A stretch of DNA of 64,000 nucleotides from Peredibacter starrii (GTDB lineage: Bacteria; Bdellovibrionota; Bacteriovoracia; Bacteriovoracales; Bacteriovoracaceae). The notes beneath the pieces are model-generated. The model did not search any database, was not told where the DNA came from, and worked only from the letters and a program-made list of their open reading frames with translations. Shown here piece by piece: positions 1 through 64,000 of this stretch. The translations under genes were made by a program, and so were the position numbers. The DNA is taken from positions 3,038,001-3,102,000 of the forward strand of contig NZ_CP139487.1 of the NCBI RefSeq assembly GCF_034259205.1, read 5' to 3'. Every line of letters starts with the position of its first letter. Position 1 is the first letter of the stretch.

Positions 1-1020
1 ACCAAGCATTAATAGATGAGGAACTTCTTTCTCGGCTCTGTCCGGAGTGAGTTTCGTCACCAGTGCTGCCAATTGGTTGATGAAAGGGATGAAAAGCAAT
101 GTCGCCGTCAAATTAAATAGAGTGTGAGCAAGAGCGATATGCTGGGCCACATAAGGTGCCGATCCATCAGGAGCAATATAGCGGGCGTCCTGAGGAATCA
201 GAGAATTCACGATATCAAAATAATAAGGAAGGATCATGAGCATCACGCAAACACCGAAAACATTGAAAAGCGCGTGAGCTCGTGCCGCTCTTTTAGCATT
301 AACAGTGGCACCAATAGAAGCAAGAATCGCGGTAACTGTTGTTCCAATGTTTTCACCAAGAACTAACGTCACAGCTGTATGATATGGGATGACTCCAGAA
401 GTTGCGAGGGCCATCGTAATCCCCAGCATGGCAGAAGACGATTGAACAATCATCGTGAGTAAACAACCCATCAAGATTGAAGCAATATAAGCGCCGTAAT
501 GCTCGCCAGAGAAATAAGCAATCGAATCTAAAAAGGCCTGATTGTCACGAAGAGGGACAAAGGCGCTCGACATGGTTTGAAGACCAATGAAAACCAGACC
601 CACACCTAGAACAGCGCGGCCCAAATGTTGCCATTTTTCTGATTTTGAAAAAAGACCTGGAATGAAGCCAAGACCAACAAGAAGAAGTCCGTATTTGTCG
701 ACTTTGATGGAGATGATCCAACCCGTGATTGTGGTACCAATATTAGCACCGAAAATGACCCCAATCGCTTGGGTCAAATTCATAAGACCGGCGTTTACGA
801 AACCCACGGTCATAACAGTTGTGACAGAAGAAGACTGAATAATACAAGTAACTAGTAGCCCTACTCCAACCGCCATAAACCGGTTAGAAGTGATGGAATT
901 AATAATCTTCCGAATCACGTCTCCGGCCACCGCTTGCAGACCATCAGACATGAATTTCATTCCGAAGAAGAAAATCCCAAGGCCCCCTAACAGGGTGTAA
1001 ATAATAGTAAATGCTTCCAT
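1..1020 (-). CDS. Na+/phosphate cotransporter family protein (partial, 3' end outside window)
   Basis: Integral inner-membrane protein of the Na/Pi-cotransporter (NptA/PNaS) family, which imports phosphate with sodium. Reading the minus strand from the ATG at 1018-1020 gives 340 open codons running off the window edge. The N-terminus is a glycine-rich hydrophobic segment (LLGGLGIFFFGMKFM), followed by the family hallmark QSSSVTT and the repeat-like GANIGTTITGW, both typical of the inverted Na/Pi repeats. A good ribosome site, AGGAG, lies 5-6 nt upstream of this ATG, supporting the start. The visible end (around LVTKLTPDRAEKEVPHL) is where the membrane part of the family usually gives way to a PhoU-like cytoplasmic tail, which cannot be seen here. 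The ion and substrate are inferred from the family. Confidence 0.85.
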   Translation of the reverse strand, partial: MEAFTIIYTLLGGLGIFFFGMKFMSDGLQAVAGDVIRKIINSITSNRFMAVGVGLLVTCIIQSSSVTTVMTVGFVNAGLMNLTQAIGVIFGANIGTTITGWIISIKVDKYGLLLVGLGFIPGLFSKSEKWQHLGRAVLGVGLVFIGLQTMSSAFVPLRDNQAFLDSIAYFSGEHYGAYIASILMGCLLTMIVQSSSAMLGITMALATSGVIPYHTAVTLVLGENIGTTVTAILASIGATVNAKRAARAHALFNVFGVCVMLMILPYYFDIVNSLIPQDARYIAPDGSAPYVAQHIALAHTLFNLTATLLFIPFINQLAALVTKLTPDRAEKEVPHLLMLG

Positions 1021-1042
1021 CAACTCTCCTTCACAGCGTTCT

Positions 1043-1309
1043 CTAATCAACCCAGATGGCAAAAGCTATGGGAATTAAAATGTAGAGAATGGTATCTCGA
1101 ATCAAATAAAATAAAAAAAAGTAAACAAATGCCTTGGGCCCTTTTAGAAACAGCTTTTCCAGCCCCAAATATTGGGCCTTTTTAGACATGGCCACCATGA
1201 ATTTGGTTTTGCCATAGTGCTTAACAAAAAAAGATATAGCTCCATCAACCCTCTTATCGAAGGCCAAAAAGCGTGATTTCAACCAATTTGTCATAGGCTG
1301 TTTTTCCAA
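1043..1309 (-). CDS. small membrane protein of unknown function
   Basis: An 88 aa protein ending 22 nt before the Na/Pi cotransporter gene on the same strand, so probably cotranscribed with it. The first 55 residues are basic and polar (rich in Lys and Arg) and the last 30 form one hydrophobic stretch (YFFLFYLIRDTILYILIPIAFAIW), interrupted by an Arg-Asp pair, so one or two membrane passes are possible. I do not recognise a family. Context suggests an accessory of the transporter or an unrelated small inner-membrane protein. The start is the first ATG; a second Met at residue 6 is possible. Confidence 0.55.
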   Translation of the reverse strand: MEKQPMTNWLKSRFLAFDKRVDGAISFFVKHYGKTKFMVAMSKKAQYLGLEKLFLKGPKAFVYFFLFYLIRDTILYILIPIAFAIWVD

Positions 1310-1458
1310 AAGGTGAAGAGATTAGCAAAGATGAGATAAAGTGTTTGTGAAGAATGTGTCAAGAAACCTGAGCTCGATAAATTTTAATTGGCCCGGATTT
1401 TTTCCCATATTTTGATCGCTTATGACACTTCTATGACAAAAATCTGGCCAAAAAATCT

Positions 1459-1464
1459 TAAGAT
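1459..1464 (+). promoter_or_regulatory. -10-like element for hemA, possibly leaderless
   Basis: The hexamer TAAGAT ends exactly six bases before the hemA ATG, and the codon just upstream of the ATG is an in-frame stop (TAG). No Shine-Dalgarno sequence is visible. The same TAAGAT-N6-ATG arrangement occurs at 63043-63057. An ATGACA at 1433-1438 could be a -35 box but the 20 nt spacer is long. Inferred to be a promoter giving a leaderless mRNA. Confidence 0.4.
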
Positions 1465-1470
1465 TAGCCC

Positions 1471-2403
1471 ATGTTAAATCGCCTCCAGCTCTGGAACTTT
1501 GAATCAGGTAAGCTCAACAATGATGAGCTGGCCAGTCATGCATTTGTACTCCGTACATGCCAGCGCACACTCGTTTTAGCATATGATATCTACCCTTTTC
1601 ACCACGAAAAACTTCCCGAGCACGCATTGGTTGAAGGTCAGGACGCTTACTTATTTCTGCTGGAAACAATTTGTGGTCTTAAAAGTAAACTTATAGGTGA
1701 AAATGAAATCGTGGGCCAGTTCAAAGAAGCGTACAAAATCTACGCCTCTTCGACCCTGAAAGACACGAAACTTCTTCTAATCCTGGAAAAGCTTTTCAAA
1801 GACGCCAAAGAAATCCGCACTCAGTACTTGATCGGTATTTCTCAAAAGACCTACGCTTCTCTTACTCGCAGACACCTCATCTCTCGCGCAAAAGCTAAGC
1901 ATGTTGTGGTCATTGGCTCTGGGGCCATGGCGGAAGACCTTATCAATCAATTTAAGAAAAAAGCTCAGATTACAATCTGTGCCCGTAACGCTGAACGAGT
2001 GGCAGAACTTGCTAATACTCACGGCTTGAATATCATTCCTTGGGAAAACCGAGATATTCTTGTCACTGAGCCGTTTATTGCCAATACCGTTGGTGCGAAC
2101 TCAGTTCTTTTCGATGAACACTTCTTCCATACCTGGTCGAAGCTTGAAAATCGTCTGTTCGTTGACCTTGGTGCCCCTTCTACAATCAAGACGCCACTTA
2201 CTTTCGAAGAGGGTGTTGTGCGTCTAGATGATATCTTTTCTGAAGGCGCAGTGATTGAGAGTCAAAAACAAGCTCAGATCGCTCTCGCTAAAGCTGCGAT
2301 GCTTTCACTCACGATGAAGCGTCAGTCACTTTTCCAAGAAAAATTCGGCACTTCTTCTACCCTTATCACTCCTCAAATCAATGCGGACGTGAGATACCTC
2401 TAG
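1471..2403 (+). CDS. hemA: glutamyl-tRNA reductase (short form)
   Basis: Catalyses NADPH-dependent reduction of glutamyl-tRNA to glutamate-1-semialdehyde, the first committed step of C5-pathway tetrapyrrole synthesis, in the cytoplasm. Seen: the catalytic cysteine in LRTCQRT (Cys30; family consensus STCNRTE), the conserved GENEIVGQFKEAY segment (about 76-88), and a Rossmann nucleotide site VVVIGSGAMAE (145-155). At 310 aa it is shorter than the usual 400-430 aa. The first strand before the active site is trimmed and the C-terminal dimerisation helix is reduced. An upstream in-frame stop rules out a longer N-terminus. It is the first gene of a hem operon; hemCD starts 5 nt after its stop. The identity is supported by the motifs and by hemC and hemL beside it. 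Confidence 0.85.
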   Translation: MLNRLQLWNFESGKLNNDELASHAFVLRTCQRTLVLAYDIYPFHHEKLPEHALVEGQDAYLFLLETICGLKSKLIGENEIVGQFKEAYKIYASSTLKDTKLLLILEKLFKDAKEIRTQYLIGISQKTYASLTRRHLISRAKAKHVVVIGSGAMAEDLINQFKKKAQITICARNAERVAELANTHGLNIIPWENRDILVTEPFIANTVGANSVLFDEHFFHTWSKLENRLFVDLGAPSTIKTPLTFEEGVVRLDDIFSEGAVIESQKQAQIALAKAAMLSLTMKRQSLFQEKFGTSSTLITPQINADVRYL

Positions 2404-2407
2404 TACT

Positions 2408-3931
2408 ATGACCACTTACAAAATCGGCACACGCGGGTCACTTCTAGCAGTGACACAATCTACTCTTATGAAGAACGAACTTGAGCGCATTTCCGGCGAG
2501 AAGTTCGAACTTGTTTTGATCAAAACTCAAGGTGATCAAATTACCAATAAACCTTTGTGGCAATTAGAAGGAAAAGACTTCTTCACAAAAGAATTGGATG
2601 AAGCTCTCCTTGCTGGCGAAGTTGATCTCGTTATTCACTCATACAAAGATCTTGGTTCTGAACGTCCGGCAGGGATTAAACTAGCGGCCGTAACAGAAAG
2701 AAGATTTGCTCACGATATTCTTTTGATTCCTCAGAAGAACGTTGATGCTCTTAAAAACTGGAGTGGAGATTTTATCGTAGGAACTTCTTCTCCAAGAAGA
2801 ATTGTGAATCTTACTCGATCACTCAATGAATACATTCCAGGCAAACCGACGATCAAGTGTGAGACCCTTCGTGGGAACATCAATACTCGTATCAAGAAAC
2901 TTCAGGATGGCCAGTATCACGCCATCACTCTTGCTTTGGCGGGAATTGAGCGCCTTGCTCACACTGAAAAATCTCACGCTGAACTTTCTGAGCTTCTTGC
3001 TGGTATGAACTATCTGGTTCTTCCTCAAAGCACCTTCCCTTCTGCTGCTTCTCAAGGCGCACTCGGAATTGAAATGCAGGAAGGCCGTAATGATGGTGGA
3101 AAACTTTTTGGATACATTTCAAAACTTGCTCACCCTCGTACAGTAGAAGAAGTTTATCGTGAAAGAAAGGCCTTCAAAGAATATGGCGGTGGCTGCCACT
3201 TAGCGGTTGGTATTCACGTAAGACAAATTGGCGACACTTTCCTTAACGTTCACGCTGGTGAAGTTGATGGAAAGCGCATTGATAAAAAGTGGCTTGAGAA
3301 TTCAAACCACCCGAAAGTTACTGGAAAACTTTTTGTAGGTCTTCCTTTTGGATCAGAACCTGGCATCGTTTATGACGAATATCTTGAGAAGAAACCAGAA
3401 GCAAAACAACTGACACTTGATAAGAAGCACTTGTTTGTGACTTCTCGCTACTGTGTCGATACTTTGAAGAATTCAACTAAGCCTCAAGGTCTCTGGGCCG
3501 CAGGTACTAAGTCTCTGCGTGATCTTGTTGCCCAAGGTTTCTGGGTCAACGGAACTTCTGATAGCTTAGGCACGGATGATCTGGTTGCACTTAAATCTTC
3601 GAAGGCCTTGAAGATCATTCATCCGCACCTGGATGAATCATGGAACGTTCTTACTCACCATATGGGCACATCAGATCTGGGTGAAGTGATTGGTTGCTAC
3701 GAGCGCGTGGAAAAACATGTGACTCCAGAATATCACCAGAAACTCAAAGAAGTGGGTGCTTGTTATTGGACAAGCTTTCCGCAATATCAGGCCTTCATGC
3801 TGAAGTTCCCTGAGCTTTCTCATGCTCACCACTTCTGTGGTCTGGGCAAAACATGGCAAGAATTTCAAAAGGCAGGGGTGCGAGTTCACACTGTCGCTTC
3901 GATGGAAGAGTTTTACTCATTAGGAAAATAA
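2408..3931 (+). CDS. hemC: fused porphobilinogen deaminase / uroporphyrinogen-III synthase-like protein
   Basis: The N-terminal ~315 residues are hydroxymethylbilane synthase, which polymerises four porphobilinogens. GTRGSLLAVTQS opens the protein, HSYKDL (78-82) holds the catalytic Asp81, TLRGNINTR (153-161) binds substrate, and GGGCHLAVG carries Cys263 for the dipyrromethane cofactor. Residues ~338-507 resemble the C-terminal part of uroporphyrinogen-III synthase (HemD): HLFVTSRYCVDTL opens it and CGLGKTWQEFQKAGVRVHTV matches the family's terminal glycine-rich helix. That second domain is about 170 aa, shorter than free-standing HemD (about 250), so it may be minimal or degenerate. No separate hemD is visible in the window. 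hemL begins 1 nt after its stop, so translation is probably coupled. Confidence 0.88.
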   Translation: MTTYKIGTRGSLLAVTQSTLMKNELERISGEKFELVLIKTQGDQITNKPLWQLEGKDFFTKELDEALLAGEVDLVIHSYKDLGSERPAGIKLAAVTERRFAHDILLIPQKNVDALKNWSGDFIVGTSSPRRIVNLTRSLNEYIPGKPTIKCETLRGNINTRIKKLQDGQYHAITLALAGIERLAHTEKSHAELSELLAGMNYLVLPQSTFPSAASQGALGIEMQEGRNDGGKLFGYISKLAHPRTVEEVYRERKAFKEYGGGCHLAVGIHVRQIGDTFLNVHAGEVDGKRIDKKWLENSNHPKVTGKLFVGLPFGSEPGIVYDEYLEKKPEAKQLTLDKKHLFVTSRYCVDTLKNSTKPQGLWAAGTKSLRDLVAQGFWVNGTSDSLGTDDLVALKSSKALKIIHPHLDESWNVLTHHMGTSDLGEVIGCYERVEKHVTPEYHQKLKEVGACYWTSFPQYQAFMLKFPELSHAHHFCGLGKTWQEFQKAGVRVHTVASMEEFYSLGK

Positions 3932-3932
3932 T

Positions 3933-5192
3933 ATGAATAACAAAGAGCTTTTCGAAAAATCACTTAAATATGTTCCAGGTGGAGTTCATTCACCAGTTCG
4001 TTCTTTTAAAGGTCTTCACACGACTCCACGTTTTGTAAATCGTGGTAAGGGTGCTTTCATTTGGGACGAAGAAGGCAAAGATTATATCGATTTCTGTATG
4101 AGCTTCGGACCACTTATTCACGGTCACCAGGATCCGGAAATCAAAGAGGCAATCATCAAGGCCCTTGATAATGGTTGGACCTTCGGCGCTTGTGAGAAAT
4201 ATTCTCTAGAGCTTGCTGAATATATCGTTAATAAGATTTCATTCATCGAGCAGATTCGTTTCGTGAACTCTGGAACAGAAGCAGTTATGACGGCGATCCG
4301 TCTAGCTCGCGGTGTAACTGGTCGTTCAAAGATTATTAAGTTCAATGGTTGTTACCACGGTCACACGGATTCAATGCTTATCAAAGCTGGTTCAGGTCTG
4401 GCCGGTGAAGCTGAAGCATCTTCAAAAGGTGTGACGAAGCATCAGGCAGAAGACACTCTTATCTGCGAACTTGGTGACCTTAATGAAGTAAAAGAAGTGT
4501 TCGAGCGCTTCCCTACTAATATCGCCGCTATTTTCATTGAGCCACTTCCGGCCAACAATGGTCTTCTTGTTCAGTCACAAGAATTCCTTCAAGGTCTACG
4601 TGACCTTTGTACGAAGTATGGTGCAATGCTGGTGTTCGATGAAGTTATTTCTGGTTTCAGAATTGGTTTCGGGGGTATGAGCGAGAAGACAGGGATTCAC
4701 CCTGATATCGTGACTTACGGTAAAATTATCGGTGGTGGTATGCCAGTGGGTGCAATTGCCGGTAAAAAACAAGTGATGGAATTCCTGGCACCAATCGGTC
4801 CGGTTTACCAAGCGGGAACTCTTTCTGGTAACCCAGTTGCTATGGCAGCGGGTCTCGTGAACCTTAAAAAATTAACTCCAGAAGCTTACGTAAAACTAGA
4901 GAACAACACGAAAAATGTTGTCGCTCTTATGAAAGACTGGATGGATAAGAACGGTTTCGAAGATTACCAGACTATTCAGTATGGTTCTCTCTTCTACCCG
5001 ATCTCTAACCACAATAAATTAACAAAGATCGGTGACCTTCCGGCGAATATGAACGAGCGCTTTAAAAAGCTATTCGAAATCATGCTGAACAAAGGCATCT
5101 ACCTTGCTCCAAACGCTTACGAAGTGGGCTTTGGTTCTCTTGCTCACGATGAAAAAGTGCAGGAAGAAATGAAACGGAGATTATGGACGTAA
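3933..5192 (+). CDS. hemL: glutamate-1-semialdehyde 2,1-aminomutase
   Basis: PLP-dependent cytoplasmic enzyme that converts glutamate-1-semialdehyde, the HemA product, into 5-aminolevulinate. The 419 aa length is normal. Visible family signatures are GGVHSPVRSF (16-25), FVNSGTEAVMTAIRLAR (PLP phosphate region, 110-126), NGCYHGHTD (138-146), FDEVISGFR (235-243) and the PLP lysine in TYGKIIGGGMPVGA (Lys264). It follows hemCD by a single base and its last 10 bases overlap the sensor-kinase gene. A HemA-HemL pair means this organism makes ALA from glutamate. The hemB step is not encoded in the window. Confidence 0.95.
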   Translation: MNNKELFEKSLKYVPGGVHSPVRSFKGLHTTPRFVNRGKGAFIWDEEGKDYIDFCMSFGPLIHGHQDPEIKEAIIKALDNGWTFGACEKYSLELAEYIVNKISFIEQIRFVNSGTEAVMTAIRLARGVTGRSKIIKFNGCYHGHTDSMLIKAGSGLAGEAEASSKGVTKHQAEDTLICELGDLNEVKEVFERFPTNIAAIFIEPLPANNGLLVQSQEFLQGLRDLCTKYGAMLVFDEVISGFRIGFGGMSEKTGIHPDIVTYGKIIGGGMPVGAIAGKKQVMEFLAPIGPVYQAGTLSGNPVAMAAGLVNLKKLTPEAYVKLENNTKNVVALMKDWMDKNGFEDYQTIQYGSLFYPISNHNKLTKIGDLPANMNERFKKLFEIMLNKGIYLAPNAYEVGFGSLAHDEKVQEEMKRRLWT

Positions 5193-6106
5193 ATAAGACC
5201 CGCCGTTGGTTTTATGGTCTGACTCTTCTATGGGTCTTTATGCTCCTGGGTCTTGGGAGTTGGTGGCTCTTTCTCGTTTTTAAACTCCACTCCACGATGA
5301 GTGAACTCAATTTACCGGAACTCGGCTCTCAGAGCCGATTTCTGAATATGATGAGGTGGGAAGGTACATTCTTCTTCATCTTTCTGGTTCTCTTGGGTGG
5401 ATCACTCTTCCTCATGTATTTCCGTGACATGAAAAAGTCTAAGGCCATGCAGGCCTTCTTCTCTTCTCTGTCCCATGAACTTAAAACCCCACTGGCGAGT
5501 ATGCGCCTTCAGGCAGAAGTGATTAAGGACATGATCGAGGATGAAACTCACGATCATGATACTTTATCGAATCTTACGAAACGTTTAATTGAAGACACTC
5601 ACAAGCTTGAATCTGAACTTGAGAAAAGTCTTCAGCTTTCACGTATTGAACAAGATGCACCTCTTACTCTCGTGCCAGTGAGTATTGAACGCTTCATTAA
5701 ACGTCAGGAACAAAAGCTTCAGTCTCCACTTAAGGTGGAGCTCAAGATGGACATGGACGCAAGAGAAGTCATGGCGGATGAACTTGCCTTGAATCTTATT
5801 TTCAGAAACCTTTTCGAAAATACTCTTCGTCATAACAAAGACACGAAGCAAGTTTCAATTGCTTGTCGAAAGCATGGTCCTTGTGTGGAAATTACTTACG
5901 ATGATCATGGAAAGAAATTCACGGGGGACATGAATCTTCTAGGAAGCCTTTTCTATAAATTTGAATCAAGTAAGGGCTCTGGGATCGGACTTTATCTCAT
6001 CAAGAACCTTATGCGAAAGATGCAAGGTCAGCTTGAGATCTTGAATGCAGACCGCTTAAAATTTCGTCTGACTTTCTTAGCACCAACAGGAGAAACCGAT
6101 GTCTGA
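5183..6106 (+). CDS. membrane sensor histidine kinase in heme operon
   Basis: Two-component sensor kinase of 307 aa. Two hydrophobic segments (about 11-33 and 61-80) bracket a short ~27-residue loop, too small for a typical periplasmic sensor domain, so it may sense a membrane signal or a partner protein. The phosphoacceptor box is SSLSHELKTPLASMR (His98), with the N box around NLIFRNLFENTLRHN (Asn213) and a G2 box GSGIGLYLIKN (265-275). The G1 box is weak (DDHGKKF). It overlaps hemL by 10 nt and the response regulator by 8 nt, so it is translationally coupled to both. Its place among heme genes suggests a response to heme or an intermediate, or to redox or iron; this is inference only. Confidence 0.88.
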   Translation: MDVNKTRRWFYGLTLLWVFMLLGLGSWWLFLVFKLHSTMSELNLPELGSQSRFLNMMRWEGTFFFIFLVLLGGSLFLMYFRDMKKSKAMQAFFSSLSHELKTPLASMRLQAEVIKDMIEDETHDHDTLSNLTKRLIEDTHKLESELEKSLQLSRIEQDAPLTLVPVSIERFIKRQEQKLQSPLKVELKMDMDAREVMADELALNLIFRNLFENTLRHNKDTKQVSIACRKHGPCVEITYDDHGKKFTGDMNLLGSLFYKFESSKGSGIGLYLIKNLMRKMQGQLEILNADRLKFRLTFLAPTGETDV

Positions 6107-6794
6107 ACTATCGCTTCTCTTAGTTGAGGATGAAGCTAACTTGGGTCAAACCCTTCGCGATTATCTTCGTTCAAAGAAATTCAATGTGGATCTCGCGGCC
6201 ACATGTGCGGAAGCGCGTGTGAAGTTCGCTCAGATGAGGCCCGCGATTGCGATTCTAGATATTGGTCTACCAGATGGAGATGGAATTTCTCTAGCTCGTG
6301 AATTCAGAAAGCTTAGTAAAGAATGCGTGCTGCTTTTCTGTACTGCTCTTAACGACCCAACTCTTCGTGTGGAAGGTCTGGAGCTTGGTGCGGAAGATTA
6401 CGTCACTAAACCGTTTGAGCTTAAAGAACTCACTCTAAGACTTGATCGCATTTTAAAATCACGACAAATCACTCTCCATAATCCGGACGAATATCGTTAC
6501 GGGAAACTGGTTTTCTGGCCCAAGCGTTTTGAGATTCAGGATGCTGACGGACATATCTCATCTCTAGGTCAGAAAGAATGCGCCATTTTGGAACTCTTAA
6601 TTGAGAAGAAAAACGAAGTGGTGTCTCGTGACGAGATGATTGAAAAAATCTGGGGAGAAAACAGCTTCCCGACTAACAGAACTATCGACAACTACATTGT
6701 TAAACTCCGGAAATGGGCGGACTCAGATACATCTCAGGTCCAAATCACATCCGTGAGAGGCATTGGCTATAAATTAGAATGGAAAGGACATTAA
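6099..6794 (+). CDS. OmpR/PhoB-type response regulator in heme operon
   Basis: DNA-binding response regulator of 231 aa, partner of the kinase it overlaps. The receiver domain shows the acidic pair (VEDE, 9-12), phosphoacceptor Asp54 in AILDIGLPDGDG, a switch Thr near 82 (FCTALND) and Lys104 in VTKPFELKEL. The C-terminal half is a winged-helix effector: LGQKECAILELLIEKKNEVVSR, then the recognition region TNRTIDNYIVKLRKW and the wing VRGIGYKLEW. The stop codon TAA is directly followed by the hemE ATG. It probably acts on its own hem operon or on heme-related targets, but no binding sites could be identified. Confidence 0.92.
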   Translation: MSELSLLLVEDEANLGQTLRDYLRSKKFNVDLAATCAEARVKFAQMRPAIAILDIGLPDGDGISLAREFRKLSKECVLLFCTALNDPTLRVEGLELGAEDYVTKPFELKELTLRLDRILKSRQITLHNPDEYRYGKLVFWPKRFEIQDADGHISSLGQKECAILELLIEKKNEVVSRDEMIEKIWGENSFPTNRTIDNYIVKLRKWADSDTSQVQITSVRGIGYKLEWKGH

Positions 6795-7817
6795 ATGGAC
6801 ATCTTTGAAAACCGCGGATCAACACTTCCAGTATGGTTCATGCGCCAAGCGGGCCGTTATCACTCACACTATCAGGGAATCAAAAAGAACTCTGATTTCA
6901 TGACTATGTGTAAAAATCCGGAGCTTGCTTGTGAAGTAACTCTCGGGCCTATCCAGGACTTCGGTTTTAATGCCGCCATCCTTTTTTCTGATCTATTGTT
7001 CCCACTTGAACAATTAGGCATGGGTCTTTCTTATCACTCTGGTCCACCAACTCTAGAATGGCACCTGCAATCAAAAGAAGACATCCAAAAGCTAAAACTA
7101 AAAGCTCCAGGTGAAGAGTTTTATAAATTCCAAGGCGAAGCTTGTAAGCTTCTTCGTGAACGTCTTCCAAAAGACGTAACACTACTTGGTTTCGTGGGTG
7201 CGCCTTTCACGCTTTATACATATGCAGTTGAAGGTTCTCACGCCGGAAATCTTGTTTCAGCAAAACAAGGTCTATTCGACGGTCGCTTCGAAGCATTCTG
7301 TAATATCTTGATGCCAGAACTTCTGAAAGAAATGCTTATGCAAGCAAACAATGGTGCTCAAGCGGTTGCTCTATTTGATACAGCAGCTGGTGAACTTTGT
7401 GTGGCCGACTATAAGGAATTCATCGTTCCTAAAATCACAGCTCTTCTAAAAGAGTTCAAAGCAAAGTCTCCAAAGACGAAAGTGATTTACTACTCTAAGC
7501 ACACTCAAGCGGGCTTCATTAAGGCCCTTGATCTCACAAACATTGATGTTATCGGTGTTGATTGGAGATGTGATTTAGTTGAGATCCAAAAGCTTCTTCC
7601 TCCACATTGCTTCATTCAAGGAAACCTTGATCCAGCTTGGTTACACCTTCCGAATGAAATCATGCTGAAGAAAGCAGCAGCTTACTATCAGGACCTTCGT
7701 GACAGAGGTTTAGATTTTAAACGTTGGGTAGCGGGTCTAGGTCATGGTGTTCTTATTCAGACGCCAGAAGAGAACGTAAGAACCCTGGTAAAACTGATCC
7801 AAACACAAAAAATTTAG
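6795..7817 (+). CDS. hemE: uroporphyrinogen decarboxylase
   Basis: Decarboxylates uroporphyrinogen III to coproporphyrinogen III in the cytoplasm, the step after the HemC/HemD reactions encoded upstream. The length of 340 aa is typical. Conserved motifs are PVWFMRQAGRY near the N-terminus (substrate-binding arginines), LFSDLLFPLEQLGMG with the catalytic aspartate region, GFVGAPFTLYTYAVEG, and the closing IQGNLDPAWL and GLGHGVLIQTPEENV. It starts on the base after the response regulator stop, so it is the last gene of the hemA-hemCD-hemL-kinase-regulator-hemE operon. No terminator is obvious right after it; the next hairpin is at 8048. Confidence 0.95.
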   Translation: MDIFENRGSTLPVWFMRQAGRYHSHYQGIKKNSDFMTMCKNPELACEVTLGPIQDFGFNAAILFSDLLFPLEQLGMGLSYHSGPPTLEWHLQSKEDIQKLKLKAPGEEFYKFQGEACKLLRERLPKDVTLLGFVGAPFTLYTYAVEGSHAGNLVSAKQGLFDGRFEAFCNILMPELLKEMLMQANNGAQAVALFDTAAGELCVADYKEFIVPKITALLKEFKAKSPKTKVIYYSKHTQAGFIKALDLTNIDVIGVDWRCDLVEIQKLLPPHCFIQGNLDPAWLHLPNEIMLKKAAAYYQDLRDRGLDFKRWVAGLGHGVLIQTPEENVRTLVKLIQTQKI

Positions 7818-7908
7818 TCCTCTTTACGGGAGCTTAGGAAGTTACAATTTGTTACACATTCCTTGCACGATCCCATGTTAAGATTGGATTACAGCCATGG
7901 AGGTACGT

Positions 7909-8040
7909 ATGAATAAAATTCTTTTGGCCCTATTTGTTTGTGTATTTTCAGTCGGTGCTCTTGCCTGCGGAGGCAATGGTGCTAAAGACAAAGATGAAGA
8001 GAAAAAGTTATTTGAAACCACGATGATTCGACCGGTTTAA
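7909..8040 (+). CDS. 43 aa exported peptide
   Basis: A short ORF with a very strong ribosome site (GGAGG at 7899-7903) ahead of its ATG. The product begins with a signal peptide, MNKILLALFVCVFSVGALAC, and could be a lipoprotein: the GALAC sequence fits a lipobox with Cys20. After it come only about 23 residues, highly charged (KDKDEEKK) and ending in MIRPV. A TAAGAT -10-like element sits at 7879-7884, about 7 nt upstream of a plausible transcription start. The stop is followed after 7 nt by a strong terminator. Function unknown; small lipoproteins of this type may act in the envelope. Confidence 0.6.
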   Translation: MNKILLALFVCVFSVGALACGGNGAKDKDEEKKLFETTMIRPV

Positions 8041-8047
8041 AATCGAA

Positions 8048-8072
8048 GGGGCCTTTAAGGCCCCTTTTTTTT
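8048..8072. terminator. strong intrinsic terminator (serves + strand; overlaps the end of the S74 gene)
   Basis: GC-rich inverted repeat GGGGCCT / AGGCCCC with a three-base loop, followed by eight T on the plus strand. It terminates the 43 aa peptide gene. The stop codon and last lysine, glycine and proline codons of the minus-strand fibre gene (from 8055) lie inside the hairpin. Confidence 0.85.
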
Positions 8073-11000
8073 GGTCTGGTTTTGTTCAAGCGCATTCAAT
8101 CTTTTCTCAAATATTTCATTCTGTTTTTTAAGAAGCTCGTTCTCTTCTTTGAGAGAAGCGATTTCGCGTTTGAGTTCTTTGCTCTCTGTGAAAAGTTCTT
8201 TAATTGAATTTACCATCGCCCAGAAGATCGGAGTTGTATTAAGGGAGAAGAATCCGTCTTTGTCTTTTTTAACTGCATCCGGAATTTGCTTCTGCACTTC
8301 CTGAGCAATAACTCCGGTGTATTCTTCATCAGGAGAAATGTCTTTCTTGTTACCTTTTTTATAACGGAATTTGATGGTCTCGATGTTGGCAACTTCTTTC
8401 AAACCATACTCATACTTACCAGTCACATCTTTAAGTCTTCTATCAGAAGGCACCACCCAACCTACGTCCCCCCCATTTCGATAAGGAGTTCCAGTGATAC
8501 GAAGATCGCCGGTTACATCTAGTACATAGGCAGGTGAAGTGGTACCAATTCCTACACGTCCGGTAGTATCAATGTTCAAACGGGAAATACCATTCGTCAC
8601 AAGCGACACGTTAGTAGCACCCACACCACCCATTTCGACTTGGTTTAAAGGCGTGTAGTAACCAAGATAACCTTTCTTAGTACTGAACATGATTTGTCCA
8701 TTCACATCCAATTGGGCCCCCGGATTTGAAGTACCAATCCCAACATTTCCGCCGAAAGGCTGAATTGAAAAATTTTTATGTGTGGCCGAATCGGCCGACA
8801 TCAGACCCCAAACATCTTCACCGAGCCATCCAAACTGGATATAATCATTGTTCGCCGAACTTGTACTCATTAAGCGCAAAAGAGCGTTAGCACCAATATT
8901 TGACATTATATTAGGGGCCTGGATCTCCATTTTCGCTCCAGGTGCGGTGGTTCCCACTCCTATGTTACCTAAGCTGTTCGCAATCAACGTCCCTACCGGA
9001 GCACGAATATCAAACCTGTAAGGAATATGTGAAAGAACATTTGCAGAGTCCCTATTTTGAATCTCGAGATTATTGTTATAGTGAACAATGAAGGCCTCAT
9101 TATTTGCACCACCAGTTGTTTCCTCTAATAAAATTCCGGCCGCTGGAGCTTTGATATGCAGAGGTGCCAAAGGAGTTGTTTGACCAATACCCACGTTACC
9201 AGCACCCGTTACATTGAAAAAAGAAGTCCCATTCAAAATGGCATTTAAAAGATAACTACCATTTGAAGTCAGCCCCACATTATCTTTCGCAAGAAACTGC
9301 ACCCCAGTATTTGTAACACCTCCGTCAGTACCACTAATGAAAGCAGCATTGACGTTGGATAGACCATTGAAAGATTTTACTACATGCAAGCGAGACGTAG
9401 GAGCTGCAGTTCCAATTCCGATATCACCGTTCGCTTCAATTCGCATTCTTTCAGTTGTCCCACCTGCTGTCATGTTCGTATGAAATGTAATCGGTGTATT
9501 GGTGAAGGTATCAATTCGAAATGGGTTCGATGAAGATGATTCAAGATAAGTAACTGTGCCACCGGCAGTTGGTCCCCAAGTCCCCATGGTAATCGAGTTA
9601 GTTCCTGCGGCGGCAGTAAAGCCCGTACCACCTGCAGAGTTCGAGTTTGTATTCACCACTCTTCTATTTGTGGTCGTGTTTGAAGTCATATCAATAACAT
9701 TGTTAGCGCCAGGAATACCGCCAATTCCAACGTTACCTACTGATCGATACACATCACTGCCTGATGTCTGCCAAAGATTTACAGCTGCAACAGCGCTGTC
9801 CACGTATTGCTTGTTAGTGACGTCCGTTAAACTCGAAGGAGCGTTGGCATTTCGTAATATACTCGTTCCACTAAATGTAAATGTACCAGCTGCCAGAGAA
9901 TCTCCTGCATTATTCACAGGAGTGAAACCAAGAGCGGTCGTAATATCCGAAGATGAAAGAGAAGACCAAGCAGATGTATTCGCACCACTTGCTTTTAAAA
10001 ACTTACCGGCGTCCCCTGCAACGGGTGAAGGAAGAAGAGAAGTACTGATATCCACAGTCGGGTTACCAGAAACACCGTTACCATTTGTTACCGTAGTTCT
10101 GTTCGTTACTCCTGCAACACTTCTTCCTGTAAATGTATCGGCCGCAGTTTGAACCAAAATGCCATTCGTATTGTAGGCCGCGAGCGAAGTCAAAGTTCCA
10201 TCAGCAGCTTGTTTGTCAGTATCAAGCTCATTTAGCGCAGCTTGAACAGTGGTTGAAGCAATTGATCCTGCAGGAGTGTTCGTTACTAAAGTAGCAGTGT
10301 AATCCCCTGCAGTGGCAGTCACCGCACCAGTTCTTCCAAAAACAGTTGTAATGGGTGAAGCTGTTGGAGTAATCCAAGTCATCACACCGGCCGCACTTGA
10401 AGATAAAACTTGTCCGGCAGTCGGTGCAGTTAATGGAAAAGTATAACTAATGTTCGCTCCCAAAGAAGTTGGTGCTCTTAGGGTAACGTAGTTTGCATTA
10501 TCGGATTTTAAACGAAGAGTTCCGTTAACGGCGATGTTACCAGTAACATCTAATTTCTCTGCCGGAGAACTGTTTCCAATCCCTACACTTCCAAGCGAAG
10601 TAATGATCATCTTCTCCGAGCCATCTGTATCAAAGCGAATATTATTTTCATTGGCCGCGGCCTCAACACGAATTCGCGTTCCGGTATCGCTGTCAGCGAT
10701 AGAATTTGGAACCGGCGTCGCAGGACCACAATTCTTCATAATGCTGGTTACAGTACCGTTGGCATTGATCTGATTGTTTGACCAGTTATCCTGATGGTAG
10801 GCCACAGATGTTCTTGATCCTTTCGAAATCGAAAGATAGTTCATCGTGGTATTAGAATTCATGGTGTTGGAAATATGTTGAATAACATCTGTGCGGATGA
10901 CGTTGGCATTATAAACCACTCCACCGGCAGTGAAGCGATAACGACAACTCATATCGAAATCACTGGTATCCGAAAGAACTTCACTCACCCATGTCCCAGT

Positions 11001-12047
11001 CGCACCGCTACTGACAGAGCTCACCTGATTATCGACATAAAATTTTGTGGCGGCATCTGTGCCTACTGTTGGTTCTGCCAGGCCATTAATTTGATTGTTC
11101 CCCATCGCAATAGCGCCACTCATGGTACCACCCGCGAGAGGAAGTTTTGTGTTATCTACAGAGACATCGGCCACACATGAAAGGGTCACGGTTGGAAGGG
11201 ATGTCAGGGTAAGAACTTGTCCTGCAAAACAACTAGGAAGTGCTGCTGAAAGAATAAGGTCCCAGCTTGTTCCATAGTTCATGGTCGCGAGAGTCCCTAG
11301 ACCTAAATTTGTTCTGGCCCCGGCAGCGGTGTTAGCACCAGTTCCACCTTGAGTAAGTCCTAAATAGGCCAGTTCACTCATCACTCCCGATCCATTGTTA
11401 GCTAAAACATAATTGGGAGTTCCATTCGCAAGTTTTGAACGAGTAATACTTCCGGCCAAATGTGAGTCTGTTACTCCTCCATTTGCAATGGCGATCGTTC
11501 CCGAGTTCGTGATCGTACCACCAGACAATCCAGTTCCCGCAGTAATGTCGGTCACTGTACCACCAGTTGCACCAGTCACAGGTTTTGGTTCCCACTTCGA
11601 ACCTGTCCAAGTGAGAACTTCATTATTGTTTGCATTTAACTTTGAAAGTCCGTGAGCAATCTGTGCAGATGGAACAGCATGGAGCTCTTGAAATGAATAT
11701 GTTTTGCTTGCAGATAAATTAGTCACTCTAATTGCTGGTGCATTTGGGTCAGTGATCGTACCCATGACTTGTGATAGCGTTGGAGTTCCGCAATCGAGTT
11801 CAAGCTTCACATGAAAAACACCATTGGTTAGAGCGACGTTATTGATGTCTTGAGTACATAAAATGATCGAAGTGTTGGCAGTGCTTGCGAGATCAAAACG
11901 AAGATTTACTGGACCAACAACAGGTGAACCGTTGGCATTTACAAGACGACCGGAATAACTGAGAGATTCAGCGAACGCGTGCGGACACATGATTGTCATC
12001 ACGAATGCGAACACGAATAGAAAGTTAAACTTGGAAATAAGTCTCAT
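8055..12047 (-). CDS. giant secreted fibre protein with C-terminal peptidase S74 chaperone domain (fibre 1)
   Basis: A 1330 aa exported protein. A signal peptide (first ~26 residues, ending AFA) precedes a conserved N-terminal domain starting ESLSYSGRLVN, shared with the next two genes. The shaft is low-complexity, rich in Gly, Thr, Ser, Ala and Asn, with recurring blocks of the form GNVGIGTxxP and LPLAGGTMSGAIAMGNNQI, typical of trimeric phage-tail-like fibres. The end is an S74 domain from Ser1201 (SDRRLKDVTGKY ... YTGVIAQEVQKQIPDAV), then a coiled coil (about 1283-1322). In phage fibres this domain trimerises and folds the shaft and then cleaves itself before the Ser. Similar chimeric fibres in Bdellovibrio recognise prey, so an adhesion role is inferred. 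A sigma-28-like promoter lies 11 nt upstream of the ATG. Confidence 0.88.
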   Translation of the reverse strand: MRLISKFNFLFVFAFVMTIMCPHAFAESLSYSGRLVNANGSPVVGPVNLRFDLASTANTSIILCTQDINNVALTNGVFHVKLELDCGTPTLSQVMGTITDPNAPAIRVTNLSASKTYSFQELHAVPSAQIAHGLSKLNANNNEVLTWTGSKWEPKPVTGATGGTVTDITAGTGLSGGTITNSGTIAIANGGVTDSHLAGSITRSKLANGTPNYVLANNGSGVMSELAYLGLTQGGTGANTAAGARTNLGLGTLATMNYGTSWDLILSAALPSCFAGQVLTLTSLPTVTLSCVADVSVDNTKLPLAGGTMSGAIAMGNNQINGLAEPTVGTDAATKFYVDNQVSSVSSGATGTWVSEVLSDTSDFDMSCRYRFTAGGVVYNANVIRTDVIQHISNTMNSNTTMNYLSISKGSRTSVAYHQDNWSNNQINANGTVTSIMKNCGPATPVPNSIADSDTGTRIRVEAAANENNIRFDTDGSEKMIITSLGSVGIGNSSPAEKLDVTGNIAVNGTLRLKSDNANYVTLRAPTSLGANISYTFPLTAPTAGQVLSSSAAGVMTWITPTASPITTVFGRTGAVTATAGDYTATLVTNTPAGSIASTTVQAALNELDTDKQAADGTLTSLAAYNTNGILVQTAADTFTGRSVAGVTNRTTVTNGNGVSGNPTVDISTSLLPSPVAGDAGKFLKASGANTSAWSSLSSSDITTALGFTPVNNAGDSLAAGTFTFSGTSILRNANAPSSLTDVTNKQYVDSAVAAVNLWQTSGSDVYRSVGNVGIGGIPGANNVIDMTSNTTTNRRVVNTNSNSAGGTGFTAAAGTNSITMGTWGPTAGGTVTYLESSSSNPFRIDTFTNTPITFHTNMTAGGTTERMRIEANGDIGIGTAAPTSRLHVVKSFNGLSNVNAAFISGTDGGVTNTGVQFLAKDNVGLTSNGSYLLNAILNGTSFFNVTGAGNVGIGQTTPLAPLHIKAPAAGILLEETTGGANNEAFIVHYNNNLEIQNRDSANVLSHIPYRFDIRAPVGTLIANSLGNIGVGTTAPGAKMEIQAPNIMSNIGANALLRLMSTSSANNDYIQFGWLGEDVWGLMSADSATHKNFSIQPFGGNVGIGTSNPGAQLDVNGQIMFSTKKGYLGYYTPLNQVEMGGVGATNVSLVTNGISRLNIDTTGRVGIGTTSPAYVLDVTGDLRITGTPYRNGGDVGWVVPSDRRLKDVTGKYEYGLKEVANIETIKFRYKKGNKKDISPDEEYTGVIAQEVQKQIPDAVKKDKDGFFSLNTTPIFWAMVNSIKELFTESKELKREIASLKEENELLKKQNEIFEKRLNALEQNQTKKKGP

Positions 12048-12058
12048 ATTCTAAAGAC

Positions 12059-12085
12059 TTATCGACACTTATTAGGATTAAATTA
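12059..12085 (-). promoter_or_regulatory. sigma-28 (FliA)-like promoter of fibre 1
   Basis: On the minus strand the sequence reads TAAT-N15-GTCGATAA, close to the flagellar sigma-28 consensus TAAA-N15-GCCGATAA. The -10 box is at 12059-12066 and the -35 at 12082-12085. The ATG of fibre 1 is only 11 nt after the -10, so the leader would be about 4-5 nt. Related elements precede three other fibre genes at matching positions. Confidence 0.65.
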
Positions 12086-12120
12086 ATGATTTGGAACAGT
12101 CTGGAGCACCGTTAATTCAA

Positions 12121-15100
12121 CTACTTGGCCATTAATTCGTGCTCAATTCGGTCTAGACGGGCCTTCATTTCTGCGTTCTCCCGTTTGAGCTTTTCGATCT
12201 CTTCGGACTTCGCTTTATTCTCTGCCTTGATCGAAGCGATCTCACGCTTCACTTCTTTTGATTCAGAAAAGAGTTCTTTGATCGAATTCACCATGGCCCA
12301 GAAAATCGGAGTTGTGTTGAGTGAGAGAAAACCATCCTTATCTTTTTTTACTGCATCCGGAATTTGTTTTTGAACTTCTTGAGCAATCACGCCAGTGTAC
12401 TCTTCTTTGGATGAAATCTCTTTCTTGTTCCCTTTTTTATAGCGGAATTTTATAGTCTCAAGATTTGCGATCTCTTTCAGACCATACTCATATTTTCCGG
12501 TCACATCTTTTAAACGTCTATCAGAAGGAACGATCCAACCTACATCACCACCATTTCGATAAGGAGCACCTGTGATACGAATATCTCCAGTGATATCTAG
12601 TGTGTATGAAGGGCTGGTATTATTGATACCAACCATCGAATTCGCCGATAACATGAGAGGTGTAGAAATAATTCCTCCAACTCCAGTGTGATCTTGGTAG
12701 AAGTACATACCTCTTGAACCTGCAGTTGAATTCTGTCCAATGGCCCAGCGATTAGTAGCATCAACACCTAGGTTGAGTCCCTTTTGAACCGTGTCCGGGC
12801 CGTAGATATTAACCACCGTTGCACTACTAGCATCACCTTGAATATGAAGATGGCCCTGCGGGATTGTAGTACCAATCCCTACTTTCCCTTCAGAAGTTAG
12901 ACGCATCTTAGGGGTCGCAAGTGTTGAATCAGCAGTGTAGAAATCCATATAGTCGAGTCCATATGTCCCATACATGATGGCTCCACGAATAGCATCGTCA
13001 CGGCCAAAAGCGATCCCAGTTTGAGCATATTCCCCACCGGAACCATAGGCCTGAATAGGATTTGAAATTCTAAGAGCAACTTCATTCAAAGTCGTAGATT
13101 CACCTGTAACCGATTTACTAATATGAAGAGAATGTGATGGAGTCGGAGTTCCAATCCCTACTTTCCCCCCAGACTGAATGGTGAATCTGGTTGTGCAAAC
13201 CTCACCTGCTTCACAAAGCACATCATCATCATCAGGGTCGGTATATTCAATGAAATCTAATCCAGTTCTGGTCAAATATTCGTTGGTACTAGCAATACCC
13301 CAAGAACGTTTCTTTATAGCAGCTGCAGAGTTTTCGGCCTTCATGAGTACACCACTGTAATCACCTGCACTCGTCAACTGAGTAGAGTATCCAGAAGCTG
13401 GTCGTCTCACATCAAGCATCGTGGCGGGAGTTGAGGTCCCTATTCCCACATAACCATTAGAATCGATTCTCATTCTTTCAGGTATCGTGCTTCCACCATT
13501 GGGAGTTGTTCTAAAAATCAAAGCACCCTTTTCTGAACCCGGAGTAACATCTGTTAATGTCGCCGCAAAATCAGCGGCCACTACCCCAGTACCAGAAGAG
13601 TTTGGTAGTTTAAATTGTAATGCAGTTAATTCGTTTGCCGCCGGCGTACCACTGGCATTTACTCTTTCAATCATCATCGGTGCAGCATTCCCACCGGCAG
13701 CAGTCGATTGAGCAACATGCAGAGGTCTTTGTGGAGTGGCCGTCGCGCTGACACCAACTCCAACATAACCAGTTGTATGCATCATGTTTAAGAGTGTTTG
13801 TTTTACAGTAGCATCATCATTGATTGATCGAATCATCATCTTGTCGATACTGTTTACAATTTGGCCTATTCGATTGTTAGCAGAACTACCTGGGGCCACC
13901 ATCATAATGTCGGCCTGGTTCATTCCTTCACCTTCAATGGTTAATCCCCATTTATTCACCGGGCGAAGGATCTTCATTTTCGATTCGATGTTATTAGGTC
14001 CAGTAAACGAGTTGGTTCCTACACTCACTGCCCCGCTATCGTAATAAAGATGTGAACCGTTTTTAAGCCATTGACCAAAAGTTCCAACATAGTTTTGAAC
14101 ATACTGAACGTTGGCAACATCCGTAAGATCAACTCCAGAAGGAGTTGCGGGAATTTTCAAAGAACCTGATACAGAGACGGCACCTGAAATTGTATCAGTG
14201 CCATTTTTAACTAGAAAATTCGTGTCTGCAGTTTTGAGAGCGTTGATCTGCCCCTGAGTTTTATTAACAACGGTTTGTATCGAATCCGCATTCGCAATGA
14301 CTGTATTACTTGGAGTAACCGTTGCAAAAGTTGAAGCAAGAACGTCTGTGATAAATGTCCCCCAGGTCTTGTCACCTTTCCAATATTGAGCGGCAGTTCC
14401 TGCAGTGATTTTTGGTTCTTTATTGCTTAAATCTGTTGTGAGTCCACTGATCTTTGATTGAGCGATGGCCGCAGTTCCCGAGATATCAGCATCAACGATA
14501 GCACCAGCTGCAATTTGAGCATTGGAAATTGTTCCTGATAGATCTCCGCCAACGGCACTTGCCCCAGTGGTCACCGCAGTCCAGCTCAAATTCCCTGCAC
14601 CATCGGTGGCAAGTACATATCCAGCAGTCCCATAAGTCCCTGGTAAATTAAATGTTAAAGTAGATGCAAGTGCGGCCGGAGCTTTTATTTCTACATAGTT
14701 CGCAGTTGTCGATTTCAAACGAATGTTACCATTCAGAGCAATGTTACCATTTACTTCTAATTTTTCTGTCGGATTGAGAACATTGATACCAACATTACCA
14801 CCAAAAAAGTTGAGGTCATCTGCTGAATCCTGATGGAAGGCATAGTTTTTTGTACCACCGGTTTGATCAGCGATTCTCAAACCATACACGGTTGAAATGG
14901 TTCCTGGACTACTATCATTCATCCCACCGATTTCAACAATGTTCACTGTATTGATGTTCCCAGTATAAGAAGCATCAGCATCCACACGGAAGAAGTTACC
15001 GGCCACTCTCCCCGACACGTTAGCAGACGTTGTCTGCAATTTTGGATTTAAAATGTTTCCGTAGATAATCGAAGTAATATCGGCCGACGGTTCTAGCTTC

Positions 15101-16362
15101 GGACTTAATGTGACACCACCAGATCCACTTACGTTAGTACTTAGGATGGGACTTAAAGAAACACCTCTTAAAGTACTTCCATCATTTTGAATTTTAGCGT
15201 CCACCCACATGATGGTGCTATTAGATACTCCGGAGATGTGAAAGTTTGCTACAGGTGTAGACGTCCCTAGTCCCACCTTGCCTGAGTTATAGTAAAGATC
15301 AGACCCATTTTTTGACCAATCTGATGCTCCACTCACCTGCGCATCCACATAGGCCTTATTGGCCGCATCTGTTCCTGCAGTGGGAGCAGCAAGACCAGTA
15401 ATTAGATTATTTCCCATCGCAATGGCGCCACTCATTGTGCCACCACCAAGAGGAAGTTTAGTGGCATCTAGTGAATCATTATCATTCACACATGACCAAA
15501 AAGTTGGCCCTAGATTCATCTGAAGTTTCTGGTGAGAAAGACACATCGGAACTTCACCCGGCATCACTTGATCGGCCCCATAACCAATAGTTGCAACCGC
15601 CGCATCACCTAAGCCAAGATTCGTTCGCGCACCTGCTGCAGTTGATGATCCAGTACCACCATTTAAAACTGGAAGTTGTGACACCTCAGTCATCACACCT
15701 GCACCATTTGTTACAACGACTGAATCTGCAGTTCCTGCTGCGAGTTTTGAACGAGAAATATTGCCCGCGAGATGAGTGTCAGTCACTCCACCATTTGCGA
15801 TTGAGATGGTTCCCGAATTAGTGATTGTGCCACCGGATAAACCCGTTCCGGCTGTAATATCAGTAACTGTGCCACCTGAGGCTCCGGACACAGGTTTTGG
15901 CTCCCATTTAGACCCAGTCCAAGTGAGAACTTCGTTATTGTTCGCATTTAATTTTGAAAGACCATGGGCGATTTGAGCTGAAGGAACCGCATGGAGAGAT
16001 TGAAATGAATAGGCCTTACTGGCAGTTTCATTTGTTACACGAATAGCGGCCGTATCAGGAGAAATGATCCCACCAAGAACTTGCGATAGTGTCGAAGCTC
16101 CGCAATTCAAATCAAGTTTCACATGGAAAACACCATTGGTGAGGGCCACGTTTGTAATTTGTTGAGAACAAAGTACCACTGATGTATCGGCGGTACTCGC
16201 GAGATCAAATTTTAAATTAACGGGACCAACAACTGGTGATCCATTACTGTTAACAAGTCTTCCGGAATAGCTAAGAGATTCTGCGAATGCAGAACAAGTC
16301 AACATGATGACGAACATCAGGCTTCTTAAGCAAAGTTTTACAAAACTAAAATGCATTCCCAT
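12121..16362 (-). CDS. giant secreted fibre protein with C-terminal peptidase S74 chaperone domain (fibre 2)
   Basis: A 1413 aa paralogue of fibre 1. It has a signal peptide (ending SAFA near residue 28) and the same ESLSYSGRLVN N-terminal domain, including the near-invariant HAVPSAQIAHGLSKLNANN and LTWTGSKWEPKPV. The shaft carries GLGTSTPVANFHIS, VGIGTSTPATMLD and similar GIGT blocks. A segment MPGEVPMCLSHQKLQMNLGP is shared with fibre 3. The S74 domain begins at Ser1280 (SDRRLKDVTGKYEYGLKEI) and is nearly identical to that of fibre 1; a long coiled coil follows to the C-terminus. It starts only 21 nt after the fibre 3 stop, with no promoter motif visible between them, so the two are probably cotranscribed. 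An alternative start is Met3. The adhesin role is inferred. Confidence 0.88.
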   Translation of the reverse strand: MGMHFSFVKLCLRSLMFVIMLTCSAFAESLSYSGRLVNSNGSPVVGPVNLKFDLASTADTSVVLCSQQITNVALTNGVFHVKLDLNCGASTLSQVLGGIISPDTAAIRVTNETASKAYSFQSLHAVPSAQIAHGLSKLNANNNEVLTWTGSKWEPKPVSGASGGTVTDITAGTGLSGGTITNSGTISIANGGVTDTHLAGNISRSKLAAGTADSVVVTNGAGVMTEVSQLPVLNGGTGSSTAAGARTNLGLGDAAVATIGYGADQVMPGEVPMCLSHQKLQMNLGPTFWSCVNDNDSLDATKLPLGGGTMSGAIAMGNNLITGLAAPTAGTDAANKAYVDAQVSGASDWSKNGSDLYYNSGKVGLGTSTPVANFHISGVSNSTIMWVDAKIQNDGSTLRGVSLSPILSTNVSGSGGVTLSPKLEPSADITSIIYGNILNPKLQTTSANVSGRVAGNFFRVDADASYTGNINTVNIVEIGGMNDSSPGTISTVYGLRIADQTGGTKNYAFHQDSADDLNFFGGNVGINVLNPTEKLEVNGNIALNGNIRLKSTTANYVEIKAPAALASTLTFNLPGTYGTAGYVLATDGAGNLSWTAVTTGASAVGGDLSGTISNAQIAAGAIVDADISGTAAIAQSKISGLTTDLSNKEPKITAGTAAQYWKGDKTWGTFITDVLASTFATVTPSNTVIANADSIQTVVNKTQGQINALKTADTNFLVKNGTDTISGAVSVSGSLKIPATPSGVDLTDVANVQYVQNYVGTFGQWLKNGSHLYYDSGAVSVGTNSFTGPNNIESKMKILRPVNKWGLTIEGEGMNQADIMMVAPGSSANNRIGQIVNSIDKMMIRSINDDATVKQTLLNMMHTTGYVGVGVSATATPQRPLHVAQSTAAGGNAAPMMIERVNASGTPAANELTALQFKLPNSSGTGVVAADFAATLTDVTPGSEKGALIFRTTPNGGSTIPERMRIDSNGYVGIGTSTPATMLDVRRPASGYSTQLTSAGDYSGVLMKAENSAAAIKKRSWGIASTNEYLTRTGLDFIEYTDPDDDDVLCEAGEVCTTRFTIQSGGKVGIGTPTPSHSLHISKSVTGESTTLNEVALRISNPIQAYGSGGEYAQTGIAFGRDDAIRGAIMYGTYGLDYMDFYTADSTLATPKMRLTSEGKVGIGTTIPQGHLHIQGDASSATVVNIYGPDTVQKGLNLGVDATNRWAIGQNSTAGSRGMYFYQDHTGVGGIISTPLMLSANSMVGINNTSPSYTLDITGDIRITGAPYRNGGDVGWIVPSDRRLKDVTGKYEYGLKEIANLETIKFRYKKGNKKEISSKEEYTGVIAQEVQKQIPDAVKKDKDGFLSLNTTPIFWAMVNSIKELFSESKEVKREIASIKAENKAKSEEIEKLKRENAEMKARLDRIEHELMAK

Positions 16363-16383
16363 AAGGAGTTACATCCCATTTTA

Positions 16384-19300
16384 TTACATACAAAGTGGAG
16401 CCCGGGGATCTTTATGGCAAAGATAGGCCTTAAGAACGGCCATCTCTCTCTCTCGTTTTTCATCTCGTGCTTTTAGCTCAGCATTCTCTGCCTTAAGCGA
16501 AGCAATCTCGCGATTTACGCTCTTTGTTTGCTCATCAGATTTAAGCATCCAGGACCTAATTTCTTTAATTGCATTAATAATCGGTGCTACCAAGTTTTGA
16601 TAGGCCACAGACTTCATACCCTGCTTGTCTGTTTTAACGGCCTCAGGAAAAACCTTTTCAACGTTTTGAGCAATTAAACCAATTTGTTTATCAGAACCCT
16701 TGCTCTCATCTTTCCAGTAATAATTTACACCATCAAGCTTTGTAATAGCGTCGAGAGCATAAGGAATTGAAGTGATATCACGCTTAAATCGAATATCAGA
16801 AGATTGTGTCAGCGTTCCAGAAAGTGTCGCATTCCCGTCGGCCCTAAGAATGAATAGACATGCTCCTAAGCCGAAGCACATCGAGTCAGCTCCCAATGGA
16901 GCTCCAGTAGATGAAGAATACCATCGCCAGTCTTGTCCACCAGTAGCGGAATTTCTATTTGAAATAATTGAATAAGAGGTTGGCACACTTGAATTCACAG
17001 TAAGACCGCCCGTAGGAGCTGTTGTTCCGATTCCAACTCTACCATCTGGTAAAATTGTCATGCGTTCTACTGCTGTAGTTGATCCATTCGATGTTGTACC
17101 TAATGAAATTCCTGTGCCTTTATTTGTAGCAGAATGAACTTCACCCGCATAAAAAAACACTCCTGCCTGTTGTGGCCAGAAATTTGTTGAAGTTCCACTT
17201 CCCTCTGAAACATAGGCCGAACCACCAACAACCATCCCCGGAGTTGCGGGATATGAAGTAGATCGATGAATTGAAATGGGTGTTACACCGTCGATAATTA
17301 AATCGCTGTCGCCACCACCGACATGGAGTCTGGTCAGAGGTGCAATACCTACGCCGACGTTCCCGTTTACGTTTTTGATCATGATGGCATCTGGAGAATT
17401 GACTGAACCGCCAATATGAGTCTGATGGGAAGAATCTACATAGATTGAAGTATTTCCTCCGGCAGTAGTATTCGAGATAAGTAATCCACCCGCTGTAGTG
17501 TCGACGGCCTGCTTAACATGCAATCGGGCCAAAGGAGCTGCGATACCAATAGCAACATCACCAGCATTGGTAATTGTCATACGGTCTGCTGGAACAGAGG
17601 TTGAATTGGCCGTAGTGGCAAAAATTAATGATGATCCTGTTGCCGTGGTAGTAAAGTCCTGCGAAGCAACTGCTCGGATGTCTGCACCTGATTTGTAGGC
17701 AGCGACCGCATTGGTTGAACCATGAAAAGATATTGATCCAAGAGAATCACCACTTTTCAGAGGGGCAGTCGTACTAGAATTACCGCGCAAGTTTACTAAT
17801 TCAACTGTCGGATTACCAATTGCACCTGCACCACCTCCACCAAAATTTTTAACCGCCACAGAAGGATAACGGGCAGCAGTTGTTGAAGTGTTATCTGAAA
17901 CAATACTTGCCGATGTTGAGGCGTTCGCTTTATAGACCATGAATTGATCCCAAGGTGAAGCAATACCGATACCGACGTTACCTGCACTATAAGAAAGGTC
18001 TGAACCGGTTTTAGTCCATTGGCCAAAAGTTCCGACATAGTTTTTTACATATTGTACGTTGGCAGCGTCTGTTCCATCTACTCCCGATGGAGTTGTTGGA
18101 ATTTTTAAAGCACCAGTGGCGGCATTCACAGTTACCGTTCCCGTAATAGAATCTGTTCCGTTCTTCACTAAATAGTTAGAGCTATTTGTTACAAGATTAT
18201 TAATTTGTCCCTGGGTCTTATTCACTACGGTTTGAAGAGTGTCGCCATTTGCAATCGCAGTATTAGAAGGAGTAACAGTTGCAAAAGGAGATGCGAGAAC
18301 ATCAGTCAGGAAGGTTCCCCAGGTCTTATTTCCTTTTAAATATTTAGTAGCATCTGAAGTTCCGGATAATTTTGTGATCGGAAATTCTTCATCTAAAATA
18401 TTTAATTTCGCGTAAGTGATCGTGAGATTTGCGATATCAGCATTGTAAATCGCACCGGCAGCAATTTGTGCGTTAGCAATCGTGCCCGTTAAGTCACCAC
18501 CCACGTTGGTTGCCGTTGTTGCGGCCTGCGACCAGGATAATCCCCCAGCTCCATCAGTAGTAAGGACATAACCAGAAGTCCCTGCACTTGCCGGAAAGGT
18601 ATAAGTGAGAGTTCCCACTAGGCCGGCAGGGGCCCTTAATTCAACAAAGTTTGTATTATCAGAACGAAGTTTTAATTTACCATCAAGAGCGATGTCTCCA
18701 GCGACGTCCAATTTTCCAGCGGCCGTAGTTTTACCAACGGCCATCTCACCAGTTGCGAGAATGCGCATCTTCTCCACACCACCAGTTGTGAATCCAAGAA
18801 TGTTATTCGAAAGACTAAACATCCCCGTATCAGAATCACCGCCGAATGAATAAGTCGGCCCCGACTCTCCGTTAGTTCCACTGATTCGCATATAAGGAGC
18901 AAACGATCCGTTAAGATTCATCGCTGAAGATGACAGATTCATGACAAGGCTTCCACCAGCAGAAAATCCTAGAATGCCTCCGTTGTGAAAGAGACCACTT
19001 GAAGGTGAACTGGTGAATGTAATTGACGGTGAGTTCCAAGCACCATCAGCAACAGAAATTTTATTCACTCCTGTGATGCTATTTGATCCCATCGCCAAAT
19101 TGGTCGTGGCGGTATGATTACCTAGATTATCTCCAGGAGCTGCGCCTACTTTCGTATCAACATAGTCTTTAGTTGCAGCATCGGTTCCCAAAGTTGGAGT
19201 TCCAAGATTTACAATCTTGCTTGTTCCCATATCAATCGCACCACTCATCGTTCCCCCACCTAGAGGAAGTTTTGTGGCATCGAGTGAATCATTATCATTC

Positions 19301-20175
19301 GCACAAGACCAAAATGTTGGTCCTAAATTCATTTGTAGTTTTTGGTGTGCAAGACAAATCGGAACTTCACCCGGCATCACTTGGCCAGCACCATAACCAA
19401 TTGTTGCAACCGCCGCGTCCCCTAGACCAAGATTGGTCCGTGCACCTGCTGCAGTTGAAGAACCAGTACCACCTTGAGCAAGTGGAAGTTGAGCAACTTC
19501 GCTCATGCCACCAGAGCCATTATTCATCAGAACATAGTTTGCTGTTCCGTTAGCAATTTTTGAGCGGGCAATATTGCCAGCGAGATGAGTATCAGTCACT
19601 CCACCATTTGCAATTGCAATGGTTCCAGAGTTTGTAATTGTTCCGCCTGATAAACCTGATCCAGCAGTGATGTCAGTAACTGTACCACCAGTTGCACCTG
19701 TCACTGGTTTCGGCTCCCATTTAGAACCTGTCCATGTGAGAACTTCATTATTGTTGGCGTTTAATTTTGAAAGGCCATGCGCGATTTGCGCAGAAGGAAC
19801 AGCATGAAGAGATTGAAACGAGTAAGCTTTGCTGGCAGTTTCATTCGTGACTCGAATGGCCGCAGAATCTGGTGCAACAATAGCTCCTAGAACTTGGGAC
19901 AATGTCGAGGCTCCACAATTCAAATCAAGCTTCACATGGAAGACACCATTGGTGAGAGCAACGTTTGCAATTTGTTGCGAACAAAGAATGGTTGAAGTAT
20001 CGGCCGTACTTGCGATATCAAATTTTAAATTCACTGGTCCAACAACTGGAGAGCCATTGGTATTAACAAGTCTTCCGGAATAGCTTAAAGATTCTGCGAA
20101 TGCAGAACTAGTCAGCATGATGACCACAACTAAGCTGCTTAAGAAAAGTTTTTTTAAATGCCCGTTGGTTCCCAT
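16384..20175 (-). CDS. giant secreted fibre protein with a different S74 domain (fibre 3)
   Basis: A 1263 aa member of the tandem family. Its signal peptide and N-terminal domain (ESLSYSGRLVNTNGSP onward) match fibres 1 and 2, but its C-terminal S74 domain is of another type: from Ser1126 it reads SDIRFKRDITSIPYALDAIT, then IGLIAQNVEKVFPEAVKTD. The coiled coil that follows ends in a small disulfide-like tail, CHKDPRAPLC, also seen in fibres 4 and 5. The shaft shows TFPASAGTSGYVLTTDGAGGLSW and AGNVGIGIASP-type blocks. It is therefore a chimera between the two halves of the cluster. A sigma-28-like promoter is 33 nt upstream, and AGGAAGTAAGG before the ATG is a plausible ribosome site. It is probably the first gene of a fibre 3 - fibre 2 transcript. 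Confidence 0.88.
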   Translation of the reverse strand: MGTNGHLKKLFLSSLVVVIMLTSSAFAESLSYSGRLVNTNGSPVVGPVNLKFDIASTADTSTILCSQQIANVALTNGVFHVKLDLNCGASTLSQVLGAIVAPDSAAIRVTNETASKAYSFQSLHAVPSAQIAHGLSKLNANNNEVLTWTGSKWEPKPVTGATGGTVTDITAGSGLSGGTITNSGTIAIANGGVTDTHLAGNIARSKIANGTANYVLMNNGSGGMSEVAQLPLAQGGTGSSTAAGARTNLGLGDAAVATIGYGAGQVMPGEVPICLAHQKLQMNLGPTFWSCANDNDSLDATKLPLGGGTMSGAIDMGTSKIVNLGTPTLGTDAATKDYVDTKVGAAPGDNLGNHTATTNLAMGSNSITGVNKISVADGAWNSPSITFTSSPSSGLFHNGGILGFSAGGSLVMNLSSSAMNLNGSFAPYMRISGTNGESGPTYSFGGDSDTGMFSLSNNILGFTTGGVEKMRILATGEMAVGKTTAAGKLDVAGDIALDGKLKLRSDNTNFVELRAPAGLVGTLTYTFPASAGTSGYVLTTDGAGGLSWSQAATTATNVGGDLTGTIANAQIAAGAIYNADIANLTITYAKLNILDEEFPITKLSGTSDATKYLKGNKTWGTFLTDVLASPFATVTPSNTAIANGDTLQTVVNKTQGQINNLVTNSSNYLVKNGTDSITGTVTVNAATGALKIPTTPSGVDGTDAANVQYVKNYVGTFGQWTKTGSDLSYSAGNVGIGIASPWDQFMVYKANASTSASIVSDNTSTTAARYPSVAVKNFGGGGAGAIGNPTVELVNLRGNSSTTAPLKSGDSLGSISFHGSTNAVAAYKSGADIRAVASQDFTTTATGSSLIFATTANSTSVPADRMTITNAGDVAIGIAAPLARLHVKQAVDTTAGGLLISNTTAGGNTSIYVDSSHQTHIGGSVNSPDAIMIKNVNGNVGVGIAPLTRLHVGGGDSDLIIDGVTPISIHRSTSYPATPGMVVGGSAYVSEGSGTSTNFWPQQAGVFFYAGEVHSATNKGTGISLGTTSNGSTTAVERMTILPDGRVGIGTTAPTGGLTVNSSVPTSYSIISNRNSATGGQDWRWYSSSTGAPLGADSMCFGLGACLFILRADGNATLSGTLTQSSDIRFKRDITSIPYALDAITKLDGVNYYWKDESKGSDKQIGLIAQNVEKVFPEAVKTDKQGMKSVAYQNLVAPIINAIKEIRSWMLKSDEQTKSVNREIASLKAENAELKARDEKREREMAVLKAYLCHKDPRAPLCM

Positions 20176-20208
20176 ATAGGGCCTTACTTCCTATGAATTC
20201 CTAAGGAC

Positions 20209-20235
20209 TTATCGACATTTAATAAGAAAATTTTA
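20209..20235 (-). promoter_or_regulatory. sigma-28 (FliA)-like promoter of fibre 3 (and fibre 2)
   Basis: Reads TAAA-N15-GTCGATAA on the minus strand: a perfect -35 core and spacing, with one mismatch in the -10. The -10 is at 20209-20216 and the -35 at 20232-20235. A leader of about 27 nt with a ribosome-binding site would follow. Confidence 0.75.
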
Positions 20236-20288
20236 AAGGATTAAGCTCTGAAAACTATTCCAAATATCGAATACTTACATTTCTGACT

Positions 20289-23200
20289 TTAGTACCCGGA
20301 ATCAGGCTTAGCTTTTGTAACATTACAAATTTTCGCTTTTGGATTGATCTCACATAGAGATTCTTTAAGGAGACGGTTCTCTTCTTTAAGCGAAGCAATT
20401 TCTCTCTCATGCTTTTGAGATTGATTGAAGAGTTCTTTGATCGCTTCAATGATAGGTGCGATTAATTTTGAATAGGCCACAGACATGATGCCGGATTTTT
20501 TATCAGTACTCACGGCTTCAGGAAATAACTTCTGAACTTCCTGAGCGATCACACCCATATCTCTACCTTTCTCGAACTGCAAATCAGGATGCTCCGATTG
20601 GCGCCATTTATAATAGAAACCATTGAGGGCCACTACTCTTTCAAGAGCATCAGGAATTTTCTCGAAGTCTTTTTTGTAGCGGCGATCAGAGAGAGCGTTG
20701 TAGGCACCCACGCCAGCAACAGATCCATTCACATGAAGTTTGTAACCAGGAGCAGTTGTTCCAATCCCAACATCACCAGTAGGAAGAATCGCCATCGGTG
20801 TAATCCAAGCGGTCCCACTCCAATAATTCATGGTTAGGACGTTTCGTAGGGCGACCGTTGGGTAACTATTTCCATTGGCGCCAAATTCCCAACCTTTATT
20901 TCCTAAACTTGGATTTGAAGAGCCCATTGTTTCAAGAGAATTTCCTCTTAACGTAAACAATCTGAAGGCCGTGTATTTTGTATCATCAGAGATAGAGTTA
21001 TTAATAATACTGTTTCCGGCAGAACTCACTTCTAGTGAGGCTTGAGGAGCTGTAGTTCCAATACCAACATTACCGTTGTTATCAATACGCATTCTTTCAT
21101 TATTGGTGATACTTCCGTTTTGAGTTGTTTTAAAAATCATGGCCGTACCTTGGGCAGTATCAGTCCAATCTTCCGTGGCGTCTACTCTAAGTTCTGCTCT
21201 TTGAGTAGGTGAATAACCACTCGCCGATCTTCCCCACCATCCAAAACTTCCTAATACATCGTTAGTCATTGTAGGAGTAGGAATTGCGCCGGTACCTCGT
21301 GCCTGACGAAATGAAATCACAGGTCTGGTACCCGCATTTGTTCCATGACCGTCAATTTGAATTCCTGCATTGGCACCATCTGCACCAATAATATGTAACT
21401 GTCTTCCACCAAAGGCCACGGGAGCGGTTGGAGCATTTTCACTCACAACTAATTTTGAGCCTGGAGCGTTCGTACCAATTCCTACACTGCCTGCAAAATA
21501 GCTCGGAGAAGTTGGATCATTTGCATACACAGACCATTTATTTGTTGCTTCTATATTTCCAAGGTATAACCCATATCCATTCGTGATTGTTCCACTACCG
21601 GGGTTTTGAACGTTACCATATAGCGCATAGCCAGTTGTGATTGTTCCTGCAGCATTGTTATTCCAAACTTCTCCATGTACTCCGTAGGCATTGGTAATAA
21701 CACCGCTACTATTATTATAGGCCTGCCCATACACCCCTTTACCTTGAGTTACAGTACCTGCATCAGAATTAACGGCAGTTGAATAAGTTCCCCACTGATC
21801 TGGTAGAGTCGATGTGGTTGCATTACTCGCAACTGACTTAACACCAAACTGTTGAGTAGCTGACGAAGTTAAAGAAATTGTAGCGTTAGCATCCACCCCA
21901 TACTGAAACGTGACCGAGCCATTCGTTACAGCAGAAGCGCCTCTACTTCCCCACTGGGAAGTTAATAGAGTGCCGGTTCCGTGGCTAGAAACTGCATTCA
22001 CTCCGTATTGGTTATTAATAGTTCCCGCAGCTGATGTGGCCGTGAAACTTCCTCCCATCTGTGTACCGACCAATCCTGGACCGTTATGCATAGCAGCCAC
22101 TATAGCGCCAGTCTGGCCCGTTATATTTCCTGAGCCATTATTAGCAACCAGCGCATGTATCGATCTAGTTTGCTGCATATTAAAGGTTGATGACGCCGGA
22201 ATAATAAAATCAGTCATCAAGCTTGTGTATTGAGCGGTACCTGAAGCAGTAGGAGAAGGTTGAGTTAAAATACTCGCGCTAACGTGTCTTCCGCCACTGC
22301 TTGTGGGAGCATCGTTCACCAAAAGTTGTCTCGGTGTAGTGAATGAAGCGGTTGCAGATGATGTGCCAAGAATCGAGTTTTGAATCGTAAGCTGGCCAAC
22401 CGGTGACGTAGTCCCAACTCCCACCTTCCCGGCCGAATAACTAATATCATTTACGTTTTTGATCCACTGGCCATAGGTCCCGACATAGTTTTGAACAAAC
22501 TGAACGTTGGCCGCATCTGTGAGATCTGCACCTGATGGAGTCGTTGGAATTTTTAAAGCACCAGTGGCCGCATCAATTGTCATGGTACCAGTGACTGTAT
22601 CAGCGCCTGTTTTATTAAGAGTGTTCGAGGCCAGATTGTTAATTTGACCTTGAGTTTTATTAACTACTGTAAGAAGAGAATCACCATTGGCGATCGCCGT
22701 ATTACTCGGAGTGACCGTTGCAAAAGTTGATGCAAGAACATCCGTGATAAATGTTCCCCAACTCTTGTCCCCTTTCAAATACTTTGTGGCATCACTTGTA
22801 CCTGCAAGTTTCGCGAGAGGAATATCACCATCCGCAAGATTTAATTTAGCATATCCAATTGAACCATCCGCAGGTGCCCCACCTGAAACTGTTGACCATG
22901 AAAGATTCCCTGATCCATCAGTGATCAGAGCTTGACCTGAAGTTCCGACACTGGCCGGCAGTCTGAAATTTAAAGTACTACCCAGACCATTAGGTGCTTG
23001 GAGTTCAACATAATTCAAATTATCAGATTTTAAACGTACAGCACCTGTGACAGCGATGTTACCTGCAACAGTGAGCTTTTCATTTGGTGTTGTGGTTCCA
23101 ATGCCGACATCACCTGTAGCATTAATGCGCATTCTTTCAAAAGGTGTAAAAGTATTTCCAACTGTCAGACCAGAGGTCGCAAAGAAAGAAAGATCTCCAG

Positions 23201-24824
23201 TTGGAGCAAAACTGATAATCGAAGACCCCGTCGATTTGGCCACCCAAGTAGGACCTGTACTCGCCGCTCCTTGAGATAGTGTACCGCCACCAGAGTTATT
23301 GGCAGACATATATAGGCCTGTGTCCCCGGCCGCAGAAATGTGAAATTTTGATCCATTACTTGAGGTGTCTCTCAGGTCCAAAAGGTATGCAGGACTTCCC
23401 GTTCCAATCCCCACATTACCAGTTGAGTAATGAATGTCTGAACCCACCGTAGTCCACTGAGAACCAGCACCAACTTTTGAATCAACATAGGCCATCGTCG
23501 CAGCATCACTCGCTGCTGTCGGTGTTCCGAGACCCGTGATTTTATTTCCGCCCATCGCAAGTGCACCACTCATGGTGTCCCCTGCTTTTAGAACATAGTT
23601 TCCTTGTGAAGCTGCGACTACACCAATATTGCCAGTTAATTTATTAAAGGCAGAAAGTACAGAATCTGCTGCTGATACTGCACCAGTTGTTGAACTAAAA
23701 CCTGTTAGTGTTGAACCAAGAACGGCGGAGTTTAAATTCTGCCACGTCTTTGTCCCGCTCCAATATTGAGCAGCGGTGCCCGCAGTGATCTTCGGCTCTT
23801 TATTACTTAGATCAGTAGTAAGATTATTGATCTTTGACTGATCAATCGCCGCAGTCGCGGAGATATCTGCATTACCAATTGATCCGTCAACAATCTTAGA
23901 AGAATCAATCGCACTATTTGCGATTTGGGTATTTGAAATAGAGCCGGCAGTAATCACCGGGGCCGGAACTGATGTTACTTCCCACTTCGACGTTCCAGAA
24001 TTCCATTGAAGAATATCTTGGTCTTGAATTCCTGTCACATCAACATCAGCAATTTCAGATAATTTCGAACCAGTGAGTTTTCCTGCGGCCTTTGTAAGCA
24101 TGCTCCAGGAATAGTCACCTGAAAGAGGAACGACTGCTCCTGTTCTTCCATTGAAGTTAGAAACAGTATTTGTTCCAACTGCGACCTTGCTCCAGTTAGT
24201 CCCGTCCGAGATGACCCAGTCTCCTACATTGTAATTTGTTGAACCAGAACCTAAATCCTGAGTTCCGGCCACTGTAACAATGTAGTAAGTACCTGCAGCA
24301 GCAACTCCAGATGATAAGTTCGGAGTATCAGTACCTGCATCATAGGTTCCCACATAAACTTGGTTTGTCGTAACTGCAGAAGGAACCCAACTCGTTCCAT
24401 TAAAACGTAAGAACTGCCCTGCACTCGCACCCATGTGGTGAAGTTTGGCCGCGGTCACTTGTCCATTTTGAAGTTCAAAAGAAATTGGAAAAGTTGCACT
24501 CGCATTAGCAGAAGAAATAATAAGATTGAGTGACTGCCCAACCAAAAATGTTAGTGCACTCTTGGCGTTTAGAACAATTTTGTTATCACTCTTTGATTCG
24601 ATGGTAAAAACGTGATTAGTGCCACCTTCAATTTTAGCAGTAGTCACTTTACTTAAATTACTTCCACTTACAATCAATTGATCGTTCTGAATTTTCACAT
24701 TACTGATTGAAGGTTTCGTTTCTTGAAAGCTTACGGTGATGTTGCCTTGTAATAGCGAATTATCCTGACATCCCGTCAGTAAAACTGCAGCTACGACAAA
24801 AATAGAGACAATATTGAAACTCAT
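20289..24824 (-). CDS. giant fibre lipoprotein with IPT-like N-terminus and S74 domain (fibre 4)
   Basis: The largest of the five, 1511 aa. The N-terminus is a lipoprotein signal (AAVLLTGC, Cys19), then an IPT/TIG-like beta domain (NVKIQNDQLIVSGSNLSKVTTAKI) and a conserved adaptor (VYVGTYDAGTDTPNL ... NFNGRTGAVVPLSGDYSW). The shaft contains GNVGIGT blocks and, in its middle, a run of degenerate repeats with QWGxxG, QYGV, AYGVHGEVWN, GYALYG and NGYGLYLG spaced about 20-30 residues apart. The S74 domain starts at Ser1379 (SDRRYKKDFEKIPDAL) and is followed by a coiled coil and the tail CEINPKAKIC. Lipidation would anchor the N-terminus to the outer membrane, with the fibre projecting. A sigma-28-like promoter lies 23 nt upstream. 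Confidence 0.88.
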   Translation of the reverse strand: MSFNIVSIFVVAAVLLTGCQDNSLLQGNITVSFQETKPSISNVKIQNDQLIVSGSNLSKVTTAKIEGGTNHVFTIESKSDNKIVLNAKSALTFLVGQSLNLIISSANASATFPISFELQNGQVTAAKLHHMGASAGQFLRFNGTSWVPSAVTTNQVYVGTYDAGTDTPNLSSGVAAAGTYYIVTVAGTQDLGSGSTNYNVGDWVISDGTNWSKVAVGTNTVSNFNGRTGAVVPLSGDYSWSMLTKAAGKLTGSKLSEIADVDVTGIQDQDILQWNSGTSKWEVTSVPAPVITAGSISNTQIANSAIDSSKIVDGSIGNADISATAAIDQSKINNLTTDLSNKEPKITAGTAAQYWSGTKTWQNLNSAVLGSTLTGFSSTTGAVSAADSVLSAFNKLTGNIGVVAASQGNYVLKAGDTMSGALAMGGNKITGLGTPTAASDAATMAYVDSKVGAGSQWTTVGSDIHYSTGNVGIGTGSPAYLLDLRDTSSNGSKFHISAAGDTGLYMSANNSGGGTLSQGAASTGPTWVAKSTGSSIISFAPTGDLSFFATSGLTVGNTFTPFERMRINATGDVGIGTTTPNEKLTVAGNIAVTGAVRLKSDNLNYVELQAPNGLGSTLNFRLPASVGTSGQALITDGSGNLSWSTVSGGAPADGSIGYAKLNLADGDIPLAKLAGTSDATKYLKGDKSWGTFITDVLASTFATVTPSNTAIANGDSLLTVVNKTQGQINNLASNTLNKTGADTVTGTMTIDAATGALKIPTTPSGADLTDAANVQFVQNYVGTYGQWIKNVNDISYSAGKVGVGTTSPVGQLTIQNSILGTSSATASFTTPRQLLVNDAPTSSGGRHVSASILTQPSPTASGTAQYTSLMTDFIIPASSTFNMQQTRSIHALVANNGSGNITGQTGAIVAAMHNGPGLVGTQMGGSFTATSAAGTINNQYGVNAVSSHGTGTLLTSQWGSRGASAVTNGSVTFQYGVDANATISLTSSATQQFGVKSVASNATTSTLPDQWGTYSTAVNSDAGTVTQGKGVYGQAYNNSSGVITNAYGVHGEVWNNNAAGTITTGYALYGNVQNPGSGTITNGYGLYLGNIEATNKWSVYANDPTSPSYFAGSVGIGTNAPGSKLVVSENAPTAPVAFGGRQLHIIGADGANAGIQIDGHGTNAGTRPVISFRQARGTGAIPTPTMTNDVLGSFGWWGRSASGYSPTQRAELRVDATEDWTDTAQGTAMIFKTTQNGSITNNERMRIDNNGNVGIGTTAPQASLEVSSAGNSIINNSISDDTKYTAFRLFTLRGNSLETMGSSNPSLGNKGWEFGANGNSYPTVALRNVLTMNYWSGTAWITPMAILPTGDVGIGTTAPGYKLHVNGSVAGVGAYNALSDRRYKKDFEKIPDALERVVALNGFYYKWRQSEHPDLQFEKGRDMGVIAQEVQKLFPEAVSTDKKSGIMSVAYSKLIAPIIEAIKELFNQSQKHEREIASLKEENRLLKESLCEINPKAKICNVTKAKPDSGY

Positions 24825-24847
24825 AAGAATTCTTAATCCTTACGTAT

Positions 24848-24875
24848 TTATCGACTCTTATTAAACTTTTATTTA
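24848..24875 (-). promoter_or_regulatory. sigma-28 (FliA)-like promoter of fibre 4
   Basis: Minus strand TAAA-N16-GTCGATAA, with the -10 at 24848-24855 and the -35 at 24872-24875. The spacer is one base longer than the consensus. The gene start follows 23 nt after the -10, with AAGGA in the leader. Confidence 0.65.
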
Positions 24876-24913
24876 CAGATATTTAAAAAATCTTAAAAGG
24901 TTTGAATCAGCAC

Positions 24914-27900
24914 TTATTTTTTCTTACAGAATGGGGCCTTAGGATCTTTTCCACAAATATAGGCTTTTAAGGCAGCGTTTTCTTCTTTAACAGAGGCCAC
25001 TTCACGTTTTAAGGCCGTTACCTGACCAAAGAGGTCCTTAATTGCTTCAATGATAGGTGCAATCAATTTTGAATAGGCCACAGACATGATGCCCGATTTT
25101 TTATCTGTGCTCACGGCCTCAGGGAACACCTTCTGAACTTCCTGGGCGATCACACCCATGTCTCTGCCTTTTTCAAACTGCATGTCAGGATGTTCTGATT
25201 GGCGCCATTTATAGTAAAAGCCATTCAGCGCCACCACTCTTTCAAGAGCATCAGGAATTTTCTCGAAGTCTTTTTTGTATCGACGATCTGAAAGAGCGTT
25301 GTAAGCACCTGTTCCTGCCACTGAACCATTCACATGAAGTCTGTAACCGGGAGTTGTTGTTCCAATCCCTACATCTCCGCCTAGAGTTTGAAGACTTAAA
25401 GTCTTTGGAGCCGCAGTAGAATAATCATAAGCTTGAATTAAACCGCTATCAGATACAGTGGTATATTCAAGTTTTAAACCCCTTCCTGCTGAAGCAGCTA
25501 AACCACCACCTGCTGTCTCTCGGATCCAACCTTGGCCAGTGATATCAAGCATCGCTGCGGGATTTGTTGTTCCGATACCTACTTTCCCTTGTGCACCATT
25601 CGAAGCCATATTGAGAATGAGTGATCTAACACCAGTGAAATCTGCCGCAGCAATTCCCATAAATCGATTTGCAGCCGTCGCAGAAGGATTTCCCCAGACA
25701 TTAAAGCTAAGAGGTCCCAAACTTGCATCTGCACCAAGGGCCGCGTAGAACACACCTGTGTTTGTTCCATTGGGAGCAGTGGAATCAAGAACTGAGAGTC
25801 TATGGCTCGGAGTATTTGTTCCAATACCAACGTTTCCAGCCGAATTGATTCTCATCCGTTCCGACATGGTAGCTGTTCCAGCAGTCACAGTTTGAAAAGC
25901 AATAGCTCCACCATATCCAGTGGCAGTTAGATTCTCTTCAGCATAAGCTCGTATTCTTGCTGAAGAATCAGGAGCTACAACTCCAGCATCTGTGAATCCA
26001 ATAAAATTAAGATCGCCCAAAGCATCGTTGTTCAGCGTTTGAGTTCGGGCCGCACTAGTCCCACGAGATTTCGAAAAGGTAATTCCATAAGCACCAGAGT
26101 TGTTTCTGGCCGCATCGATCTTCATCTCTTTAAAAGTAGTTCCTTCCGAGAACATATGAAGGAATGAAGTTGGTGAGTTGGTCCCAATCCCTATATTCCC
26201 AGTGCTACCATCAATCATGAATTTTGGAATGCCACTTAATGCGGTTGAACCAGCATAGAATTTTATCCCGCCAGATTGATTATTGATGATGTTAAAATTT
26301 TTACCTGTCGAAGTTCCGCCGGAATTGTAAATGTATGAGTCACCAGGGGAACCATAACCTAAATTAGTATTAGAAGTTCCAAGGATACCCAGGGCAATCG
26401 AGTTCTTTTCATTGCTTGCAAAAAGTTGAGTATTAGTTGTGGTCCCAGTAGCGTGAGTATTAAAAATACCCATTTTCGTAATGGCGTCTGCTTCGGTATT
26501 CACTTCAAGATGATGATTCGGAGCTGTGGTCCCAATTCCGGTATAACCATTAGGTAGAAATGTCATTCTCGGAGTTGATTGAACCATTAAATGAAGAGGT
26601 ACCGCAGTTGACGTACCAACTAACATATTCGCCGATGGTGAACCGCTGTGTGCTCTTAAAGTTACTGAGTCCGCCTTCGGAACTGTTCCCCAGTTACCAG
26701 GGAATGTACTTGAAAAAGCCTCAACCCCAATACCTGCGCCATCTGAGACTGCATTCAAGGTGGAAGAAGCGGCAGTACCGGTACTTGTATTCTCGACCTG
26801 CGCAATGATGAGGCCGTCTTGTGAATCTTTAATATGTAATCTAGCAATCGGTGCATTAGTTCCAATTCCTACATTACCACCATTGTAATAAATGTCTGGA
26901 CCATTTTTATTCCACTTCCCAAATGTATCAACATAGTTTTGAACATATTGAACGTTGGCCGCATCCGTAAGATCTATACCAGATGGAGTCGCTGGAATTT
27001 TAAGAGCACCAGTTGCTGCATTAATGGTAAGTGTACCTGTAATAGTATCAGTACCTGTTTTGTTCAATGAATTAGAGGCAAGATTACTAATTTGCCCTTG
27101 AGTCTTATTCACAATTGTTTGAAGTGAATCACCATTTGCAATGATAGTATTGCTTGGAGTAACTGTGGCAAAAGTAGAAGCTAAAACATCTGTAATAAAT
27201 GTTCCCCAAGTTTTGTCACCTTTCAGGTATTTTGTTGCATCACTTGCACCCGCTAATTTCTCTAGTGTGATTGACCCATCTGCAGGAGTTCCACTTGAAA
27301 CAGTTGACCAAGAAAGATTACCAGCTCCATCTGTGATGAGCGCTTGCCCAGTTGTTCCATTAGAGGCCGGAAGTCTGAAACTTAAATTACTACCAAGTCC
27401 CGCTGGAGCGAGAAGTTCAACATAATTCACAGTATCCGATTTCATACGAACACCACCGGAAAGAGCGACATTACCAATGACGCTTAATTTATCTAGTGGA
27501 GTTGCTGTCCCGATCCCAACATCACCTGCTGATGTAATGGTCATCTTGACTGTGGCACTTTCTGAATTTGCGGCAGTGTAAAAACCTAGTTTAGAACTGG
27601 CCTTTTGATCGCCATCGACGGCTTCAACCTGTGCGATGATTTGACTGAGGATGAGACTTGTATCCGCAGTGTTTGTATTGTTTCGAGTCAGACCTCTAAA
27701 ACGAAGTTGTCCCAAATTATCTCCAACCTGAACCTTCGTTTCACTTCCTGCTGTTCCACGCGATCTAGTTAGACTTAAAAATGGTGGATGTAGATCTGAC
27801 ACTCGATGAACTGTGGCCCCAACACTACCTTCGCCTTTTAAGTGAAGCATTGATTCAGCAGTGGTAGTACCAATGACAACATTCCCTGCCGAGTATTGGA

Positions 27901-29284
27901 TATCAGAACCAACCGTCGTCCATTGAGACGCCGTACCTGCTTTGGTATCCACATAGTCTTTAGTGGCAGCATCTGTGCCTGCAGTTGGAGTAGCAAGACC
28001 CGTGATTTTATTATTTCCCATGGCAAGAGGCCCACTCATCGTGTCCCCTGCTTTTAAAACATAGTTTGCTTGTGAGGCCGTTGCGATACCAATATTGCCT
28101 GATAATTTATTGAATGCTGAAAGAACTGTATCGGCCGCAGTGATCGCACCAGTTGTCGAACTGAACCCTGTTAATGTAGATCCCAAAACGGCAGGATTTA
28201 AATTCTGCCAGGTCTTTGTACCACTCCAATATTGAGCGGCAGTGCCGGCCGTAATTTTTGGCTCTTTATTCCCTAGATCAGTAGTAAGATTACTAATTTT
28301 TGCTTGATCAATCGCTGCTGTCGCTGAGATATCAACATTAACAATTGTCCCATCAACGATCTTATTAGAGTCAACTGCACTATTCGCAATTTGAGTATTT
28401 GTAATCGAGCCTGCTGTAATGACTGGAACTGGAACCGGAGTTACTTCCCATTTTGATGTTCCCGCATTCCACTGAAGGATATCTTCGTCTTGAATACCTG
28501 TCACATCTACGTCGGCGATCTCTTGAAGTTTAGAGCCAGTCAGTTTTCCTGCGGCCTTCGTTAACATCGACCAAGAGTAGTCCCCTGATAGTGGAACAAC
28601 TGCACCGGTTCGACCGTTGAAGTTAGAAACAGTATTTGTTCCAACTGCAACCTTACTCCAGTTAGTTCCATCAGAAATGACCCAGTCACCAACATCAAAG
28701 TTCATAATACCAGAACCTAAATCCTGAGAGCCCGCGGTTGTGACAATATAGTAAGCTCCAGCTGCGGCCACACCACCTGATAAATTTGGAGTATCAGTAG
28801 TTGCATTATAAGTTCCAACATAGACCTGATTCGTTGAAATCGAAGCTGGTGCCCAAGTTGTCCCATTGAACTGTAGGAAGTCACCGTTGGAAGCATTCAT
28901 ATGATGGAGCTTGGCTGCAGTCACTTGTCCGTTTTGTAGATCGAAAGTAAATGGGAAGGTTGCTGAAGCACTAGCACTTGAAATGATAAGTTCAAAAGTT
29001 TGCCCGACTATAAAACTAAGAGCGCTCTTTGCATTCAGAACTAATTTGTCAGAGGTCTTTGATTCAATCTGAAAGTCATGGGCCCCAACCTTCGCAGTTG
29101 TTACACTGTCCAGGTGACTTCCAGAAACTATGATCTGATCATTTTGAATTTTTACTTGGTTGATGACAGGCTTGTTATTCTTCTCTTTCACATTCACTAG
29201 AATGTTACTACCCAAAATGTCGCCTACCTGATTACAGGCCGTGGACAGCACTAAAAGAATGAGTAGAGTTGAGAGACCTTTCAT
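24914..29284 (-). CDS. giant fibre lipoprotein with IPT-like N-terminus and S74 domain (fibre 5)
   Basis: A 1456 aa paralogue of fibre 4. A lipoprotein-type signal ends at LSTAC (Cys17); the -3 residue is Ser, so the lipobox is not classical. An IPT/TIG-like domain follows (QVKIQNDQIIVSGSHLDSVTTA), with the same VYVGTYNATTDTPNLSGG adaptor. The shaft has repeated GNVGIGTxxP, KYLKGDKTWGTFITDVLAST and NKTQGQI blocks that also occur in fibres 2, 3 and 4. The S74 domain begins at Ser1332 (SDRRYKKDFEKIPDALERV), nearly identical to fibre 4, and the protein ends YICGKDPKAPFCKKK. It is the most upstream gene of the array, with its own sigma-28-like promoter and a leader of about 45 nt. The fold and fibre nature follow from S74 family knowledge; prey binding is inferred. 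Confidence 0.88.
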   Translation of the reverse strand: MKGLSTLLILLVLSTACNQVGDILGSNILVNVKEKNNKPVINQVKIQNDQIIVSGSHLDSVTTAKVGAHDFQIESKTSDKLVLNAKSALSFIVGQTFELIISSASASATFPFTFDLQNGQVTAAKLHHMNASNGDFLQFNGTTWAPASISTNQVYVGTYNATTDTPNLSGGVAAAGAYYIVTTAGSQDLGSGIMNFDVGDWVISDGTNWSKVAVGTNTVSNFNGRTGAVVPLSGDYSWSMLTKAAGKLTGSKLQEIADVDVTGIQDEDILQWNAGTSKWEVTPVPVPVITAGSITNTQIANSAVDSNKIVDGTIVNVDISATAAIDQAKISNLTTDLGNKEPKITAGTAAQYWSGTKTWQNLNPAVLGSTLTGFSSTTGAITAADTVLSAFNKLSGNIGIATASQANYVLKAGDTMSGPLAMGNNKITGLATPTAGTDAATKDYVDTKAGTASQWTTVGSDIQYSAGNVVIGTTTAESMLHLKGEGSVGATVHRVSDLHPPFLSLTRSRGTAGSETKVQVGDNLGQLRFRGLTRNNTNTADTSLILSQIIAQVEAVDGDQKASSKLGFYTAANSESATVKMTITSAGDVGIGTATPLDKLSVIGNVALSGGVRMKSDTVNYVELLAPAGLGSNLSFRLPASNGTTGQALITDGAGNLSWSTVSSGTPADGSITLEKLAGASDATKYLKGDKTWGTFITDVLASTFATVTPSNTIIANGDSLQTIVNKTQGQISNLASNSLNKTGTDTITGTLTINAATGALKIPATPSGIDLTDAANVQYVQNYVDTFGKWNKNGPDIYYNGGNVGIGTNAPIARLHIKDSQDGLIIAQVENTSTGTAASSTLNAVSDGAGIGVEAFSSTFPGNWGTVPKADSVTLRAHSGSPSANMLVGTSTAVPLHLMVQSTPRMTFLPNGYTGIGTTAPNHHLEVNTEADAITKMGIFNTHATGTTTNTQLFASNEKNSIALGILGTSNTNLGYGSPGDSYIYNSGGTSTGKNFNIINNQSGGIKFYAGSTALSGIPKFMIDGSTGNIGIGTNSPTSFLHMFSEGTTFKEMKIDAARNNSGAYGITFSKSRGTSAARTQTLNNDALGDLNFIGFTDAGVVAPDSSARIRAYAEENLTATGYGGAIAFQTVTAGTATMSERMRINSAGNVGIGTNTPSHRLSVLDSTAPNGTNTGVFYAALGADASLGPLSFNVWGNPSATAANRFMGIAAADFTGVRSLILNMASNGAQGKVGIGTTNPAAMLDITGQGWIRETAGGGLAASAGRGLKLEYTTVSDSGLIQAYDYSTAAPKTLSLQTLGGDVGIGTTTPGYRLHVNGSVAGTGAYNALSDRRYKKDFEKIPDALERVVALNGFYYKWRQSEHPDMQFEKGRDMGVIAQEVQKVFPEAVSTDKKSGIMSVAYSKLIAPIIEAIKDLFGQVTALKREVASVKEENAALKAYICGKDPKAPFCKKK

Positions 29285-29336
29285 TAAAACGTTTTCCTAA
29301 GGTTTATCAAAACATCCTGTTGATAATCCAAAGAAC

Positions 29337-29362
29337 TTATCGGCTTAATTAATTTAATTTTA
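29337..29362 (-). promoter_or_regulatory. sigma-28 (FliA)-like promoter of fibre 5
   Basis: The -10 on the minus strand is an exact GCCGATAA (29337-29344). TAAA lies 14 nt upstream of it (29359-29362) in a very AT-rich stretch. This is the best -10 match of the fibre cluster. Confidence 0.7.
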
Positions 29363-29420
29363 AAATTTCTGTAAAGCTTTCTTGATGTATACAAAAATCA
29401 TTTAAAGCGGAAGAAAATGC

Positions 29421-30464
29421 CTAATTCCGAGTGAAACTGAACATCTCCATGTCCCAAGAAGTACCCTTACAGAAAAGATTCTTCTTCAAAAGTCCCTCGT
29501 AAGTCATCCCCATCTTTTCCATCATGCGCTTACTTTGAACGTTCTCAGCTTTGCACTGAGACTGGATACGAAGGACATCATATCGTTGCCATAAAAACTC
29601 AACTAATCGTAACATCGCCTCAGATGACAAGGCCCGGCCCCAATAGTCTTCCCCTAGTGCTACACCCAGTTCCATGATTTTATTTTTCTGAGACACCCAC
29701 ATCGCACCAACTGAACCAATGACCTTCTCTGGATTTTCTTTTAAGCAAATCCCAAACGTCGGTACATTATCCAGATAGGTCTGATGGATGAATTTAATAA
29801 AGCCCTGAGAATCGGCCAAAGTTTTATGTGGTTCCCAGATAAGAAGTCTCGAAACATTCGGATTCTTGGCGTATTCGAAAACCGCAGGAGCATCACTCAT
29901 TTCAAACGGACGCAGAATGAGTCTTTTCGTTTCAAGCACTGGAAGATTCCAGGTCGCGGGTCTGCCGTTCTTTTGAAGATCAGGAATTCCATCATGAGGA
30001 CCTTGAGTCTTCAAAGGAATATCATCCCAGAAATCCCCTCTCTCACGTCTTACCTGATTCTGTGATTCGTTTAGAGGATAGTAGATTCTATTATCAGACT
30101 TTGGTCTCTCGCCACCAACTAACAATCGAGCAGTATGATTCGAATTATTGATAAAGGTATGAGTAATTCCTGTTCCACTCGGAAAAGCAACAAAATCGCC
30201 TGGTCTTAACGGATACAAATTTCCATCGATCCAAGCCGAAGGATTCCCTTCAATCACGAATGCAAACTCTTCTTCCGTGCTCTCAGCGTGGGGCCAAGAA
30301 GTTCTTCTACCCGGATAAAGAGTTTCAATGTGAATACCAATTTTTTGAAGACCTAGTTTTTTTCCTACCGCGGAGCCAATCGCCAGAAGTTCATCACTTC
30401 CAGGATAAGTTGAATTATCATCGTCCATGAACTCAGTGTAGTGCCCGATAAATTCTGGTCTCAT
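29421..30464 (-). CDS. fused cupin domain - GNAT acetyltransferase (RimJ/RimL-like)
   Basis: A two-domain 347 aa cytoplasmic protein. Residues ~35-125 form a cupin: GIHIETLYPGRRTSWPHAES, then EEEFAFVIEG, LRPGDFVAFPSGTGITHTFIN, with the usual metal-ligand spacing of His, Glu and His. Residues ~175-347 are a GNAT acetyltransferase of the RimJ/RimL type: LETKRLILRPFEMSDAPAVFEY, ELGVALGEDYWGRALSSEAM and IQSQCKAENVQSKRMMEKMGMTYEG. It would acetylate an amino group with acetyl-CoA, with the cupin perhaps binding a ligand. The start overlaps the cpaF stop by one base (TAATG), so it is the last gene of an operon with CpaF. The substrate is unknown. Confidence 0.85.
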   Translation of the reverse strand: MRPEFIGHYTEFMDDDNSTYPGSDELLAIGSAVGKKLGLQKIGIHIETLYPGRRTSWPHAESTEEEFAFVIEGNPSAWIDGNLYPLRPGDFVAFPSGTGITHTFINNSNHTARLLVGGERPKSDNRIYYPLNESQNQVRRERGDFWDDIPLKTQGPHDGIPDLQKNGRPATWNLPVLETKRLILRPFEMSDAPAVFEYAKNPNVSRLLIWEPHKTLADSQGFIKFIHQTYLDNVPTFGICLKENPEKVIGSVGAMWVSQKNKIMELGVALGEDYWGRALSSEAMLRLVEFLWQRYDVLRIQSQCKAENVQSKRMMEKMGMTYEGLLKKNLFCKGTSWDMEMFSFTRN

Positions 30465-31495
30465 TATGTTCCGATGAAGAAGTCTTTAGGAAGCCCGGCT
30501 TTCTGAAGTCTCGCCACACACGAAGGAACTAGTCCTGTGAAACGGAACTCTCCATTTCTCCAGGCACCAATATCTTGCATAAGGATTTTGTCTCCTTCCA
30601 TATTGGCCACTTCTGAAATTTGATGAACAATTCGCTGCCCATTTTTATCACGGCGAATTTGAATAATGAAATCAATCGCAGTACTGATCTGATAACGAAG
30701 AGCTTTAATCGGTAGATCATAACCAGAAAGCATATAAAGATTTTCTAGACGAAGAAGGCACTCACCCGGTGAATTCGCATGCACCGAAGTCATAGAACCT
30801 TCGTGACCTGTATTCATGGCCTGAAGAAGGTCAAACACTTCGCCACCTCTCACCTCGCCCACGATGATTCGATCAGGGCGCATTCTAAGAGTATTTTTAA
30901 GAAGATCACGGATCGCCAGACCCTTTAGGTCTTGCACAGGAGGTCTTGCCTCAAGTCTCACCACATTCGGAAGATTGAACTGAAGTTCACGCGTATCCTC
31001 AATAGTGATCACGCGTTCTTTCTGAGGAATTTCTTGAAGAAGAAGATTCAAGAAAGTTGTTTTACCAACGCCGGTTCCCCCCGCCACAACAACATTCATA
31101 CGAGCACGAACCAACAACTTCAGGAAGTCAGTCCACTGCTTATTGAGTCCAAAGATGTTCGGAGAACCATCAAAGGTCTTGATGTTTTTCTGATACCGGC
31201 GAATCGTAATGGCGTGGCAACCATTGGTATAATCTTTATGAATAAGATTCACACGGCTTCCATCCGGAAGATTTCCATCTAAGATGGGTGCGTATTGATT
31301 GAACTCTTTACGATTATACTGAGCAAGAGATTCACAGAATTCATCAATTTCATCATCTGTGAATTTGGCATCGATACGAATCATCTCCCCGTCTTTTTCA
31401 ACGTAGATATTATCGTTCTTATTGATAATGAGTTCCGAAATTCCGGCCTTCTTCGCCAACTCGTCAATCAACTCATTGATGCCGTTCTTTGCCAT
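30464..31495 (-). CDS. cpaF: CpaF/TadA-type secretion or pilus ATPase
   Basis: A hexameric ATPase of the GspE/VirB11 family, the motor of Tad pili or related secretion systems, 343 aa. The Walker A is VVAGGTGVGKTTFLN (136-150), followed by an acidic box ITIEDTRELQF (163-173) and a Walker B-like RPDRIIVGEVRGGEVFDLLQAMNTGHEGSMTSVHA, typical of CpaF. The length suits the core without the long N-terminal extension of many CpaF proteins. No CpaB, CpaC, CpaE, TadB, TadC or pilin genes are in the window, so it is an orphan here. It lies between a 229 aa unknown protein (9 nt upstream) and the cupin-GNAT gene (overlapping). Confidence 0.9.
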   Translation of the reverse strand: MAKNGINELIDELAKKAGISELIINKNDNIYVEKDGEMIRIDAKFTDDEIDEFCESLAQYNRKEFNQYAPILDGNLPDGSRVNLIHKDYTNGCHAITIRRYQKNIKTFDGSPNIFGLNKQWTDFLKLLVRARMNVVVAGGTGVGKTTFLNLLLQEIPQKERVITIEDTRELQFNLPNVVRLEARPPVQDLKGLAIRDLLKNTLRMRPDRIIVGEVRGGEVFDLLQAMNTGHEGSMTSVHANSPGECLLRLENLYMLSGYDLPIKALRYQISTAIDFIIQIRRDKNGQRIVHQISEVANMEGDKILMQDIGAWRNGEFRFTGLVPSCVARLQKAGLPKDFFIGT

Positions 31496-31504
31496 AAATA
31501 TGTC

Positions 31505-32194
31505 CTATATTTTTTCGTAAAGAAAGATGTCTTGTTCTTTAATACTCGCCCCGTAGGCCAGGAGATTGTTCATCATCTGTTGTCTCGCGTCCGGGGACAT
31601 GAGTTCATAAAGTTCTTCAAACTTTTTTCCAGACAACAGCGCATTAGTGAGCATCTTGTCACCTAAGGCATTTAGAAGATGCATGATGATTAGAATCAAC
31701 CAGTCAATTTTCTCTGAACGGCCTTGAGAGAGCTTTAAGATCGCTCCCACCTCATCAGGAACTTTTACCTCGAGATATTGATTATGTTCGCGACGTTGAA
31801 CCTGAATATTGGCGAGCTTCAAATAAAACCCTAAAAGGAACAGACGAGAAAAGCTATGAACTCCATGGTCCAAATACTTTTGCTCAAGATTCATCACGTC
31901 TTCCACCAGTTCCATACTGGTATTCTGAGGAAACTCTCCGTAAATGAATTTTGAAATATATAAACTAGCTGCACGATCTCGGAAGTTCGCCCATCCCAGG
32001 GCCATCATGGTCTTCTCTAATCCACGACCGTCATCAAATTCCTGAAAGGCCTTTTCCAGAACCATATACAGGGCCTTATTGGGACGAATGACATCAAAAA
32101 TTGGCGCCGGAGAAGTCGTGACCGAGAGATTACTCTTAAGGAGTGTAATAAATTCGGACGGAAGATTGACGTAAGGTAAGTGAAGCTTCTTCAT
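31505..32194 (-). CDS. unknown protein cotranscribed with cpaF
   Basis: A 229 aa soluble-looking protein, mostly helical by composition, with no signal peptide and no motif I recognise. The segment SRLFLLGFYLKLANIQVQ and the later KIDWLILIIMHLLNAL are hydrophobic but short. It ends 9 nt before the cpaF start, so it is probably in the same operon and might be a partner of that ATPase. It diverges from the plus-strand gene at 32290, with a 95 nt AT-rich gap between them that likely carries both promoters. Confidence 0.65.
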   Translation of the reverse strand: MKKLHLPYVNLPSEFITLLKSNLSVTTSPAPIFDVIRPNKALYMVLEKAFQEFDDGRGLEKTMMALGWANFRDRAASLYISKFIYGEFPQNTSMELVEDVMNLEQKYLDHGVHSFSRLFLLGFYLKLANIQVQRREHNQYLEVKVPDEVGAILKLSQGRSEKIDWLILIIMHLLNALGDKMLTNALLSGKKFEELYELMSPDARQQMMNNLLAYGASIKEQDIFLYEKI

Positions 32195-32289
32195 AATTCC
32201 GACTGTTTTGATCCGTCCTCAATCTGTATGGTATGCTTTATTTAATCATGAGAGTGGACTTTAACCAAGGTTTTCCAGAGAATTAGGAT

Positions 32290-32784
32290 ATGAGTTTACC
32301 GGTCTATCAGCATATTAATTTAAAAACAGGCTCCTTGGATGAGCTGAACGCAATTCTAAATCAAGAATTGAACTTGAAGCACCCGGTGACCATCGGACTC
32401 AAGGCCCTTGACCTGGATCAACAGCGAGAGCTGATCGGTCTTATTGAGAACTATTTTGTCTCTCACAATCTCTCGTACAAGTTCCCCTATCCGGTCTATC
32501 TCATCAGTGACCACGAAGCGAGTATTACCAAAGTTCCACTCGTCAAAAAACAAGATGAGCTGCCGAAATTTTTCACGCAACGTGATTCGAAGATGAACGT
32601 GAAGGAATCCCACCTTGCTGGAAAGAACAAACTCCTTCAGCAAGAGGTCCGCAATAGCGATGCCTCTTCCAATACCAAAGACGCTCAAAATTATGGTGAA
32701 GCTCACCGAATCATTTATGAGCTGGAAGAAGAGCGCAAATTTTATCGATTGATTTTAAACCGCTTGGTAAAAGGCAAAAAATAA
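32290..32784 (+). CDS. unknown cytoplasmic protein
   Basis: A 164 aa protein without signal or membrane segment. The N-terminal ~80 residues (LNLKHPVTIGLKALDLDQQRELIGLIENYF) look like a compact alpha/beta domain. A polar Lys/Asp/Ser-rich linker follows, and the C-terminal 25 residues are strongly charged and helical (EAHRIIYELEEERKFYRLI). No family is recognised. The stop overlaps the next ATG by one base (TAATG), so the two genes are coupled. It is divergent from the cpaF operon. Confidence 0.65.
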   Translation: MSLPVYQHINLKTGSLDELNAILNQELNLKHPVTIGLKALDLDQQRELIGLIENYFVSHNLSYKFPYPVYLISDHEASITKVPLVKKQDELPKFFTQRDSKMNVKESHLAGKNKLLQQEVRNSDASSNTKDAQNYGEAHRIIYELEEERKFYRLILNRLVKGKK

Positions 32785-33161
32785 TGGACAAGAAAAGACT
32801 CGTTAAAAGTCTTGAGCCCGAGGACCTTAAAGGGTTTGAGGAATTCATTGAAGGCCAGCCAAGTGATTCTAATTTCCTACCGAAAGGTGTTGGTGGAGCA
32901 AAGAAAGAAGTTGCGGGCTTTGAGCACTTCACGTTTTTAACTAACGATTCAGTTCGCCTTACGAAACTCAAATTTTTATTGTCTGAGAAGCTGCCATTTT
33001 CATCGCGTTTTGATCAGAGCGGAAAGCTCATTCAAGAACAAAAAGATGAGATTGAATTGTTGAAGAAGAAGATGTTTGAAGTTTGCGATAAGGCCGGATC
33101 GCCTTACCGCAAATCTATTTCAGATGTATTCAATTCGTTTTTCGAGCCACCAAAGGTCTAG
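32784..33161 (+). CDS. unknown cytoplasmic protein
   Basis: A 125 aa charged protein, translationally coupled to the 164 aa gene upstream by a one-base overlap. The sequence LEPEDLKGFEEFIEGQPSD near the start and LIQEQKDEIELLKKKMFEV near the end suggest an N-terminal helical part and a C-terminal coiled coil. There is no signal peptide and I recognise no family. Its last four bases overlap the end of the convergent 573 aa gene. Confidence 0.6.
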   Translation: MDKKRLVKSLEPEDLKGFEEFIEGQPSDSNFLPKGVGGAKKEVAGFEHFTFLTNDSVRLTKLKFLLSEKLPFSSRFDQSGKLIQEQKDEIELLKKKMFEVCDKAGSPYRKSISDVFNSFFEPPKV

Positions 33162-34879
33162 TTACTCGAGTAATTCAGAAGAATCGGTCCACCAATGTGA
33201 CGGAAGTCCTCTTCCTCCATGCCATCAACTTCATAGCCATTGAGTTGCTCAAGCATGATCTGATAGAGATAACGATCAAAACGCGGAATTTGGGTGAGAC
33301 CAAACTTCTCGATGAAAAGTGCGGTCTGCTCACGAAGGACTGGATCTTCCTCGCCCTTAATGAGGTATTCATTATCATTTTTCTTAAAGAACTTATGGTA
33401 GAAATTTGTGAGTTCAGAGATCGTAACTCCCATTTTTCCGGCAGACGATTCTTGATAATGGCCACCCACGAAGTTAATGAAACTTGAAATCATAATCGCT
33501 TCGAAATCAATGTTATCCACTTCGTAGTTGAGATAGAACTGATCGTTAAGTAATCCATTGGCCTTAAGGTTCTCAAGACTCTTAAAGAATGTGACCACAA
33601 ACGGAAGGGCCGTGGTGAATGTTTCTGCGGCCTGATTCCAAAGTTCATAAGACGGTAGATCACGGATCTCAAGCGGCTTTGAACTTCCATCAAACTTATA
33701 CTTCGCCACATCTTCGTGAGAATTTTCCAGGAAAGCATTCCAATACATTCCCAGGAAGTAACCAAATTCATCCTCTTCGAAAGGAGTTTGGCCCATGGCC
33801 TTTTTGATTTTCTTTTTTGTTATCTCAATCAGGCTGTGACCAATCTTATAGAGGTCAACAAAGTCAAAGCGCTCAAAGATGACTTCTTTAGGTGCTTTTG
33901 AGGCCGTGTATTCAAAGCCAAGCTCAAGACATTGACGAGTCTGATTTCCAACCTTCGTCATGGCAAGAGAGCCGTTTTTAAGAGCATCTTCCAGAGTCAT
34001 GCGAGCGTTCACAAGGCGGACAAAGTTAAAGTGCAAGAACTGCTGACGCTTTTCATCCGCAACTTTTTCTAGCGCTCCCTTTAACCCTTCCATTCCTGAC
34101 TGGTACGGAACGAGTGAAGAAGCATGAAGACTTTGGTTAGCTGAAACCGCATCCAGGTCCCCCGTCTCACCTTTTTTCGTCTTAATAAAGCCATCAATCT
34201 GCGCTTCATTCATGAACGGACTATTGTAAGCAAGAGCATCGAAATAATCCACGAATCCAAAATCACGAAGACGCTCTTTCTTTTCCTGATACTGCTCTTC
34301 TTCCATAAGCTGGTAAGAATCCACTACCATCTTGAATAAGAATGCGTATGCATTCTCAACACCGATGTCAGCATAGAGACGACGGATCATCTCTTTAAGT
34401 TCCTGAACCATGCTGAAGTCTTCAGGATATTCAATAAGAAGCTGGTTATCTTCCGTCAGGAAATAGTTATTTCCGTCCGGATACATTGGATCTTCGGCAT
34501 CGAATGTCTGAATCGTGAATTGATTTTTAAACGTCAGGAGGAAGTCTTCCGACTTAACAAACTCCAGAATCACTTCGTCATCATTCACCTTAGAATAAAT
34601 TTCAATCCAGTGAGCAACCGAATTTGGATCAACTGTGTCTTTCTGCCAGTAATCGATGTCACGAAGGGCCTGACGTTGCTCAGGGGAAAGCTTCGGCAGA
34701 ATCATCGCCACTTGATCTGGCTCAGTGTTTTGTAATGAAACGTATAATGGTTGAATTGGAATCATGGAAAGGTCCATGCCAGCTTCAACTAGTTTCTCAA
34801 TGTCTTCAAATTTTTTATAGGCCTGTGCCTCATAAAGAAGCTGGCTTAATAGATCTTTTTTGATCTCTTGATCAGTCAT
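33158..34879 (-). CDS. unknown 573 aa acidic protein
   Basis: A large soluble-looking protein with no signal peptide or membrane segments. It is rich in Glu, Asp, Phe and Tyr throughout, for example EEDEFGYFLGMYWNAFLENSHEDVAKY and YLIKGEEDPVLREQTALF, and looks mainly alpha-helical. No catalytic motif is recognisable. It is preceded by a ribosome-like AGGGATTTC 5 nt before its ATG. It converges with the 125 aa gene (4 nt overlap) and diverges from the HAD hydrolase gene. Probably a lineage-specific protein. Confidence 0.65.
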   Translation of the reverse strand: MTDQEIKKDLLSQLLYEAQAYKKFEDIEKLVEAGMDLSMIPIQPLYVSLQNTEPDQVAMILPKLSPEQRQALRDIDYWQKDTVDPNSVAHWIEIYSKVNDDEVILEFVKSEDFLLTFKNQFTIQTFDAEDPMYPDGNNYFLTEDNQLLIEYPEDFSMVQELKEMIRRLYADIGVENAYAFLFKMVVDSYQLMEEEQYQEKKERLRDFGFVDYFDALAYNSPFMNEAQIDGFIKTKKGETGDLDAVSANQSLHASSLVPYQSGMEGLKGALEKVADEKRQQFLHFNFVRLVNARMTLEDALKNGSLAMTKVGNQTRQCLELGFEYTASKAPKEVIFERFDFVDLYKIGHSLIEITKKKIKKAMGQTPFEEDEFGYFLGMYWNAFLENSHEDVAKYKFDGSSKPLEIRDLPSYELWNQAAETFTTALPFVVTFFKSLENLKANGLLNDQFYLNYEVDNIDFEAIMISSFINFVGGHYQESSAGKMGVTISELTNFYHKFFKKNDNEYLIKGEEDPVLREQTALFIEKFGLTQIPRFDRYLYQIMLEQLNGYEVDGMEEEDFRHIGGPILLNYSSN

Positions 34880-34980
34880 AGAAATCCCTCTTTTTGGAAT
34901 TAGCGTTTTTACCCCATCTGCCTGTCTCTGGCCACAGATACACTCTGCATCAATGGGTAGATTTCCCTCGGAAATATGGG

Positions 34981-34986
34981 TACACT
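34981..34986 (+). promoter_or_regulatory. -10-like element immediately before the HAD gene
   Basis: TACACT sits exactly six bases before the ATG at 34993, and no Shine-Dalgarno site is present. No convincing -35 was found. It fits the leaderless pattern seen before hemA and the gene at 63055. Confidence 0.3.
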
Positions 34987-34992
34987 CTCTTT

Positions 34993-35646
34993 ATGAAACC
35001 ATCGCCAATTACATTTCCCAAAGTTCCCAGTCTTTTTGAGCTAAAACAGGGCTATCCAGGCCTTAAAGCACTCTTTTTTGACATGGACGGCACTCTCTTT
35101 AACACTGAGGAATATCACGCTCAGGCGATGTTTATGATTGGGGAGCGCTATAAGATTCGTCCTCCCTATTCTCCAGAAACAGTCCATGATCTTATGATGG
35201 GTAAGGCCGATCACTTGGTCTTCGATATCATCAAGGATTGGGAAGGTGTTCCGAAAGAATGGACGGCCGCAGATTTCATTCATCAAAAAAATGCAAACTT
35301 GATCGAAATTTTGGCGAAAGTTGACCCCGCTAAATATTTCCCAACTGCCATTCTCTCGCTTCTCAAAGAGGCCAAGACCGAAGGCATTTATCTCGCTTTA
35401 GTCACTTCAAGTGAGAAAGTGGTGACAGAAGAGCTCCTTAAAATTGCCAAGGTTCGTGACTTCTTCAATCTCATTCTAACTCGCGATGACTGTCCTTCTC
35501 ATAAACCTGATCCGTGGCCATACCTTAAGGCCATGAAAGAGTCGCACTTTGATAAATCGGAAATCATTATTTTTGAAGATTCAAACGTAGGACTTGAAGC
35601 GGCCATTTCATCTGGCGCTCATGTGATTAAGGTTGGATGGTATTAA
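34993..35646 (+). CDS. HAD-superfamily hydrolase (beta-phosphoglucomutase/phosphatase-like)
   Basis: A 217 aa phosphohydrolase. Motif I is FFDMDGTLFNTEE (nucleophile Asp and acid-base Asp), motif II is LALVTSSEKVV, motif III is the Lys in SHKPDPWPY, and motif IV is IIFEDSNVGLEAAISSGAHVI. An alpha-helical cap lies between motifs I and II, as in the beta-PGM/phosphoglycolate phosphatase group. The frame is open to a Met at 34894, but the ATG at 34993 is preferred because the upstream 33 residues are unlike the family. No clear ribosome site exists; TACACT six bases upstream could make a leaderless start. The substrate is unknown. Confidence 0.85.
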   Translation: MKPSPITFPKVPSLFELKQGYPGLKALFFDMDGTLFNTEEYHAQAMFMIGERYKIRPPYSPETVHDLMMGKADHLVFDIIKDWEGVPKEWTAADFIHQKNANLIEILAKVDPAKYFPTAILSLLKEAKTEGIYLALVTSSEKVVTEELLKIAKVRDFFNLILTRDDCPSHKPDPWPYLKAMKESHFDKSEIIIFEDSNVGLEAAISSGAHVIKVGWY

Positions 35647-35651
35647 TTCAA

Positions 35652-37202
35652 TTACGGCCGAATGATATAAAGCTGCCACTGGTTTCCAGTCGCCTGATTA
35701 TTCACTAACTGAACCATCTCTGGTGCTGGAGAGAACTCGGAATCAATTTCATTTGATACATAGAACTTGTCACCTAAAACAGAAATGATGTTCCAGAGAC
35801 CATGGTGTTCCTGCATATCTATCATGTATTTAATGAACATGAGAGGAACGGGCCCCTCTTTTGATCCAAGTTTATCATAGGCCATCATCTCTGATAGAGC
35901 ATCTCGGGTCATGAAAGTCTTAAGTCTTTCAGAGAGAGTATTGATCATATTAAGGCTAAAAACGTAATCGTATTTAAGCTTCAACATATCAACTTCAACT
36001 TGCTCTAGGTTTTGCCCAGAACGAATTTCCGCGGCCAAGAGGAAAGCACTTTTTACAGGCTTACGAATCTCTTTCACTACTGGCTTTGGCTGAACTGGCT
36101 CAGGCTTCACTTCCACTTTCACTTCAGTCTTAACCTCGGGAGCTTTAACGACCTTGGGAGCATCGACTTCCGCTGCCACTGTTGGAAGTTTCTCGACTTT
36201 GAATGGCTGGTCTTTTACATAAACATCAGTCAGACCTTTCTCTTCAAACTCTTTACCAGCGCCATAGAAGAACACACGACCTTGCAAGAAGCGTTCTTGA
36301 TATTTTTGACGAAGGAAAGTCTGAAGCGAAGGAAAAAGTTGATTCAAAACTTCGTAGCGAACTTCTTTATGGGCCATAAGTTCAGAGAAACGGCGCAGGC
36401 ACCCCATCGCCTCACCTTGTTTATTATAGGTGTTGATGATGTTGGATTGTCCGATTAGAAAGTAAGCATCACGATTCGTTGATAAACCATAAATCTCATC
36501 TTCTTCAGAGCACAGAAGTGTCATGAGTCTCTGATCGGCCTCACAAGTTTTCTGGAAACGAGAGGCGATTTCTTCATCACTGCATTTCCCCTTACACTCA
36601 ACGTTCATGCGGTAATGGGAATACAACTTGAAATCATTCTTCTTAAACTCTTTGATCCAATCTTCCTTCTTGTAGGTAACGGGAAGAGTTTCCTCATACT
36701 TGGGAGAAAACTTCTCTAAACGGCCTACGAAGCTCTTCATATCCGGAGACTTCGGACGACAGCTTTTTGCCCATGCACTTAGATTGAAGCCACACGTGTT
36801 TTTAAGCTTTAAGTGATCCGACACAAGCTTCATATGCCATGCTCCTTCAAGTAAATAACTTAAAGTGATGAGGCGGTATGAATAACGGATTTCATCAAAG
36901 TGATCAGAGAGAAGTTCATTCGAACAAACCAATCCCCCATTGAGTTCAGAACGCAGAAATGAGGAATACTCACTCTCTTTTTGAAACAAATAAGGACTGA
37001 AAAAATTCTGAAAGAAGATCTCATCTTCAAAGGACATTTTCCCTTGATAGATGTCCTGATATATCAAAGGCTGATAGCGATCTGAGTATGAATCGAGGCG
37101 CTTTTCACCCAAATAGCTCTCGGAATGGACTCGGTCCACTTTCGCCTGGGCCATAAGACCCGTTGTGAGAACTAAAATTGAGGTAAAAATATACTTAACC
37201 AT
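35652..37202 (-). CDS. exported protein of unknown function with Pro/Val/Lys-rich linker
   Basis: A 516 aa protein with a signal peptide (VKYIFTSILVLTTGLMAQA, cleavage near residue 20). The N-terminal ~320 residues contain about nine cysteines, including CKGKCSDEE and TLLCSEEDEIYG, consistent with periplasmic disulfides. A linker around 340-385 is rich in Val, Pro, Lys and Glu (KVVKAPEVKTEVKVEVKPEP), like periplasm-spanning proline-lysine spacers. The C-terminal ~125 residues are a second compact domain ending NQWQLYIIRP. No family is recognised. It converges with the HAD gene, the stops being only 5 nt apart. Confidence 0.7.
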   Translation of the reverse strand: MVKYIFTSILVLTTGLMAQAKVDRVHSESYLGEKRLDSYSDRYQPLIYQDIYQGKMSFEDEIFFQNFFSPYLFQKESEYSSFLRSELNGGLVCSNELLSDHFDEIRYSYRLITLSYLLEGAWHMKLVSDHLKLKNTCGFNLSAWAKSCRPKSPDMKSFVGRLEKFSPKYEETLPVTYKKEDWIKEFKKNDFKLYSHYRMNVECKGKCSDEEIASRFQKTCEADQRLMTLLCSEEDEIYGLSTNRDAYFLIGQSNIINTYNKQGEAMGCLRRFSELMAHKEVRYEVLNQLFPSLQTFLRQKYQERFLQGRVFFYGAGKEFEEKGLTDVYVKDQPFKVEKLPTVAAEVDAPKVVKAPEVKTEVKVEVKPEPVQPKPVVKEIRKPVKSAFLLAAEIRSGQNLEQVEVDMLKLKYDYVFSLNMINTLSERLKTFMTRDALSEMMAYDKLGSKEGPVPLMFIKYMIDMQEHHGLWNIISVLGDKFYVSNEIDSEFSPAPEMVQLVNNQATGNQWQLYIIRP

Positions 37203-37329
37203 CGGATATAACTAATAATAATGCGGGCAAAGGGTACTACTTGCAAGTGGGGAAAACTCTCCAGTCCTCCTTTAGATAACCCTCCAAAACCACATTTATT
37301 TATATGCTAACTGGAAAAAATTCCCTGCT

Positions 37330-37360
37330 TTGGCCATCTTTTTCCCTCTGGTGCTATAAT
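37330..37360 (+). promoter_or_regulatory. strong extended -10 promoter
   Basis: A perfect TATAAT at 37355-37360 is preceded by TGC, giving the extended -10 form TGnTATAAT. A weak -35 TTGGCC is at 37330-37335 (19 nt spacer). The direct repeat GGTCCTA at 37361-37367 and 37374-37380 lies around the expected start site and could be an operator. Transcription would run into a leader of nearly 200 nt before the next gene. Confidence 0.65.
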
Positions 37361-37410
37361 GGTCCTATACGACGGTCCTACCCAAAATTGCCCTCAAGGG
37401 AAGATGAGTG

Positions 37411-37464
37411 ATGACCGACAAGATAGATAGATTACTTCAACAGGAGAAGCGTGTTGGACAGTGA
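37411..37464 (+). CDS. possible 17 aa leader peptide
   Basis: A short ORF, MTDKIDRLLQQEKRVGQ, lies inside the leader downstream of the extended -10 promoter. It is preceded by AGGGAAG about 12 nt upstream and ends just where a GATCA/TGATC hairpin begins. A translated leader ORF followed by hairpins is the layout of attenuators, but no regulatory codon run is obvious. Real translation is unproven. Confidence 0.25.
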   Translation: MTDKIDRLLQQEKRVGQ

Positions 37465-37560
37465 TCATTTTGTGATCCTTAACGCTTAAACACCTCGACT
37501 TTCGTTTGACGGCCGACGGTTTAAGCAGAAAACTAAATGCACTTTAAACCAGAGGTTTTT

Positions 37561-37737
37561 ATGAAAACGAAAGAAAACGTTCCGACTCAAATTGTGAATT
37601 TAGACAAGCTAAACGCAAAAACGAAGCCGAAGAGCTTACGCCCTATGCGCTCGATGATTGCAGTTAGAAGCTTGAAGCCCAAGACTGCCGTGGCCACAAT
37701 GGTTATGAAATCTGAAGAGATGTCGGAAAGAAACTAA
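37561..37737 (+). CDS. 58 aa basic peptide with long leader
   Basis: A small, strongly basic protein (MKTKENVPTQIVNLDKL ... LRPMRSMIAVRSLKPKTAV) with no signal peptide. The ATG at 37561 has AGAGG seven bases upstream and is preferred over the in-frame Met at 37537. The strong promoter about 200 nt upstream suggests high expression. The positive charge would fit nucleic-acid or ribosome binding, but no family is recognised. The last four bases overlap the end of the convergent exported-protein gene. It could also be a ribosomally made peptide precursor; this is speculation. Confidence 0.5.
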   Translation: MKTKENVPTQIVNLDKLNAKTKPKSLRPMRSMIAVRSLKPKTAVATMVMKSEEMSERN

Positions 37738-38162
37738 AAGTTCTTTTCGATGTCTGACTTGAGCTTGCTCTGAATTTCGCCCAACTTATCAATCTGCTTT
37801 TTGTGGATAATTCCCAGATATTTCTTCTTTAAATCAAAAATTGTTTCAGTTGCTTCAATATAGTTCTTCTTGAGCTCTCTCATGCAGAGCTGTTTTTGGG
37901 CGGCCGGAAGCATCTTACCCTGATTATCAGGCGCCTCACCTGAACAGTATAACTTCTCTTCCTCTACCGCGTTCTCAATCGCTTTAACGTGCAGATTAAA
38001 AGCATCGTCGTAGGCCGGATCTGCTTTCATTTCAAGACCCTTCAATTTCTCAATCAAATTTGGAATGCGACTTTCACGCTCTTTATCCCCACCAAAATCA
38101 AAAAGATCGGCATGAGCAGAGAATGAAAAACAAAGAACAAGAATTAAAATAGATCGAGCCAT
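37734..38162 (-). CDS. small exported protein of unknown function
   Basis: A 142 aa protein with a signal peptide (ARSILILVLCFSFSAHA, cleavage near residue 18) and a charged, helical mature part (IPNLIEKLKGLEMKADPAY ... LGEIQSKLKSDIEKNF). Two cysteines (CSGEAPDN and LCMREL) could pair in the periplasm. It overlaps the upstream Maf gene by 19 nt, so it is the third gene of an operon that begins with the FecR-domain protein. No family recognised. Confidence 0.65.
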   Translation of the reverse strand: MARSILILVLCFSFSAHADLFDFGGDKERESRIPNLIEKLKGLEMKADPAYDDAFNLHVKAIENAVEEEKLYCSGEAPDNQGKMLPAAQKQLCMRELKKNYIEATETIFDLKKKYLGIIHKKQIDKLGEIQSKLKSDIEKNF

Positions 38163-38779
38163 GAACCCTCATGTTTGAATTTTGATTTTAAAAATTTCTC
38201 ACTCTCAAGAACAAAGCGGCTAAGCGGGAAGCCCACTACATTGGCGTAGTCCCCATCTACCTTTGAAATAAAAGTAAGGGACGGTCCTTGAATCCCATAA
38301 GCACCGGCCTTATCGAGAGAATCACCGGTATTTAAATATCTTTCCATCAGATCATCTGGGATTGAATTAAAGGTCACTTTCGATTCTTCTACGAATGAAA
38401 AACCGTCGACCTTGCCTTGATGAAAAGTTTTGACTGAAACTGCTGTGAATACCGAATGGGTGCGACCACCAAGTTCACTTAAAAATTGCCTCGCCTCACT
38501 CCGATCTTTTGGCTTTCCATAAATTTTGCCGTTCAAACAAACAATTGTGTCGGCCGAAACAACAAAAAGTGAGTCATCATTTTTTGAGCGAAGCTGAGTA
38601 AAGACCGCGTCCCCTTTTAGGGCCGCAATTTCTGCAGAGAATTTTACCGGATCAGTGGCATTAGATTCTTCCGGCACATTCAATGCAAGAATTTCATAAG
38701 GCACTTTAAGGTGGCCAATAAGCTCTTTTCTTCGAGGAGAAGCACTCGCTAGAACAAGTTTAAATTTAGAATTTCCCAT
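38144..38779 (-). CDS. maf: Maf-family nucleotide pyrophosphatase
   Basis: Maf/YhdE-like nucleoside triphosphate pyrophosphatase, which removes non-canonical or modified nucleotides and is linked to septum control in some bacteria. The 211 aa sequence starts with the signature KLVLASASPRRKELI and has VVSADTIVCLNGKIYGKP in the middle (the catalytic Asp region) and GAYGIQGPSLTFISKVDGDYANVVGFPL near the end, all diagnostic. It is slightly longer than usual. It overlaps the FecR-domain gene by 14 nt and the small exported-protein gene by 19 nt, so the three are translated as a coupled operon. Confidence 0.92.
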   Translation of the reverse strand: MGNSKFKLVLASASPRRKELIGHLKVPYEILALNVPEESNATDPVKFSAEIAALKGDAVFTQLRSKNDDSLFVVSADTIVCLNGKIYGKPKDRSEARQFLSELGGRTHSVFTAVSVKTFHQGKVDGFSFVEESKVTFNSIPDDLMERYLNTGDSLDKAGAYGIQGPSLTFISKVDGDYANVVGFPLSRFVLESEKFLKSKFKHEGSWLDLF

Positions 38780-40277
38780 TTCTTAAAATCCAGACGTAGT
38801 AATGCAGATCATTCATTTCTCTTACCCGCATTTTCTTATGATCATAACGGGATTTAAGCCCTAAAAGATAGTGATTTAAGCTTACACGATACTGATTCTC
38901 ATTCAGATTTCGCTCAACCTTCTCGCCATTGCTTTCAAGTTTACCCAGAAGGTTTTCTAACGAACGTAGATTTGTGGTCTCAATTCGACGAGTGTACTCA
39001 ACTAAGAACTGAAGTCGCTTATCCAACTCCTCACCCCAGCGGGTATAACCATGTTCCACTGCCAGCTTTTCCGGTTCGTTTACCACTTTCATCACTGGCA
39101 GAGTAAAGTCACGAATCCACATTTCTCGGGCGAGCTCCAGTGTCTTGATTCGTTTTGTCAGTAGCTCCAGAATTTGAAGCATTCCGGGAACATTTTCGAG
39201 ACTTGTATATGAGCGCCCATTAACTTCAACTTCGTGCCAATCTTCCTCTGAAACAGGAATCGCCTGGGTCATTGAATACCCACGCAGATGAACTGTAAAT
39301 TCCTCACCCAAATTGGTTCCACGTTTTTTGAAATAGGCCTTGCCGCCTGACTGATAAGTGAAATCAAAGCTCACATTCTTCCCTACCAAGGTAGAATTGG
39401 GAGCGACCACCATGAAACGAGTCTCAAGAGGCATCTCTCCATTCTGAGTTTTAAGATCATTGAGTGCCTTCATCTGACCTTTGATGGCGTTGTCATCGAG
39501 CTCCATTACTTCCGCCAAATGCTGACTATCGGTTTGAGATTTAAAAATTTCTCTCTCATAAAACTCAACGTTTGCCTCTCTCACCAATAGAGGAAGGCTC
39601 AATGAATCTGTTTCAGGTGCAAAGTTCGTCGCGACTTCACCTTTTGATCTTGGATGCCAAAAGATATGCCCACGATTCAAGCGAGTGAGAACAAAGATTT
39701 CACTCTTACCAAAATTAATTTCCTGGATTGAAACTGATGTTTCCGGACCCAAGCGAACCAGAGTTCCATCCATGAGATAGACCCACGCCACAGAATCTTT
39801 GTCGGTATTAAGTTCATCACCCTCTAAAAGGCGTGATAAGTGTTGAACCTTGGCACTGTTTGAGCCTCTGAAAACGGAACAGCTTCCCTTACACTGAAGG
39901 ATTTTACCAACAAGTTCCTTGTGCTCGGCCTGACGAACTCTTAGTTTCCAGTCGGGAGTTACGTCTTTAACTTCACGTTCGATGACCCATTTTGTGATAT
40001 CCATCCACTCTTCCGGATCTTGAGTTGACCACGGAATGATGGAATAACCTTGCCCCTTGGCCGGTTCTGAGACGTCCGCTTCAACCTTTTTGGGTTCCAC
40101 TTTCCAGTCTTCCTTCTGATGAAGCTCAGGGGAAGTGAAGCGCTGCTCACCTTTTAGTTCCGGGAGGATCTCACTTTCAAGACCCAGAAACTCCTCATCC
40201 GTTTGGCCCTGAGACCAAGCTCCGGGGGCAAGAAGAATTAGACTCATGGCGAAAGCCGACCAAAATAGTTTATTCAT
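38766..40277 (-). CDS. exported FecR-domain protein
   Basis: A 503 aa protein with a signal peptide (NKLFWSAFAMSLILLAPGAWS). Residues ~130-215 match the FecR fold: LQCKGSCSVFRGSNS, then LEGDELNTDKDSVAWVYLMDGTLVRLGPETSVSIQEI, the pattern seen in periplasmic FecR-like proteins. The C-terminal half is helical and charged (IKTLELAREMWIRDFTLPVMK) with no recognised domain. There is no sigma factor or TonB receptor nearby, so a role in iron signalling should not be assumed. It is the first gene of the operon with Maf. Confidence 0.75.
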   Translation of the reverse strand: MNKLFWSAFAMSLILLAPGAWSQGQTDEEFLGLESEILPELKGEQRFTSPELHQKEDWKVEPKKVEADVSEPAKGQGYSIIPWSTQDPEEWMDITKWVIEREVKDVTPDWKLRVRQAEHKELVGKILQCKGSCSVFRGSNSAKVQHLSRLLEGDELNTDKDSVAWVYLMDGTLVRLGPETSVSIQEINFGKSEIFVLTRLNRGHIFWHPRSKGEVATNFAPETDSLSLPLLVREANVEFYEREIFKSQTDSQHLAEVMELDDNAIKGQMKALNDLKTQNGEMPLETRFMVVAPNSTLVGKNVSFDFTYQSGGKAYFKKRGTNLGEEFTVHLRGYSMTQAIPVSEEDWHEVEVNGRSYTSLENVPGMLQILELLTKRIKTLELAREMWIRDFTLPVMKVVNEPEKLAVEHGYTRWGEELDKRLQFLVEYTRRIETTNLRSLENLLGKLESNGEKVERNLNENQYRVSLNHYLLGLKSRYDHKKMRVREMNDLHYYVWILRNGKF

Positions 40278-40377
40278 ATGATTTTCCTATGACTTTCTCC
40301 TCGGAAATCAGTCATGAAAATTTACGATAAGGGCCTTTTCTGTTAGAGTGATGGTTCATATTTTCCTCTTTCCGATT

Positions 40378-40381
40378 GGAG
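40378..40381 (+). promoter_or_regulatory. ribosome site that sets the ileS start
   Basis: GGAG lies nine bases before the ATG at 40391. The longer in-frame TTG start at 40376 would lie on top of this site, so the ATG is favoured. Confidence 0.7.
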
Positions 40382-40390
40382 ATCCCTGCT

Positions 40391-43300
40391 ATGGAACGCG
40401 AAACTGCCCCACAGACCGAGAATTTTTCTTTTTCCGAGGCCGAGAAAAAGATTCTGAAGTTCTGGCAGGAGAAACAGATTTTCAAAAAAACCTTAGAGAA
40501 AACGAAGAAAGGTAAGAATTATATTTTCTACGATGGCCCTCCATTTGCGACTGGTCTTCCCCACCACGGTCACATCGTAGCTTCAACGTTGAAAGACGTT
40601 GTTCCTCGTTACTTCACGATGAAGGGCTTCTACGTTGATCGTCGTTTCGGTTGGGACTGTCACGGTCTTCCAATTGAGCAAGAGATCGATAAGAAATTTA
40701 ATACTTCAGCTTCTGATTACGTTGCCCTTCACGGTGTAAAAAAATACAACGATGAATGTCGTGGCATCGTGGATCGTTATGTAAATGAATGGGAAAAAAC
40801 AATTGGCCGTCTTGGTCGTTGGGTTGATTTCCAAAACGATTACAAAACGATGGATCTTCCATTCATGGAATCAGTGTGGTGGGTATTCAAAGAAATCTGG
40901 GACAAGGGTCTTATCTATCAAGGCAACAAGATCGTTCCTTACTCACCTGCTCTTCAAACGGCACTCTCTAACTTTGAAGCGGGCCAAAACTATCAAGACA
41001 TCCAGGATCCTGCGGTGACTGTACTGGTTCGTTCAAAAGACGATGCCAATACATACTTTGCGATCTGGACAACAACTCCTTGGACACTTCCAAGTAACTT
41101 GTCTCTCGCCGTAAATCCAGAGATCGAATACGTAAAAGTGAAAGATCTGGATAAGAACATCTTCATCATCATGGCGAAGGCCCGTCTTGAAGCTTATAAG
41201 AAGAACTTCAAGTATGAAGAAGTTGAATCGTATAAAGGTTCAGATCTTAAAGGCAAAAAATACGAGCCGATGTTCCCATACTTCGCAAATCTGGCGAACG
41301 ATGGTTACTTCGTCATTCTTGCTGATGACTATGTAACAACAACTGACGGTACAGGTATCGTTCACCAGGCCCCTGGTTTCGGTGAAGACGATAACCGTGT
41401 CATGAAAGAAGCAGGACTGACTGAAGTGATCGTTCCGATGAATGCTTCAGGTCAGTTTGATTCATCTGTTAAAGACTACGCCGGCATGTACTTCAAAGAT
41501 GCCGATAAAGAGATCATCAAAAATCTTAAAGAGCGTGGACAACTTTTCCATCAATCAACTCTCGTGCACAGCTACCCTATGTGTTACCGCACAGATACTC
41601 CGCTTATGTATCGTGCTATGCCTCAGTGGTACCTTGCTGTTGAAAAGATCAAAGACAAAATGCTTAAAGCAAACTCTGAGATCACTTGGGTACCTGAGAA
41701 CATTAAAGAAGGTCGTTTTGGTAAGTGGCTTGAAAACGCTCGTGACTGGGCGATCTCTCGTACGCGTGTATGGGGAACTCCGCTTCCGATCTGGATCAAT
41801 GATAAAACTGGTAACGCCATCTGTATGGGATCAATCGCTGATCTTAAAAAATACACTGGCAAGGATGTAACTGATCTTCACCGTGAATACGTTGACGATC
41901 TGGATTTCACAGTTGCAGGTGAAGAAGGAACTTATAAGCGCATCCCTGAAGTTTTAGACTGCTGGTTCGAGTCTGGTTCAATGCCTTATGCCCAACTTCA
42001 CTACCCGTTTGAAAATAAAGACGTGTTCAAAGAAGGCTTCCCTGCGGAATTCATCGCTGAAGGTCTGGATCAAACTCGTGGTTGGTTCTACACACTGACA
42101 GTTTTATCTTCGGCCCTATTTGATAAGCCCGCTTTCAAAAACGTAATCGTTAACGGTCTCGTTCTTGCGAAAGACGGTAAGAAGATGAGTAAGCGTCTTC
42201 GTAACTATACTCCACCTGATGAACTTATGGAGACATTCGGGGCGGACGCTCTTCGTCTGTTCCTTATCAACTCAGGTCTCGTTCGTGCGGAAGAGCTCCG
42301 TTTCACAGATGAAGGTGTTAAAGAAATGGTAAGACGAGTTCTTCTACCATGGTTTAACTCTTTCAAGTTCTTCTCTACATACGCATCAGTTGATGGTTGG
42401 AAAGTTGAAACTGCCGCTAAAGCTTCAGACAACATCCTTGATAAGTGGCTTCTTTCAAAGCAACAAACTCTTGTCAAGAACGTGAACCACGAGATGCAGA
42501 ACTACCGTCTTTATAACGTAGTTCCTGAGCTATTTAACTTCATCGAAGATTTAACTAACTGGTATATCCGTCTTAACCGTCGCCGTTTCTGGGACGAAGG
42601 CATGACTGCGGACAAAAACGCGGCCTATACAACGCTTTATACGGCCCTGGAAACTGTTTCTCGATTGATGGCACCATTCACACCGTTCCTGGCCGATTAC
42701 ATCTACCAGGAACTTAAAACGTTTGGAGGTAAAACAGAAGAATCTGTTCACCTACTTTCTTACCCTGAAGAGCAAACAGGTCTTATCAATTCAACTCTTG
42801 AGACTGCAGTAGATCGCATGCAACAGGTGATCCTCCTTGGTCGTCAGAAGCGCGTAACTGAAGGCGTGAAAGTTAAAACTCCGCTTAAAACACTTAAAGT
42901 TGTTCACCAGGACAAATCACTTCTGGATGAAATGAGCAAACTGGAAGAGTACATCAAGATTGAACTTAACGTGAAAAACGTTGAGTACATGACAAATGAA
43001 GCAGACTTCGTGGTTCTTTCGGCCAAACCAAATCTTCCAGTACTTGGTAAGAAACTTGGTAAAGAAATGGGTGCTTTCAAGGCACTTATCGAGAAGCTTC
43101 CTTCGGCCGACGTTCAAAAGATCGAAGCCGGTGGTAAAGTAACTCTAAATAACGTTGATTTCGATTCAAACGAGATTCTTGTGTTCCGTGCTGCTAAAGA
43201 AGGCACACAAGCGGTTACAAACCGTTTCATCACAATTGATCTAAGCTGTGCCCTTGATCAGGATCTGATCGACGAAGGTCTTGCCCGTGAGATGGTTAAC

Positions 43301-43525
43301 CGTATTCAAAAAACACGTAAGGACTCAAACTTCAACGTGGCAGACAGAATCGAGGTTACAGTTCACTGTAATGCAGAACTCGCGAAAGTATTTAACAAGT
43401 ACCAGAACTACATCTCTTCTGAGACGCTTATGGTGAAAGGTGCTGTTTCTGATTCTAAGATTCCGGGAGCTGTGGTTCACGAAATCGATGAAGAGACATT
43501 TGAAGTATCGGCTAAAAAAGCTTAA
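40391..43525 (+). CDS. ileS: isoleucyl-tRNA synthetase, eukaryote-like IleS2 type
   Basis: Charges tRNA-Ile with isoleucine and edits valine. The 1044 aa protein shows the class I signatures: YDGPPFATGLPHHGHIVAST with an HxGH motif (residues 58-61), GWDCHGLPIEQEI, the CP1 editing domain (WTTTPWTLPSNL and GTGIVHQAPGFGEDD), and the second ATP loop KMSKR at 598-602. PPFATGLPHHGH and KMSKRLRNY are features of the IleRS2 group, found in eukaryotes and some bacteria and usually insensitive to mupirocin. The protein lacks an obvious C-terminal zinc finger. It is monocistronic, ending at a strong terminator. A TTG start 15 nt upstream is less likely. Confidence 0.93.
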   Translation: MERETAPQTENFSFSEAEKKILKFWQEKQIFKKTLEKTKKGKNYIFYDGPPFATGLPHHGHIVASTLKDVVPRYFTMKGFYVDRRFGWDCHGLPIEQEIDKKFNTSASDYVALHGVKKYNDECRGIVDRYVNEWEKTIGRLGRWVDFQNDYKTMDLPFMESVWWVFKEIWDKGLIYQGNKIVPYSPALQTALSNFEAGQNYQDIQDPAVTVLVRSKDDANTYFAIWTTTPWTLPSNLSLAVNPEIEYVKVKDLDKNIFIIMAKARLEAYKKNFKYEEVESYKGSDLKGKKYEPMFPYFANLANDGYFVILADDYVTTTDGTGIVHQAPGFGEDDNRVMKEAGLTEVIVPMNASGQFDSSVKDYAGMYFKDADKEIIKNLKERGQLFHQSTLVHSYPMCYRTDTPLMYRAMPQWYLAVEKIKDKMLKANSEITWVPENIKEGRFGKWLENARDWAISRTRVWGTPLPIWINDKTGNAICMGSIADLKKYTGKDVTDLHREYVDDLDFTVAGEEGTYKRIPEVLDCWFESGSMPYAQLHYPFENKDVFKEGFPAEFIAEGLDQTRGWFYTLTVLSSALFDKPAFKNVIVNGLVLAKDGKKMSKRLRNYTPPDELMETFGADALRLFLINSGLVRAEELRFTDEGVKEMVRRVLLPWFNSFKFFSTYASVDGWKVETAAKASDNILDKWLLSKQQTLVKNVNHEMQNYRLYNVVPELFNFIEDLTNWYIRLNRRRFWDEGMTADKNAAYTTLYTALETVSRLMAPFTPFLADYIYQELKTFGGKTEESVHLLSYPEEQTGLINSTLETAVDRMQQVILLGRQKRVTEGVKVKTPLKTLKVVHQDKSLLDEMSKLEEYIKIELNVKNVEYMTNEADFVVLSAKPNLPVLGKKLGKEMGAFKALIEKLPSADVQKIEAGGKVTLNNVDFDSNEILVFRAAKEGTQAVTNRFITIDLSCALDQDLIDEGLAREMVNRIQKTRKDSNFNVADRIEVTVHCNAELAKVFNKYQNYISSETLMVKGAVSDSKIPGAVVHEIDEETFEVSAKKA

Positions 43526-43530
43526 ATCAA

Positions 43531-43556
43531 AGGGGCCTTCGGGCCCTTTTTTTTGT
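43531..43556 (+). terminator. intrinsic terminator after ileS
   Basis: GGGCC-TTCG-GGCCC hairpin (UUCG tetraloop) followed by a run of T, starting 6 nt after the ileS stop. Confidence 0.85.
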
Positions 43557-43598
43557 CTAAAAGGTGCCAGGTTACTCCCCTAGCGGCAGTAAAACTAA

Positions 43599-44972
43599 TT
43601 ACCGATTCTTCCAATTATTGTTCTGACACAGATGATTGGCCGTCCCTCCACCACTTACATAACAATGGCCGCCGGAAGAAACACAATCAGTCGAACGCGG
43701 ACAGACTCCCGAGATGTATCTATTGTTTAATAAGGACTGAATAAGATAACCCTGACTGGTTTTTACGGGCCCTCTGTATTCACTTCGGCTAATCCAATTG
43801 TTGCTAATACATACGTGATTGGTTGTTCCACTACCATCGGCGTAACAGCCCCCTGAAGCACTCACACAATGAGTTCTAGACGGGCAAATACCATACACAC
43901 TAGTGTTATTCAGAACTGATTGAACCACAGATTCATTAGTTATTACGTTTGACGACGTTCTAAGCCGTCTGTTTTCTGCATTGGCCGGTGCCTTGGTTTT
44001 ACAGGCCGAATTTGAATTTTGGAAATTTGGACGAACATAGTAATGAAACAATCCACTCCCACGATAAACGTTTGAGTACATTTTCGATCCCCATGAAGGG
44101 CATTCCGGTATTTTCTTCGTACAGTCGGAACTCTCACTCGCCTCACAGTACCATTCTGAATATGCATAAGACCCGGCAGAATCGAATTCATTCTTAGTGA
44201 TAACGTTGAAGTTACTATAGTCACGAATTCTCAGTGGATCTCCTGGCTGTTTACGGAAACTATTTCCTTCGAAAGTATTCTCATGCGACAAGTGGGCCAC
44301 ATAAATCGAATGTAGTAGTCCCTGTTGAGAATAGTTCTCAATATTACTGAATACATTGCCTCTTACTTCATTTTTTCGGGAGTTCACAAAGCGAACAACC
44401 GCATAGGCCGGCAGGTTCTTATCAACGTGATACTTACTTCCAATTTTATCAAATGAGCAAAAAAGGATCTTGTTGTTGCTATTGAAACCGGTCTTTTCAT
44501 CATCACGATTTCCATTGAGGCTAATGGCCTCAGCATAATAACGGATCGCCAGATGCTCAAAACTTAGATTGGTTGCCTTGCCTGAAGAACTTTTCAGGAT
44601 AAAGAATGAACGCAGATTCGCTGAGGCCGCAGTGGAACTACTTCTACCATCAAAGGTTGCTTTATTAGTCGCAGAGGCAGAAAAAAATCTAATTTGATAA
44701 AGCGGATTGGTCGCCGTCCAAGTCACTGTTTGATTATAGTAAACACCAGGGGCCAATTGAATATTAACATTCGACGGAGATTTCTTGAAATGAGCTGTGA
44801 CCAAATCATGGGCACGCTTGAGAGTTAGAATAGGTCTCGAACTTGTCAGACCATCTTGTGTATCAACACCATTTGGGGCCAGATAAATTGTTAAACTGGT
44901 AGTCGAGAAAGCATTAAAAGAAATAAAAAGGCATAAGAAGAACATACTTCTAAAAAACCTAAGGCATCTCAT
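43599..44972 (-). CDS. secreted parallel beta-helix protein with two Cys-rich C-terminal repeats
   Basis: A 457 aa exported protein. The signal peptide (RCLRFFRSMFFLCLFISFNAFS) is followed by a pectate-lyase-like right-handed beta-helix: TIYLAPNGVDTQDGLTSSRP and NVNIQLAPGVYYNQ are the usual opening of such folds, then rungs such as ATFDGRSS and SFEHLAIRYYAEAIS. The last ~110 residues hold two copies of a module with four cysteines, of pattern G(I/V)CPxxxxCVSxxGxCYxxGxGTxNHxCxxNNW. The ATG at 44972 is chosen because GGGAGAGA lies 5 nt upstream; a Met eight codons earlier is possible. A sigma-28-like promoter precedes it, as for the fibre genes. Substrate unknown; polysaccharide binding or cleavage is inferred from the fold. 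Confidence 0.75.
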   Translation of the reverse strand: MRCLRFFRSMFFLCLFISFNAFSTTSLTIYLAPNGVDTQDGLTSSRPILTLKRAHDLVTAHFKKSPSNVNIQLAPGVYYNQTVTWTATNPLYQIRFFSASATNKATFDGRSSSTAASANLRSFFILKSSSGKATNLSFEHLAIRYYAEAISLNGNRDDEKTGFNSNNKILFCSFDKIGSKYHVDKNLPAYAVVRFVNSRKNEVRGNVFSNIENYSQQGLLHSIYVAHLSHENTFEGNSFRKQPGDPLRIRDYSNFNVITKNEFDSAGSYAYSEWYCEASESSDCTKKIPECPSWGSKMYSNVYRGSGLFHYYVRPNFQNSNSACKTKAPANAENRRLRTSSNVITNESVVQSVLNNTSVYGICPSRTHCVSASGGCYADGSGTTNHVCISNNWISRSEYRGPVKTSQGYLIQSLLNNRYISGVCPRSTDCVSSGGHCYVSGGGTANHLCQNNNWKNR

Positions 44973-44976
44973 GTAG

Positions 44977-44984
44977 TCTCTCCC
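44977..44984 (-). promoter_or_regulatory. ribosome site that sets the beta-helix gene start
   Basis: GGGAGAGA on the minus strand, 4 nt before the ATG at 44970-44972. It favours that ATG over the earlier in-frame ATG at 44994-44996. Confidence 0.65.
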
Positions 44985-45005
44985 GGTGGCCAACATTGAG
45001 TTAAC

Positions 45006-45033
45006 TTATCGGCTACTAAAGAAAAAAACCTTA
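45006..45033 (-). promoter_or_regulatory. sigma-28 (FliA)-like promoter of the beta-helix gene
   Basis: An exact GCCGATAA -10 on the minus strand (45006-45013), with TAAG at 45030-45033 (16 nt spacer) as the -35. It lies 33 nt before the start codon. Confidence 0.7.
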
Positions 45034-45080
45034 TCCTCGGCACCCCTTAAGTTTTATGGATTTAGCAACTTTTGGAGCAG

Positions 45081-45104
45081 AAAATGGCCCCTCGAAGGGG
45101 CCCT
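45081..45104 (-). terminator. probable terminator of the outer-membrane protein gene
   Basis: Inverted repeat GGCCCCT / AGGGGCC with a 3-base loop, followed on the minus strand by ATTTTC. It lies just after the stop at 45110. The T-tract is short. Confidence 0.6.
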
Positions 45105-45109
45105 TCCAT

Positions 45110-46402
45110 CTATCTCTTTTTAATATTTCTAGTTCCCCATTTGTAGTTAAACACCAGACTGAACTGTTGGCCCGCAGTCGCCTCTTCTTTGCTGTTATAC
45201 TTGTTAACCATCCCATACTCTGCACCGATGTTAAGATTTGAGATGCGCTTAAAGTTCATACAACTAATACCTGCTGTCCATCCATCAACGCTTCTTATAT
45301 CACCCCAAGTGAATTCTCCATCGGGAGCTTGTTCATTAGTTTCAAAGTAATGTTTGTTCCCATACAATTCCCAGTCACATGACTTAGTTTCAAAACCTCT
45401 GAAGGCCAATTCTACACCATAGGCACTCGATTCAACCTGTGGATCATGTCGACCGTTACCATTATTAATTTTATTTCTCGTAAAATTCGATTTGAAAACT
45501 CGAACTTCTGCGTCTCCTTTACCAGTCTTAAGCAAATAGCCCAGATATGCCGTCATATCATCCTGGCTCCGTTTTTCTCCTGCGAAACTTCCTGTATCAC
45601 CGGCGCTGCCGGTAACACCAACATAAAGATCATGACGTGCTAAATACGGCGAGAGATTTTCGAAAACTCGTTTAAGCCCATTGGCCACATGGAGTTCTAC
45701 TGTTCCAGCATATGAAGGATAAGAATTTGCACGCGAATCAGAAGGTGTCACACTACTCTGGCCCTTAATCCCATCACCATCCACCACACTGAATGAAGCG
45801 AGGATGATTCGATCCAATTCATCTTTAAGTTCATAATTGGCCTGAATCCCTTTATCGTAACGAACAATGAGTCCGTAGGGAGCTGTCATATAATAGCGAC
45901 TTGGTTTCCCAGGAAGAGGATTTAAACCATTGGTCTCAAAACTACCTGCGAGTAAAGTTAAATCCTGAGAGTTAGAGAGTTCAATTCCTGCACCAATCTT
46001 TGCCAGTAGCCACGGACGGTCTGCCATCCCATCGGCCTTGAACCGATCAGAATTATGGAAGTTCTGCTCTCCTTTTTCCTGATAGTGAAGGACCTCTTCT
46101 TTTGGAATGACACTCACATCAATAAAGATGACTTTAAGATGTTCCAGATTCACGTCTTTGGAAAATTGACCATCAAACTGAAAGACTGAATCACCCATGG
46201 ACGTCTCATTTCCTCCGCCACGACGAAATTCATTACCAAGTACACCAGCAACTTGACCTGAAACAGAAGCACTGACACAAACACCATTGGTATAGATGCC
46301 ACCTCGGTAATTACATTCTTGAACATTCAGATCCTGACCGGCCCACGAAATCGATGAAGCAAGTAACAAAGACGAAGCAATAAGAGAGTTTTTAATCAGC
46401 AT
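45110..46402 (-). CDS. outer-membrane beta-barrel (porin-like) protein
   Basis: A 430 aa exported protein. The start at 46402 is favoured because it gives a clean signal peptide (LIKNSLIASSLLLASSISWAG) and has AGGA upstream; a longer in-frame start exists at 46435. The mature part has alternating aromatic and polar strands (ASVSGQVAGVLGNEF, DVNLEHLKVIFIDVS, YGLIVRYDKGIQANYEL, GTVELHVANGLKRV), separated by Gly/Asn/Asp-rich loops, and ends with FSLVFNYKW and a short tail. Five cysteines are present, which is many for a porin. The family is not identified. It may form a channel or act as a structural barrel. Confidence 0.7.
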   Translation of the reverse strand: MLIKNSLIASSLLLASSISWAGQDLNVQECNYRGGIYTNGVCVSASVSGQVAGVLGNEFRRGGGNETSMGDSVFQFDGQFSKDVNLEHLKVIFIDVSVIPKEEVLHYQEKGEQNFHNSDRFKADGMADRPWLLAKIGAGIELSNSQDLTLLAGSFETNGLNPLPGKPSRYYMTAPYGLIVRYDKGIQANYELKDELDRIILASFSVVDGDGIKGQSSVTPSDSRANSYPSYAGTVELHVANGLKRVFENLSPYLARHDLYVGVTGSAGDTGSFAGEKRSQDDMTAYLGYLLKTGKGDAEVRVFKSNFTRNKINNGNGRHDPQVESSAYGVELAFRGFETKSCDWELYGNKHYFETNEQAPDGEFTWGDIRSVDGWTAGISCMNFKRISNLNIGAEYGMVNKYNSKEEATAGQQFSLVFNYKWGTRNIKKR

Positions 46403-46571
46403 AACTTTTATCCTGTTAGGGTTTTTACTTGTCATCAGGATAAAGAATTTTGGATCTAAGTGGAGGGCCCCATTACCGTTTTACTAGCAGTGTAGAGAGT
46501 CTAAACAGTTGGATTCTTAGGGGTATCTTTGGAAAGAAGTGATGAGTGCTATCTTTATCAGAAATAAAGCA

Positions 46572-46594
46572 GCAGGGCCTAAGACCGGCCCTGC
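46572..46594 (-). terminator. probable terminator of the 47194 gene
   Basis: A GC-rich inverted repeat GCAGGGCC / GGCCCTGC, 16 nt after the stop at 46610. The following minus-strand bases are T-rich (TGCTTTATTTC) but not a perfect run. Confidence 0.6.
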
Positions 46595-46609
46595 AAGAAT
46601 AATTCTTAA

Positions 46610-47194
46610 TTAGATTTTCTGGTAGCTAGTACATACATCTACCCATCCACAGTTTGTCGTTGTTGTAGATGAATTGTAGTAAGGGTCAGTATTAGTATTT
46701 GTTGTACATTCCCACTGCTCTTCCCACTCAACACACTCGTGGTTCGCGCTCCACCAAACCAGGTAACCGATGAGGGCAATCACACCAGCACCGATTAAGA
46801 TCATTTCTACGTTGCCGTTCCAGCTAGCACCTTGGCCGTAGAACTCTTTTGAATTTTCTCTAAGAAGTGTAGCAAGTTCAGCTGATGAGCTGGCCTGACC
46901 TAGAAGTGTCATCTTTAACTTAAGAGCTTCAAGTGCCTTGTGGTTTTTAATTTTGCTTTCAGCAAGTGACATGATCGATTCTTTTGAGGCCTCACCGCTA
47001 GAGATAGCAGCACTGATTTTCTCAAAAAAAGCTTTTGTTTCTCTTTCCTGGAAGGCCTGGTCTTTCTGGTCCCACTCTACTGTCATTGTATACTGATATT
47101 CATCCAACTGACGTTCTAATTCACCCACGGTTCCGCTTGCAGCTAGTACATTGAAAGTCAGGCAAAGAGATAGCAATACTGATAGTAGTTTCAT
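46610..47194 (-). CDS. exported protein with one late membrane segment and Cys/Trp-rich tail
   Basis: A 194 aa protein. The start at 47194 is set by AGGGAGGA seven bases upstream, and it yields a signal peptide (KLLSVLLSLCLTFNVLAAS). The mature region is helical and charged, with many Glu, Lys and Gln (LERQLDEYQYTMTVEW, SAELATLLRENSKEF). A single hydrophobic segment VEMILIGAGVIALIGYLVWW lies at about 130-150, followed by an acidic tail with four cysteines and four tryptophans (HECVEWEEQWECTT, CGWVDVCTSYQ). No family is known to me. The topology suggests an inner-membrane protein with a disulfide-rich end. Confidence 0.65.
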   Translation of the reverse strand: MKLLSVLLSLCLTFNVLAASGTVGELERQLDEYQYTMTVEWDQKDQAFQERETKAFFEKISAAISSGEASKESIMSLAESKIKNHKALEALKLKMTLLGQASSSAELATLLRENSKEFYGQGASWNGNVEMILIGAGVIALIGYLVWWSANHECVEWEEQWECTTNTNTDPYYNSSTTTTNCGWVDVCTSYQKI

Positions 47195-47200
47195 GTGAAA

Positions 47201-47208
47201 TCCTCCCT
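47201..47208 (-). promoter_or_regulatory. ribosome site that sets the 47194 start
   Basis: AGGGAGGA on the minus strand, 6 nt before the ATG at 47192-47194. It favours that ATG over the in-frame start 14 codons earlier. Confidence 0.8.
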
Positions 47209-47289
47209 GGATTGTTTCGTACAACAAGAAATACAAAATCCAAAAAAGGAAGAAAAGAGCGAAAATGTGATGTAACTATTTGCTAATTT

Positions 47290-48045
47290 TCAGGTGTCAG
47301 TATGGCCCTGTTGCTTCATCGCCACCCCCAAATATGAGATCATTTTGCTACCAGTGAGAGCGAAGCGCATTCGTTCAGGAACGACTCCTGTGAGTAAAGA
47401 TTTGAGACTGATGGATGAGAAAACCGGACGTAACCCGGTCATTTGTAACACCCTCATCCCCGCAGAATGACAGAATTTTTCAAGTTCATCAGGCCGAATA
47501 AAGAGTCTTAAAACATGCATGTTCTTGGGTGTGTTCTTTACCAACCATTCCACAAGTTTAATCACAACGAGCCAGCTCAATGGGTTGCGATTGAAAGTGT
47601 GAAAAAAGAACAGACCTCCTGGTTTCAGGACGCGCGAAAACTCCTTGATGACCTTACCCGGTTCCTCAACATGCTCTAAAAAGTCCATTGCCGTTACCGC
47701 ATCAAAGCTCTGATCTGGATATGGAAGATGAAAAGCATCTGCCACTTCGTATTTCACTGAATGCGTTTCATCGAAGGCCTCGGCAATTTTTAAACTCTCC
47801 TTCGACAAATCAACTCCAGTGACTTTGAATCCTGCTCGAGCAAGATCATTACTAAGAAAACCACCTCCACATCCAATATCAAGCACACTGGCATCGGCCG
47901 AGAGATGTGTATTGAGATGTTGTACGATCCAGGGAAACTTGATCTTATTTTCCGCTCTCAAAAGAGCAATTGGATCATCATATGCCGTATACCAACGATC
48001 ACCATATTCTTCATAAAATGAATTATTTACTTGGCCCGCTTCCAT
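47290..48045 (-). CDS. SAM-dependent methyltransferase, UbiG-like
   Basis: A 251 aa class I methyltransferase. Motif I is SVLDIGCGGGFLSNDLA (53-69), the acidic loop is VTGVDLSKESL, and FDAVTAMDFLEHVEEP and FFFHTFNRNPLSWLVV resemble UbiG O-methyltransferases. It lies in an operon with a type III polyketide synthase and a membrane protein, so it probably O-methylates the phenolic product of that synthase rather than a ubiquinone precursor. The start at 48045 is chosen because GGAG precedes it; this overlaps the upstream gene by 19 nt. An in-frame extension to 48153 is possible but adds residues unlike the family. Confidence 0.85.
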   Translation of the reverse strand: MEAGQVNNSFYEEYGDRWYTAYDDPIALLRAENKIKFPWIVQHLNTHLSADASVLDIGCGGGFLSNDLARAGFKVTGVDLSKESLKIAEAFDETHSVKYEVADAFHLPYPDQSFDAVTAMDFLEHVEEPGKVIKEFSRVLKPGGLFFFHTFNRNPLSWLVVIKLVEWLVKNTPKNMHVLRLFIRPDELEKFCHSAGMRVLQMTGLRPVFSSISLKSLLTGVVPERMRFALTGSKMISYLGVAMKQQGHTDT

Positions 48046-48464
48046 GGGATACTCCAGCGTAAAAGTTGATAAAGCATAAACACACCAACTAAAAGTGGCT
48101 GATAACAAATAAACTGATCTTCCGGATGATTGATCCAAAGGAGTCCTGAGCAAACGAAAATCAAAGGGTGAAGAACAAAGAGGAGTGCATGCAGCCAGTT
48201 TTCAAATCCATTACATTCCTGAGCATGAACAAATTCATCTTTAGTGATGAATAGACATGAAAAGACACCAAGGATGATATAGACCGTAAGGTTCTGATGA
48301 GTGAATTCTTTAATCGCGATGAATGAAAGGGGAACAAACATAGTAAGAGTATCCAAAGGGTGTCCTAGTCTCTCCCAAATTCCAAGCCCCCTTCGGTGAT
48401 GCATTCTCTCATCTATTCCCATTAAAATGCCCTGTATGATAAAAGGTACATAAAGAATTTTCAT
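48027..48464 (-). CDS. integral membrane protein in the polyketide operon
   Basis: A 145 aa protein with about four hydrophobic segments: LYVPFIIQGILMGI, LTMFVPLSFIAIKEF, TVYIILGVFSCLFI, and LLFVLHPLIFVCSGLLW plus a last one near VGVFMLYQLLRW. Several histidines and acidic residues (DERMHHRRG, KDEFVHAQEC) lie between them, which could bind metal or be catalytic. It overlaps the polyketide synthase gene by 4 nt and the methyltransferase by 19 nt. It might modify or carry the lipid product. No family recognised with certainty. Confidence 0.7.
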   Translation of the reverse strand: MKILYVPFIIQGILMGIDERMHHRRGLGIWERLGHPLDTLTMFVPLSFIAIKEFTHQNLTVYIILGVFSCLFITKDEFVHAQECNGFENWLHALLFVLHPLIFVCSGLLWINHPEDQFICYQPLLVGVFMLYQLLRWSIPWKRAK

Positions 48465-49552
48465 AAACTCACCTCAAAGAGTGAGCCAAAAACCGTGAGT
48501 CCTGGTCCGAAGGCAAGACTCAGAATCTTCTTTCCATTTTCTGGTCTTGAATCAAGGATCTCTTTCCAGACATGGGGCAGGGTTGCCGAAGACATATTCC
48601 CTCTTTCAAAAAGAATTTTCTTACTCGCCTCAACTTGCTTATCATTCAATTCCAATTTTTTCTGAACCACCTCGATGATCTTTGGTCCTCCCGGATGAAT
48701 GGCAAAAATGCCGTTCTCCAAAACATCATTAGGTTTCACTCCTGCCTTCTGGCATAAACCATTCACAAATGCCGGTATCGAATCACGAATCTTAATAGGC
48801 ACTTCACGAGAAAGAGTCATCATCATGCCATGAGTTCCAGGTACCCATGTCATGTCACTTAAGGAATCCGGCACTAGTTGTTCTTGTATCACTAGCACCT
48901 TCAGGGAAGGCCCCTGCTTCTTTTGAGACACTGAATATTTAATGTGCCCATCAGCAAAGAGTGTTTGGACCACCATCTGTTCGGGCGTATGAAGTGAAGC
49001 ATCCAAATGGAGACTACACATCTCTGTATGAACCACATCCACTGTCTCATTCTGATGAGAAAAAGCGGCCGCCATTCTGACTGAAGGCAATGATGCATAA
49101 CAACCCATGTGATAGGCATGGGTAATTTCCGGAGCAGAAGGTTTACCACTAAAATAAATTTGAGGTGGACTTGGGGACACATAGCCCGTGCAGGTCACAT
49201 GGATTAGATGCTCGGGAACTTTATCTAAATAAAGCCTCTCAAAAACTCTTTGGGCCTTTTCACCAAAGTAATGATTTCTCTCTTCAATGCTTGAGCCGTT
49301 GGGATTTTTTTCACTGATCTTATAAATACGATGACGGTCCCACTCGTCATCAACCTCACCACATTCAAAATAGCGTTCGCGAATATGAGATTCCGTAAGA
49401 GTAAAATGCCTCAAGCGGTCTTTAAATTTATCAGTAAAATCTCCTGCCGAACGAGCATGGGATTCAAGTGTCCAATCCACGATTCTACTCTGAGGAAGAT
49501 GGAATTCCGGTAATACTGATGCAAAGGAATGGATAAAGACGTTCTTTTCCAT
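48461..49552 (-). CDS. type III polyketide synthase (chalcone/alkylresorcinol synthase-like)
   Basis: A homodimeric thiolase-fold condensing enzyme, 363 aa, that extends an acyl-CoA starter with malonyl-CoA units. The catalytic triad is visible: Cys151 in HAYHMGCYASLPSVRMA, His285 in AIHPGGPKIIEVVQ and Asn318 in FERGNMSSATLPHVW. The last motif is the form typical of bacterial type III synthases. The C-terminal GxGLTV (FGPGLTVFGSLF) is diagnostic. The ATG at 49552 is preferred over a TTG nine codons upstream. Together with the membrane protein and methyltransferase it suggests synthesis of a methylated alkylresorcinol or pyrone lipid; the exact product is unknown. Confidence 0.9.
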   Translation of the reverse strand: MEKNVFIHSFASVLPEFHLPQSRIVDWTLESHARSAGDFTDKFKDRLRHFTLTESHIRERYFECGEVDDEWDRHRIYKISEKNPNGSSIEERNHYFGEKAQRVFERLYLDKVPEHLIHVTCTGYVSPSPPQIYFSGKPSAPEITHAYHMGCYASLPSVRMAAAFSHQNETVDVVHTEMCSLHLDASLHTPEQMVVQTLFADGHIKYSVSQKKQGPSLKVLVIQEQLVPDSLSDMTWVPGTHGMMMTLSREVPIKIRDSIPAFVNGLCQKAGVKPNDVLENGIFAIHPGGPKIIEVVQKKLELNDKQVEASKKILFERGNMSSATLPHVWKEILDSRPENGKKILSLAFGPGLTVFGSLFEVSL

Positions 49553-49694
49553 AAGGGGAAATTTAGCATGTCTTCTCAAAGGCTTAACGACACATCTCAG
49601 CTCAATAAGTGTTTTAAAGGTGCTGTCTAAAATTTAACCAAATCTGCTCTATTTAATTTTTTACGCAAGAGCGTCGAAAATACCTTAGTAATTC

Positions 49695-49700
49695 AAGGAG
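49695..49700 (+). promoter_or_regulatory. ribosome site supporting a GTG start
   Basis: AAGGAG seven bases before a GTG at 49708. It shows that GTG is the initiation codon of the 166 aa gene. Confidence 0.75.
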
Positions 49701-49707
49701 TGAATTT

Positions 49708-50208
49708 GTGGATTGGAAAGATTTTTTCAAACTCTCGGTGATCAAGGAAGGTCCTTCTGGTGGCCATCCCTACTTTCATTCTGAATTAAAAGTCCCTGAA
49801 AATTTCTCAATGGAAGAACTTCTTATAAAAGAATTTGATCATCTCGAATTAACTCCTCAGGAGAAAAAACATCTCACCATTAATCATCGTAAAATACTTT
49901 TGCGGGAGCGATATTTTCATTGCGCCGAGTTTGAAAGGATTGTCCTTAATTTCTTAGAACGTCTCGCCCATGAAAAAGATCAGGAACTCACGTTCTCCAC
50001 CAGTGGCGGCGGCATCTATCTATTTGTGGCCCTTCTGAAACACCCTGAAGTCCTAAAAGAAAAGAAACTCATTTGCTACACCTCTGAGTTTCCCCTCTTG
50101 AATGCAAAATTCAGCCAAGGGAAGGAACCGAATCTCGTTTTAATTCATAAAAAAGAGGCCCCAAGCTACTTCAAAAATCTTCCCACCTTGTGGCAAAGTC
50201 CGCTCTAG
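49708..50208 (+). CDS. unknown cytoplasmic protein (GTG start)
   Basis: A 166 aa protein with a GTG start and a good AAGGAG site. It has no signal peptide. The N-terminal part is acidic (LKVPENFSMEELLIKEFDHLEL) and the middle contains TFSTSGGGIYLFVALLKHPEVL followed by LICYTSEFPLL, which resembles a small alpha/beta hydrolase or nucleotide-type fold without a clear nucleophile elbow. No family is recognised. It ends 14 nt before the start of the next exported-protein gene and diverges from the polyketide operon. Confidence 0.65.
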   Translation: MDWKDFFKLSVIKEGPSGGHPYFHSELKVPENFSMEELLIKEFDHLELTPQEKKHLTINHRKILLRERYFHCAEFERIVLNFLERLAHEKDQELTFSTSGGGIYLFVALLKHPEVLKEKKLICYTSEFPLLNAKFSQGKEPNLVLIHKKEAPSYFKNLPTLWQSPL

Positions 50209-50216
50209 GGCATAAT
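50188..50216 (+). promoter_or_regulatory. candidate promoter for a leaderless start at 50223
   Basis: TTGTGG (50188-50193) - 17 nt - CATAAT (50211-50216), with the ATG exactly six bases after the -10. This is one of the best -35/-10 pairs of the leaderless set, although it overlaps the end of the upstream gene. Confidence 0.4.
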
Positions 50217-50222
50217 CATTTT

Positions 50223-51002
50223 ATGCGATTTTGTCTTGTATTGATGCTCATGTTTTCAACACCTGTGTTGGCCCAAAGAAAATTGGGTGCTGAGACCTTT
50301 CAGGTTAACGTGAGACCCGTTCTGAATGGGATCCTAAGTGACTTCTATCAGATGATCACTCACTTTCCCGATTTCCCAAAGGAAATCATCCCTCTCATTC
50401 AGGAGATGGACACGCTTACAAGTGATAAGGAACATCTTCTGGCAGATTGCCCTCGCCTTCTTGCCAAGAAATGCTCTCCCAGTATCAAGTCAATCCGCCA
50501 AAAGCTTCAAACTATTCGCGGTCTATCAATGAAGCTTCAAAACCAATTGAAAATGTCACAATCAAATCATATGAGTTCTGTTTCAGGACTTCGACTGGTA
50601 AACCAATTCGATCTTGAGCTTGAGAACATCAAAGGTCTTCTTGATAATACTTCGTTCCTGGAGGCCGCTGCCATTCCTCAAAAGCGTGAAACTTATTATG
50701 TGATTAAGCAGTTGGATGAGCTGAATACCTATCTCTCACTGGCCCTGGTTGAATTTATCCCTTTTACTTACAAGACTGACTTCAGACATTTCTATACGAA
50801 CTTCGTGCAACCCATTCAGATTCAGATTTCTAAAAACAAAAACTATGAGTTCTTAAATCGAAATGTTGATTCGCTTAATTTTGCGATCAATTTATTGAAT
50901 ATGAATCTGACAAAGAGAAACAAGAAGACTCCTGATGGTATGGGGCCTTACCTTGCCGTCATTCACAATCGCTGGAACTCGCTACTTCGATATTATTTTT
51001 AG
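50223..51002 (+). CDS. exported helical protein of unknown function
   Basis: A 259 aa protein with a signal peptide (RFCLVLMLMFSTPVLAQ) and a helical, Leu-, Asn- and Gln-rich mature part, such as IKSIRQKLQTIRGLSMKLQNQL and LRLVNQFDLELENIKGLL. Two cysteines (DCPRLLAKKC) are nearby and may pair. The ATG at 50223 gives a clean signal peptide; a GTG at 50190 is less likely. It ends just before a bidirectional terminator shared with rpsU. Family not recognised. Confidence 0.65.
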   Translation: MRFCLVLMLMFSTPVLAQRKLGAETFQVNVRPVLNGILSDFYQMITHFPDFPKEIIPLIQEMDTLTSDKEHLLADCPRLLAKKCSPSIKSIRQKLQTIRGLSMKLQNQLKMSQSNHMSSVSGLRLVNQFDLELENIKGLLDNTSFLEAAAIPQKRETYYVIKQLDELNTYLSLALVEFIPFTYKTDFRHFYTNFVQPIQIQISKNKNYEFLNRNVDSLNFAINLLNMNLTKRNKKTPDGMGPYLAVIHNRWNSLLRYYF

Positions 51003-51003
51003 G

Positions 51004-51036
51004 CAAAAAAAAAGCCACCCGAAGGTGGCTCTTTTT
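51004..51036. terminator. bidirectional terminator between the exported protein gene and rpsU
   Basis: Stem AGCCACC-cgaa-GGTGGCT with a run of A on the left and T on the right, so it can end transcription from both strands. It sits between two converging genes. Confidence 0.85.
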
Positions 51037-51041
51037 TAAGA

Positions 51042-51263
51042 TTAGTACTTAGAACGAGTACGACCGCGAACGTCTGTCTTACGACGACGCTTATCAGCGT
51101 TCTCTAGCTTTTCTTTCATCTTAACAGAAGGCTTTTTGTACTCTGAACGAGCGCGATATTCCTTCACGATTCCGTAAGCATCACAAAGACGCTTAAACTT
51201 TTTAATCGCTTTTTCCGCTGGAAATCTGTCATCAATTGTAATTGAAATTGTAGACATGCTCAT
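51042..51263 (-). CDS. rpsU: 30S ribosomal protein S21
   Basis: Small basic ribosomal protein, 73 aa, on the 30S platform near the anti-Shine-Dalgarno region. The sequence DDRFPAEKAIKKFKRLCDAYGIVKEYRARSEYKKPSVKM matches S21 (family: [31 protein letters not shown]), followed by the usual Arg/Lys-rich C-terminus. An AGGGGGTG lies upstream. Two start codons (51263 and 51257) are possible and the spacing to this site does not decide between them. The gene stands alone and converges with the exported-protein gene. Confidence 0.93.
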   Translation of the reverse strand: MSMSTISITIDDRFPAEKAIKKFKRLCDAYGIVKEYRARSEYKKPSVKMKEKLENADKRRRKTDVRGRTRSKY

Positions 51264-51393
51264 TACACCCCCTTCTGCATGACACTGGAAAGCCGAAACA
51301 GCTTCTTTTCAAAGACCAATAAAGTAACCTTTTCGCCTATGTACGTCAATCAAAGACACTGTGCAATATGTAATTTATTTGATAGAAAGAACC

Positions 51394-52635
51394 ATGCAAT
51401 TAGATGCTTTTGACCTCAATTCCTCTCATGAACAGCCTCTGGCCGCCAAATTACGTCCAAAAACCTTGGAAGATTTCTTCGGTCAGGCAAAAATCCGCCC
51501 TCAATTAGAGAAATTGGTCTCCCATCCCCGCCATGTGATTTTCTGGGGCCCTCCGGGGACTGGTAAAACCACCCTCGCTAATATTATCTCAACTCAGATC
51601 GGCCGAGACCTAACTGTCTTCAGTGCTGTGACCAGCGGGATTCCGGAACTCAAACGAATCATTGCTGAAATGCTCGATCGTCGTCGTGAGTTTGGTAAAG
51701 AAAGCATCCTCTTCATCGATGAAATTCATCGCTTTAATAAATCTCAGCAAGACGCCCTTCTCCCTTATTTGGAGAATGGTGACTTCTTATTCATTGGGGC
51801 GACCACTGAGTATCCGCATACGAGTTTAAATAAAGCTCTTATTTCTAGAGTGTCGTTGATTGAATTGAAACAACTTCAAGTTGATGACCTTACGAATATT
51901 CTAAGTCGTGGTGTAGATGATCTAAAACGTACTGAACTTCAGGACTACGTGGAAGATCTCGCAAAACTCTCCAATGGAGACGCTCGTTTTGCACTTAATC
52001 AGCTTGCTCGGCTTGCTGCCTTTAATTCAACAGAACTTGAAAACAAAGAACATGTTCTGAAAGAACTCTTTGAACATGCTCGCCAATATGACCGAAATGC
52101 TAATCGCCACTATGACGTAATTTCGGCCTTCATCAAATCGATTCGTGGTTCTGATCCAGATGCCGCTCTCCTTTATCTTGCAATCATGCTTGATGGTGGT
52201 GAAGACCCGGAATTTATCGCGAGACGTTTAATGATTCTCGCCAGTGAAGATGTCGGACTGGCGAACTCTCAAGCTCTACAAGTGACTTCTAATGCTCACT
52301 ATGTGGTAAAACACATTGGGATGCCGGAAGCTCGTATTACGCTTGCACACGCTACTACCTTCATGGCCCTTTCTCCCAAGTCGAACTCTGCTTACAAAGC
52401 GGTAGATGCGGCCCTGGCCTTTGTTCAGGAAAACCCCACGATCGAAGTTCCGGGTCACTTATCAAATGTGTCGCCTGAAAAGAAAAACTATAAGTATCCT
52501 CATGCTTATCCAGGTAACTGGACTGAACAGCGCTATCTTCCAAAAGAGGCCAATGTCCAGTTCTACAAACCAGGCACCAATGGTTCAGAAAAGATGATGG
52601 TTGAGAACTGGAAGCACATAACTAAAAGGTCTTAA
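51394..52635 (+). CDS. rarA: replication-associated recombination protein A (AAA+ ATPase)
   Basis: RarA/MgsA, an AAA+ ATPase of the clamp-loader family that acts at stalled replication forks. AKLRPKTLEDFFGQ opens the protein, Walker A is FWGPPGTGKTT (50-60), Walker B is ILFIDEIHRFNKSQQD, then IGATTEYPHTSLNKALISR (sensor 1 and arginine finger). The C-terminal region (SDPDAALLYLAIMLDGGEDPEFIARRLMILASEDVG) is the family's tetramerisation domain. The ATG at 51394 is preferred over the GTG at 51361. It overlaps the convergent exported-protein gene by 4 nt. Confidence 0.95.
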   Translation: MQLDAFDLNSSHEQPLAAKLRPKTLEDFFGQAKIRPQLEKLVSHPRHVIFWGPPGTGKTTLANIISTQIGRDLTVFSAVTSGIPELKRIIAEMLDRRREFGKESILFIDEIHRFNKSQQDALLPYLENGDFLFIGATTEYPHTSLNKALISRVSLIELKQLQVDDLTNILSRGVDDLKRTELQDYVEDLAKLSNGDARFALNQLARLAAFNSTELENKEHVLKELFEHARQYDRNANRHYDVISAFIKSIRGSDPDAALLYLAIMLDGGEDPEFIARRLMILASEDVGLANSQALQVTSNAHYVVKHIGMPEARITLAHATTFMALSPKSNSAYKAVDAALAFVQENPTIEVPGHLSNVSPEKKNYKYPHAYPGNWTEQRYLPKEANVQFYKPGTNGSEKMMVENWKHITKRS

Positions 52636-53090
52636 AAATCACATCTTGGATCCCAAGCTGGGCAGTATCGTGAGTCCCACTCTACGGTTTCTAACTTCTC
52701 ACTTCCTGGAACGACACCATCACCACGGAAAATAATCCGTTTGATTTGAATCTCAACTTTCTCGCCCAATGATTTCTTAACGAGGTTTTTACACATGTAT
52801 CCATCACAAGATAGATCTCTAATGTTTTCTATCTTCTTATAGATATCTCCTTTCACTTCAATCTCAAGTGAATCTTGCATGAGGAAATAGTCTTTAAGGG
52901 ACTCGCAAATGGCCTCTTGATTCACGTCAACTTTCACTCGACTTAATCCAGATTTGGTATGGAGCTGCAGCGTAGGAATAGTCAGTTCAAATATTCCATT
53001 TTTAGAGCATTTATACTGGGCCTCATTTGGATTGATTTCGAAGGCGGAAGCATTAAAAGCAAAGAAAAGAGCGATAAACACGAACTTCAT
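52632..53090 (-). CDS. small exported protein
   Basis: A 152 aa protein with a short signal peptide (KFVFIALFFAFNASA) and a mature beta-rich domain carrying six cysteines (YKCSKNG, AICESL, LSCDGYMCKN, YCPAWDPRC). AAGGAGA lies 4-5 nt before the ATG. The C-terminal WDSRYCPAWDPRCDF is distinctive. No family known. It converges with rarA. Confidence 0.65.
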   Translation of the reverse strand: MKFVFIALFFAFNASAFEINPNEAQYKCSKNGIFELTIPTLQLHTKSGLSRVKVDVNQEAICESLKDYFLMQDSLEIEVKGDIYKKIENIRDLSCDGYMCKNLVKKSLGEKVEIQIKRIIFRGDGVVPGSEKLETVEWDSRYCPAWDPRCDF

Positions 53091-53289
53091 GGAATCTCCT
53101 TTTAATTTTTGGTGGTGGGTAGTTATTCCAAAAATCCCAAGTGCCTACAATCCCGATTAATTCATCCATGACATGAGTTAATTCATATATAAGTGTCTAA
53201 TTTATTTACACCCCTTGTAATCCTTTCCCAAGGACCCTTCTCCCTCTCATGGCCTGATACAATCAAGAAAATTACATCAGGAGTTCCAC

Positions 53290-53802
53290 ATGAAGATCTT
53301 ATCTCTTATGGTGCTAGGTTTATCACTTGTTTCAGTCGCTCAAGCGAAAGACGCAAAGTTTGAAGACTTTGTAGGCAAATATGAGGCACAAAGATCTGAG
53401 CAAAGTTTTCGTTGCGAAGGCACAATGGAAATTAAGCTGAACAAAAAATGTAATGGCATCACTCAAATCACGATTAAAGAAAACGGTCAAAAAATTGTTC
53501 ATGAATTCTGTAAAGGGACTAAAACCAAAACAGAAAAAGAATCAGCAGGTCATGGCATCGTTGGTTCGATTGATCGCACTAAGATTAAAACGGACATTGA
53601 AGGCAACGTTATCACTCAAACTGAAACTGTTACAAGTATCTCAATCTTCGGATCAATTAAGCTTGGCCCATACATCAATCGTCTTACTTTGAATGGTGAT
53701 GGTTCAGTGACAGATGAATTTCTTTCTAGCTCACTCTCTGAAGCTGGTGAAAACGAAGACGGCACAAGTCTTCAATCAAAATGTATTTACCAAAAACAAT
53801 AA
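53290..53802 (+). CDS. small exported protein
   Basis: A 170 aa protein with a signal peptide (KILSLMVLGLSLVSVAQA), followed by a beta-rich mature domain rich in Lys, Thr and Glu (DIEGNVITQTETVTSISIF). Four cysteines (FRCEGT, NKKCNGI, EFCKGT, SKCIYQ) probably form two disulfides. CAGGAG lies about 6-8 nt upstream of the ATG. It is followed by a clean terminator, so it is a single-gene unit. The upstream gap (53091-53289) shows two ATTAATTCAT-like repeats but no other clear structure. Confidence 0.65.
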   Translation: MKILSLMVLGLSLVSVAQAKDAKFEDFVGKYEAQRSEQSFRCEGTMEIKLNKKCNGITQITIKENGQKIVHEFCKGTKTKTEKESAGHGIVGSIDRTKIKTDIEGNVITQTETVTSISIFGSIKLGPYINRLTLNGDGSVTDEFLSSSLSEAGENEDGTSLQSKCIYQKQ

Positions 53803-53825
53803 TCAACTAACAAAATAAGTTCATT

Positions 53826-53852
53826 AAGGGGCATTTTGACATGCCCCTTTTT
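53826..53852 (+). terminator. intrinsic terminator after the exported protein gene
   Basis: Stem AAGGGGCAT / ATGCCCCTT with a 6-base loop, followed by TTTTT. Confidence 0.85.
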
Positions 53853-53926
53853 ATTTCCCCTCTATAATCCACTTCAAGCTGGTCTCCCTTTTGCATCCTT
53901 AAGAGACAACTCTAAGGAGGAACCTT

Positions 53927-54454
53927 ATGGGACAAGAAGAGTTAAAGAGACGACCAGAAGAAAAGCACTCTACTCAGATTATCAGTATGATTGTAGGTAT
54001 CATTCTGTGTATTCTTGGGCTGGCCGGACTTCTTAATCAGTCATTTGCCGGACTTCATTTAGGTGCACCTTACAGTACAATTATCGCGGCCTCTGGTGCC
54101 CTTCTATTGTACTTTGGTTACAACAATAATAGCCGGGACGCATTCGTTTGCTGTTTGGGCTTTGCCGTATTTTATGGACTTCATGCCATTGCAGGATGGG
54201 TCTTCGGAACTCCTGGAGTACCGAGTGTCGGTTATGATAGACCAGATCCTGATTTGATCAGAATCATTCCGCGCATTCATGAATTAGGTAAACACGATCA
54301 CGTTTTGAACACAATTCTCACATTGGTTCTTGCCGGTGGTGCTGCCGATTGGTGGAGACGCAAAAAATCTCAAAAAGGTGTTATGCGAGTTATTCGTGAG
54401 TTTATCGATGATCATCGAGAAAAGAACCAACCTAAGCGACCAGTTCATCACTAA
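53927..54454 (+). CDS. polytopic membrane protein of unknown function
   Basis: A 175 aa protein with four likely transmembrane segments: TQIISMIVGIILCILGLAGLL, YSTIIAASGALLLYFGY, FVCCLGFAVFYGLHAIAGWVF and LNTILTLVLAGGAADWW. The N-terminus and C-terminus are basic and cytoplasmic-looking. A strong AAGGAGG lies seven bases upstream. Its natural terminator appears to be split by the IS element that follows. Confidence 0.7.
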   Translation: MGQEELKRRPEEKHSTQIISMIVGIILCILGLAGLLNQSFAGLHLGAPYSTIIAASGALLLYFGYNNNSRDAFVCCLGFAVFYGLHAIAGWVFGTPGVPSVGYDRPDPDLIRIIPRIHELGKHDHVLNTILTLVLAGGAADWWRRKKSQKGVMRVIREFIDDHREKNQPKRPVHH

Positions 54455-54475
54455 TGAGAAGGGCCCTTAATAAAC

Positions 54476-54512
54476 TGTACCCCATAAAAAGTACATTTAA
54501 AAAAAACCGCTT
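54476..54512 (+). repeat. left terminal inverted repeat of the IS element
   Basis: Begins TGTACCCCAT and ends AAAAAACCGCTT. It pairs with 55789-55825. The orfB stop codon (54497-54499) lies inside it. Confidence 0.85.
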
Positions 54513-55309
54513 AATAATAGCCCTCGGTATTCTGCCGGGGGCTTTTTATTTAAACCCTTTTGGGGCCTTTCTTCATTATAATATTTGATGGTACTGGATA
54601 CCACCTTTTCAACCTCTTCATATGATCGACATTTTTTAATCTCTAAGAGATCTTTGAAGTGACCAAAAAATGATTCAATTGGTGCGTTATCTAGGCAATT
54701 ACCTCTCCGTGACATCGACTGAGTTACACCTGCTAGCCTCAGAACTGCTCTAAATTCTTCATTAGTATATTGGAAGCCTTGATCTGAATGAATCATTAGA
54801 TCAGTTCTTTTCTCGATTGGAATCTTACTCAGCAATTCTTTGAACTCGCATGCAAATGCAGATACTGTTGGTGTTTTCATTAATTTGTAAGAGACGATCT
54901 CGTTAGTCGCAAGGTCTTTGGTCGCTGACAAGAAAGCTTTGTCACAATTTCCATAATACAAGTAAGTCATATCTGTCGAATACACCTGATCTGGAAGTGG
55001 TGGATAGAAGTCTCTTTTAAGTAAGTTTGGTATTTCGACATGCTCCCCAGACTTCAAAGGGATTGCGCGATAAGGATTTCGACGACGGATTTTTGTTTCA
55101 AATCCATACTCTCGTTTAATTCTGGCGATCTTTTTGTGGTTTATAACATGTCCATCTCTTCGCATGAGTAAATCAAGCGTGATGATACCTGCTTTTTTCC
55201 TACTTCTCTCGTGATAATGCTTAATGATCTTACATGCCATTCTATCTCTTTCTTGGCGGGCCTCTGAGGATTTTCGAGAGGAATAAAATCCACTTCGACT
55301 AACAGACAT
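54497..55309 (-). CDS. IS3-family transposase, catalytic OrfB part
   Basis: DDE integrase, 270 aa from the internal ATG. It shows the N-terminal IS3 HTH_21-like region (SVSRSGFYSSRKS and HYHERSRKKAG), then the rve core with catalytic Asp in VYSTDMTYLYYG, Asp in MIHSDQGFQYTN and Glu in NAPIESFFGHFKD. It is normally made as a fusion with OrfA: the frame is -1 relative to orfA, and the sequence between the slip site and this ATG is open. The upstream part of the fusion contains SLIGEAISKDPSLNRSYLC, so the functional product extends beyond this ATG. Confidence 0.9.
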   Translation of the reverse strand: MSVSRSGFYSSRKSSEARQERDRMACKIIKHYHERSRKKAGIITLDLLMRRDGHVINHKKIARIKREYGFETKIRRRNPYRAIPLKSGEHVEIPNLLKRDFYPPLPDQVYSTDMTYLYYGNCDKAFLSATKDLATNEIVSYKLMKTPTVSAFACEFKELLSKIPIEKRTDLMIHSDQGFQYTNEEFRAVLRLAGVTQSMSRRGNCLDNAPIESFFGHFKDLLEIKKCRSYEEVEKVVSSTIKYYNEERPQKGLNKKPPAEYRGLLLSGFF

Positions 55310-55365
55310 TAAACGACAAAGATAGGAGCGATTTAACGATGGATCTTTGGAGATGGCCTCACCGA

Positions 55366-55749
55366 TTAAAGAAAAAACAGCGGATCGTCTTCGGTGAGAC
55401 CTTGGGCCTTTTTTAGCTGAGCATTGATCTCCTTTTGGAGAGCAAGTTCGGCTTTGAGCTCCTCGATAGTCATTTTATTAGGATCTTTCCGGCGACCACG
55501 CTTCTTTGGTACATTTTTAAACTTTTCTTCTCTTCTCCATCTATTCAGTGAGGAGTCAACGTACTTCTTATCGAAGCAGTTAACACTAAGAGTATCATTG
55601 AAGAATTGTTGACGAGTTCTACCGTCATCTACTCCATGGAGCATGAGCCGTTTAAATTCATTGCTGAACGAAATAGATTTTTCGGTAATTTTAATAACGT
55701 AGGGATTAGTTGTGAGCTTTTTGCGCTCAGAAAGAGAAAAGGCCCTCAT
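55366..55749 (-). CDS. IS3-family OrfA (DNA-binding part)
   Basis: A 127 aa basic protein with an N-terminal HTH-type region (SNEFKRLMLHGVDDGRTRQQFF) and a C-terminal leucine-zipper-like helix (IEELKAELALQKEINAQLKK). It ends soon after a heptamer A-AAA-AAG (minus strand of 55408-55414), read as CTA AAA AAG in the orfA frame. A -1 slip there leads into orfB. Confidence 0.85.
   Translation of the reverse strand: MRAFSLSERKKLTTNPYVIKITEKSISFSNEFKRLMLHGVDDGRTRQQFFNDTLSVNCFDKKYVDSSLNRWRREEKFKNVPKKRGRRKDPNKMTIEELKAELALQKEINAQLKKAQGLTEDDPLFFL
55408..55414 (-). promoter_or_regulatory. programmed -1 frameshift site of the IS element
   Basis: The heptamer AAAAAAG is in the correct frame for tandem -1 slippage (A AAA AAG). 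After the slip the frame stays open into orfB. No downstream structure was examined in detail. Confidence 0.75.
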
Positions 55750-55788
55750 AATCTGCTCCTTTTAAGGATTTTAGCCCATTTTTTAGAA

Positions 55789-55825
55789 AAGCGGTTTTTT
55801 TAGCTTGTCTAGAAAATGGGGTACA
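55789..55825 (-). repeat. right terminal inverted repeat of the IS element
   Basis: Minus-strand sequence begins TGTACCCCAT and carries AAAAAACCGCTT at the same offset as the left end. Confidence 0.85.
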
Positions 55826-55849
55826 GATCATAACGGGCCCTTTTTTTAT

Positions 55850-56437
55850 TTACTGAAAATTATAGAAGGCCATGAAACTTAGAGTATGAACTTTTGATTT
55901 ATAAAAGAATTCGCTAAGGCCTTGCTGATAGCTGATATCAATGTCCCATAATTTCGCAGGTATAATCGACATTCCTAAGATGGCGTTACTCACGAATGAT
56001 TTGGCCTCTTTTTCCAGAGAGCAAGTATCGAAGTCTCCATCTACGGTACAATAATCATTAATTTTAAAATCCGCACTATAGCCGCCAAATACAGCAAAAT
56101 TGTCATTGAACTGATACTGAAGATTTACTGGTACTGCAGCAGAGATGACTTTAATATGAATCTCCCCTTTTAAACCCGATGCTTTAATTTCATAACCCGC
56201 GGCTTTTTCCTGAATAAAAGCACCAGTGCGCAATCCCCAATAGTCACTCAACTTGATTGTTGCCTTTGTACCAAAGATCAAGGTGCCAGAGACCTCTTCA
56301 TTTACTGAATCACCAAGATCCAAATCAGTTTCAACAAAGTTCGCATGAACACCCCCTCCCAGAGAGAACTTATTCTCAAGGGCCGCGAAAACTGAACTAC
56401 AACACAACAATCCAACAACAAGTAACAATGAACGCAT
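55850..56437 (-). CDS. outer-membrane beta-barrel protein (OmpA/OmpX-like small barrel)
   Basis: A 195 aa exported protein with signal peptide (RSLLLVVGLLCCSSVFA) and beta-strands such as NKFSLGGGVHANFVET, YWGLRTGAFIQ, VPVNLQYQFNDNFAVFGGYSADF and WDIDISYQQGLSEFF, ending in LSFMAFYNFQ with the terminal aromatic typical of barrels. The size suits an eight-stranded barrel. The natural terminator lies at the IS boundary, so IS insertion may affect 3' end formation but not the coding region. Confidence 0.75.
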   Translation of the reverse strand: MRSLLLVVGLLCCSSVFAALENKFSLGGGVHANFVETDLDLGDSVNEEVSGTLIFGTKATIKLSDYWGLRTGAFIQEKAAGYEIKASGLKGEIHIKVISAAVPVNLQYQFNDNFAVFGGYSADFKINDYCTVDGDFDTCSLEKEAKSFVSNAILGMSIIPAKLWDIDISYQQGLSEFFYKSKVHTLSFMAFYNFQ

Positions 56438-56516
56438 GTTAATCCTTTCTTAACAAAGAAATATTTGTATGAACTTTATTTCATCACGTTCTGAATTTTG
56501 GACAACTTAATTTTTA

Positions 56517-57788
56517 TTATACGAGAGGAAGGAGAATCACGAAGCGAGTATTGAAATGGGCAGGATCATAAAAAAGACTTCCGTTATTTCTTTCAATGAT
56601 ACTCTTCGAAATACTAAGACCAAGACCAGTTCCTTTGCTTGGCTCTTTCGTTGTGAAAAAAGGATTCATCATCCGTGCGGCCACTTCATCTTTAATGCCT
56701 CGGCCTGAATCCACCACGCTGATTTGTAAAAAGGAACTCTTCTTCTGCACATTGATCCAGATCCAGCGATCAGGTAATGATTGAATGGCATCAGTTGAAT
56801 TATTCAGAAGATTCAAAAGGACCTGAGAAATTTGAACAGAATGTCCTTTGATGATATGTGAAGTGTTACCTTGCACAGACACCATAATATCCAAATGATT
56901 TAGTCTCTCACTTGAAATCGCCAAAACATCATCCAATACTTTTGAGAAGGGAAATCTTTCTGGTGGATCCTCAGTGTCTTTACGTGAAAGATCTTTCAGG
57001 CCCTGAACCATCTTCCCCATCTTGAAGATGGTTTCATCAATTGAGTTCAAGTGCTCTTCAACATCAAGACCTTTTAGTTTGTCTTTTAAGACAGTCACCT
57101 GAAGTGTCAGTGATTGAAGTGGATTATTGATCTCGTGGGCGATCCCACCCGTCATTTCCCCTAAGGCAACCAGATTCGATGAATGGATAAGTTCACCCTG
57201 CTGACGAGTAATCTCACGTTGAGCATGAAGCAGTCTCCAGCGAGCCACGGTCAAAACACTTAAAGTGAATGAGAGAACAAAGATAATCGCGATGAGTTTA
57301 TCATTTCCGGTTGAAGGGATAGCGGACAGAAGTAAACCGGAACCAAGAATATGCTGAGCTATGAACACGACACAAGTCGAGGCCGAAAGGATGGCCCCTT
57401 TCCAAAGTTCTTCCAGTGAAAAGACAATATGAGGCACTAATACACTCGTGAAGTAGTAGTATTCCACCCCTGAACCGACTCCAAGTGCATCGGCCGTAAC
57501 AAAGATGGCATAGAGACCTACTTGATGAATCAAGACTCGAGCGATATCAAATTGATGTTTTGCAATTAACCACAGACCCAAAACCGTTAAGACCGAACTT
57601 GCCGTGAAGAAATAAAAAAGAAAGGTATGCCCTTCAACGTAGGTATAAATGGCGTAGAAAAAGAAAGCAAAGAATGACCAATAGCCATCCAGGGTCGCCA
57701 CCTGGATAGCAAACTTCTTCCCCTCATCCAGACCCGGATGCACACCAATAGAAAGAGCTCTAAGGAAGTTCGCTTTTAATTTGTTCAT
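56517..57788 (-). CDS. membrane histidine kinase (orphan)
   Basis: A 423 aa sensor kinase without an adjacent response regulator. The N-terminal ~190 residues hold about six hydrophobic segments (for example FFAFFFYAIYTYV, FYFFTASSVLTVLGLWLI, VLIHQVGLYAIFVTADAL), an integral-membrane sensor. A short coiled link (HAQREITRQQGELIHSS) leads to the H box LGEMTGGIAHEINNPLQSL, then the N box (QVLLNLLNNSTDAIQ), the G1 box (VVDSGRGI) and the G2 box (KGTGLGLSISKSI). The ATG at 57788 is used here; a GTG eight codons earlier is also open, and neither has a clear ribosome site. The stimulus is unknown. Confidence 0.9.
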   Translation of the reverse strand: MNKLKANFLRALSIGVHPGLDEGKKFAIQVATLDGYWSFFAFFFYAIYTYVEGHTFLFYFFTASSVLTVLGLWLIAKHQFDIARVLIHQVGLYAIFVTADALGVGSGVEYYYFTSVLVPHIVFSLEELWKGAILSASTCVVFIAQHILGSGLLLSAIPSTGNDKLIAIIFVLSFTLSVLTVARWRLLHAQREITRQQGELIHSSNLVALGEMTGGIAHEINNPLQSLTLQVTVLKDKLKGLDVEEHLNSIDETIFKMGKMVQGLKDLSRKDTEDPPERFPFSKVLDDVLAISSERLNHLDIMVSVQGNTSHIIKGHSVQISQVLLNLLNNSTDAIQSLPDRWIWINVQKKSSFLQISVVDSGRGIKDEVAARMMNPFFTTKEPSKGTGLGLSISKSIIERNNGSLFYDPAHFNTRFVILLPLV

Positions 57789-57854
57789 AGAATTGAACAA
57801 ACCGTATAGCACTAAGAAATGAAATTATGAAGGTGAGACTAAAATATTAAGGTA

Positions 57855-57874
57855 AGGCCCTCCGAAGAGGGCCT
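57855..57874 (-). terminator. probable terminator of the E2 gene
   Basis: Stem AGGCCCTC / GAGGGCCT with a four-base loop lies about 10 nt after the stop at 57884. The minus-strand bases after it are only moderately T-rich. Confidence 0.6.
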
Positions 57875-57883
57875 ATACAAATA

Positions 57884-59206
57884 TTAGATAAGGTTTTCTG
57901 GATTCATTGTTTCAAGGTGATGCTTCACGCTTGCAAGGAACTTAGAACCAAGCTCACCATCGATTAGACGGTGATCGTAAGTGTGCGTACCGTACATCAT
58001 GTGACGAATTGCGATTGCATCGTCTTCCATAACCATTACACGCTTCTTAATTACGCCAGTACAGAAGATACCAACCTGAGGCTGAAGAATCACTGGAGTA
58101 GCGATAAGAGTTCCGAATGAACCGTTGTTAGTGAATGTATATGTACCACCAGAAAGGTCGTCCATAGTAAGTTTCTTCGTGCGAGCTTTGTTAGCAAGGA
58201 TATCAAGCTGACGAGCGATGCCAGTAAGGTTTAGGTCACCAGCGTTCTTGATTACAGGAACAACTAGGCCGTTACCTGGAACAGCAACCGCACATCCAAG
58301 GTGGATGTCTTTCTTGATAACGATGTTATCGCCTTCGATTGAAGCGTTAACAAGAGGATGCTCTTTAAGCGCCTGAACGATAGCGTAAAGTACGAAGTGA
58401 GAGAACGTAAGGTTGATACCTTCGCGCTTCTTAAATTCGTCTTTGATTTTGTTACGAGCTTTCACAAGGTTCGTCATATCGATTTCATCGATAGAGTTAA
58501 CGTGTGGAGAAGTTTGCTTAGAAGCAACCATGTTCTTAGCAATGGCCTTTCTCATGTTGTCCATAGCAACGATTTCAACACGGCCAGATGGACGAGTTTC
58601 AGATACGCCTGATGGAGCAGCAGTTGGGGCCGGAGCTGCAGCAGCTGGTTTAGCAGCAGGAGCAGAAACAGCAGCGCCGCCCTTGCCACGGTTAGCGATA
58701 TAAGCTTCAAGGTCAGACTTGTTTACACGTCCGCCTGCACCTGAACCAGAGATGTTTTTAAGTTCTGAAAGAGCGATACCAGCATCTTTCGCCATGGCCT
58801 TAACAAGCGGAGTATAGAAACGGAAACCGCCTTCATCTTCAACTTGAGCAGGAGCTGCAACTGGGGCAGCTGCAGGAGCAGTAGTTTGAGCTGGAGCGGC
58901 CTCTGCTTTTGCAGGAGCGGCAGCAGCAGCTGGTTTTGCAGATGGAGCTGAAACAGCAGCGTTAAGATCGTCTTCGATGATCGCGATTGGACGACCAACG
59001 TCAACAGTTGCACCTTCTGGGTAAAGAAGTTCAACGATTTTACCGTGAATCGGAGATGGAATTTCTGATTCAACTTTATCTGTAGAGATCTCTAGAAGAA
59101 TTGCATCTAGTTCAATTACTTCGCCAACATTCTTGTGCCACTTCGTGATGGTACCAGTCGTGATCGACTCGCCCATCTGGGGCATTACTACTTCAACCTT
59201 TGCCAT
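57884..59206 (-). CDS. dihydrolipoamide acyltransferase (E2) of a 2-oxoacid dehydrogenase complex
   Basis: The core acyltransferase of a 2-oxoacid dehydrogenase complex, 440 aa. Residues 1-80 are a lipoyl domain with the lipoylated Lys44 in EISTDKVESEIPS. An Ala/Pro-rich linker follows (about 85-130), then an E3-binding peripheral domain (FYTPLVKAMAKDAGIALSEL), a second Ala/Pro linker, and the catalytic domain ending with HTYDHRLIDGELGSKFL (the catalytic His-x3-Asp-Gly). It could be SucB, PdhC or the branched-chain E2; no E1 genes lie nearby to decide. It lies 44 nt after lpd on the same strand, so the pair is likely an operon. Confidence 0.92.
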   Translation of the reverse strand: MAKVEVVMPQMGESITTGTITKWHKNVGEVIELDAILLEISTDKVESEIPSPIHGKIVELLYPEGATVDVGRPIAIIEDDLNAAVSAPSAKPAAAAAPAKAEAAPAQTTAPAAAPVAAPAQVEDEGGFRFYTPLVKAMAKDAGIALSELKNISGSGAGGRVNKSDLEAYIANRGKGGAAVSAPAAKPAAAAPAPTAAPSGVSETRPSGRVEIVAMDNMRKAIAKNMVASKQTSPHVNSIDEIDMTNLVKARNKIKDEFKKREGINLTFSHFVLYAIVQALKEHPLVNASIEGDNIVIKKDIHLGCAVAVPGNGLVVPVIKNAGDLNLTGIARQLDILANKARTKKLTMDDLSGGTYTFTNNGSFGTLIATPVILQPQVGIFCTGVIKKRVMVMEDDAIAIRHMMYGTHTYDHRLIDGELGSKFLASVKHHLETMNPENLI

Positions 59207-59250
59207 AAAATTTCCTCACTTTGAGAGTGTATTCGTATTCTTTTAAAAAA

Positions 59251-60645
59251 TTATAAGTTAAGCGCTCTACCCTTCGCTGCTAGAACTGCTTCACCTAACC
59301 ACTCGCCAAGAGTCGGGTGTGGGTGAATTGTAGCGAAGATTTCTTCATCAATACCTTCCATCGTACGGAACAATACGTACTCATGGATAAGCTCAGTTGC
59401 TTGAGTACCAACAATGTGGGCACCAAGAAGCTCACCGTATTTTTTACCAGTAAGAACTTTGATGAAACCTGTGTTCTCGTTAGAAGCAATCGCTTTACCG
59501 TTGGCCATGAATGGAGCTTTACCAACATTATACTCGATGCCTTTTTCTTGAAGAGCGCGCTCAGTGTAACCAACAGAAGCAACTTGTGGCTGACAGTATG
59601 TACAACCAGCAATGTTCATCTTGTCGATAGCGTGTGGGTGTTTACCAGCAAGGTGTTCAGCAGCAGTCACACCTTCGTGAGAAGCTGCGTGAGCAAGAAG
59701 TGGAGGTCCAGCAACGTCACCAATAGCGTAGATGCCTTTAGTGGTAGTTTCATACATATCGTTAACTTTGATGAAACCTTTTTCAGTTTGTACGCCGGCC
59801 TTCTCAAGACCGAAGCCGTCGATGTTACCAGTCATACCTACAGCGATTAGACCGTAGTCGAATTTGTAATCAACATTCTTACCGCCCTCTTTTACAGAGA
59901 ACGTAACGTCTTTGCCGTTATCTTTAGCAGTGATGCCTTCGATACCAAGAGACATTTTAATGCCATATTTCTTGTATGCTTTTTCTACTTCTTTAGATGA
60001 ATCAGTGTCTTCGATTGGAAGAAGGTTCTTCTGCATTTCGAAAATGTGAACGTCTACGCCGAAAGAATTCCAGAAGTAAGCGAACTCAACACCAATTGCA
60101 CCAGCACCAACGATACCGATAGATTTTGGAAGGTTCTCAAGTTTAAGGGCCTCCCAGGCACCGATCAGACGCTTTCCATTGTGCTCAAGTCCAGGGAATG
60201 AACGGTAGTGAGCACCAGTGGCGATGATTGTATTAGTTGTGTTCAACTCTTCTTTTGTACCGTTAGCAAGAGTGACTTCGATCGTCTTCGCAGACTTGAA
60301 GACACCTTTACCGTTGAATACTTCAATTTTGTTTTTCTTCATGAGGAAGGCAATACCCTTCGACATGTTGTCAGCAATCACGTTGGCACGCTTAACGGCC
60401 ACTGAGCCATCAAGACCTTTAAGATCAACGTTGATACCGAGAGATTTAAAATCTGCCAGTTCATGAACTGAGTGAGCAGACTTAAGAAGCGCTTTCGTAG
60501 GAATACAACCACGGTTTAGACATACTCCACCGAGTTTATCAGCTTCTACAATTGCTACTTTTTTACCTAATTGAGAGGCACGAATGGCAGCTACATAACC
60601 GCCGGGGCCAGCACCTAAAACAACCACATCAAATGTTTTGGCCAT
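59251..60645 (-). CDS. lpd: dihydrolipoamide dehydrogenase (E3)
   Basis: FAD-dependent flavoprotein disulfide reductase, 464 aa, that reoxidises the lipoyl group of E2 with NAD+. FAD binding is VVLGAGPGGYVAAIRA (8-23), redox cysteines are in GGVCLNRGCIPTKAL (Cys42 and Cys47), NAD binding is SIGIVGAGAIGVEFA, and the second FAD motif is GIYAIGDVAGPPLLAHAA. The active-site His-Glu pair is in IHPHPTLGE near the C-terminus. AAGGA lies a few bases before the ATG. It is upstream of the E2 gene. Confidence 0.95.
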   Translation of the reverse strand: MAKTFDVVVLGAGPGGYVAAIRASQLGKKVAIVEADKLGGVCLNRGCIPTKALLKSAHSVHELADFKSLGINVDLKGLDGSVAVKRANVIADNMSKGIAFLMKKNKIEVFNGKGVFKSAKTIEVTLANGTKEELNTTNTIIATGAHYRSFPGLEHNGKRLIGAWEALKLENLPKSIGIVGAGAIGVEFAYFWNSFGVDVHIFEMQKNLLPIEDTDSSKEVEKAYKKYGIKMSLGIEGITAKDNGKDVTFSVKEGGKNVDYKFDYGLIAVGMTGNIDGFGLEKAGVQTEKGFIKVNDMYETTTKGIYAIGDVAGPPLLAHAASHEGVTAAEHLAGKHPHAIDKMNIAGCTYCQPQVASVGYTERALQEKGIEYNVGKAPFMANGKAIASNENTGFIKVLTGKKYGELLGAHIVGTQATELIHEYVLFRTMEGIDEEIFATIHPHPTLGEWLGEAVLAAKGRALNL

Positions 60646-60764
60646 GAGGAGAATCCTTTTGTTACCACTATAACTATAAATGTCCCGAAATCATGGACTT
60701 TGCGCTCTGCACTTGTCAATGAACAAGGGGGGTTTTTAGCTAGACGAACGACTCACAAAAACGC

Positions 60765-60770
60765 TATAAG
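60765..60770 (+). promoter_or_regulatory. -10-like element before the exonuclease gene
   Basis: TATAAG ends seven bases before the ATG at 60778, with no Shine-Dalgarno site. It fits the recurring -10 plus 6-7 nt plus ATG arrangement. No good -35 is visible. Confidence 0.35.
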
Positions 60771-60777
60771 ACACTCT

Positions 60778-61677
60778 ATGTCAAGGTCGCGCTCGTCTCT
60801 GTCATTAACAACTGAGGAAATTGCCTCAATACTAACCCTTTACCCTAAAGGGCTGGTGGCCGTTGACCTTGAAACTACAGGGCTTTCTCCCTTGGTGGAT
60901 AAAATTATCGAGATCGCTGCGGTTAAAATAACTGACGCCGGTGAGGTTAGTAGCTACCACCAACTCATTAATCCTTTGATTGATATCCCTGAATTTACGA
61001 TTCAATTTCATGGTCTAAGAAACGAAGACCTAAATAATTCGCCTACGATTAAAAAGCCCCTGAAAGATTTTTGGGAGTTTGTCGGTCGTCATCCCATGAT
61101 TGCCCACAACTCAACCTTCGATCTGGGCTACCTTATCAAGGCCTCTCATGATTTCCAGATTGAGTTCCCTCCCCTGGATATCTATGACAGCTGTCGATAC
61201 GCACGTGCGATTTACAAAAATCAACCGCACTCTCCGGCAAATTTCAAACTTTCGACTCTAAGTCAGTATGTTGGGTTTGAACTCCAACATCACGTGGCGA
61301 TTGAAGACACGTATGCATGTTTGAAAATCATGGCCCATGTGGCGAAAGAAATTGTGGATCACAAAGTGGCGATGGAAAAAAGTTTCGTTTTCCGTCTCTC
61401 AAATTTCGATAAAAATGATTGTTTTAATTTCTCGACTCGTCTGAAGGGACTGACCGAGATGGTTCAAAGTAAAGATCTGGTTGAATTGGATTACCGTGGT
61501 GGTTCTGTGAATGGCCGCATTCGTCCGGTTCGTCCCATTGGTCTTATGCCTCTGCCACAAGGTCCAGTGTTGTTTGCGGAATGCTTACTCACAGGCATGA
61601 ATAAATCTTTTCTTCTGAAAAAGATCAAGTCCTTCCAGAAATTAGAAGCGAGTCTTCTGCAAAGGAACGTTACTTAG
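60778..61677 (+). CDS. DEDDh 3'-5' exonuclease (DnaQ-like)
   Basis: A 299 aa DNA or RNA exonuclease. Exo I is VAVDLETTGLSP (Asp30 and Glu32), exo II lies in HPMIAHNSTFDLGYL and exo III in HHVAIEDTYACL, matching the DEDDh form (His five residues before the last Asp). The C-terminal ~100 residues (after about 200) are an extra domain with no recognised motif (LDYRGGSVNGRIRPVRPIG). Similar to the epsilon subunit, but the extra domain suggests a separate repair nuclease. The next gene starts on the base after its stop. Confidence 0.88.
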   Translation: MSRSRSSLSLTTEEIASILTLYPKGLVAVDLETTGLSPLVDKIIEIAAVKITDAGEVSSYHQLINPLIDIPEFTIQFHGLRNEDLNNSPTIKKPLKDFWEFVGRHPMIAHNSTFDLGYLIKASHDFQIEFPPLDIYDSCRYARAIYKNQPHSPANFKLSTLSQYVGFELQHHVAIEDTYACLKIMAHVAKEIVDHKVAMEKSFVFRLSNFDKNDCFNFSTRLKGLTEMVQSKDLVELDYRGGSVNGRIRPVRPIGLMPLPQGPVLFAECLLTGMNKSFLLKKIKSFQKLEASLLQRNVT

Positions 61678-61941
61678 ATGAAAAATACATTTATCACGAA
61701 AGAAAATATGGGCCAGAGATTTACTCAGCTCATTATTCTGATTGCACACTTAGTGCTTCTCAAATGGATTCTCTATACTCTGTACGAAGGTGGAGTTCTG
61801 CCATTTAAAACTTTGATGTTCCACTTCACGGGAATTTCAATCTACGGCGCACTCTTGATCCGTACTTGTGCTTATATCTACAAACGTCAGTACTTAAAGG
61901 AGCTCGAAAAGAATGGTCGAGAGCCAAAGCTGGACAAATAG
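61678..61941 (+). CDS. small membrane protein
   Basis: An 87 aa protein with two hydrophobic segments (FTQLIILIAHLVLLKWILYTLY and LMFHFTGISIYGALLIRTCAYIY) and a charged C-terminal tail. Its ATG directly follows the exonuclease stop codon, and its end overlaps the KamA-family gene by 29 nt. Unknown function; it may be present only for coupling or may associate with the KamA-family enzyme. Confidence 0.65.
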   Translation: MKNTFITKENMGQRFTQLIILIAHLVLLKWILYTLYEGGVLPFKTLMFHFTGISIYGALLIRTCAYIYKRQYLKELEKNGREPKLDK

Positions 61942-62986
61942 TTTCAGCACGTCTTTTAAGAACATTCATGAGCTGTACCGCTTTCTTGATTGGGAACTGA
62001 CTCCCGCTCTCGAGAAGGTGGCGAAGACCTATCCGGTTTTCATTCCTCGTCGTTTAGCGGAGAAAATCAAAGTTCAAGGACCACAAAGTGTTCTGGCCCG
62101 AGAGTTTCTCCCAATTGAATCTGAACTTGATCCAGATTTTAAGGGACTTGAAGATCCAATTGGGGACAAGACTTATCACAAGGCGCCTCAGCTTATTCAT
62201 CGATACGAGTCTCGAGCACTTTTTACTCCTACAACCATTTGCCCGGTTCATTGCCGTTATTGCTTTCGTAAGAATGAACTGAATGTCGCTGATGAAATCT
62301 TCCAGCAGGATTTTGTCGAGACCATTGCTTATCTGAAAGCACATCCTGAAGTAAGTGAGATCATCTTCACGGGTGGCGATCCGCTGACTTTATCGAATGA
62401 TAAATTAGAAAAATACCTTACTGCTTTTTCAGAAGTTTCTTCGATTAAGGACATCCGTTTTCATTCACGCTATCCGGTAATTCTGCCGGAGAGAATTGAT
62501 GACGGTTTTCTGGCCCTGATGGAGAAATTCAAATCCCGTTTCAGAACCATCACCCTCGCCATTCATGCTAACCATGTGGACGAGTTTGATGAGATCAATC
62601 GTCAGGCGATTAAAAAGCTCACCAGCTCTTCGATGCAAATTCTGTCTCAAACGGTCCTGTTAAAGGGCATCAATGACAGCACCGAAGTTCTGCTGAATCT
62701 GTATCAGGAATTCATCTCACTGAAGATTCGCCCATATTATCTTCACCACCCCGATCAGGTGAAAGGTGGTATGCATTTCTACCTTCCTTTGCGCCAAGGA
62801 CGTGAAATATATCATGGACTTAGGAAGCTCATTCCGGGCTGGGCCCTGCCTCATTACGTGATCGATATTCCGGGCGGACATGGAAAAATCTCGGCCATGA
62901 ACCCCGAAAGCACCACTTTTTCTGGGCAGCTCATATCCAAAGATGGCGAGTTAGTTTCGATCCAAGAGCCTGACTTTTTTATTTAA
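61913..62986 (+). CDS. KamA-family radical SAM aminomutase (lysine 2,3-aminomutase / EF-P beta-lysylation EpmB-like)
   Basis: A 357 aa radical SAM enzyme using a [4Fe-4S] cluster and PLP. The cluster motif is CPVHCRYCFRKNEL (CxxxCxxC). EIIFTGGDPLTLSND is the usual SAM-binding GGD motif, and the PLP lysine lies in YVIDIPGGHGKIS near the C-terminus. The closest named families are lysine 2,3-aminomutase and EpmB, which makes beta-lysine for elongation factor P modification. No efp or epmA gene is in the window, so the substrate is not settled. AAAGGAG lies ten bases upstream of the start; the gene overlaps the membrane-protein gene. Confidence 0.9.
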   Translation: MVESQSWTNSFSTSFKNIHELYRFLDWELTPALEKVAKTYPVFIPRRLAEKIKVQGPQSVLAREFLPIESELDPDFKGLEDPIGDKTYHKAPQLIHRYESRALFTPTTICPVHCRYCFRKNELNVADEIFQQDFVETIAYLKAHPEVSEIIFTGGDPLTLSNDKLEKYLTAFSEVSSIKDIRFHSRYPVILPERIDDGFLALMEKFKSRFRTITLAIHANHVDEFDEINRQAIKKLTSSSMQILSQTVLLKGINDSTEVLLNLYQEFISLKIRPYYLHHPDQVKGGMHFYLPLRQGREIYHGLRKLIPGWALPHYVIDIPGGHGKISAMNPESTTFSGQLISKDGELVSIQEPDFFI

Positions 62987-63019
62987 GTTTTAGACTTCTC
63001 TGCCTAGTGCGCAATTTTC

Positions 63020-63048
63020 TTGGTGATCATCCTTTACATTGTTAAGAT
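63020..63048 (+). promoter_or_regulatory. candidate promoter with TAAGAT -10 just before the gene
   Basis: TTGGTG (63020-63025) - 17 nt - TAAGAT (63043-63048), followed by six bases and the ATG. The spacing to the start is the same as at hemA, suggesting a leaderless mRNA. Confidence 0.45.
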
Positions 63049-63054
63049 TTTCTT

Positions 63055-64000
63055 ATGAGTCAAACAATCCTCATAGAGTCCAATGAGGCCCTGAAGAAAA
63101 TCTATTCGCTGAATCTCCACACTTTCGTTGGAACAGACGTTATTTATCGCGCTAACGCTGACGATGCTCTAGCTCTACTTCGCATTCTTCCCCAGGTTTC
63201 CTTGGTAATAACTGAGGCCAAAGTTGGTGACGAAGAAACGGCCCAAAAAATCCATGAGTTCATCAAAGAGGAATCACTCAATACCAATTTAATTGTTATG
63301 GGGGATTGCCCCTCTCTCCACAATGAAGTGGTTTGTTTGCAGGAACCTGTCAGTTGGGAAAATCTCATTCGCCAGGCCGCCTCTCACTTGGGTGTGACAA
63401 TTCAAGATTCCATCAACCGAGTGAAGCCGGATTATCTGCCGGTGGGACTTTATTACTTCTACGATATTCAACGCACTCCCTGCGATATTTACATTCGAAT
63501 CAAAAAAGGTCCGAGTGATTATCAATACGTTAAACGCATTCACTCGAAAGATGTATTTGATAAATCTGTTATCAAAAAATATGAAGATCAGGGTCTGAAA
63601 GAATTTTATATCCCGAAAGACTACATTCAATACTTCACGACCTTCGTGACCAATAATCTCGTAGCAAAGCTTGAAAAGAGTGATCTTTCCCTCGAAGATA
63701 GAATTTTGACGACGGCCAATGCTCACGACATTGTTCGGGATTCCATTCAACAAATTGGCCTGGATGAAGCGACGGTCGATCTGGCAGATGCTGGCATTAA
63801 TTCGATGGTGAAGTCGGTTCAAAACTCTCCAGAGGTCGCGAACCTCCTGAAGTTTTTGTTCTCGAACAAGGTTTCCTACGCCTATCAACACTGTCACCTC
63901 CTGGCGCTCATGTGCCATTACGTTCTTTCTAAACAGAGTTGGTACAAGGAAGAACATCTTCAAATTTTGAGCTTTGTTTCCTTCTTCTCAGATGTGACTT
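63055..64000 (+). CDS. regulator with receiver-like N-terminus and degenerate HD-like domain (partial)
   Basis: An ORF of 315 codons running off the window. Residues ~1-100 look like a response-regulator-like domain (TILIESNEALKKIYSLNL, SLVITEAKV, LIVMGDCPS) without a clear phosphoacceptor Asp. Then comes a middle domain (LPVGLYYFYDIQRTPCDIYIRIKKG) and the start of an HD-GYP-like helical domain (SYAYQHCHLLALMCHYVL). At the position of the usual HD pair the sequence reads SFFSD, so the metal-binding His appears to be replaced. Such regulators are common in predatory bacteria for cyclic-di-GMP signalling, but activity is doubtful here. The C-terminus is not in the window. Confidence 0.65.
   Translation, partial: MSQTILIESNEALKKIYSLNLHTFVGTDVIYRANADDALALLRILPQVSLVITEAKVGDEETAQKIHEFIKEESLNTNLIVMGDCPSLHNEVVCLQEPVSWENLIRQAASHLGVTIQDSINRVKPDYLPVGLYYFYDIQRTPCDIYIRIKKGPSDYQYVKRIHSKDVFDKSVIKKYEDQGLKEFYIPKDYIQYFTTFVTNNLVAKLEKSDLSLEDRILTTANAHDIVRDSIQQIGLDEATVDLADAGINSMVKSVQNSPEVANLLKFLFSNKVSYAYQHCHLLALMCHYVLSKQSWYKEEHLQILSFVSFFSDVT

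Follow-up and report, generated by a model that had tools for sequence, protein, structure and literature searches.

Mosaic adhesive trimer (MAT) proteins are the prey-recognition fibers of Bdellovibrio bacteriovorus HD100 (Caulton et al. 2024, PMC10769870), a strain that has 13 S74 genes (PMC10769870). Experiments in B. bacteriovorus set the precedent for surface display, self-cleavage of the S74 domain, and glycan binding; the MAT fibers were located on predators and one member was found to bind prey glycans (PMC10769870). Single MAT deletions in this species were mostly without a predation phenotype (PMC10769870). Our search found no paper on MAT fibers of Bacteriovorax; the supplementary tables of PMC10769870 may list members from the Bacteriovoracaceae.

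The array analyzed here is located in a 64-kb stretch of DNA (64,000 nucleotides; the window) from a Bacteriovoracaceae genome whose nearest named relatives also belong to the Bacteriovoracaceae. Bdellovibrio HD100 belongs to another family of the same phylum, and an assignment of the genome to Bdellovibrio was rejected on these grounds.

A tandem array of five S74 genes

The array consisted of five tandem minus-strand open reading frames (ORFs), F1 to F5, and the gaps between successive genes were 73, 21, 113, and 89 bp (Table 1). An earlier note on this DNA had described five consecutive giant genes of 1263 to 1511 aa, each with a C-terminal S74 domain, an SDRRxK or SDIRFK motif, and a repetitive shaft of the GNVGIGT type, and our ORF and Pfam analyses agreed with this description. 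Each ORF carried a peptidase S74 chaperone domain with an SDxxxK motif at its C-terminal end, as in the S74 subgroup of MAT fibers, and the motif was SDRRLK in F1 and F2, SDIRFK in F3, and SDRRYK in F4 and F5. The match to PF13884 (Peptidase_S74) was above the Pfam cutoff in all five proteins (E values of 1.5e-9 to 1.3e-17), and no other Pfam family reached its cutoff in F1 to F5. The shaft repeat was one 48-nt unit, 14 copies of which were present in the array. The same note held that each protein has an export signal. All five proteins did begin with one, but the signals were of two kinds: conventional Sec signals with the ending AFA|ES in F1 to F3, and lipoboxes in F4 (LLTG|C) and F5 (LSTA|C).

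The pattern was not a chance one: each of the five giant ORFs ended in an in-frame S74 domain, and the genome had 19 of these domains in total. The SDxxxK residues for the predicted S74 autoproteolysis were conserved in F1 to F5. Trimeric autotransporter adhesins were considered and rejected, since there was no YadA-type C-terminal anchor and S74 was the only Pfam family above its cutoff in that region. Our preferred explanation, to which we assign a probability of about 0.72, is that the array encodes five homotrimeric surface fibers of the MAT kind, with two interchangeable bases and with tips moved by recombination.

Table 1. Features of the array and its flanks (positions in the window)
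Feature	Position	Strand	Description
hemE	6795-7817	+	Left flank
Small ORF	7909-8040	+	Left flank; 43 aa, conserved, signal-bearing
Terminator	8045-8067		After small left-flank ORF
F1	8055-12047	-	1330 aa; Sec signal, MAT-type (A) base domain, shaft, S74
F1 S74 domain	8268-8447	-	
F1 A-type (MAT) base domain	11598-11969	-	
F2	12121-16362	-	1413 aa; A-type base; base and proximal shaft F3-like, S74 F1-like (91% aa)
F2 S74 domain	12346-12525	-	
F2 mid-shaft module	14083-14397	-	Shared module
F2 A-type (MAT) base domain	15907-16281	-	
F3	16384-20175	-	1263 aa; A-type base; L-type mid-shaft module; S74 from another branch (SDIRFK)
F3 S74 domain	16633-16800	-	
F3 mid-shaft module	18031-18354	-	85% aa identity to L-type fiber elsewhere in genome
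F3 A-type (MAT) base domain	19720-20094	-	
F4	20289-24824	-	1511 aa; predicted lipoprotein (L) base, shaft, S74
F4 S74 domain	20511-20690	-	
F4 mid-shaft module	22479-22793	-	Shared module
F4 L-type base	24387-24770	-	Lipobox Cys19, then Ig/TIG-like domain
F5	24914-29284	-	1456 aa; predicted lipoprotein (L) base, Bd2133-like tip segment, S74
F5 S74 domain	25112-25291	-	
F5 tip segment	26150-26596	-	Residues 897-1045; 51% identical to solved Bd2133 tip (8ond)
F5 mid-shaft module	26930-27241	-	Shared module
F5 L-type base	28847-29236	-	Lipobox Cys17, then Ig/TIG-like domain
Cupin and GNAT acetyltransferase gene	29421-30464	-	Part of insertion, between F5 and ATPase gene
Type II/IV secretion ATPase gene (TadA/CpaF-like)	30464-31495	-	Right flank; adjoins hemE in relatives

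MAT-type bases and the S74 repertoire of the genus

In F1 to F3, the signal peptide was directly followed by a conserved base of about 130 aa that was predicted to be beta-rich, which is the arrangement of MAT fibers. When this A-type base was aligned to the 13 MAT bases of HD100, the hhalign probability was 96.6% (E value of 4.9e-10, 128 columns), and N-terminal matches were found in at least 13 HD100 ORFs. Eleven of the 12 MAT-type bases in the host genome formed one clade, which shows a large lineage-specific expansion. The total of 19 S74 genes was the highest among the 26 genus members searched. Type-IV-pilin-like N-termini were also observed elsewhere in the host genome, outside the array.

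S74 gene counts in the genus ranged from 0 to 19, with no S74 gene in 11 of the 26 genomes, and the genomes without S74 genes included several of 91 to 94% completeness. Since several of these well-assembled genomes had none, members of the genus do not generally require such fibers. Such an uneven S74/MAT repertoire, and the finding that most single deletions in B. bacteriovorus had no predation phenotype, would also be compatible with adhesins of a general kind, serving attachment to surfaces, aggregates, or biofilm in a nonpredatory or facultative member of the Bacteriovoracaceae, with no part in prey selection. We consider this unlikely, because the base, the shaft, the S74 domain, and one tip segment are common to MAT fibers that are located on predators, one of which binds prey glycans (PMC10769870).

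Predicted lipoprotein bases and shared modules

The earlier note had treated the five fibers as alike, and this did not hold for two of the five: F4 and F5 had a lipobox in place of the MAT base domain, followed by a different base. The kinship to chimeric Bdellovibrio fibers that had been suggested was supported by the base of F1 to F3, the tip of F5, and the S74 domains, but not by the base of F4 and F5. Overall, the five either are MAT fibers or descend from them. Part of the novelty of the array is this anchor exchange, in which the usual fiber base is replaced by a predicted lipid-anchored one in two genes.

The L-type base showed no similarity to the HD100 MAT bases (hhalign probability of 0.3%, E value of 0.2), and it was not found in HD100 and nine other Bdellovibrio genomes. 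F4, F5, and their relatives had a signal sequence and a lipobox, as expected of bacterial lipoproteins, and the lipobox Cys was invariant in 16 of 16 relatives. The residue at position +2 was Q, N, E, K, L, or I and never Asp, a pattern that would allow outer-membrane sorting by the E. coli rule. F4 and F5 are predicted lipoproteins, and a lipidation signal alone is no proof of exposure on the outer face. A monomer model of the L-type base (pLDDT of 63 overall and 80 to 96 in the core) and weak Foldseek matches (best E value of 0.012; top, though weak, fold match to SGBP-B, 7k44) suggested an Ig/TIG-like fold with medium confidence.

The N-terminal regions of the A-type and L-type fibers had a 31-residue shaft start alone in common. 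Unrelated bases of this kind might mean that the L-type fibers are an independent family that acquired the same shaft and S74 domain from phage by convergence, with no exchange with MAT fibers. The shafts argued against this idea, which we regard as highly improbable: the mid-shaft module of F3, an A-type fiber, was 85% identical to that of an L-type fiber, which is too close for independent phage captures. In a module tree, which may in parts compare paralogous repeats because the shaft modules are repeats, the mid-shaft modules of F2 and F3 fell within the L-type set, and a single L-type clade for the mid-shaft module was rejected (AU p of 1e-10). On the S74 tree, base type had to switch 10 times, as against the 3 switches that would suffice, and F2 was a mosaic with a base that resembled that of F3 and an S74 domain that resembled that of F1. 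As judged by sequence, A-type and L-type fibers share shaft and S74 modules, and the best reading is that the fiber repertoire was built through the swapping of tips and anchors.

Distal tips and the insertion site

When the fibers were compared window by window, the base and proximal shaft were mostly 70 to 97% identical to those of paralogues, and parts of the distal region had no match at all. Among the ORFs gathered from the genus, the tips had hardly any relatives or none; a diversified tip on a conserved base end is also the MAT pattern. Array sequences matched four solved MAT tips (8ond, 8ol4, 8oml, and 8on4), and the match of the F5 tip to Bd2133, which extended over 147 residues, was the strongest. 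A phage origin of the tips was rejected, as no phage match was found for the F5 tip and the F4 tip had a single phage match of 47 residues.

The array and the cupin-GNAT gene occupied about 22.4 kb between hemE and the secretion ATPase gene. In 11 of 11 same-genus genomes, the site was empty, with hemE and the ATPase gene spaced by 0 to 0.3 kb, and the 43-aa ORF and terminator were also found at the empty site of several relatives. The array and the cupin-GNAT gene are thus a lineage-specific insertion, in keeping with the accessory system that had been proposed. Neither the Rfam search nor the tRNA search of the window gave a hit, and there was hence no sign of a tRNA target for the insertion.

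Although F1 to F5 all matched PHROG tail-fiber profiles, via the shaft and S74 domain, and a tblastn search with F1 retrieved phage tail fibers, we rejected as scarcely credible the idea that they are tail fibers remaining from a prophage or tail-like particle, because all five have export signals, which phage tail fibers lack, and the flanks, which include no structural phage genes, are hemE and a secretion (T2SSE) ATPase; in addition, the bases match bacterial families and the five tandem genes are intact and full length.

Proposed mechanism and significance

As five fibers of the MAT kind, the array, whose domains, motifs, insertion, module sharing, and difference in bases were read from the sequence, would have been acquired or amplified in the host lineage, in the form of an insertion that separates hemE from the secretion ATPase gene. 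Each chain would be exported by Sec and would fold as a trimer along the GNVGIGT-repeat shaft, aided by the C-terminal S74 domain. The S74 domain would then release itself by cleavage at the SDxxxK serine and so expose a variable distal tip, which would bind prey or other surfaces. The MAT base of F1 to F3 would dock on a surface partner, and F4 and F5 would be lipoproteins of the outer membrane with an Ig/TIG-like base. Tips would move between bases by homologous recombination via the conserved shaft and S74 modules. We infer trimerization, cleavage, surface exposure, and prey binding for all of F1 to F5.

Which partner the conserved base domain binds on the predator surface is a question left open by the MAT paper (PMC10769870). 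The natural exchange of a MAT base for a lipoprotein base, with the shaft and S74 domain otherwise shared, offers a direct comparison of one fiber on two anchors. With the array, the range of the MAT kind also takes in a second family of the phylum that contains predators. A lineage-specific expansion is what would be expected if repertoires follow local prey. More tentatively, tips and S74-capped shafts might move freely among at least three anchors in one genome, possibly the MAT base, the lipoprotein Ig/TIG base, and type-IV-pilin-like N-termini, and anchor exchange might be a general strategy of predators. If so, the exchange of anchors, beyond that of tips, would set where on its cell, and when, a predator shows a given tip.

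Comparison with known systems

The SGBP-B surface glycan-binding proteins of Bacteroidetes are lipoproteins. SGBP-B (7k44) resembles F4 and F5 in being a lipoprotein with Ig-like domains, but it has no fiber or S74 domain, and the resemblance is one of fold only. Phage S74 tail fibers and endosialidases (PHROG tail-fiber families, 6f45) have the S74 chaperone and shaft repeats in common with the array; however, the phage fibers lack an export signal and have a different base, and the array has no virion context. In the case of Bd2133, a MAT protein of the NS74 type (8ond), the first solved beta-helix segment was matched by residues 897 to 1045 of F5, whereas the C-terminal end of Bd2133 is a beta-sandwich rather than S74 and the protein is not described as a lipoprotein.

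The closest likeness was to the S74 subgroup of HD100 MAT fibers (e.g., Bd3182). Common to both were a Sec signal, a homologous base (F1 to F3), a repeat shaft, an S74 domain with SDxxxK, variable tips, and a length of about 1000 to 1500 aa, with many such genes per genome, some of them adjacent. In contrast to HD100, the host belongs to another family, the Bacteriovoracaceae, and the base domain of the array is far diverged. In addition, five genes are gathered in one array on a lineage-specific insertion, and the base of F4 and F5 is a predicted lipoprotein Ig/TIG-like domain.

The fibre array and its insertion site

The earlier note reported five consecutive fibre genes, each with a C-terminal peptidase S74 domain carrying an SDRRxK or SDIRFK motif, and both the positions and the domain ends were borne out. 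Gaps of 21 to 113 bp separated neighbouring genes (F1 to F5). At its end each had a Peptidase_S74 domain that passed the Pfam cut-off, with SDRRLK in F1 and F2, SDIRFK in F3, and SDRRYK in F4 and F5, and a coiled-coil-like tail. The VGIGT-type repeat of the shaft is encoded by a 48-nt unit, present in 14 copies.

Coordinates of the five array genes (positions in the window) and of other loci noted (G, compared genomes, with G000 holding the window; L, loci cut from them)
Feature	Location	Strand
F1	8055-12047	minus
F2	12121-16362	minus
F3	16384-20175	minus
F4	20289-24824	minus
F5	24914-29284	minus
Pilin-like S74 proteins	L048:2044-6769 (G000:C1:349043-353768); G000:C1:506575-507705; G000:C1:913165-914751
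Split L-type fibre, L052	L052:3484-7954 (G003:C1:1129483-1133953)
Split L-type fibre, L047	G000:C1:1532562-1535557
Long fibre, L078	G160:C2:175500-190500
Putative transposase ORF	window:54497-55309

All 11 same-genus genomes examined had hemE and a convergent secretion-ATPase gene 0 to 0.3 kb apart, and several had a small signal-bearing ORF after hemE, often with a terminator. The window keeps the left flank of these relatives (hemE, the small ORF and a terminator at 8045-8067) and the right flank (the ATPase gene, stop at 30464), but the flanks are about 22.4 kb apart, with F1 to F5 and one cupin-GNAT gene between them. Neither the fibre genes nor the cupin-GNAT gene was found at the corresponding site in the 11 relatives, and neither a flanking repeat nor a tRNA was identified at the insertion. 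Elsewhere, homologues of the window ORFs at 35652 and 37734 were about 4 kb apart in seven loci (L001, L005, L008, L010, L015, L017 and L018) versus 0.5 kb in the window, reflecting either a gene gained in the relatives or one lost in the window. Another window ORF read like a putative IS3-family transposase and had no match at the corresponding place in relatives.

The host genome, a single contig of 4,153,408 bp, held 19 S74 genes, the highest count among 26 genus members, 11 of which had none, including genomes of 91-94% estimated completeness. Genome G105, taken to be Bdellovibrio bacteriovorus HD100, had 13, the number published for that strain (PMC10769870). With or without S74, the host genome carried 12 A-type and 8 L-type fibres, the two base types described below. 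Tandem arrays as such are ordinary: runs of three such fibres occur in several genomes of Bdellovibrio and Bacteriovoracaceae.

Two kinds of base

The export signals noted earlier were present in all five proteins, but they were of two kinds rather than one. F1 to F3 (A-type) had a Sec signal ending AFA|ES followed by a domain starting SLSYSGRLVN, whereas F4 and F5 (L-type) had a lipobox, the Cys of which was invariant in 16 of 16 relatives collected. The two bases had only a 31-residue shaft start in common.

Thirteen HD100 genes picked with the A-type base profile supplied a second profile, built from their N-terminal 170 residues, and the two profiles aligned over 128 columns (E 4.9e-10, probability 96.6%). 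We take the matched HD100 domain to be the base conserved across all 21 HD100 members of the mosaic adhesive trimer (MAT) family, the binding partner of which was stated to be unknown (PMC10769870). F1 to F3 have the MAT-family features that were tested. Because 11 of the 12 A-type bases in the host genome formed one supported clade (97/92), this repertoire grew or was homogenised within the lineage.

Profile comparison detected no relation between the L-type base and the HD100 base. Across HD100 and nine other Bdellovibrio genomes, which belong to a different family of the same phylum, a profile search found no lipobox or base of the L-type; matches were confined to shaft positions 123-199, plus one weak match from position 91. 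The nearest named relatives of the F4/F5 base were 'Bacteriovoracaceae bacterium' UBA4096, UBA4097 and RX1_metabat.bin.2, all of the same genus as the host. The predicted monomer had a confident all-beta core (residues 39-114), for which the best, weak fold matches were Ig/TIG-like domains, some from surface glycan-binding proteins; no Pfam family reached its cut-off.

Several other fibres were noted. In G004, L036 and L037 hold fibres about 1700 aa long in which the L-type match (residues 177-292) follows an N-terminus of another kind, a layout that suggests further kinds of base. The L052 fibre frame was broken into separate ORFs of 884 and 612 aa, with a single 1483-aa ORF as its counterpart in relative G012; the break is a frameshift, phase variation or an assembly error. 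The L047 fibre, split between overlapping frames of 671 and 371 aa, had an S74 without the SDxxxK motif and is probably a decaying copy. At 3685 aa, the fibre encoded in L078, from the HD100 genus, greatly exceeds the others in length; it has S74 and a MAT-like base. Five S74-ended host proteins of 376-528 aa had a type-IV-pilin-like N-terminus (G[FIM]xLxE/Q, then a hydrophobic stretch), which may serve S74 tips as a third kind of anchor. One of the five passed Pfam N_methyl, an ftsZ-like gene was closely followed by three of them in tandem, and parts of these proteins also occurred in relatives G012 and G022.

Exchange of modules among fibres

Each fibre was divided into 100-residue pieces and compared with ORFs collected from this genus. 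The pieces ran in the order base with proximal shaft (for the most part 70-97% identity to paralogues), variable stretch, conserved mid-shaft, distal stretch (few or no matches) and S74 end, and the nearest kin varied from piece to piece within a fibre. For example, F2 shared 80% DNA identity with F3 across its first 1000 bp and no DNA similarity with F3 at the S74 end, where it matched F1 (79% DNA, 91% protein identity). At its base, F1 was the sister of a fibre without S74 that is encoded at another place in the host genome. The mid-shaft modules of F2 and F3, both A-type, nested within those of lipoprotein fibres, with the F3 module 85% identical to that of the lipoprotein fibre at 3954 kb, and a single clade of lipoprotein types was rejected (AU p 1.15e-10). 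In the S74 tree, four base labels required 10 changes, against a possible minimum of 3.

Proposed mechanism and comparison with MAT fibres

The S74 domain aids trimerisation of beta-helical fibres and is then released by self-cleavage. From their anatomy, F1 to F5 would trimerise and self-cleave in this way, with F1 to F3 anchored by the MAT base and F4 and F5 by lipid. They would also be displayed on the cell surface, and their tips may bind prey; surface exposure of the lipoproteins F4 and F5 is the least secure step. Work on B. bacteriovorus established the exposure of MAT fibres on attack-phase cells, self-cleavage of one S74 member and the binding of prey glycans by one tip (PMC10769870).

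As far as the literature found shows, what is new is the lipoprotein base and the swapping between it and the MAT base. F4 and F5 lack the MAT base domain and should be called MAT-like, lipoprotein-anchored fibres. They have shaft, S74 and tip modules in common with MAT fibres but differ in the base domain. Within the F5 tip, residues 897-1045 share 51% identity with the solved tip of the MAT fibre Bd2133, a likeness across the family boundary between fibres with unrelated bases.
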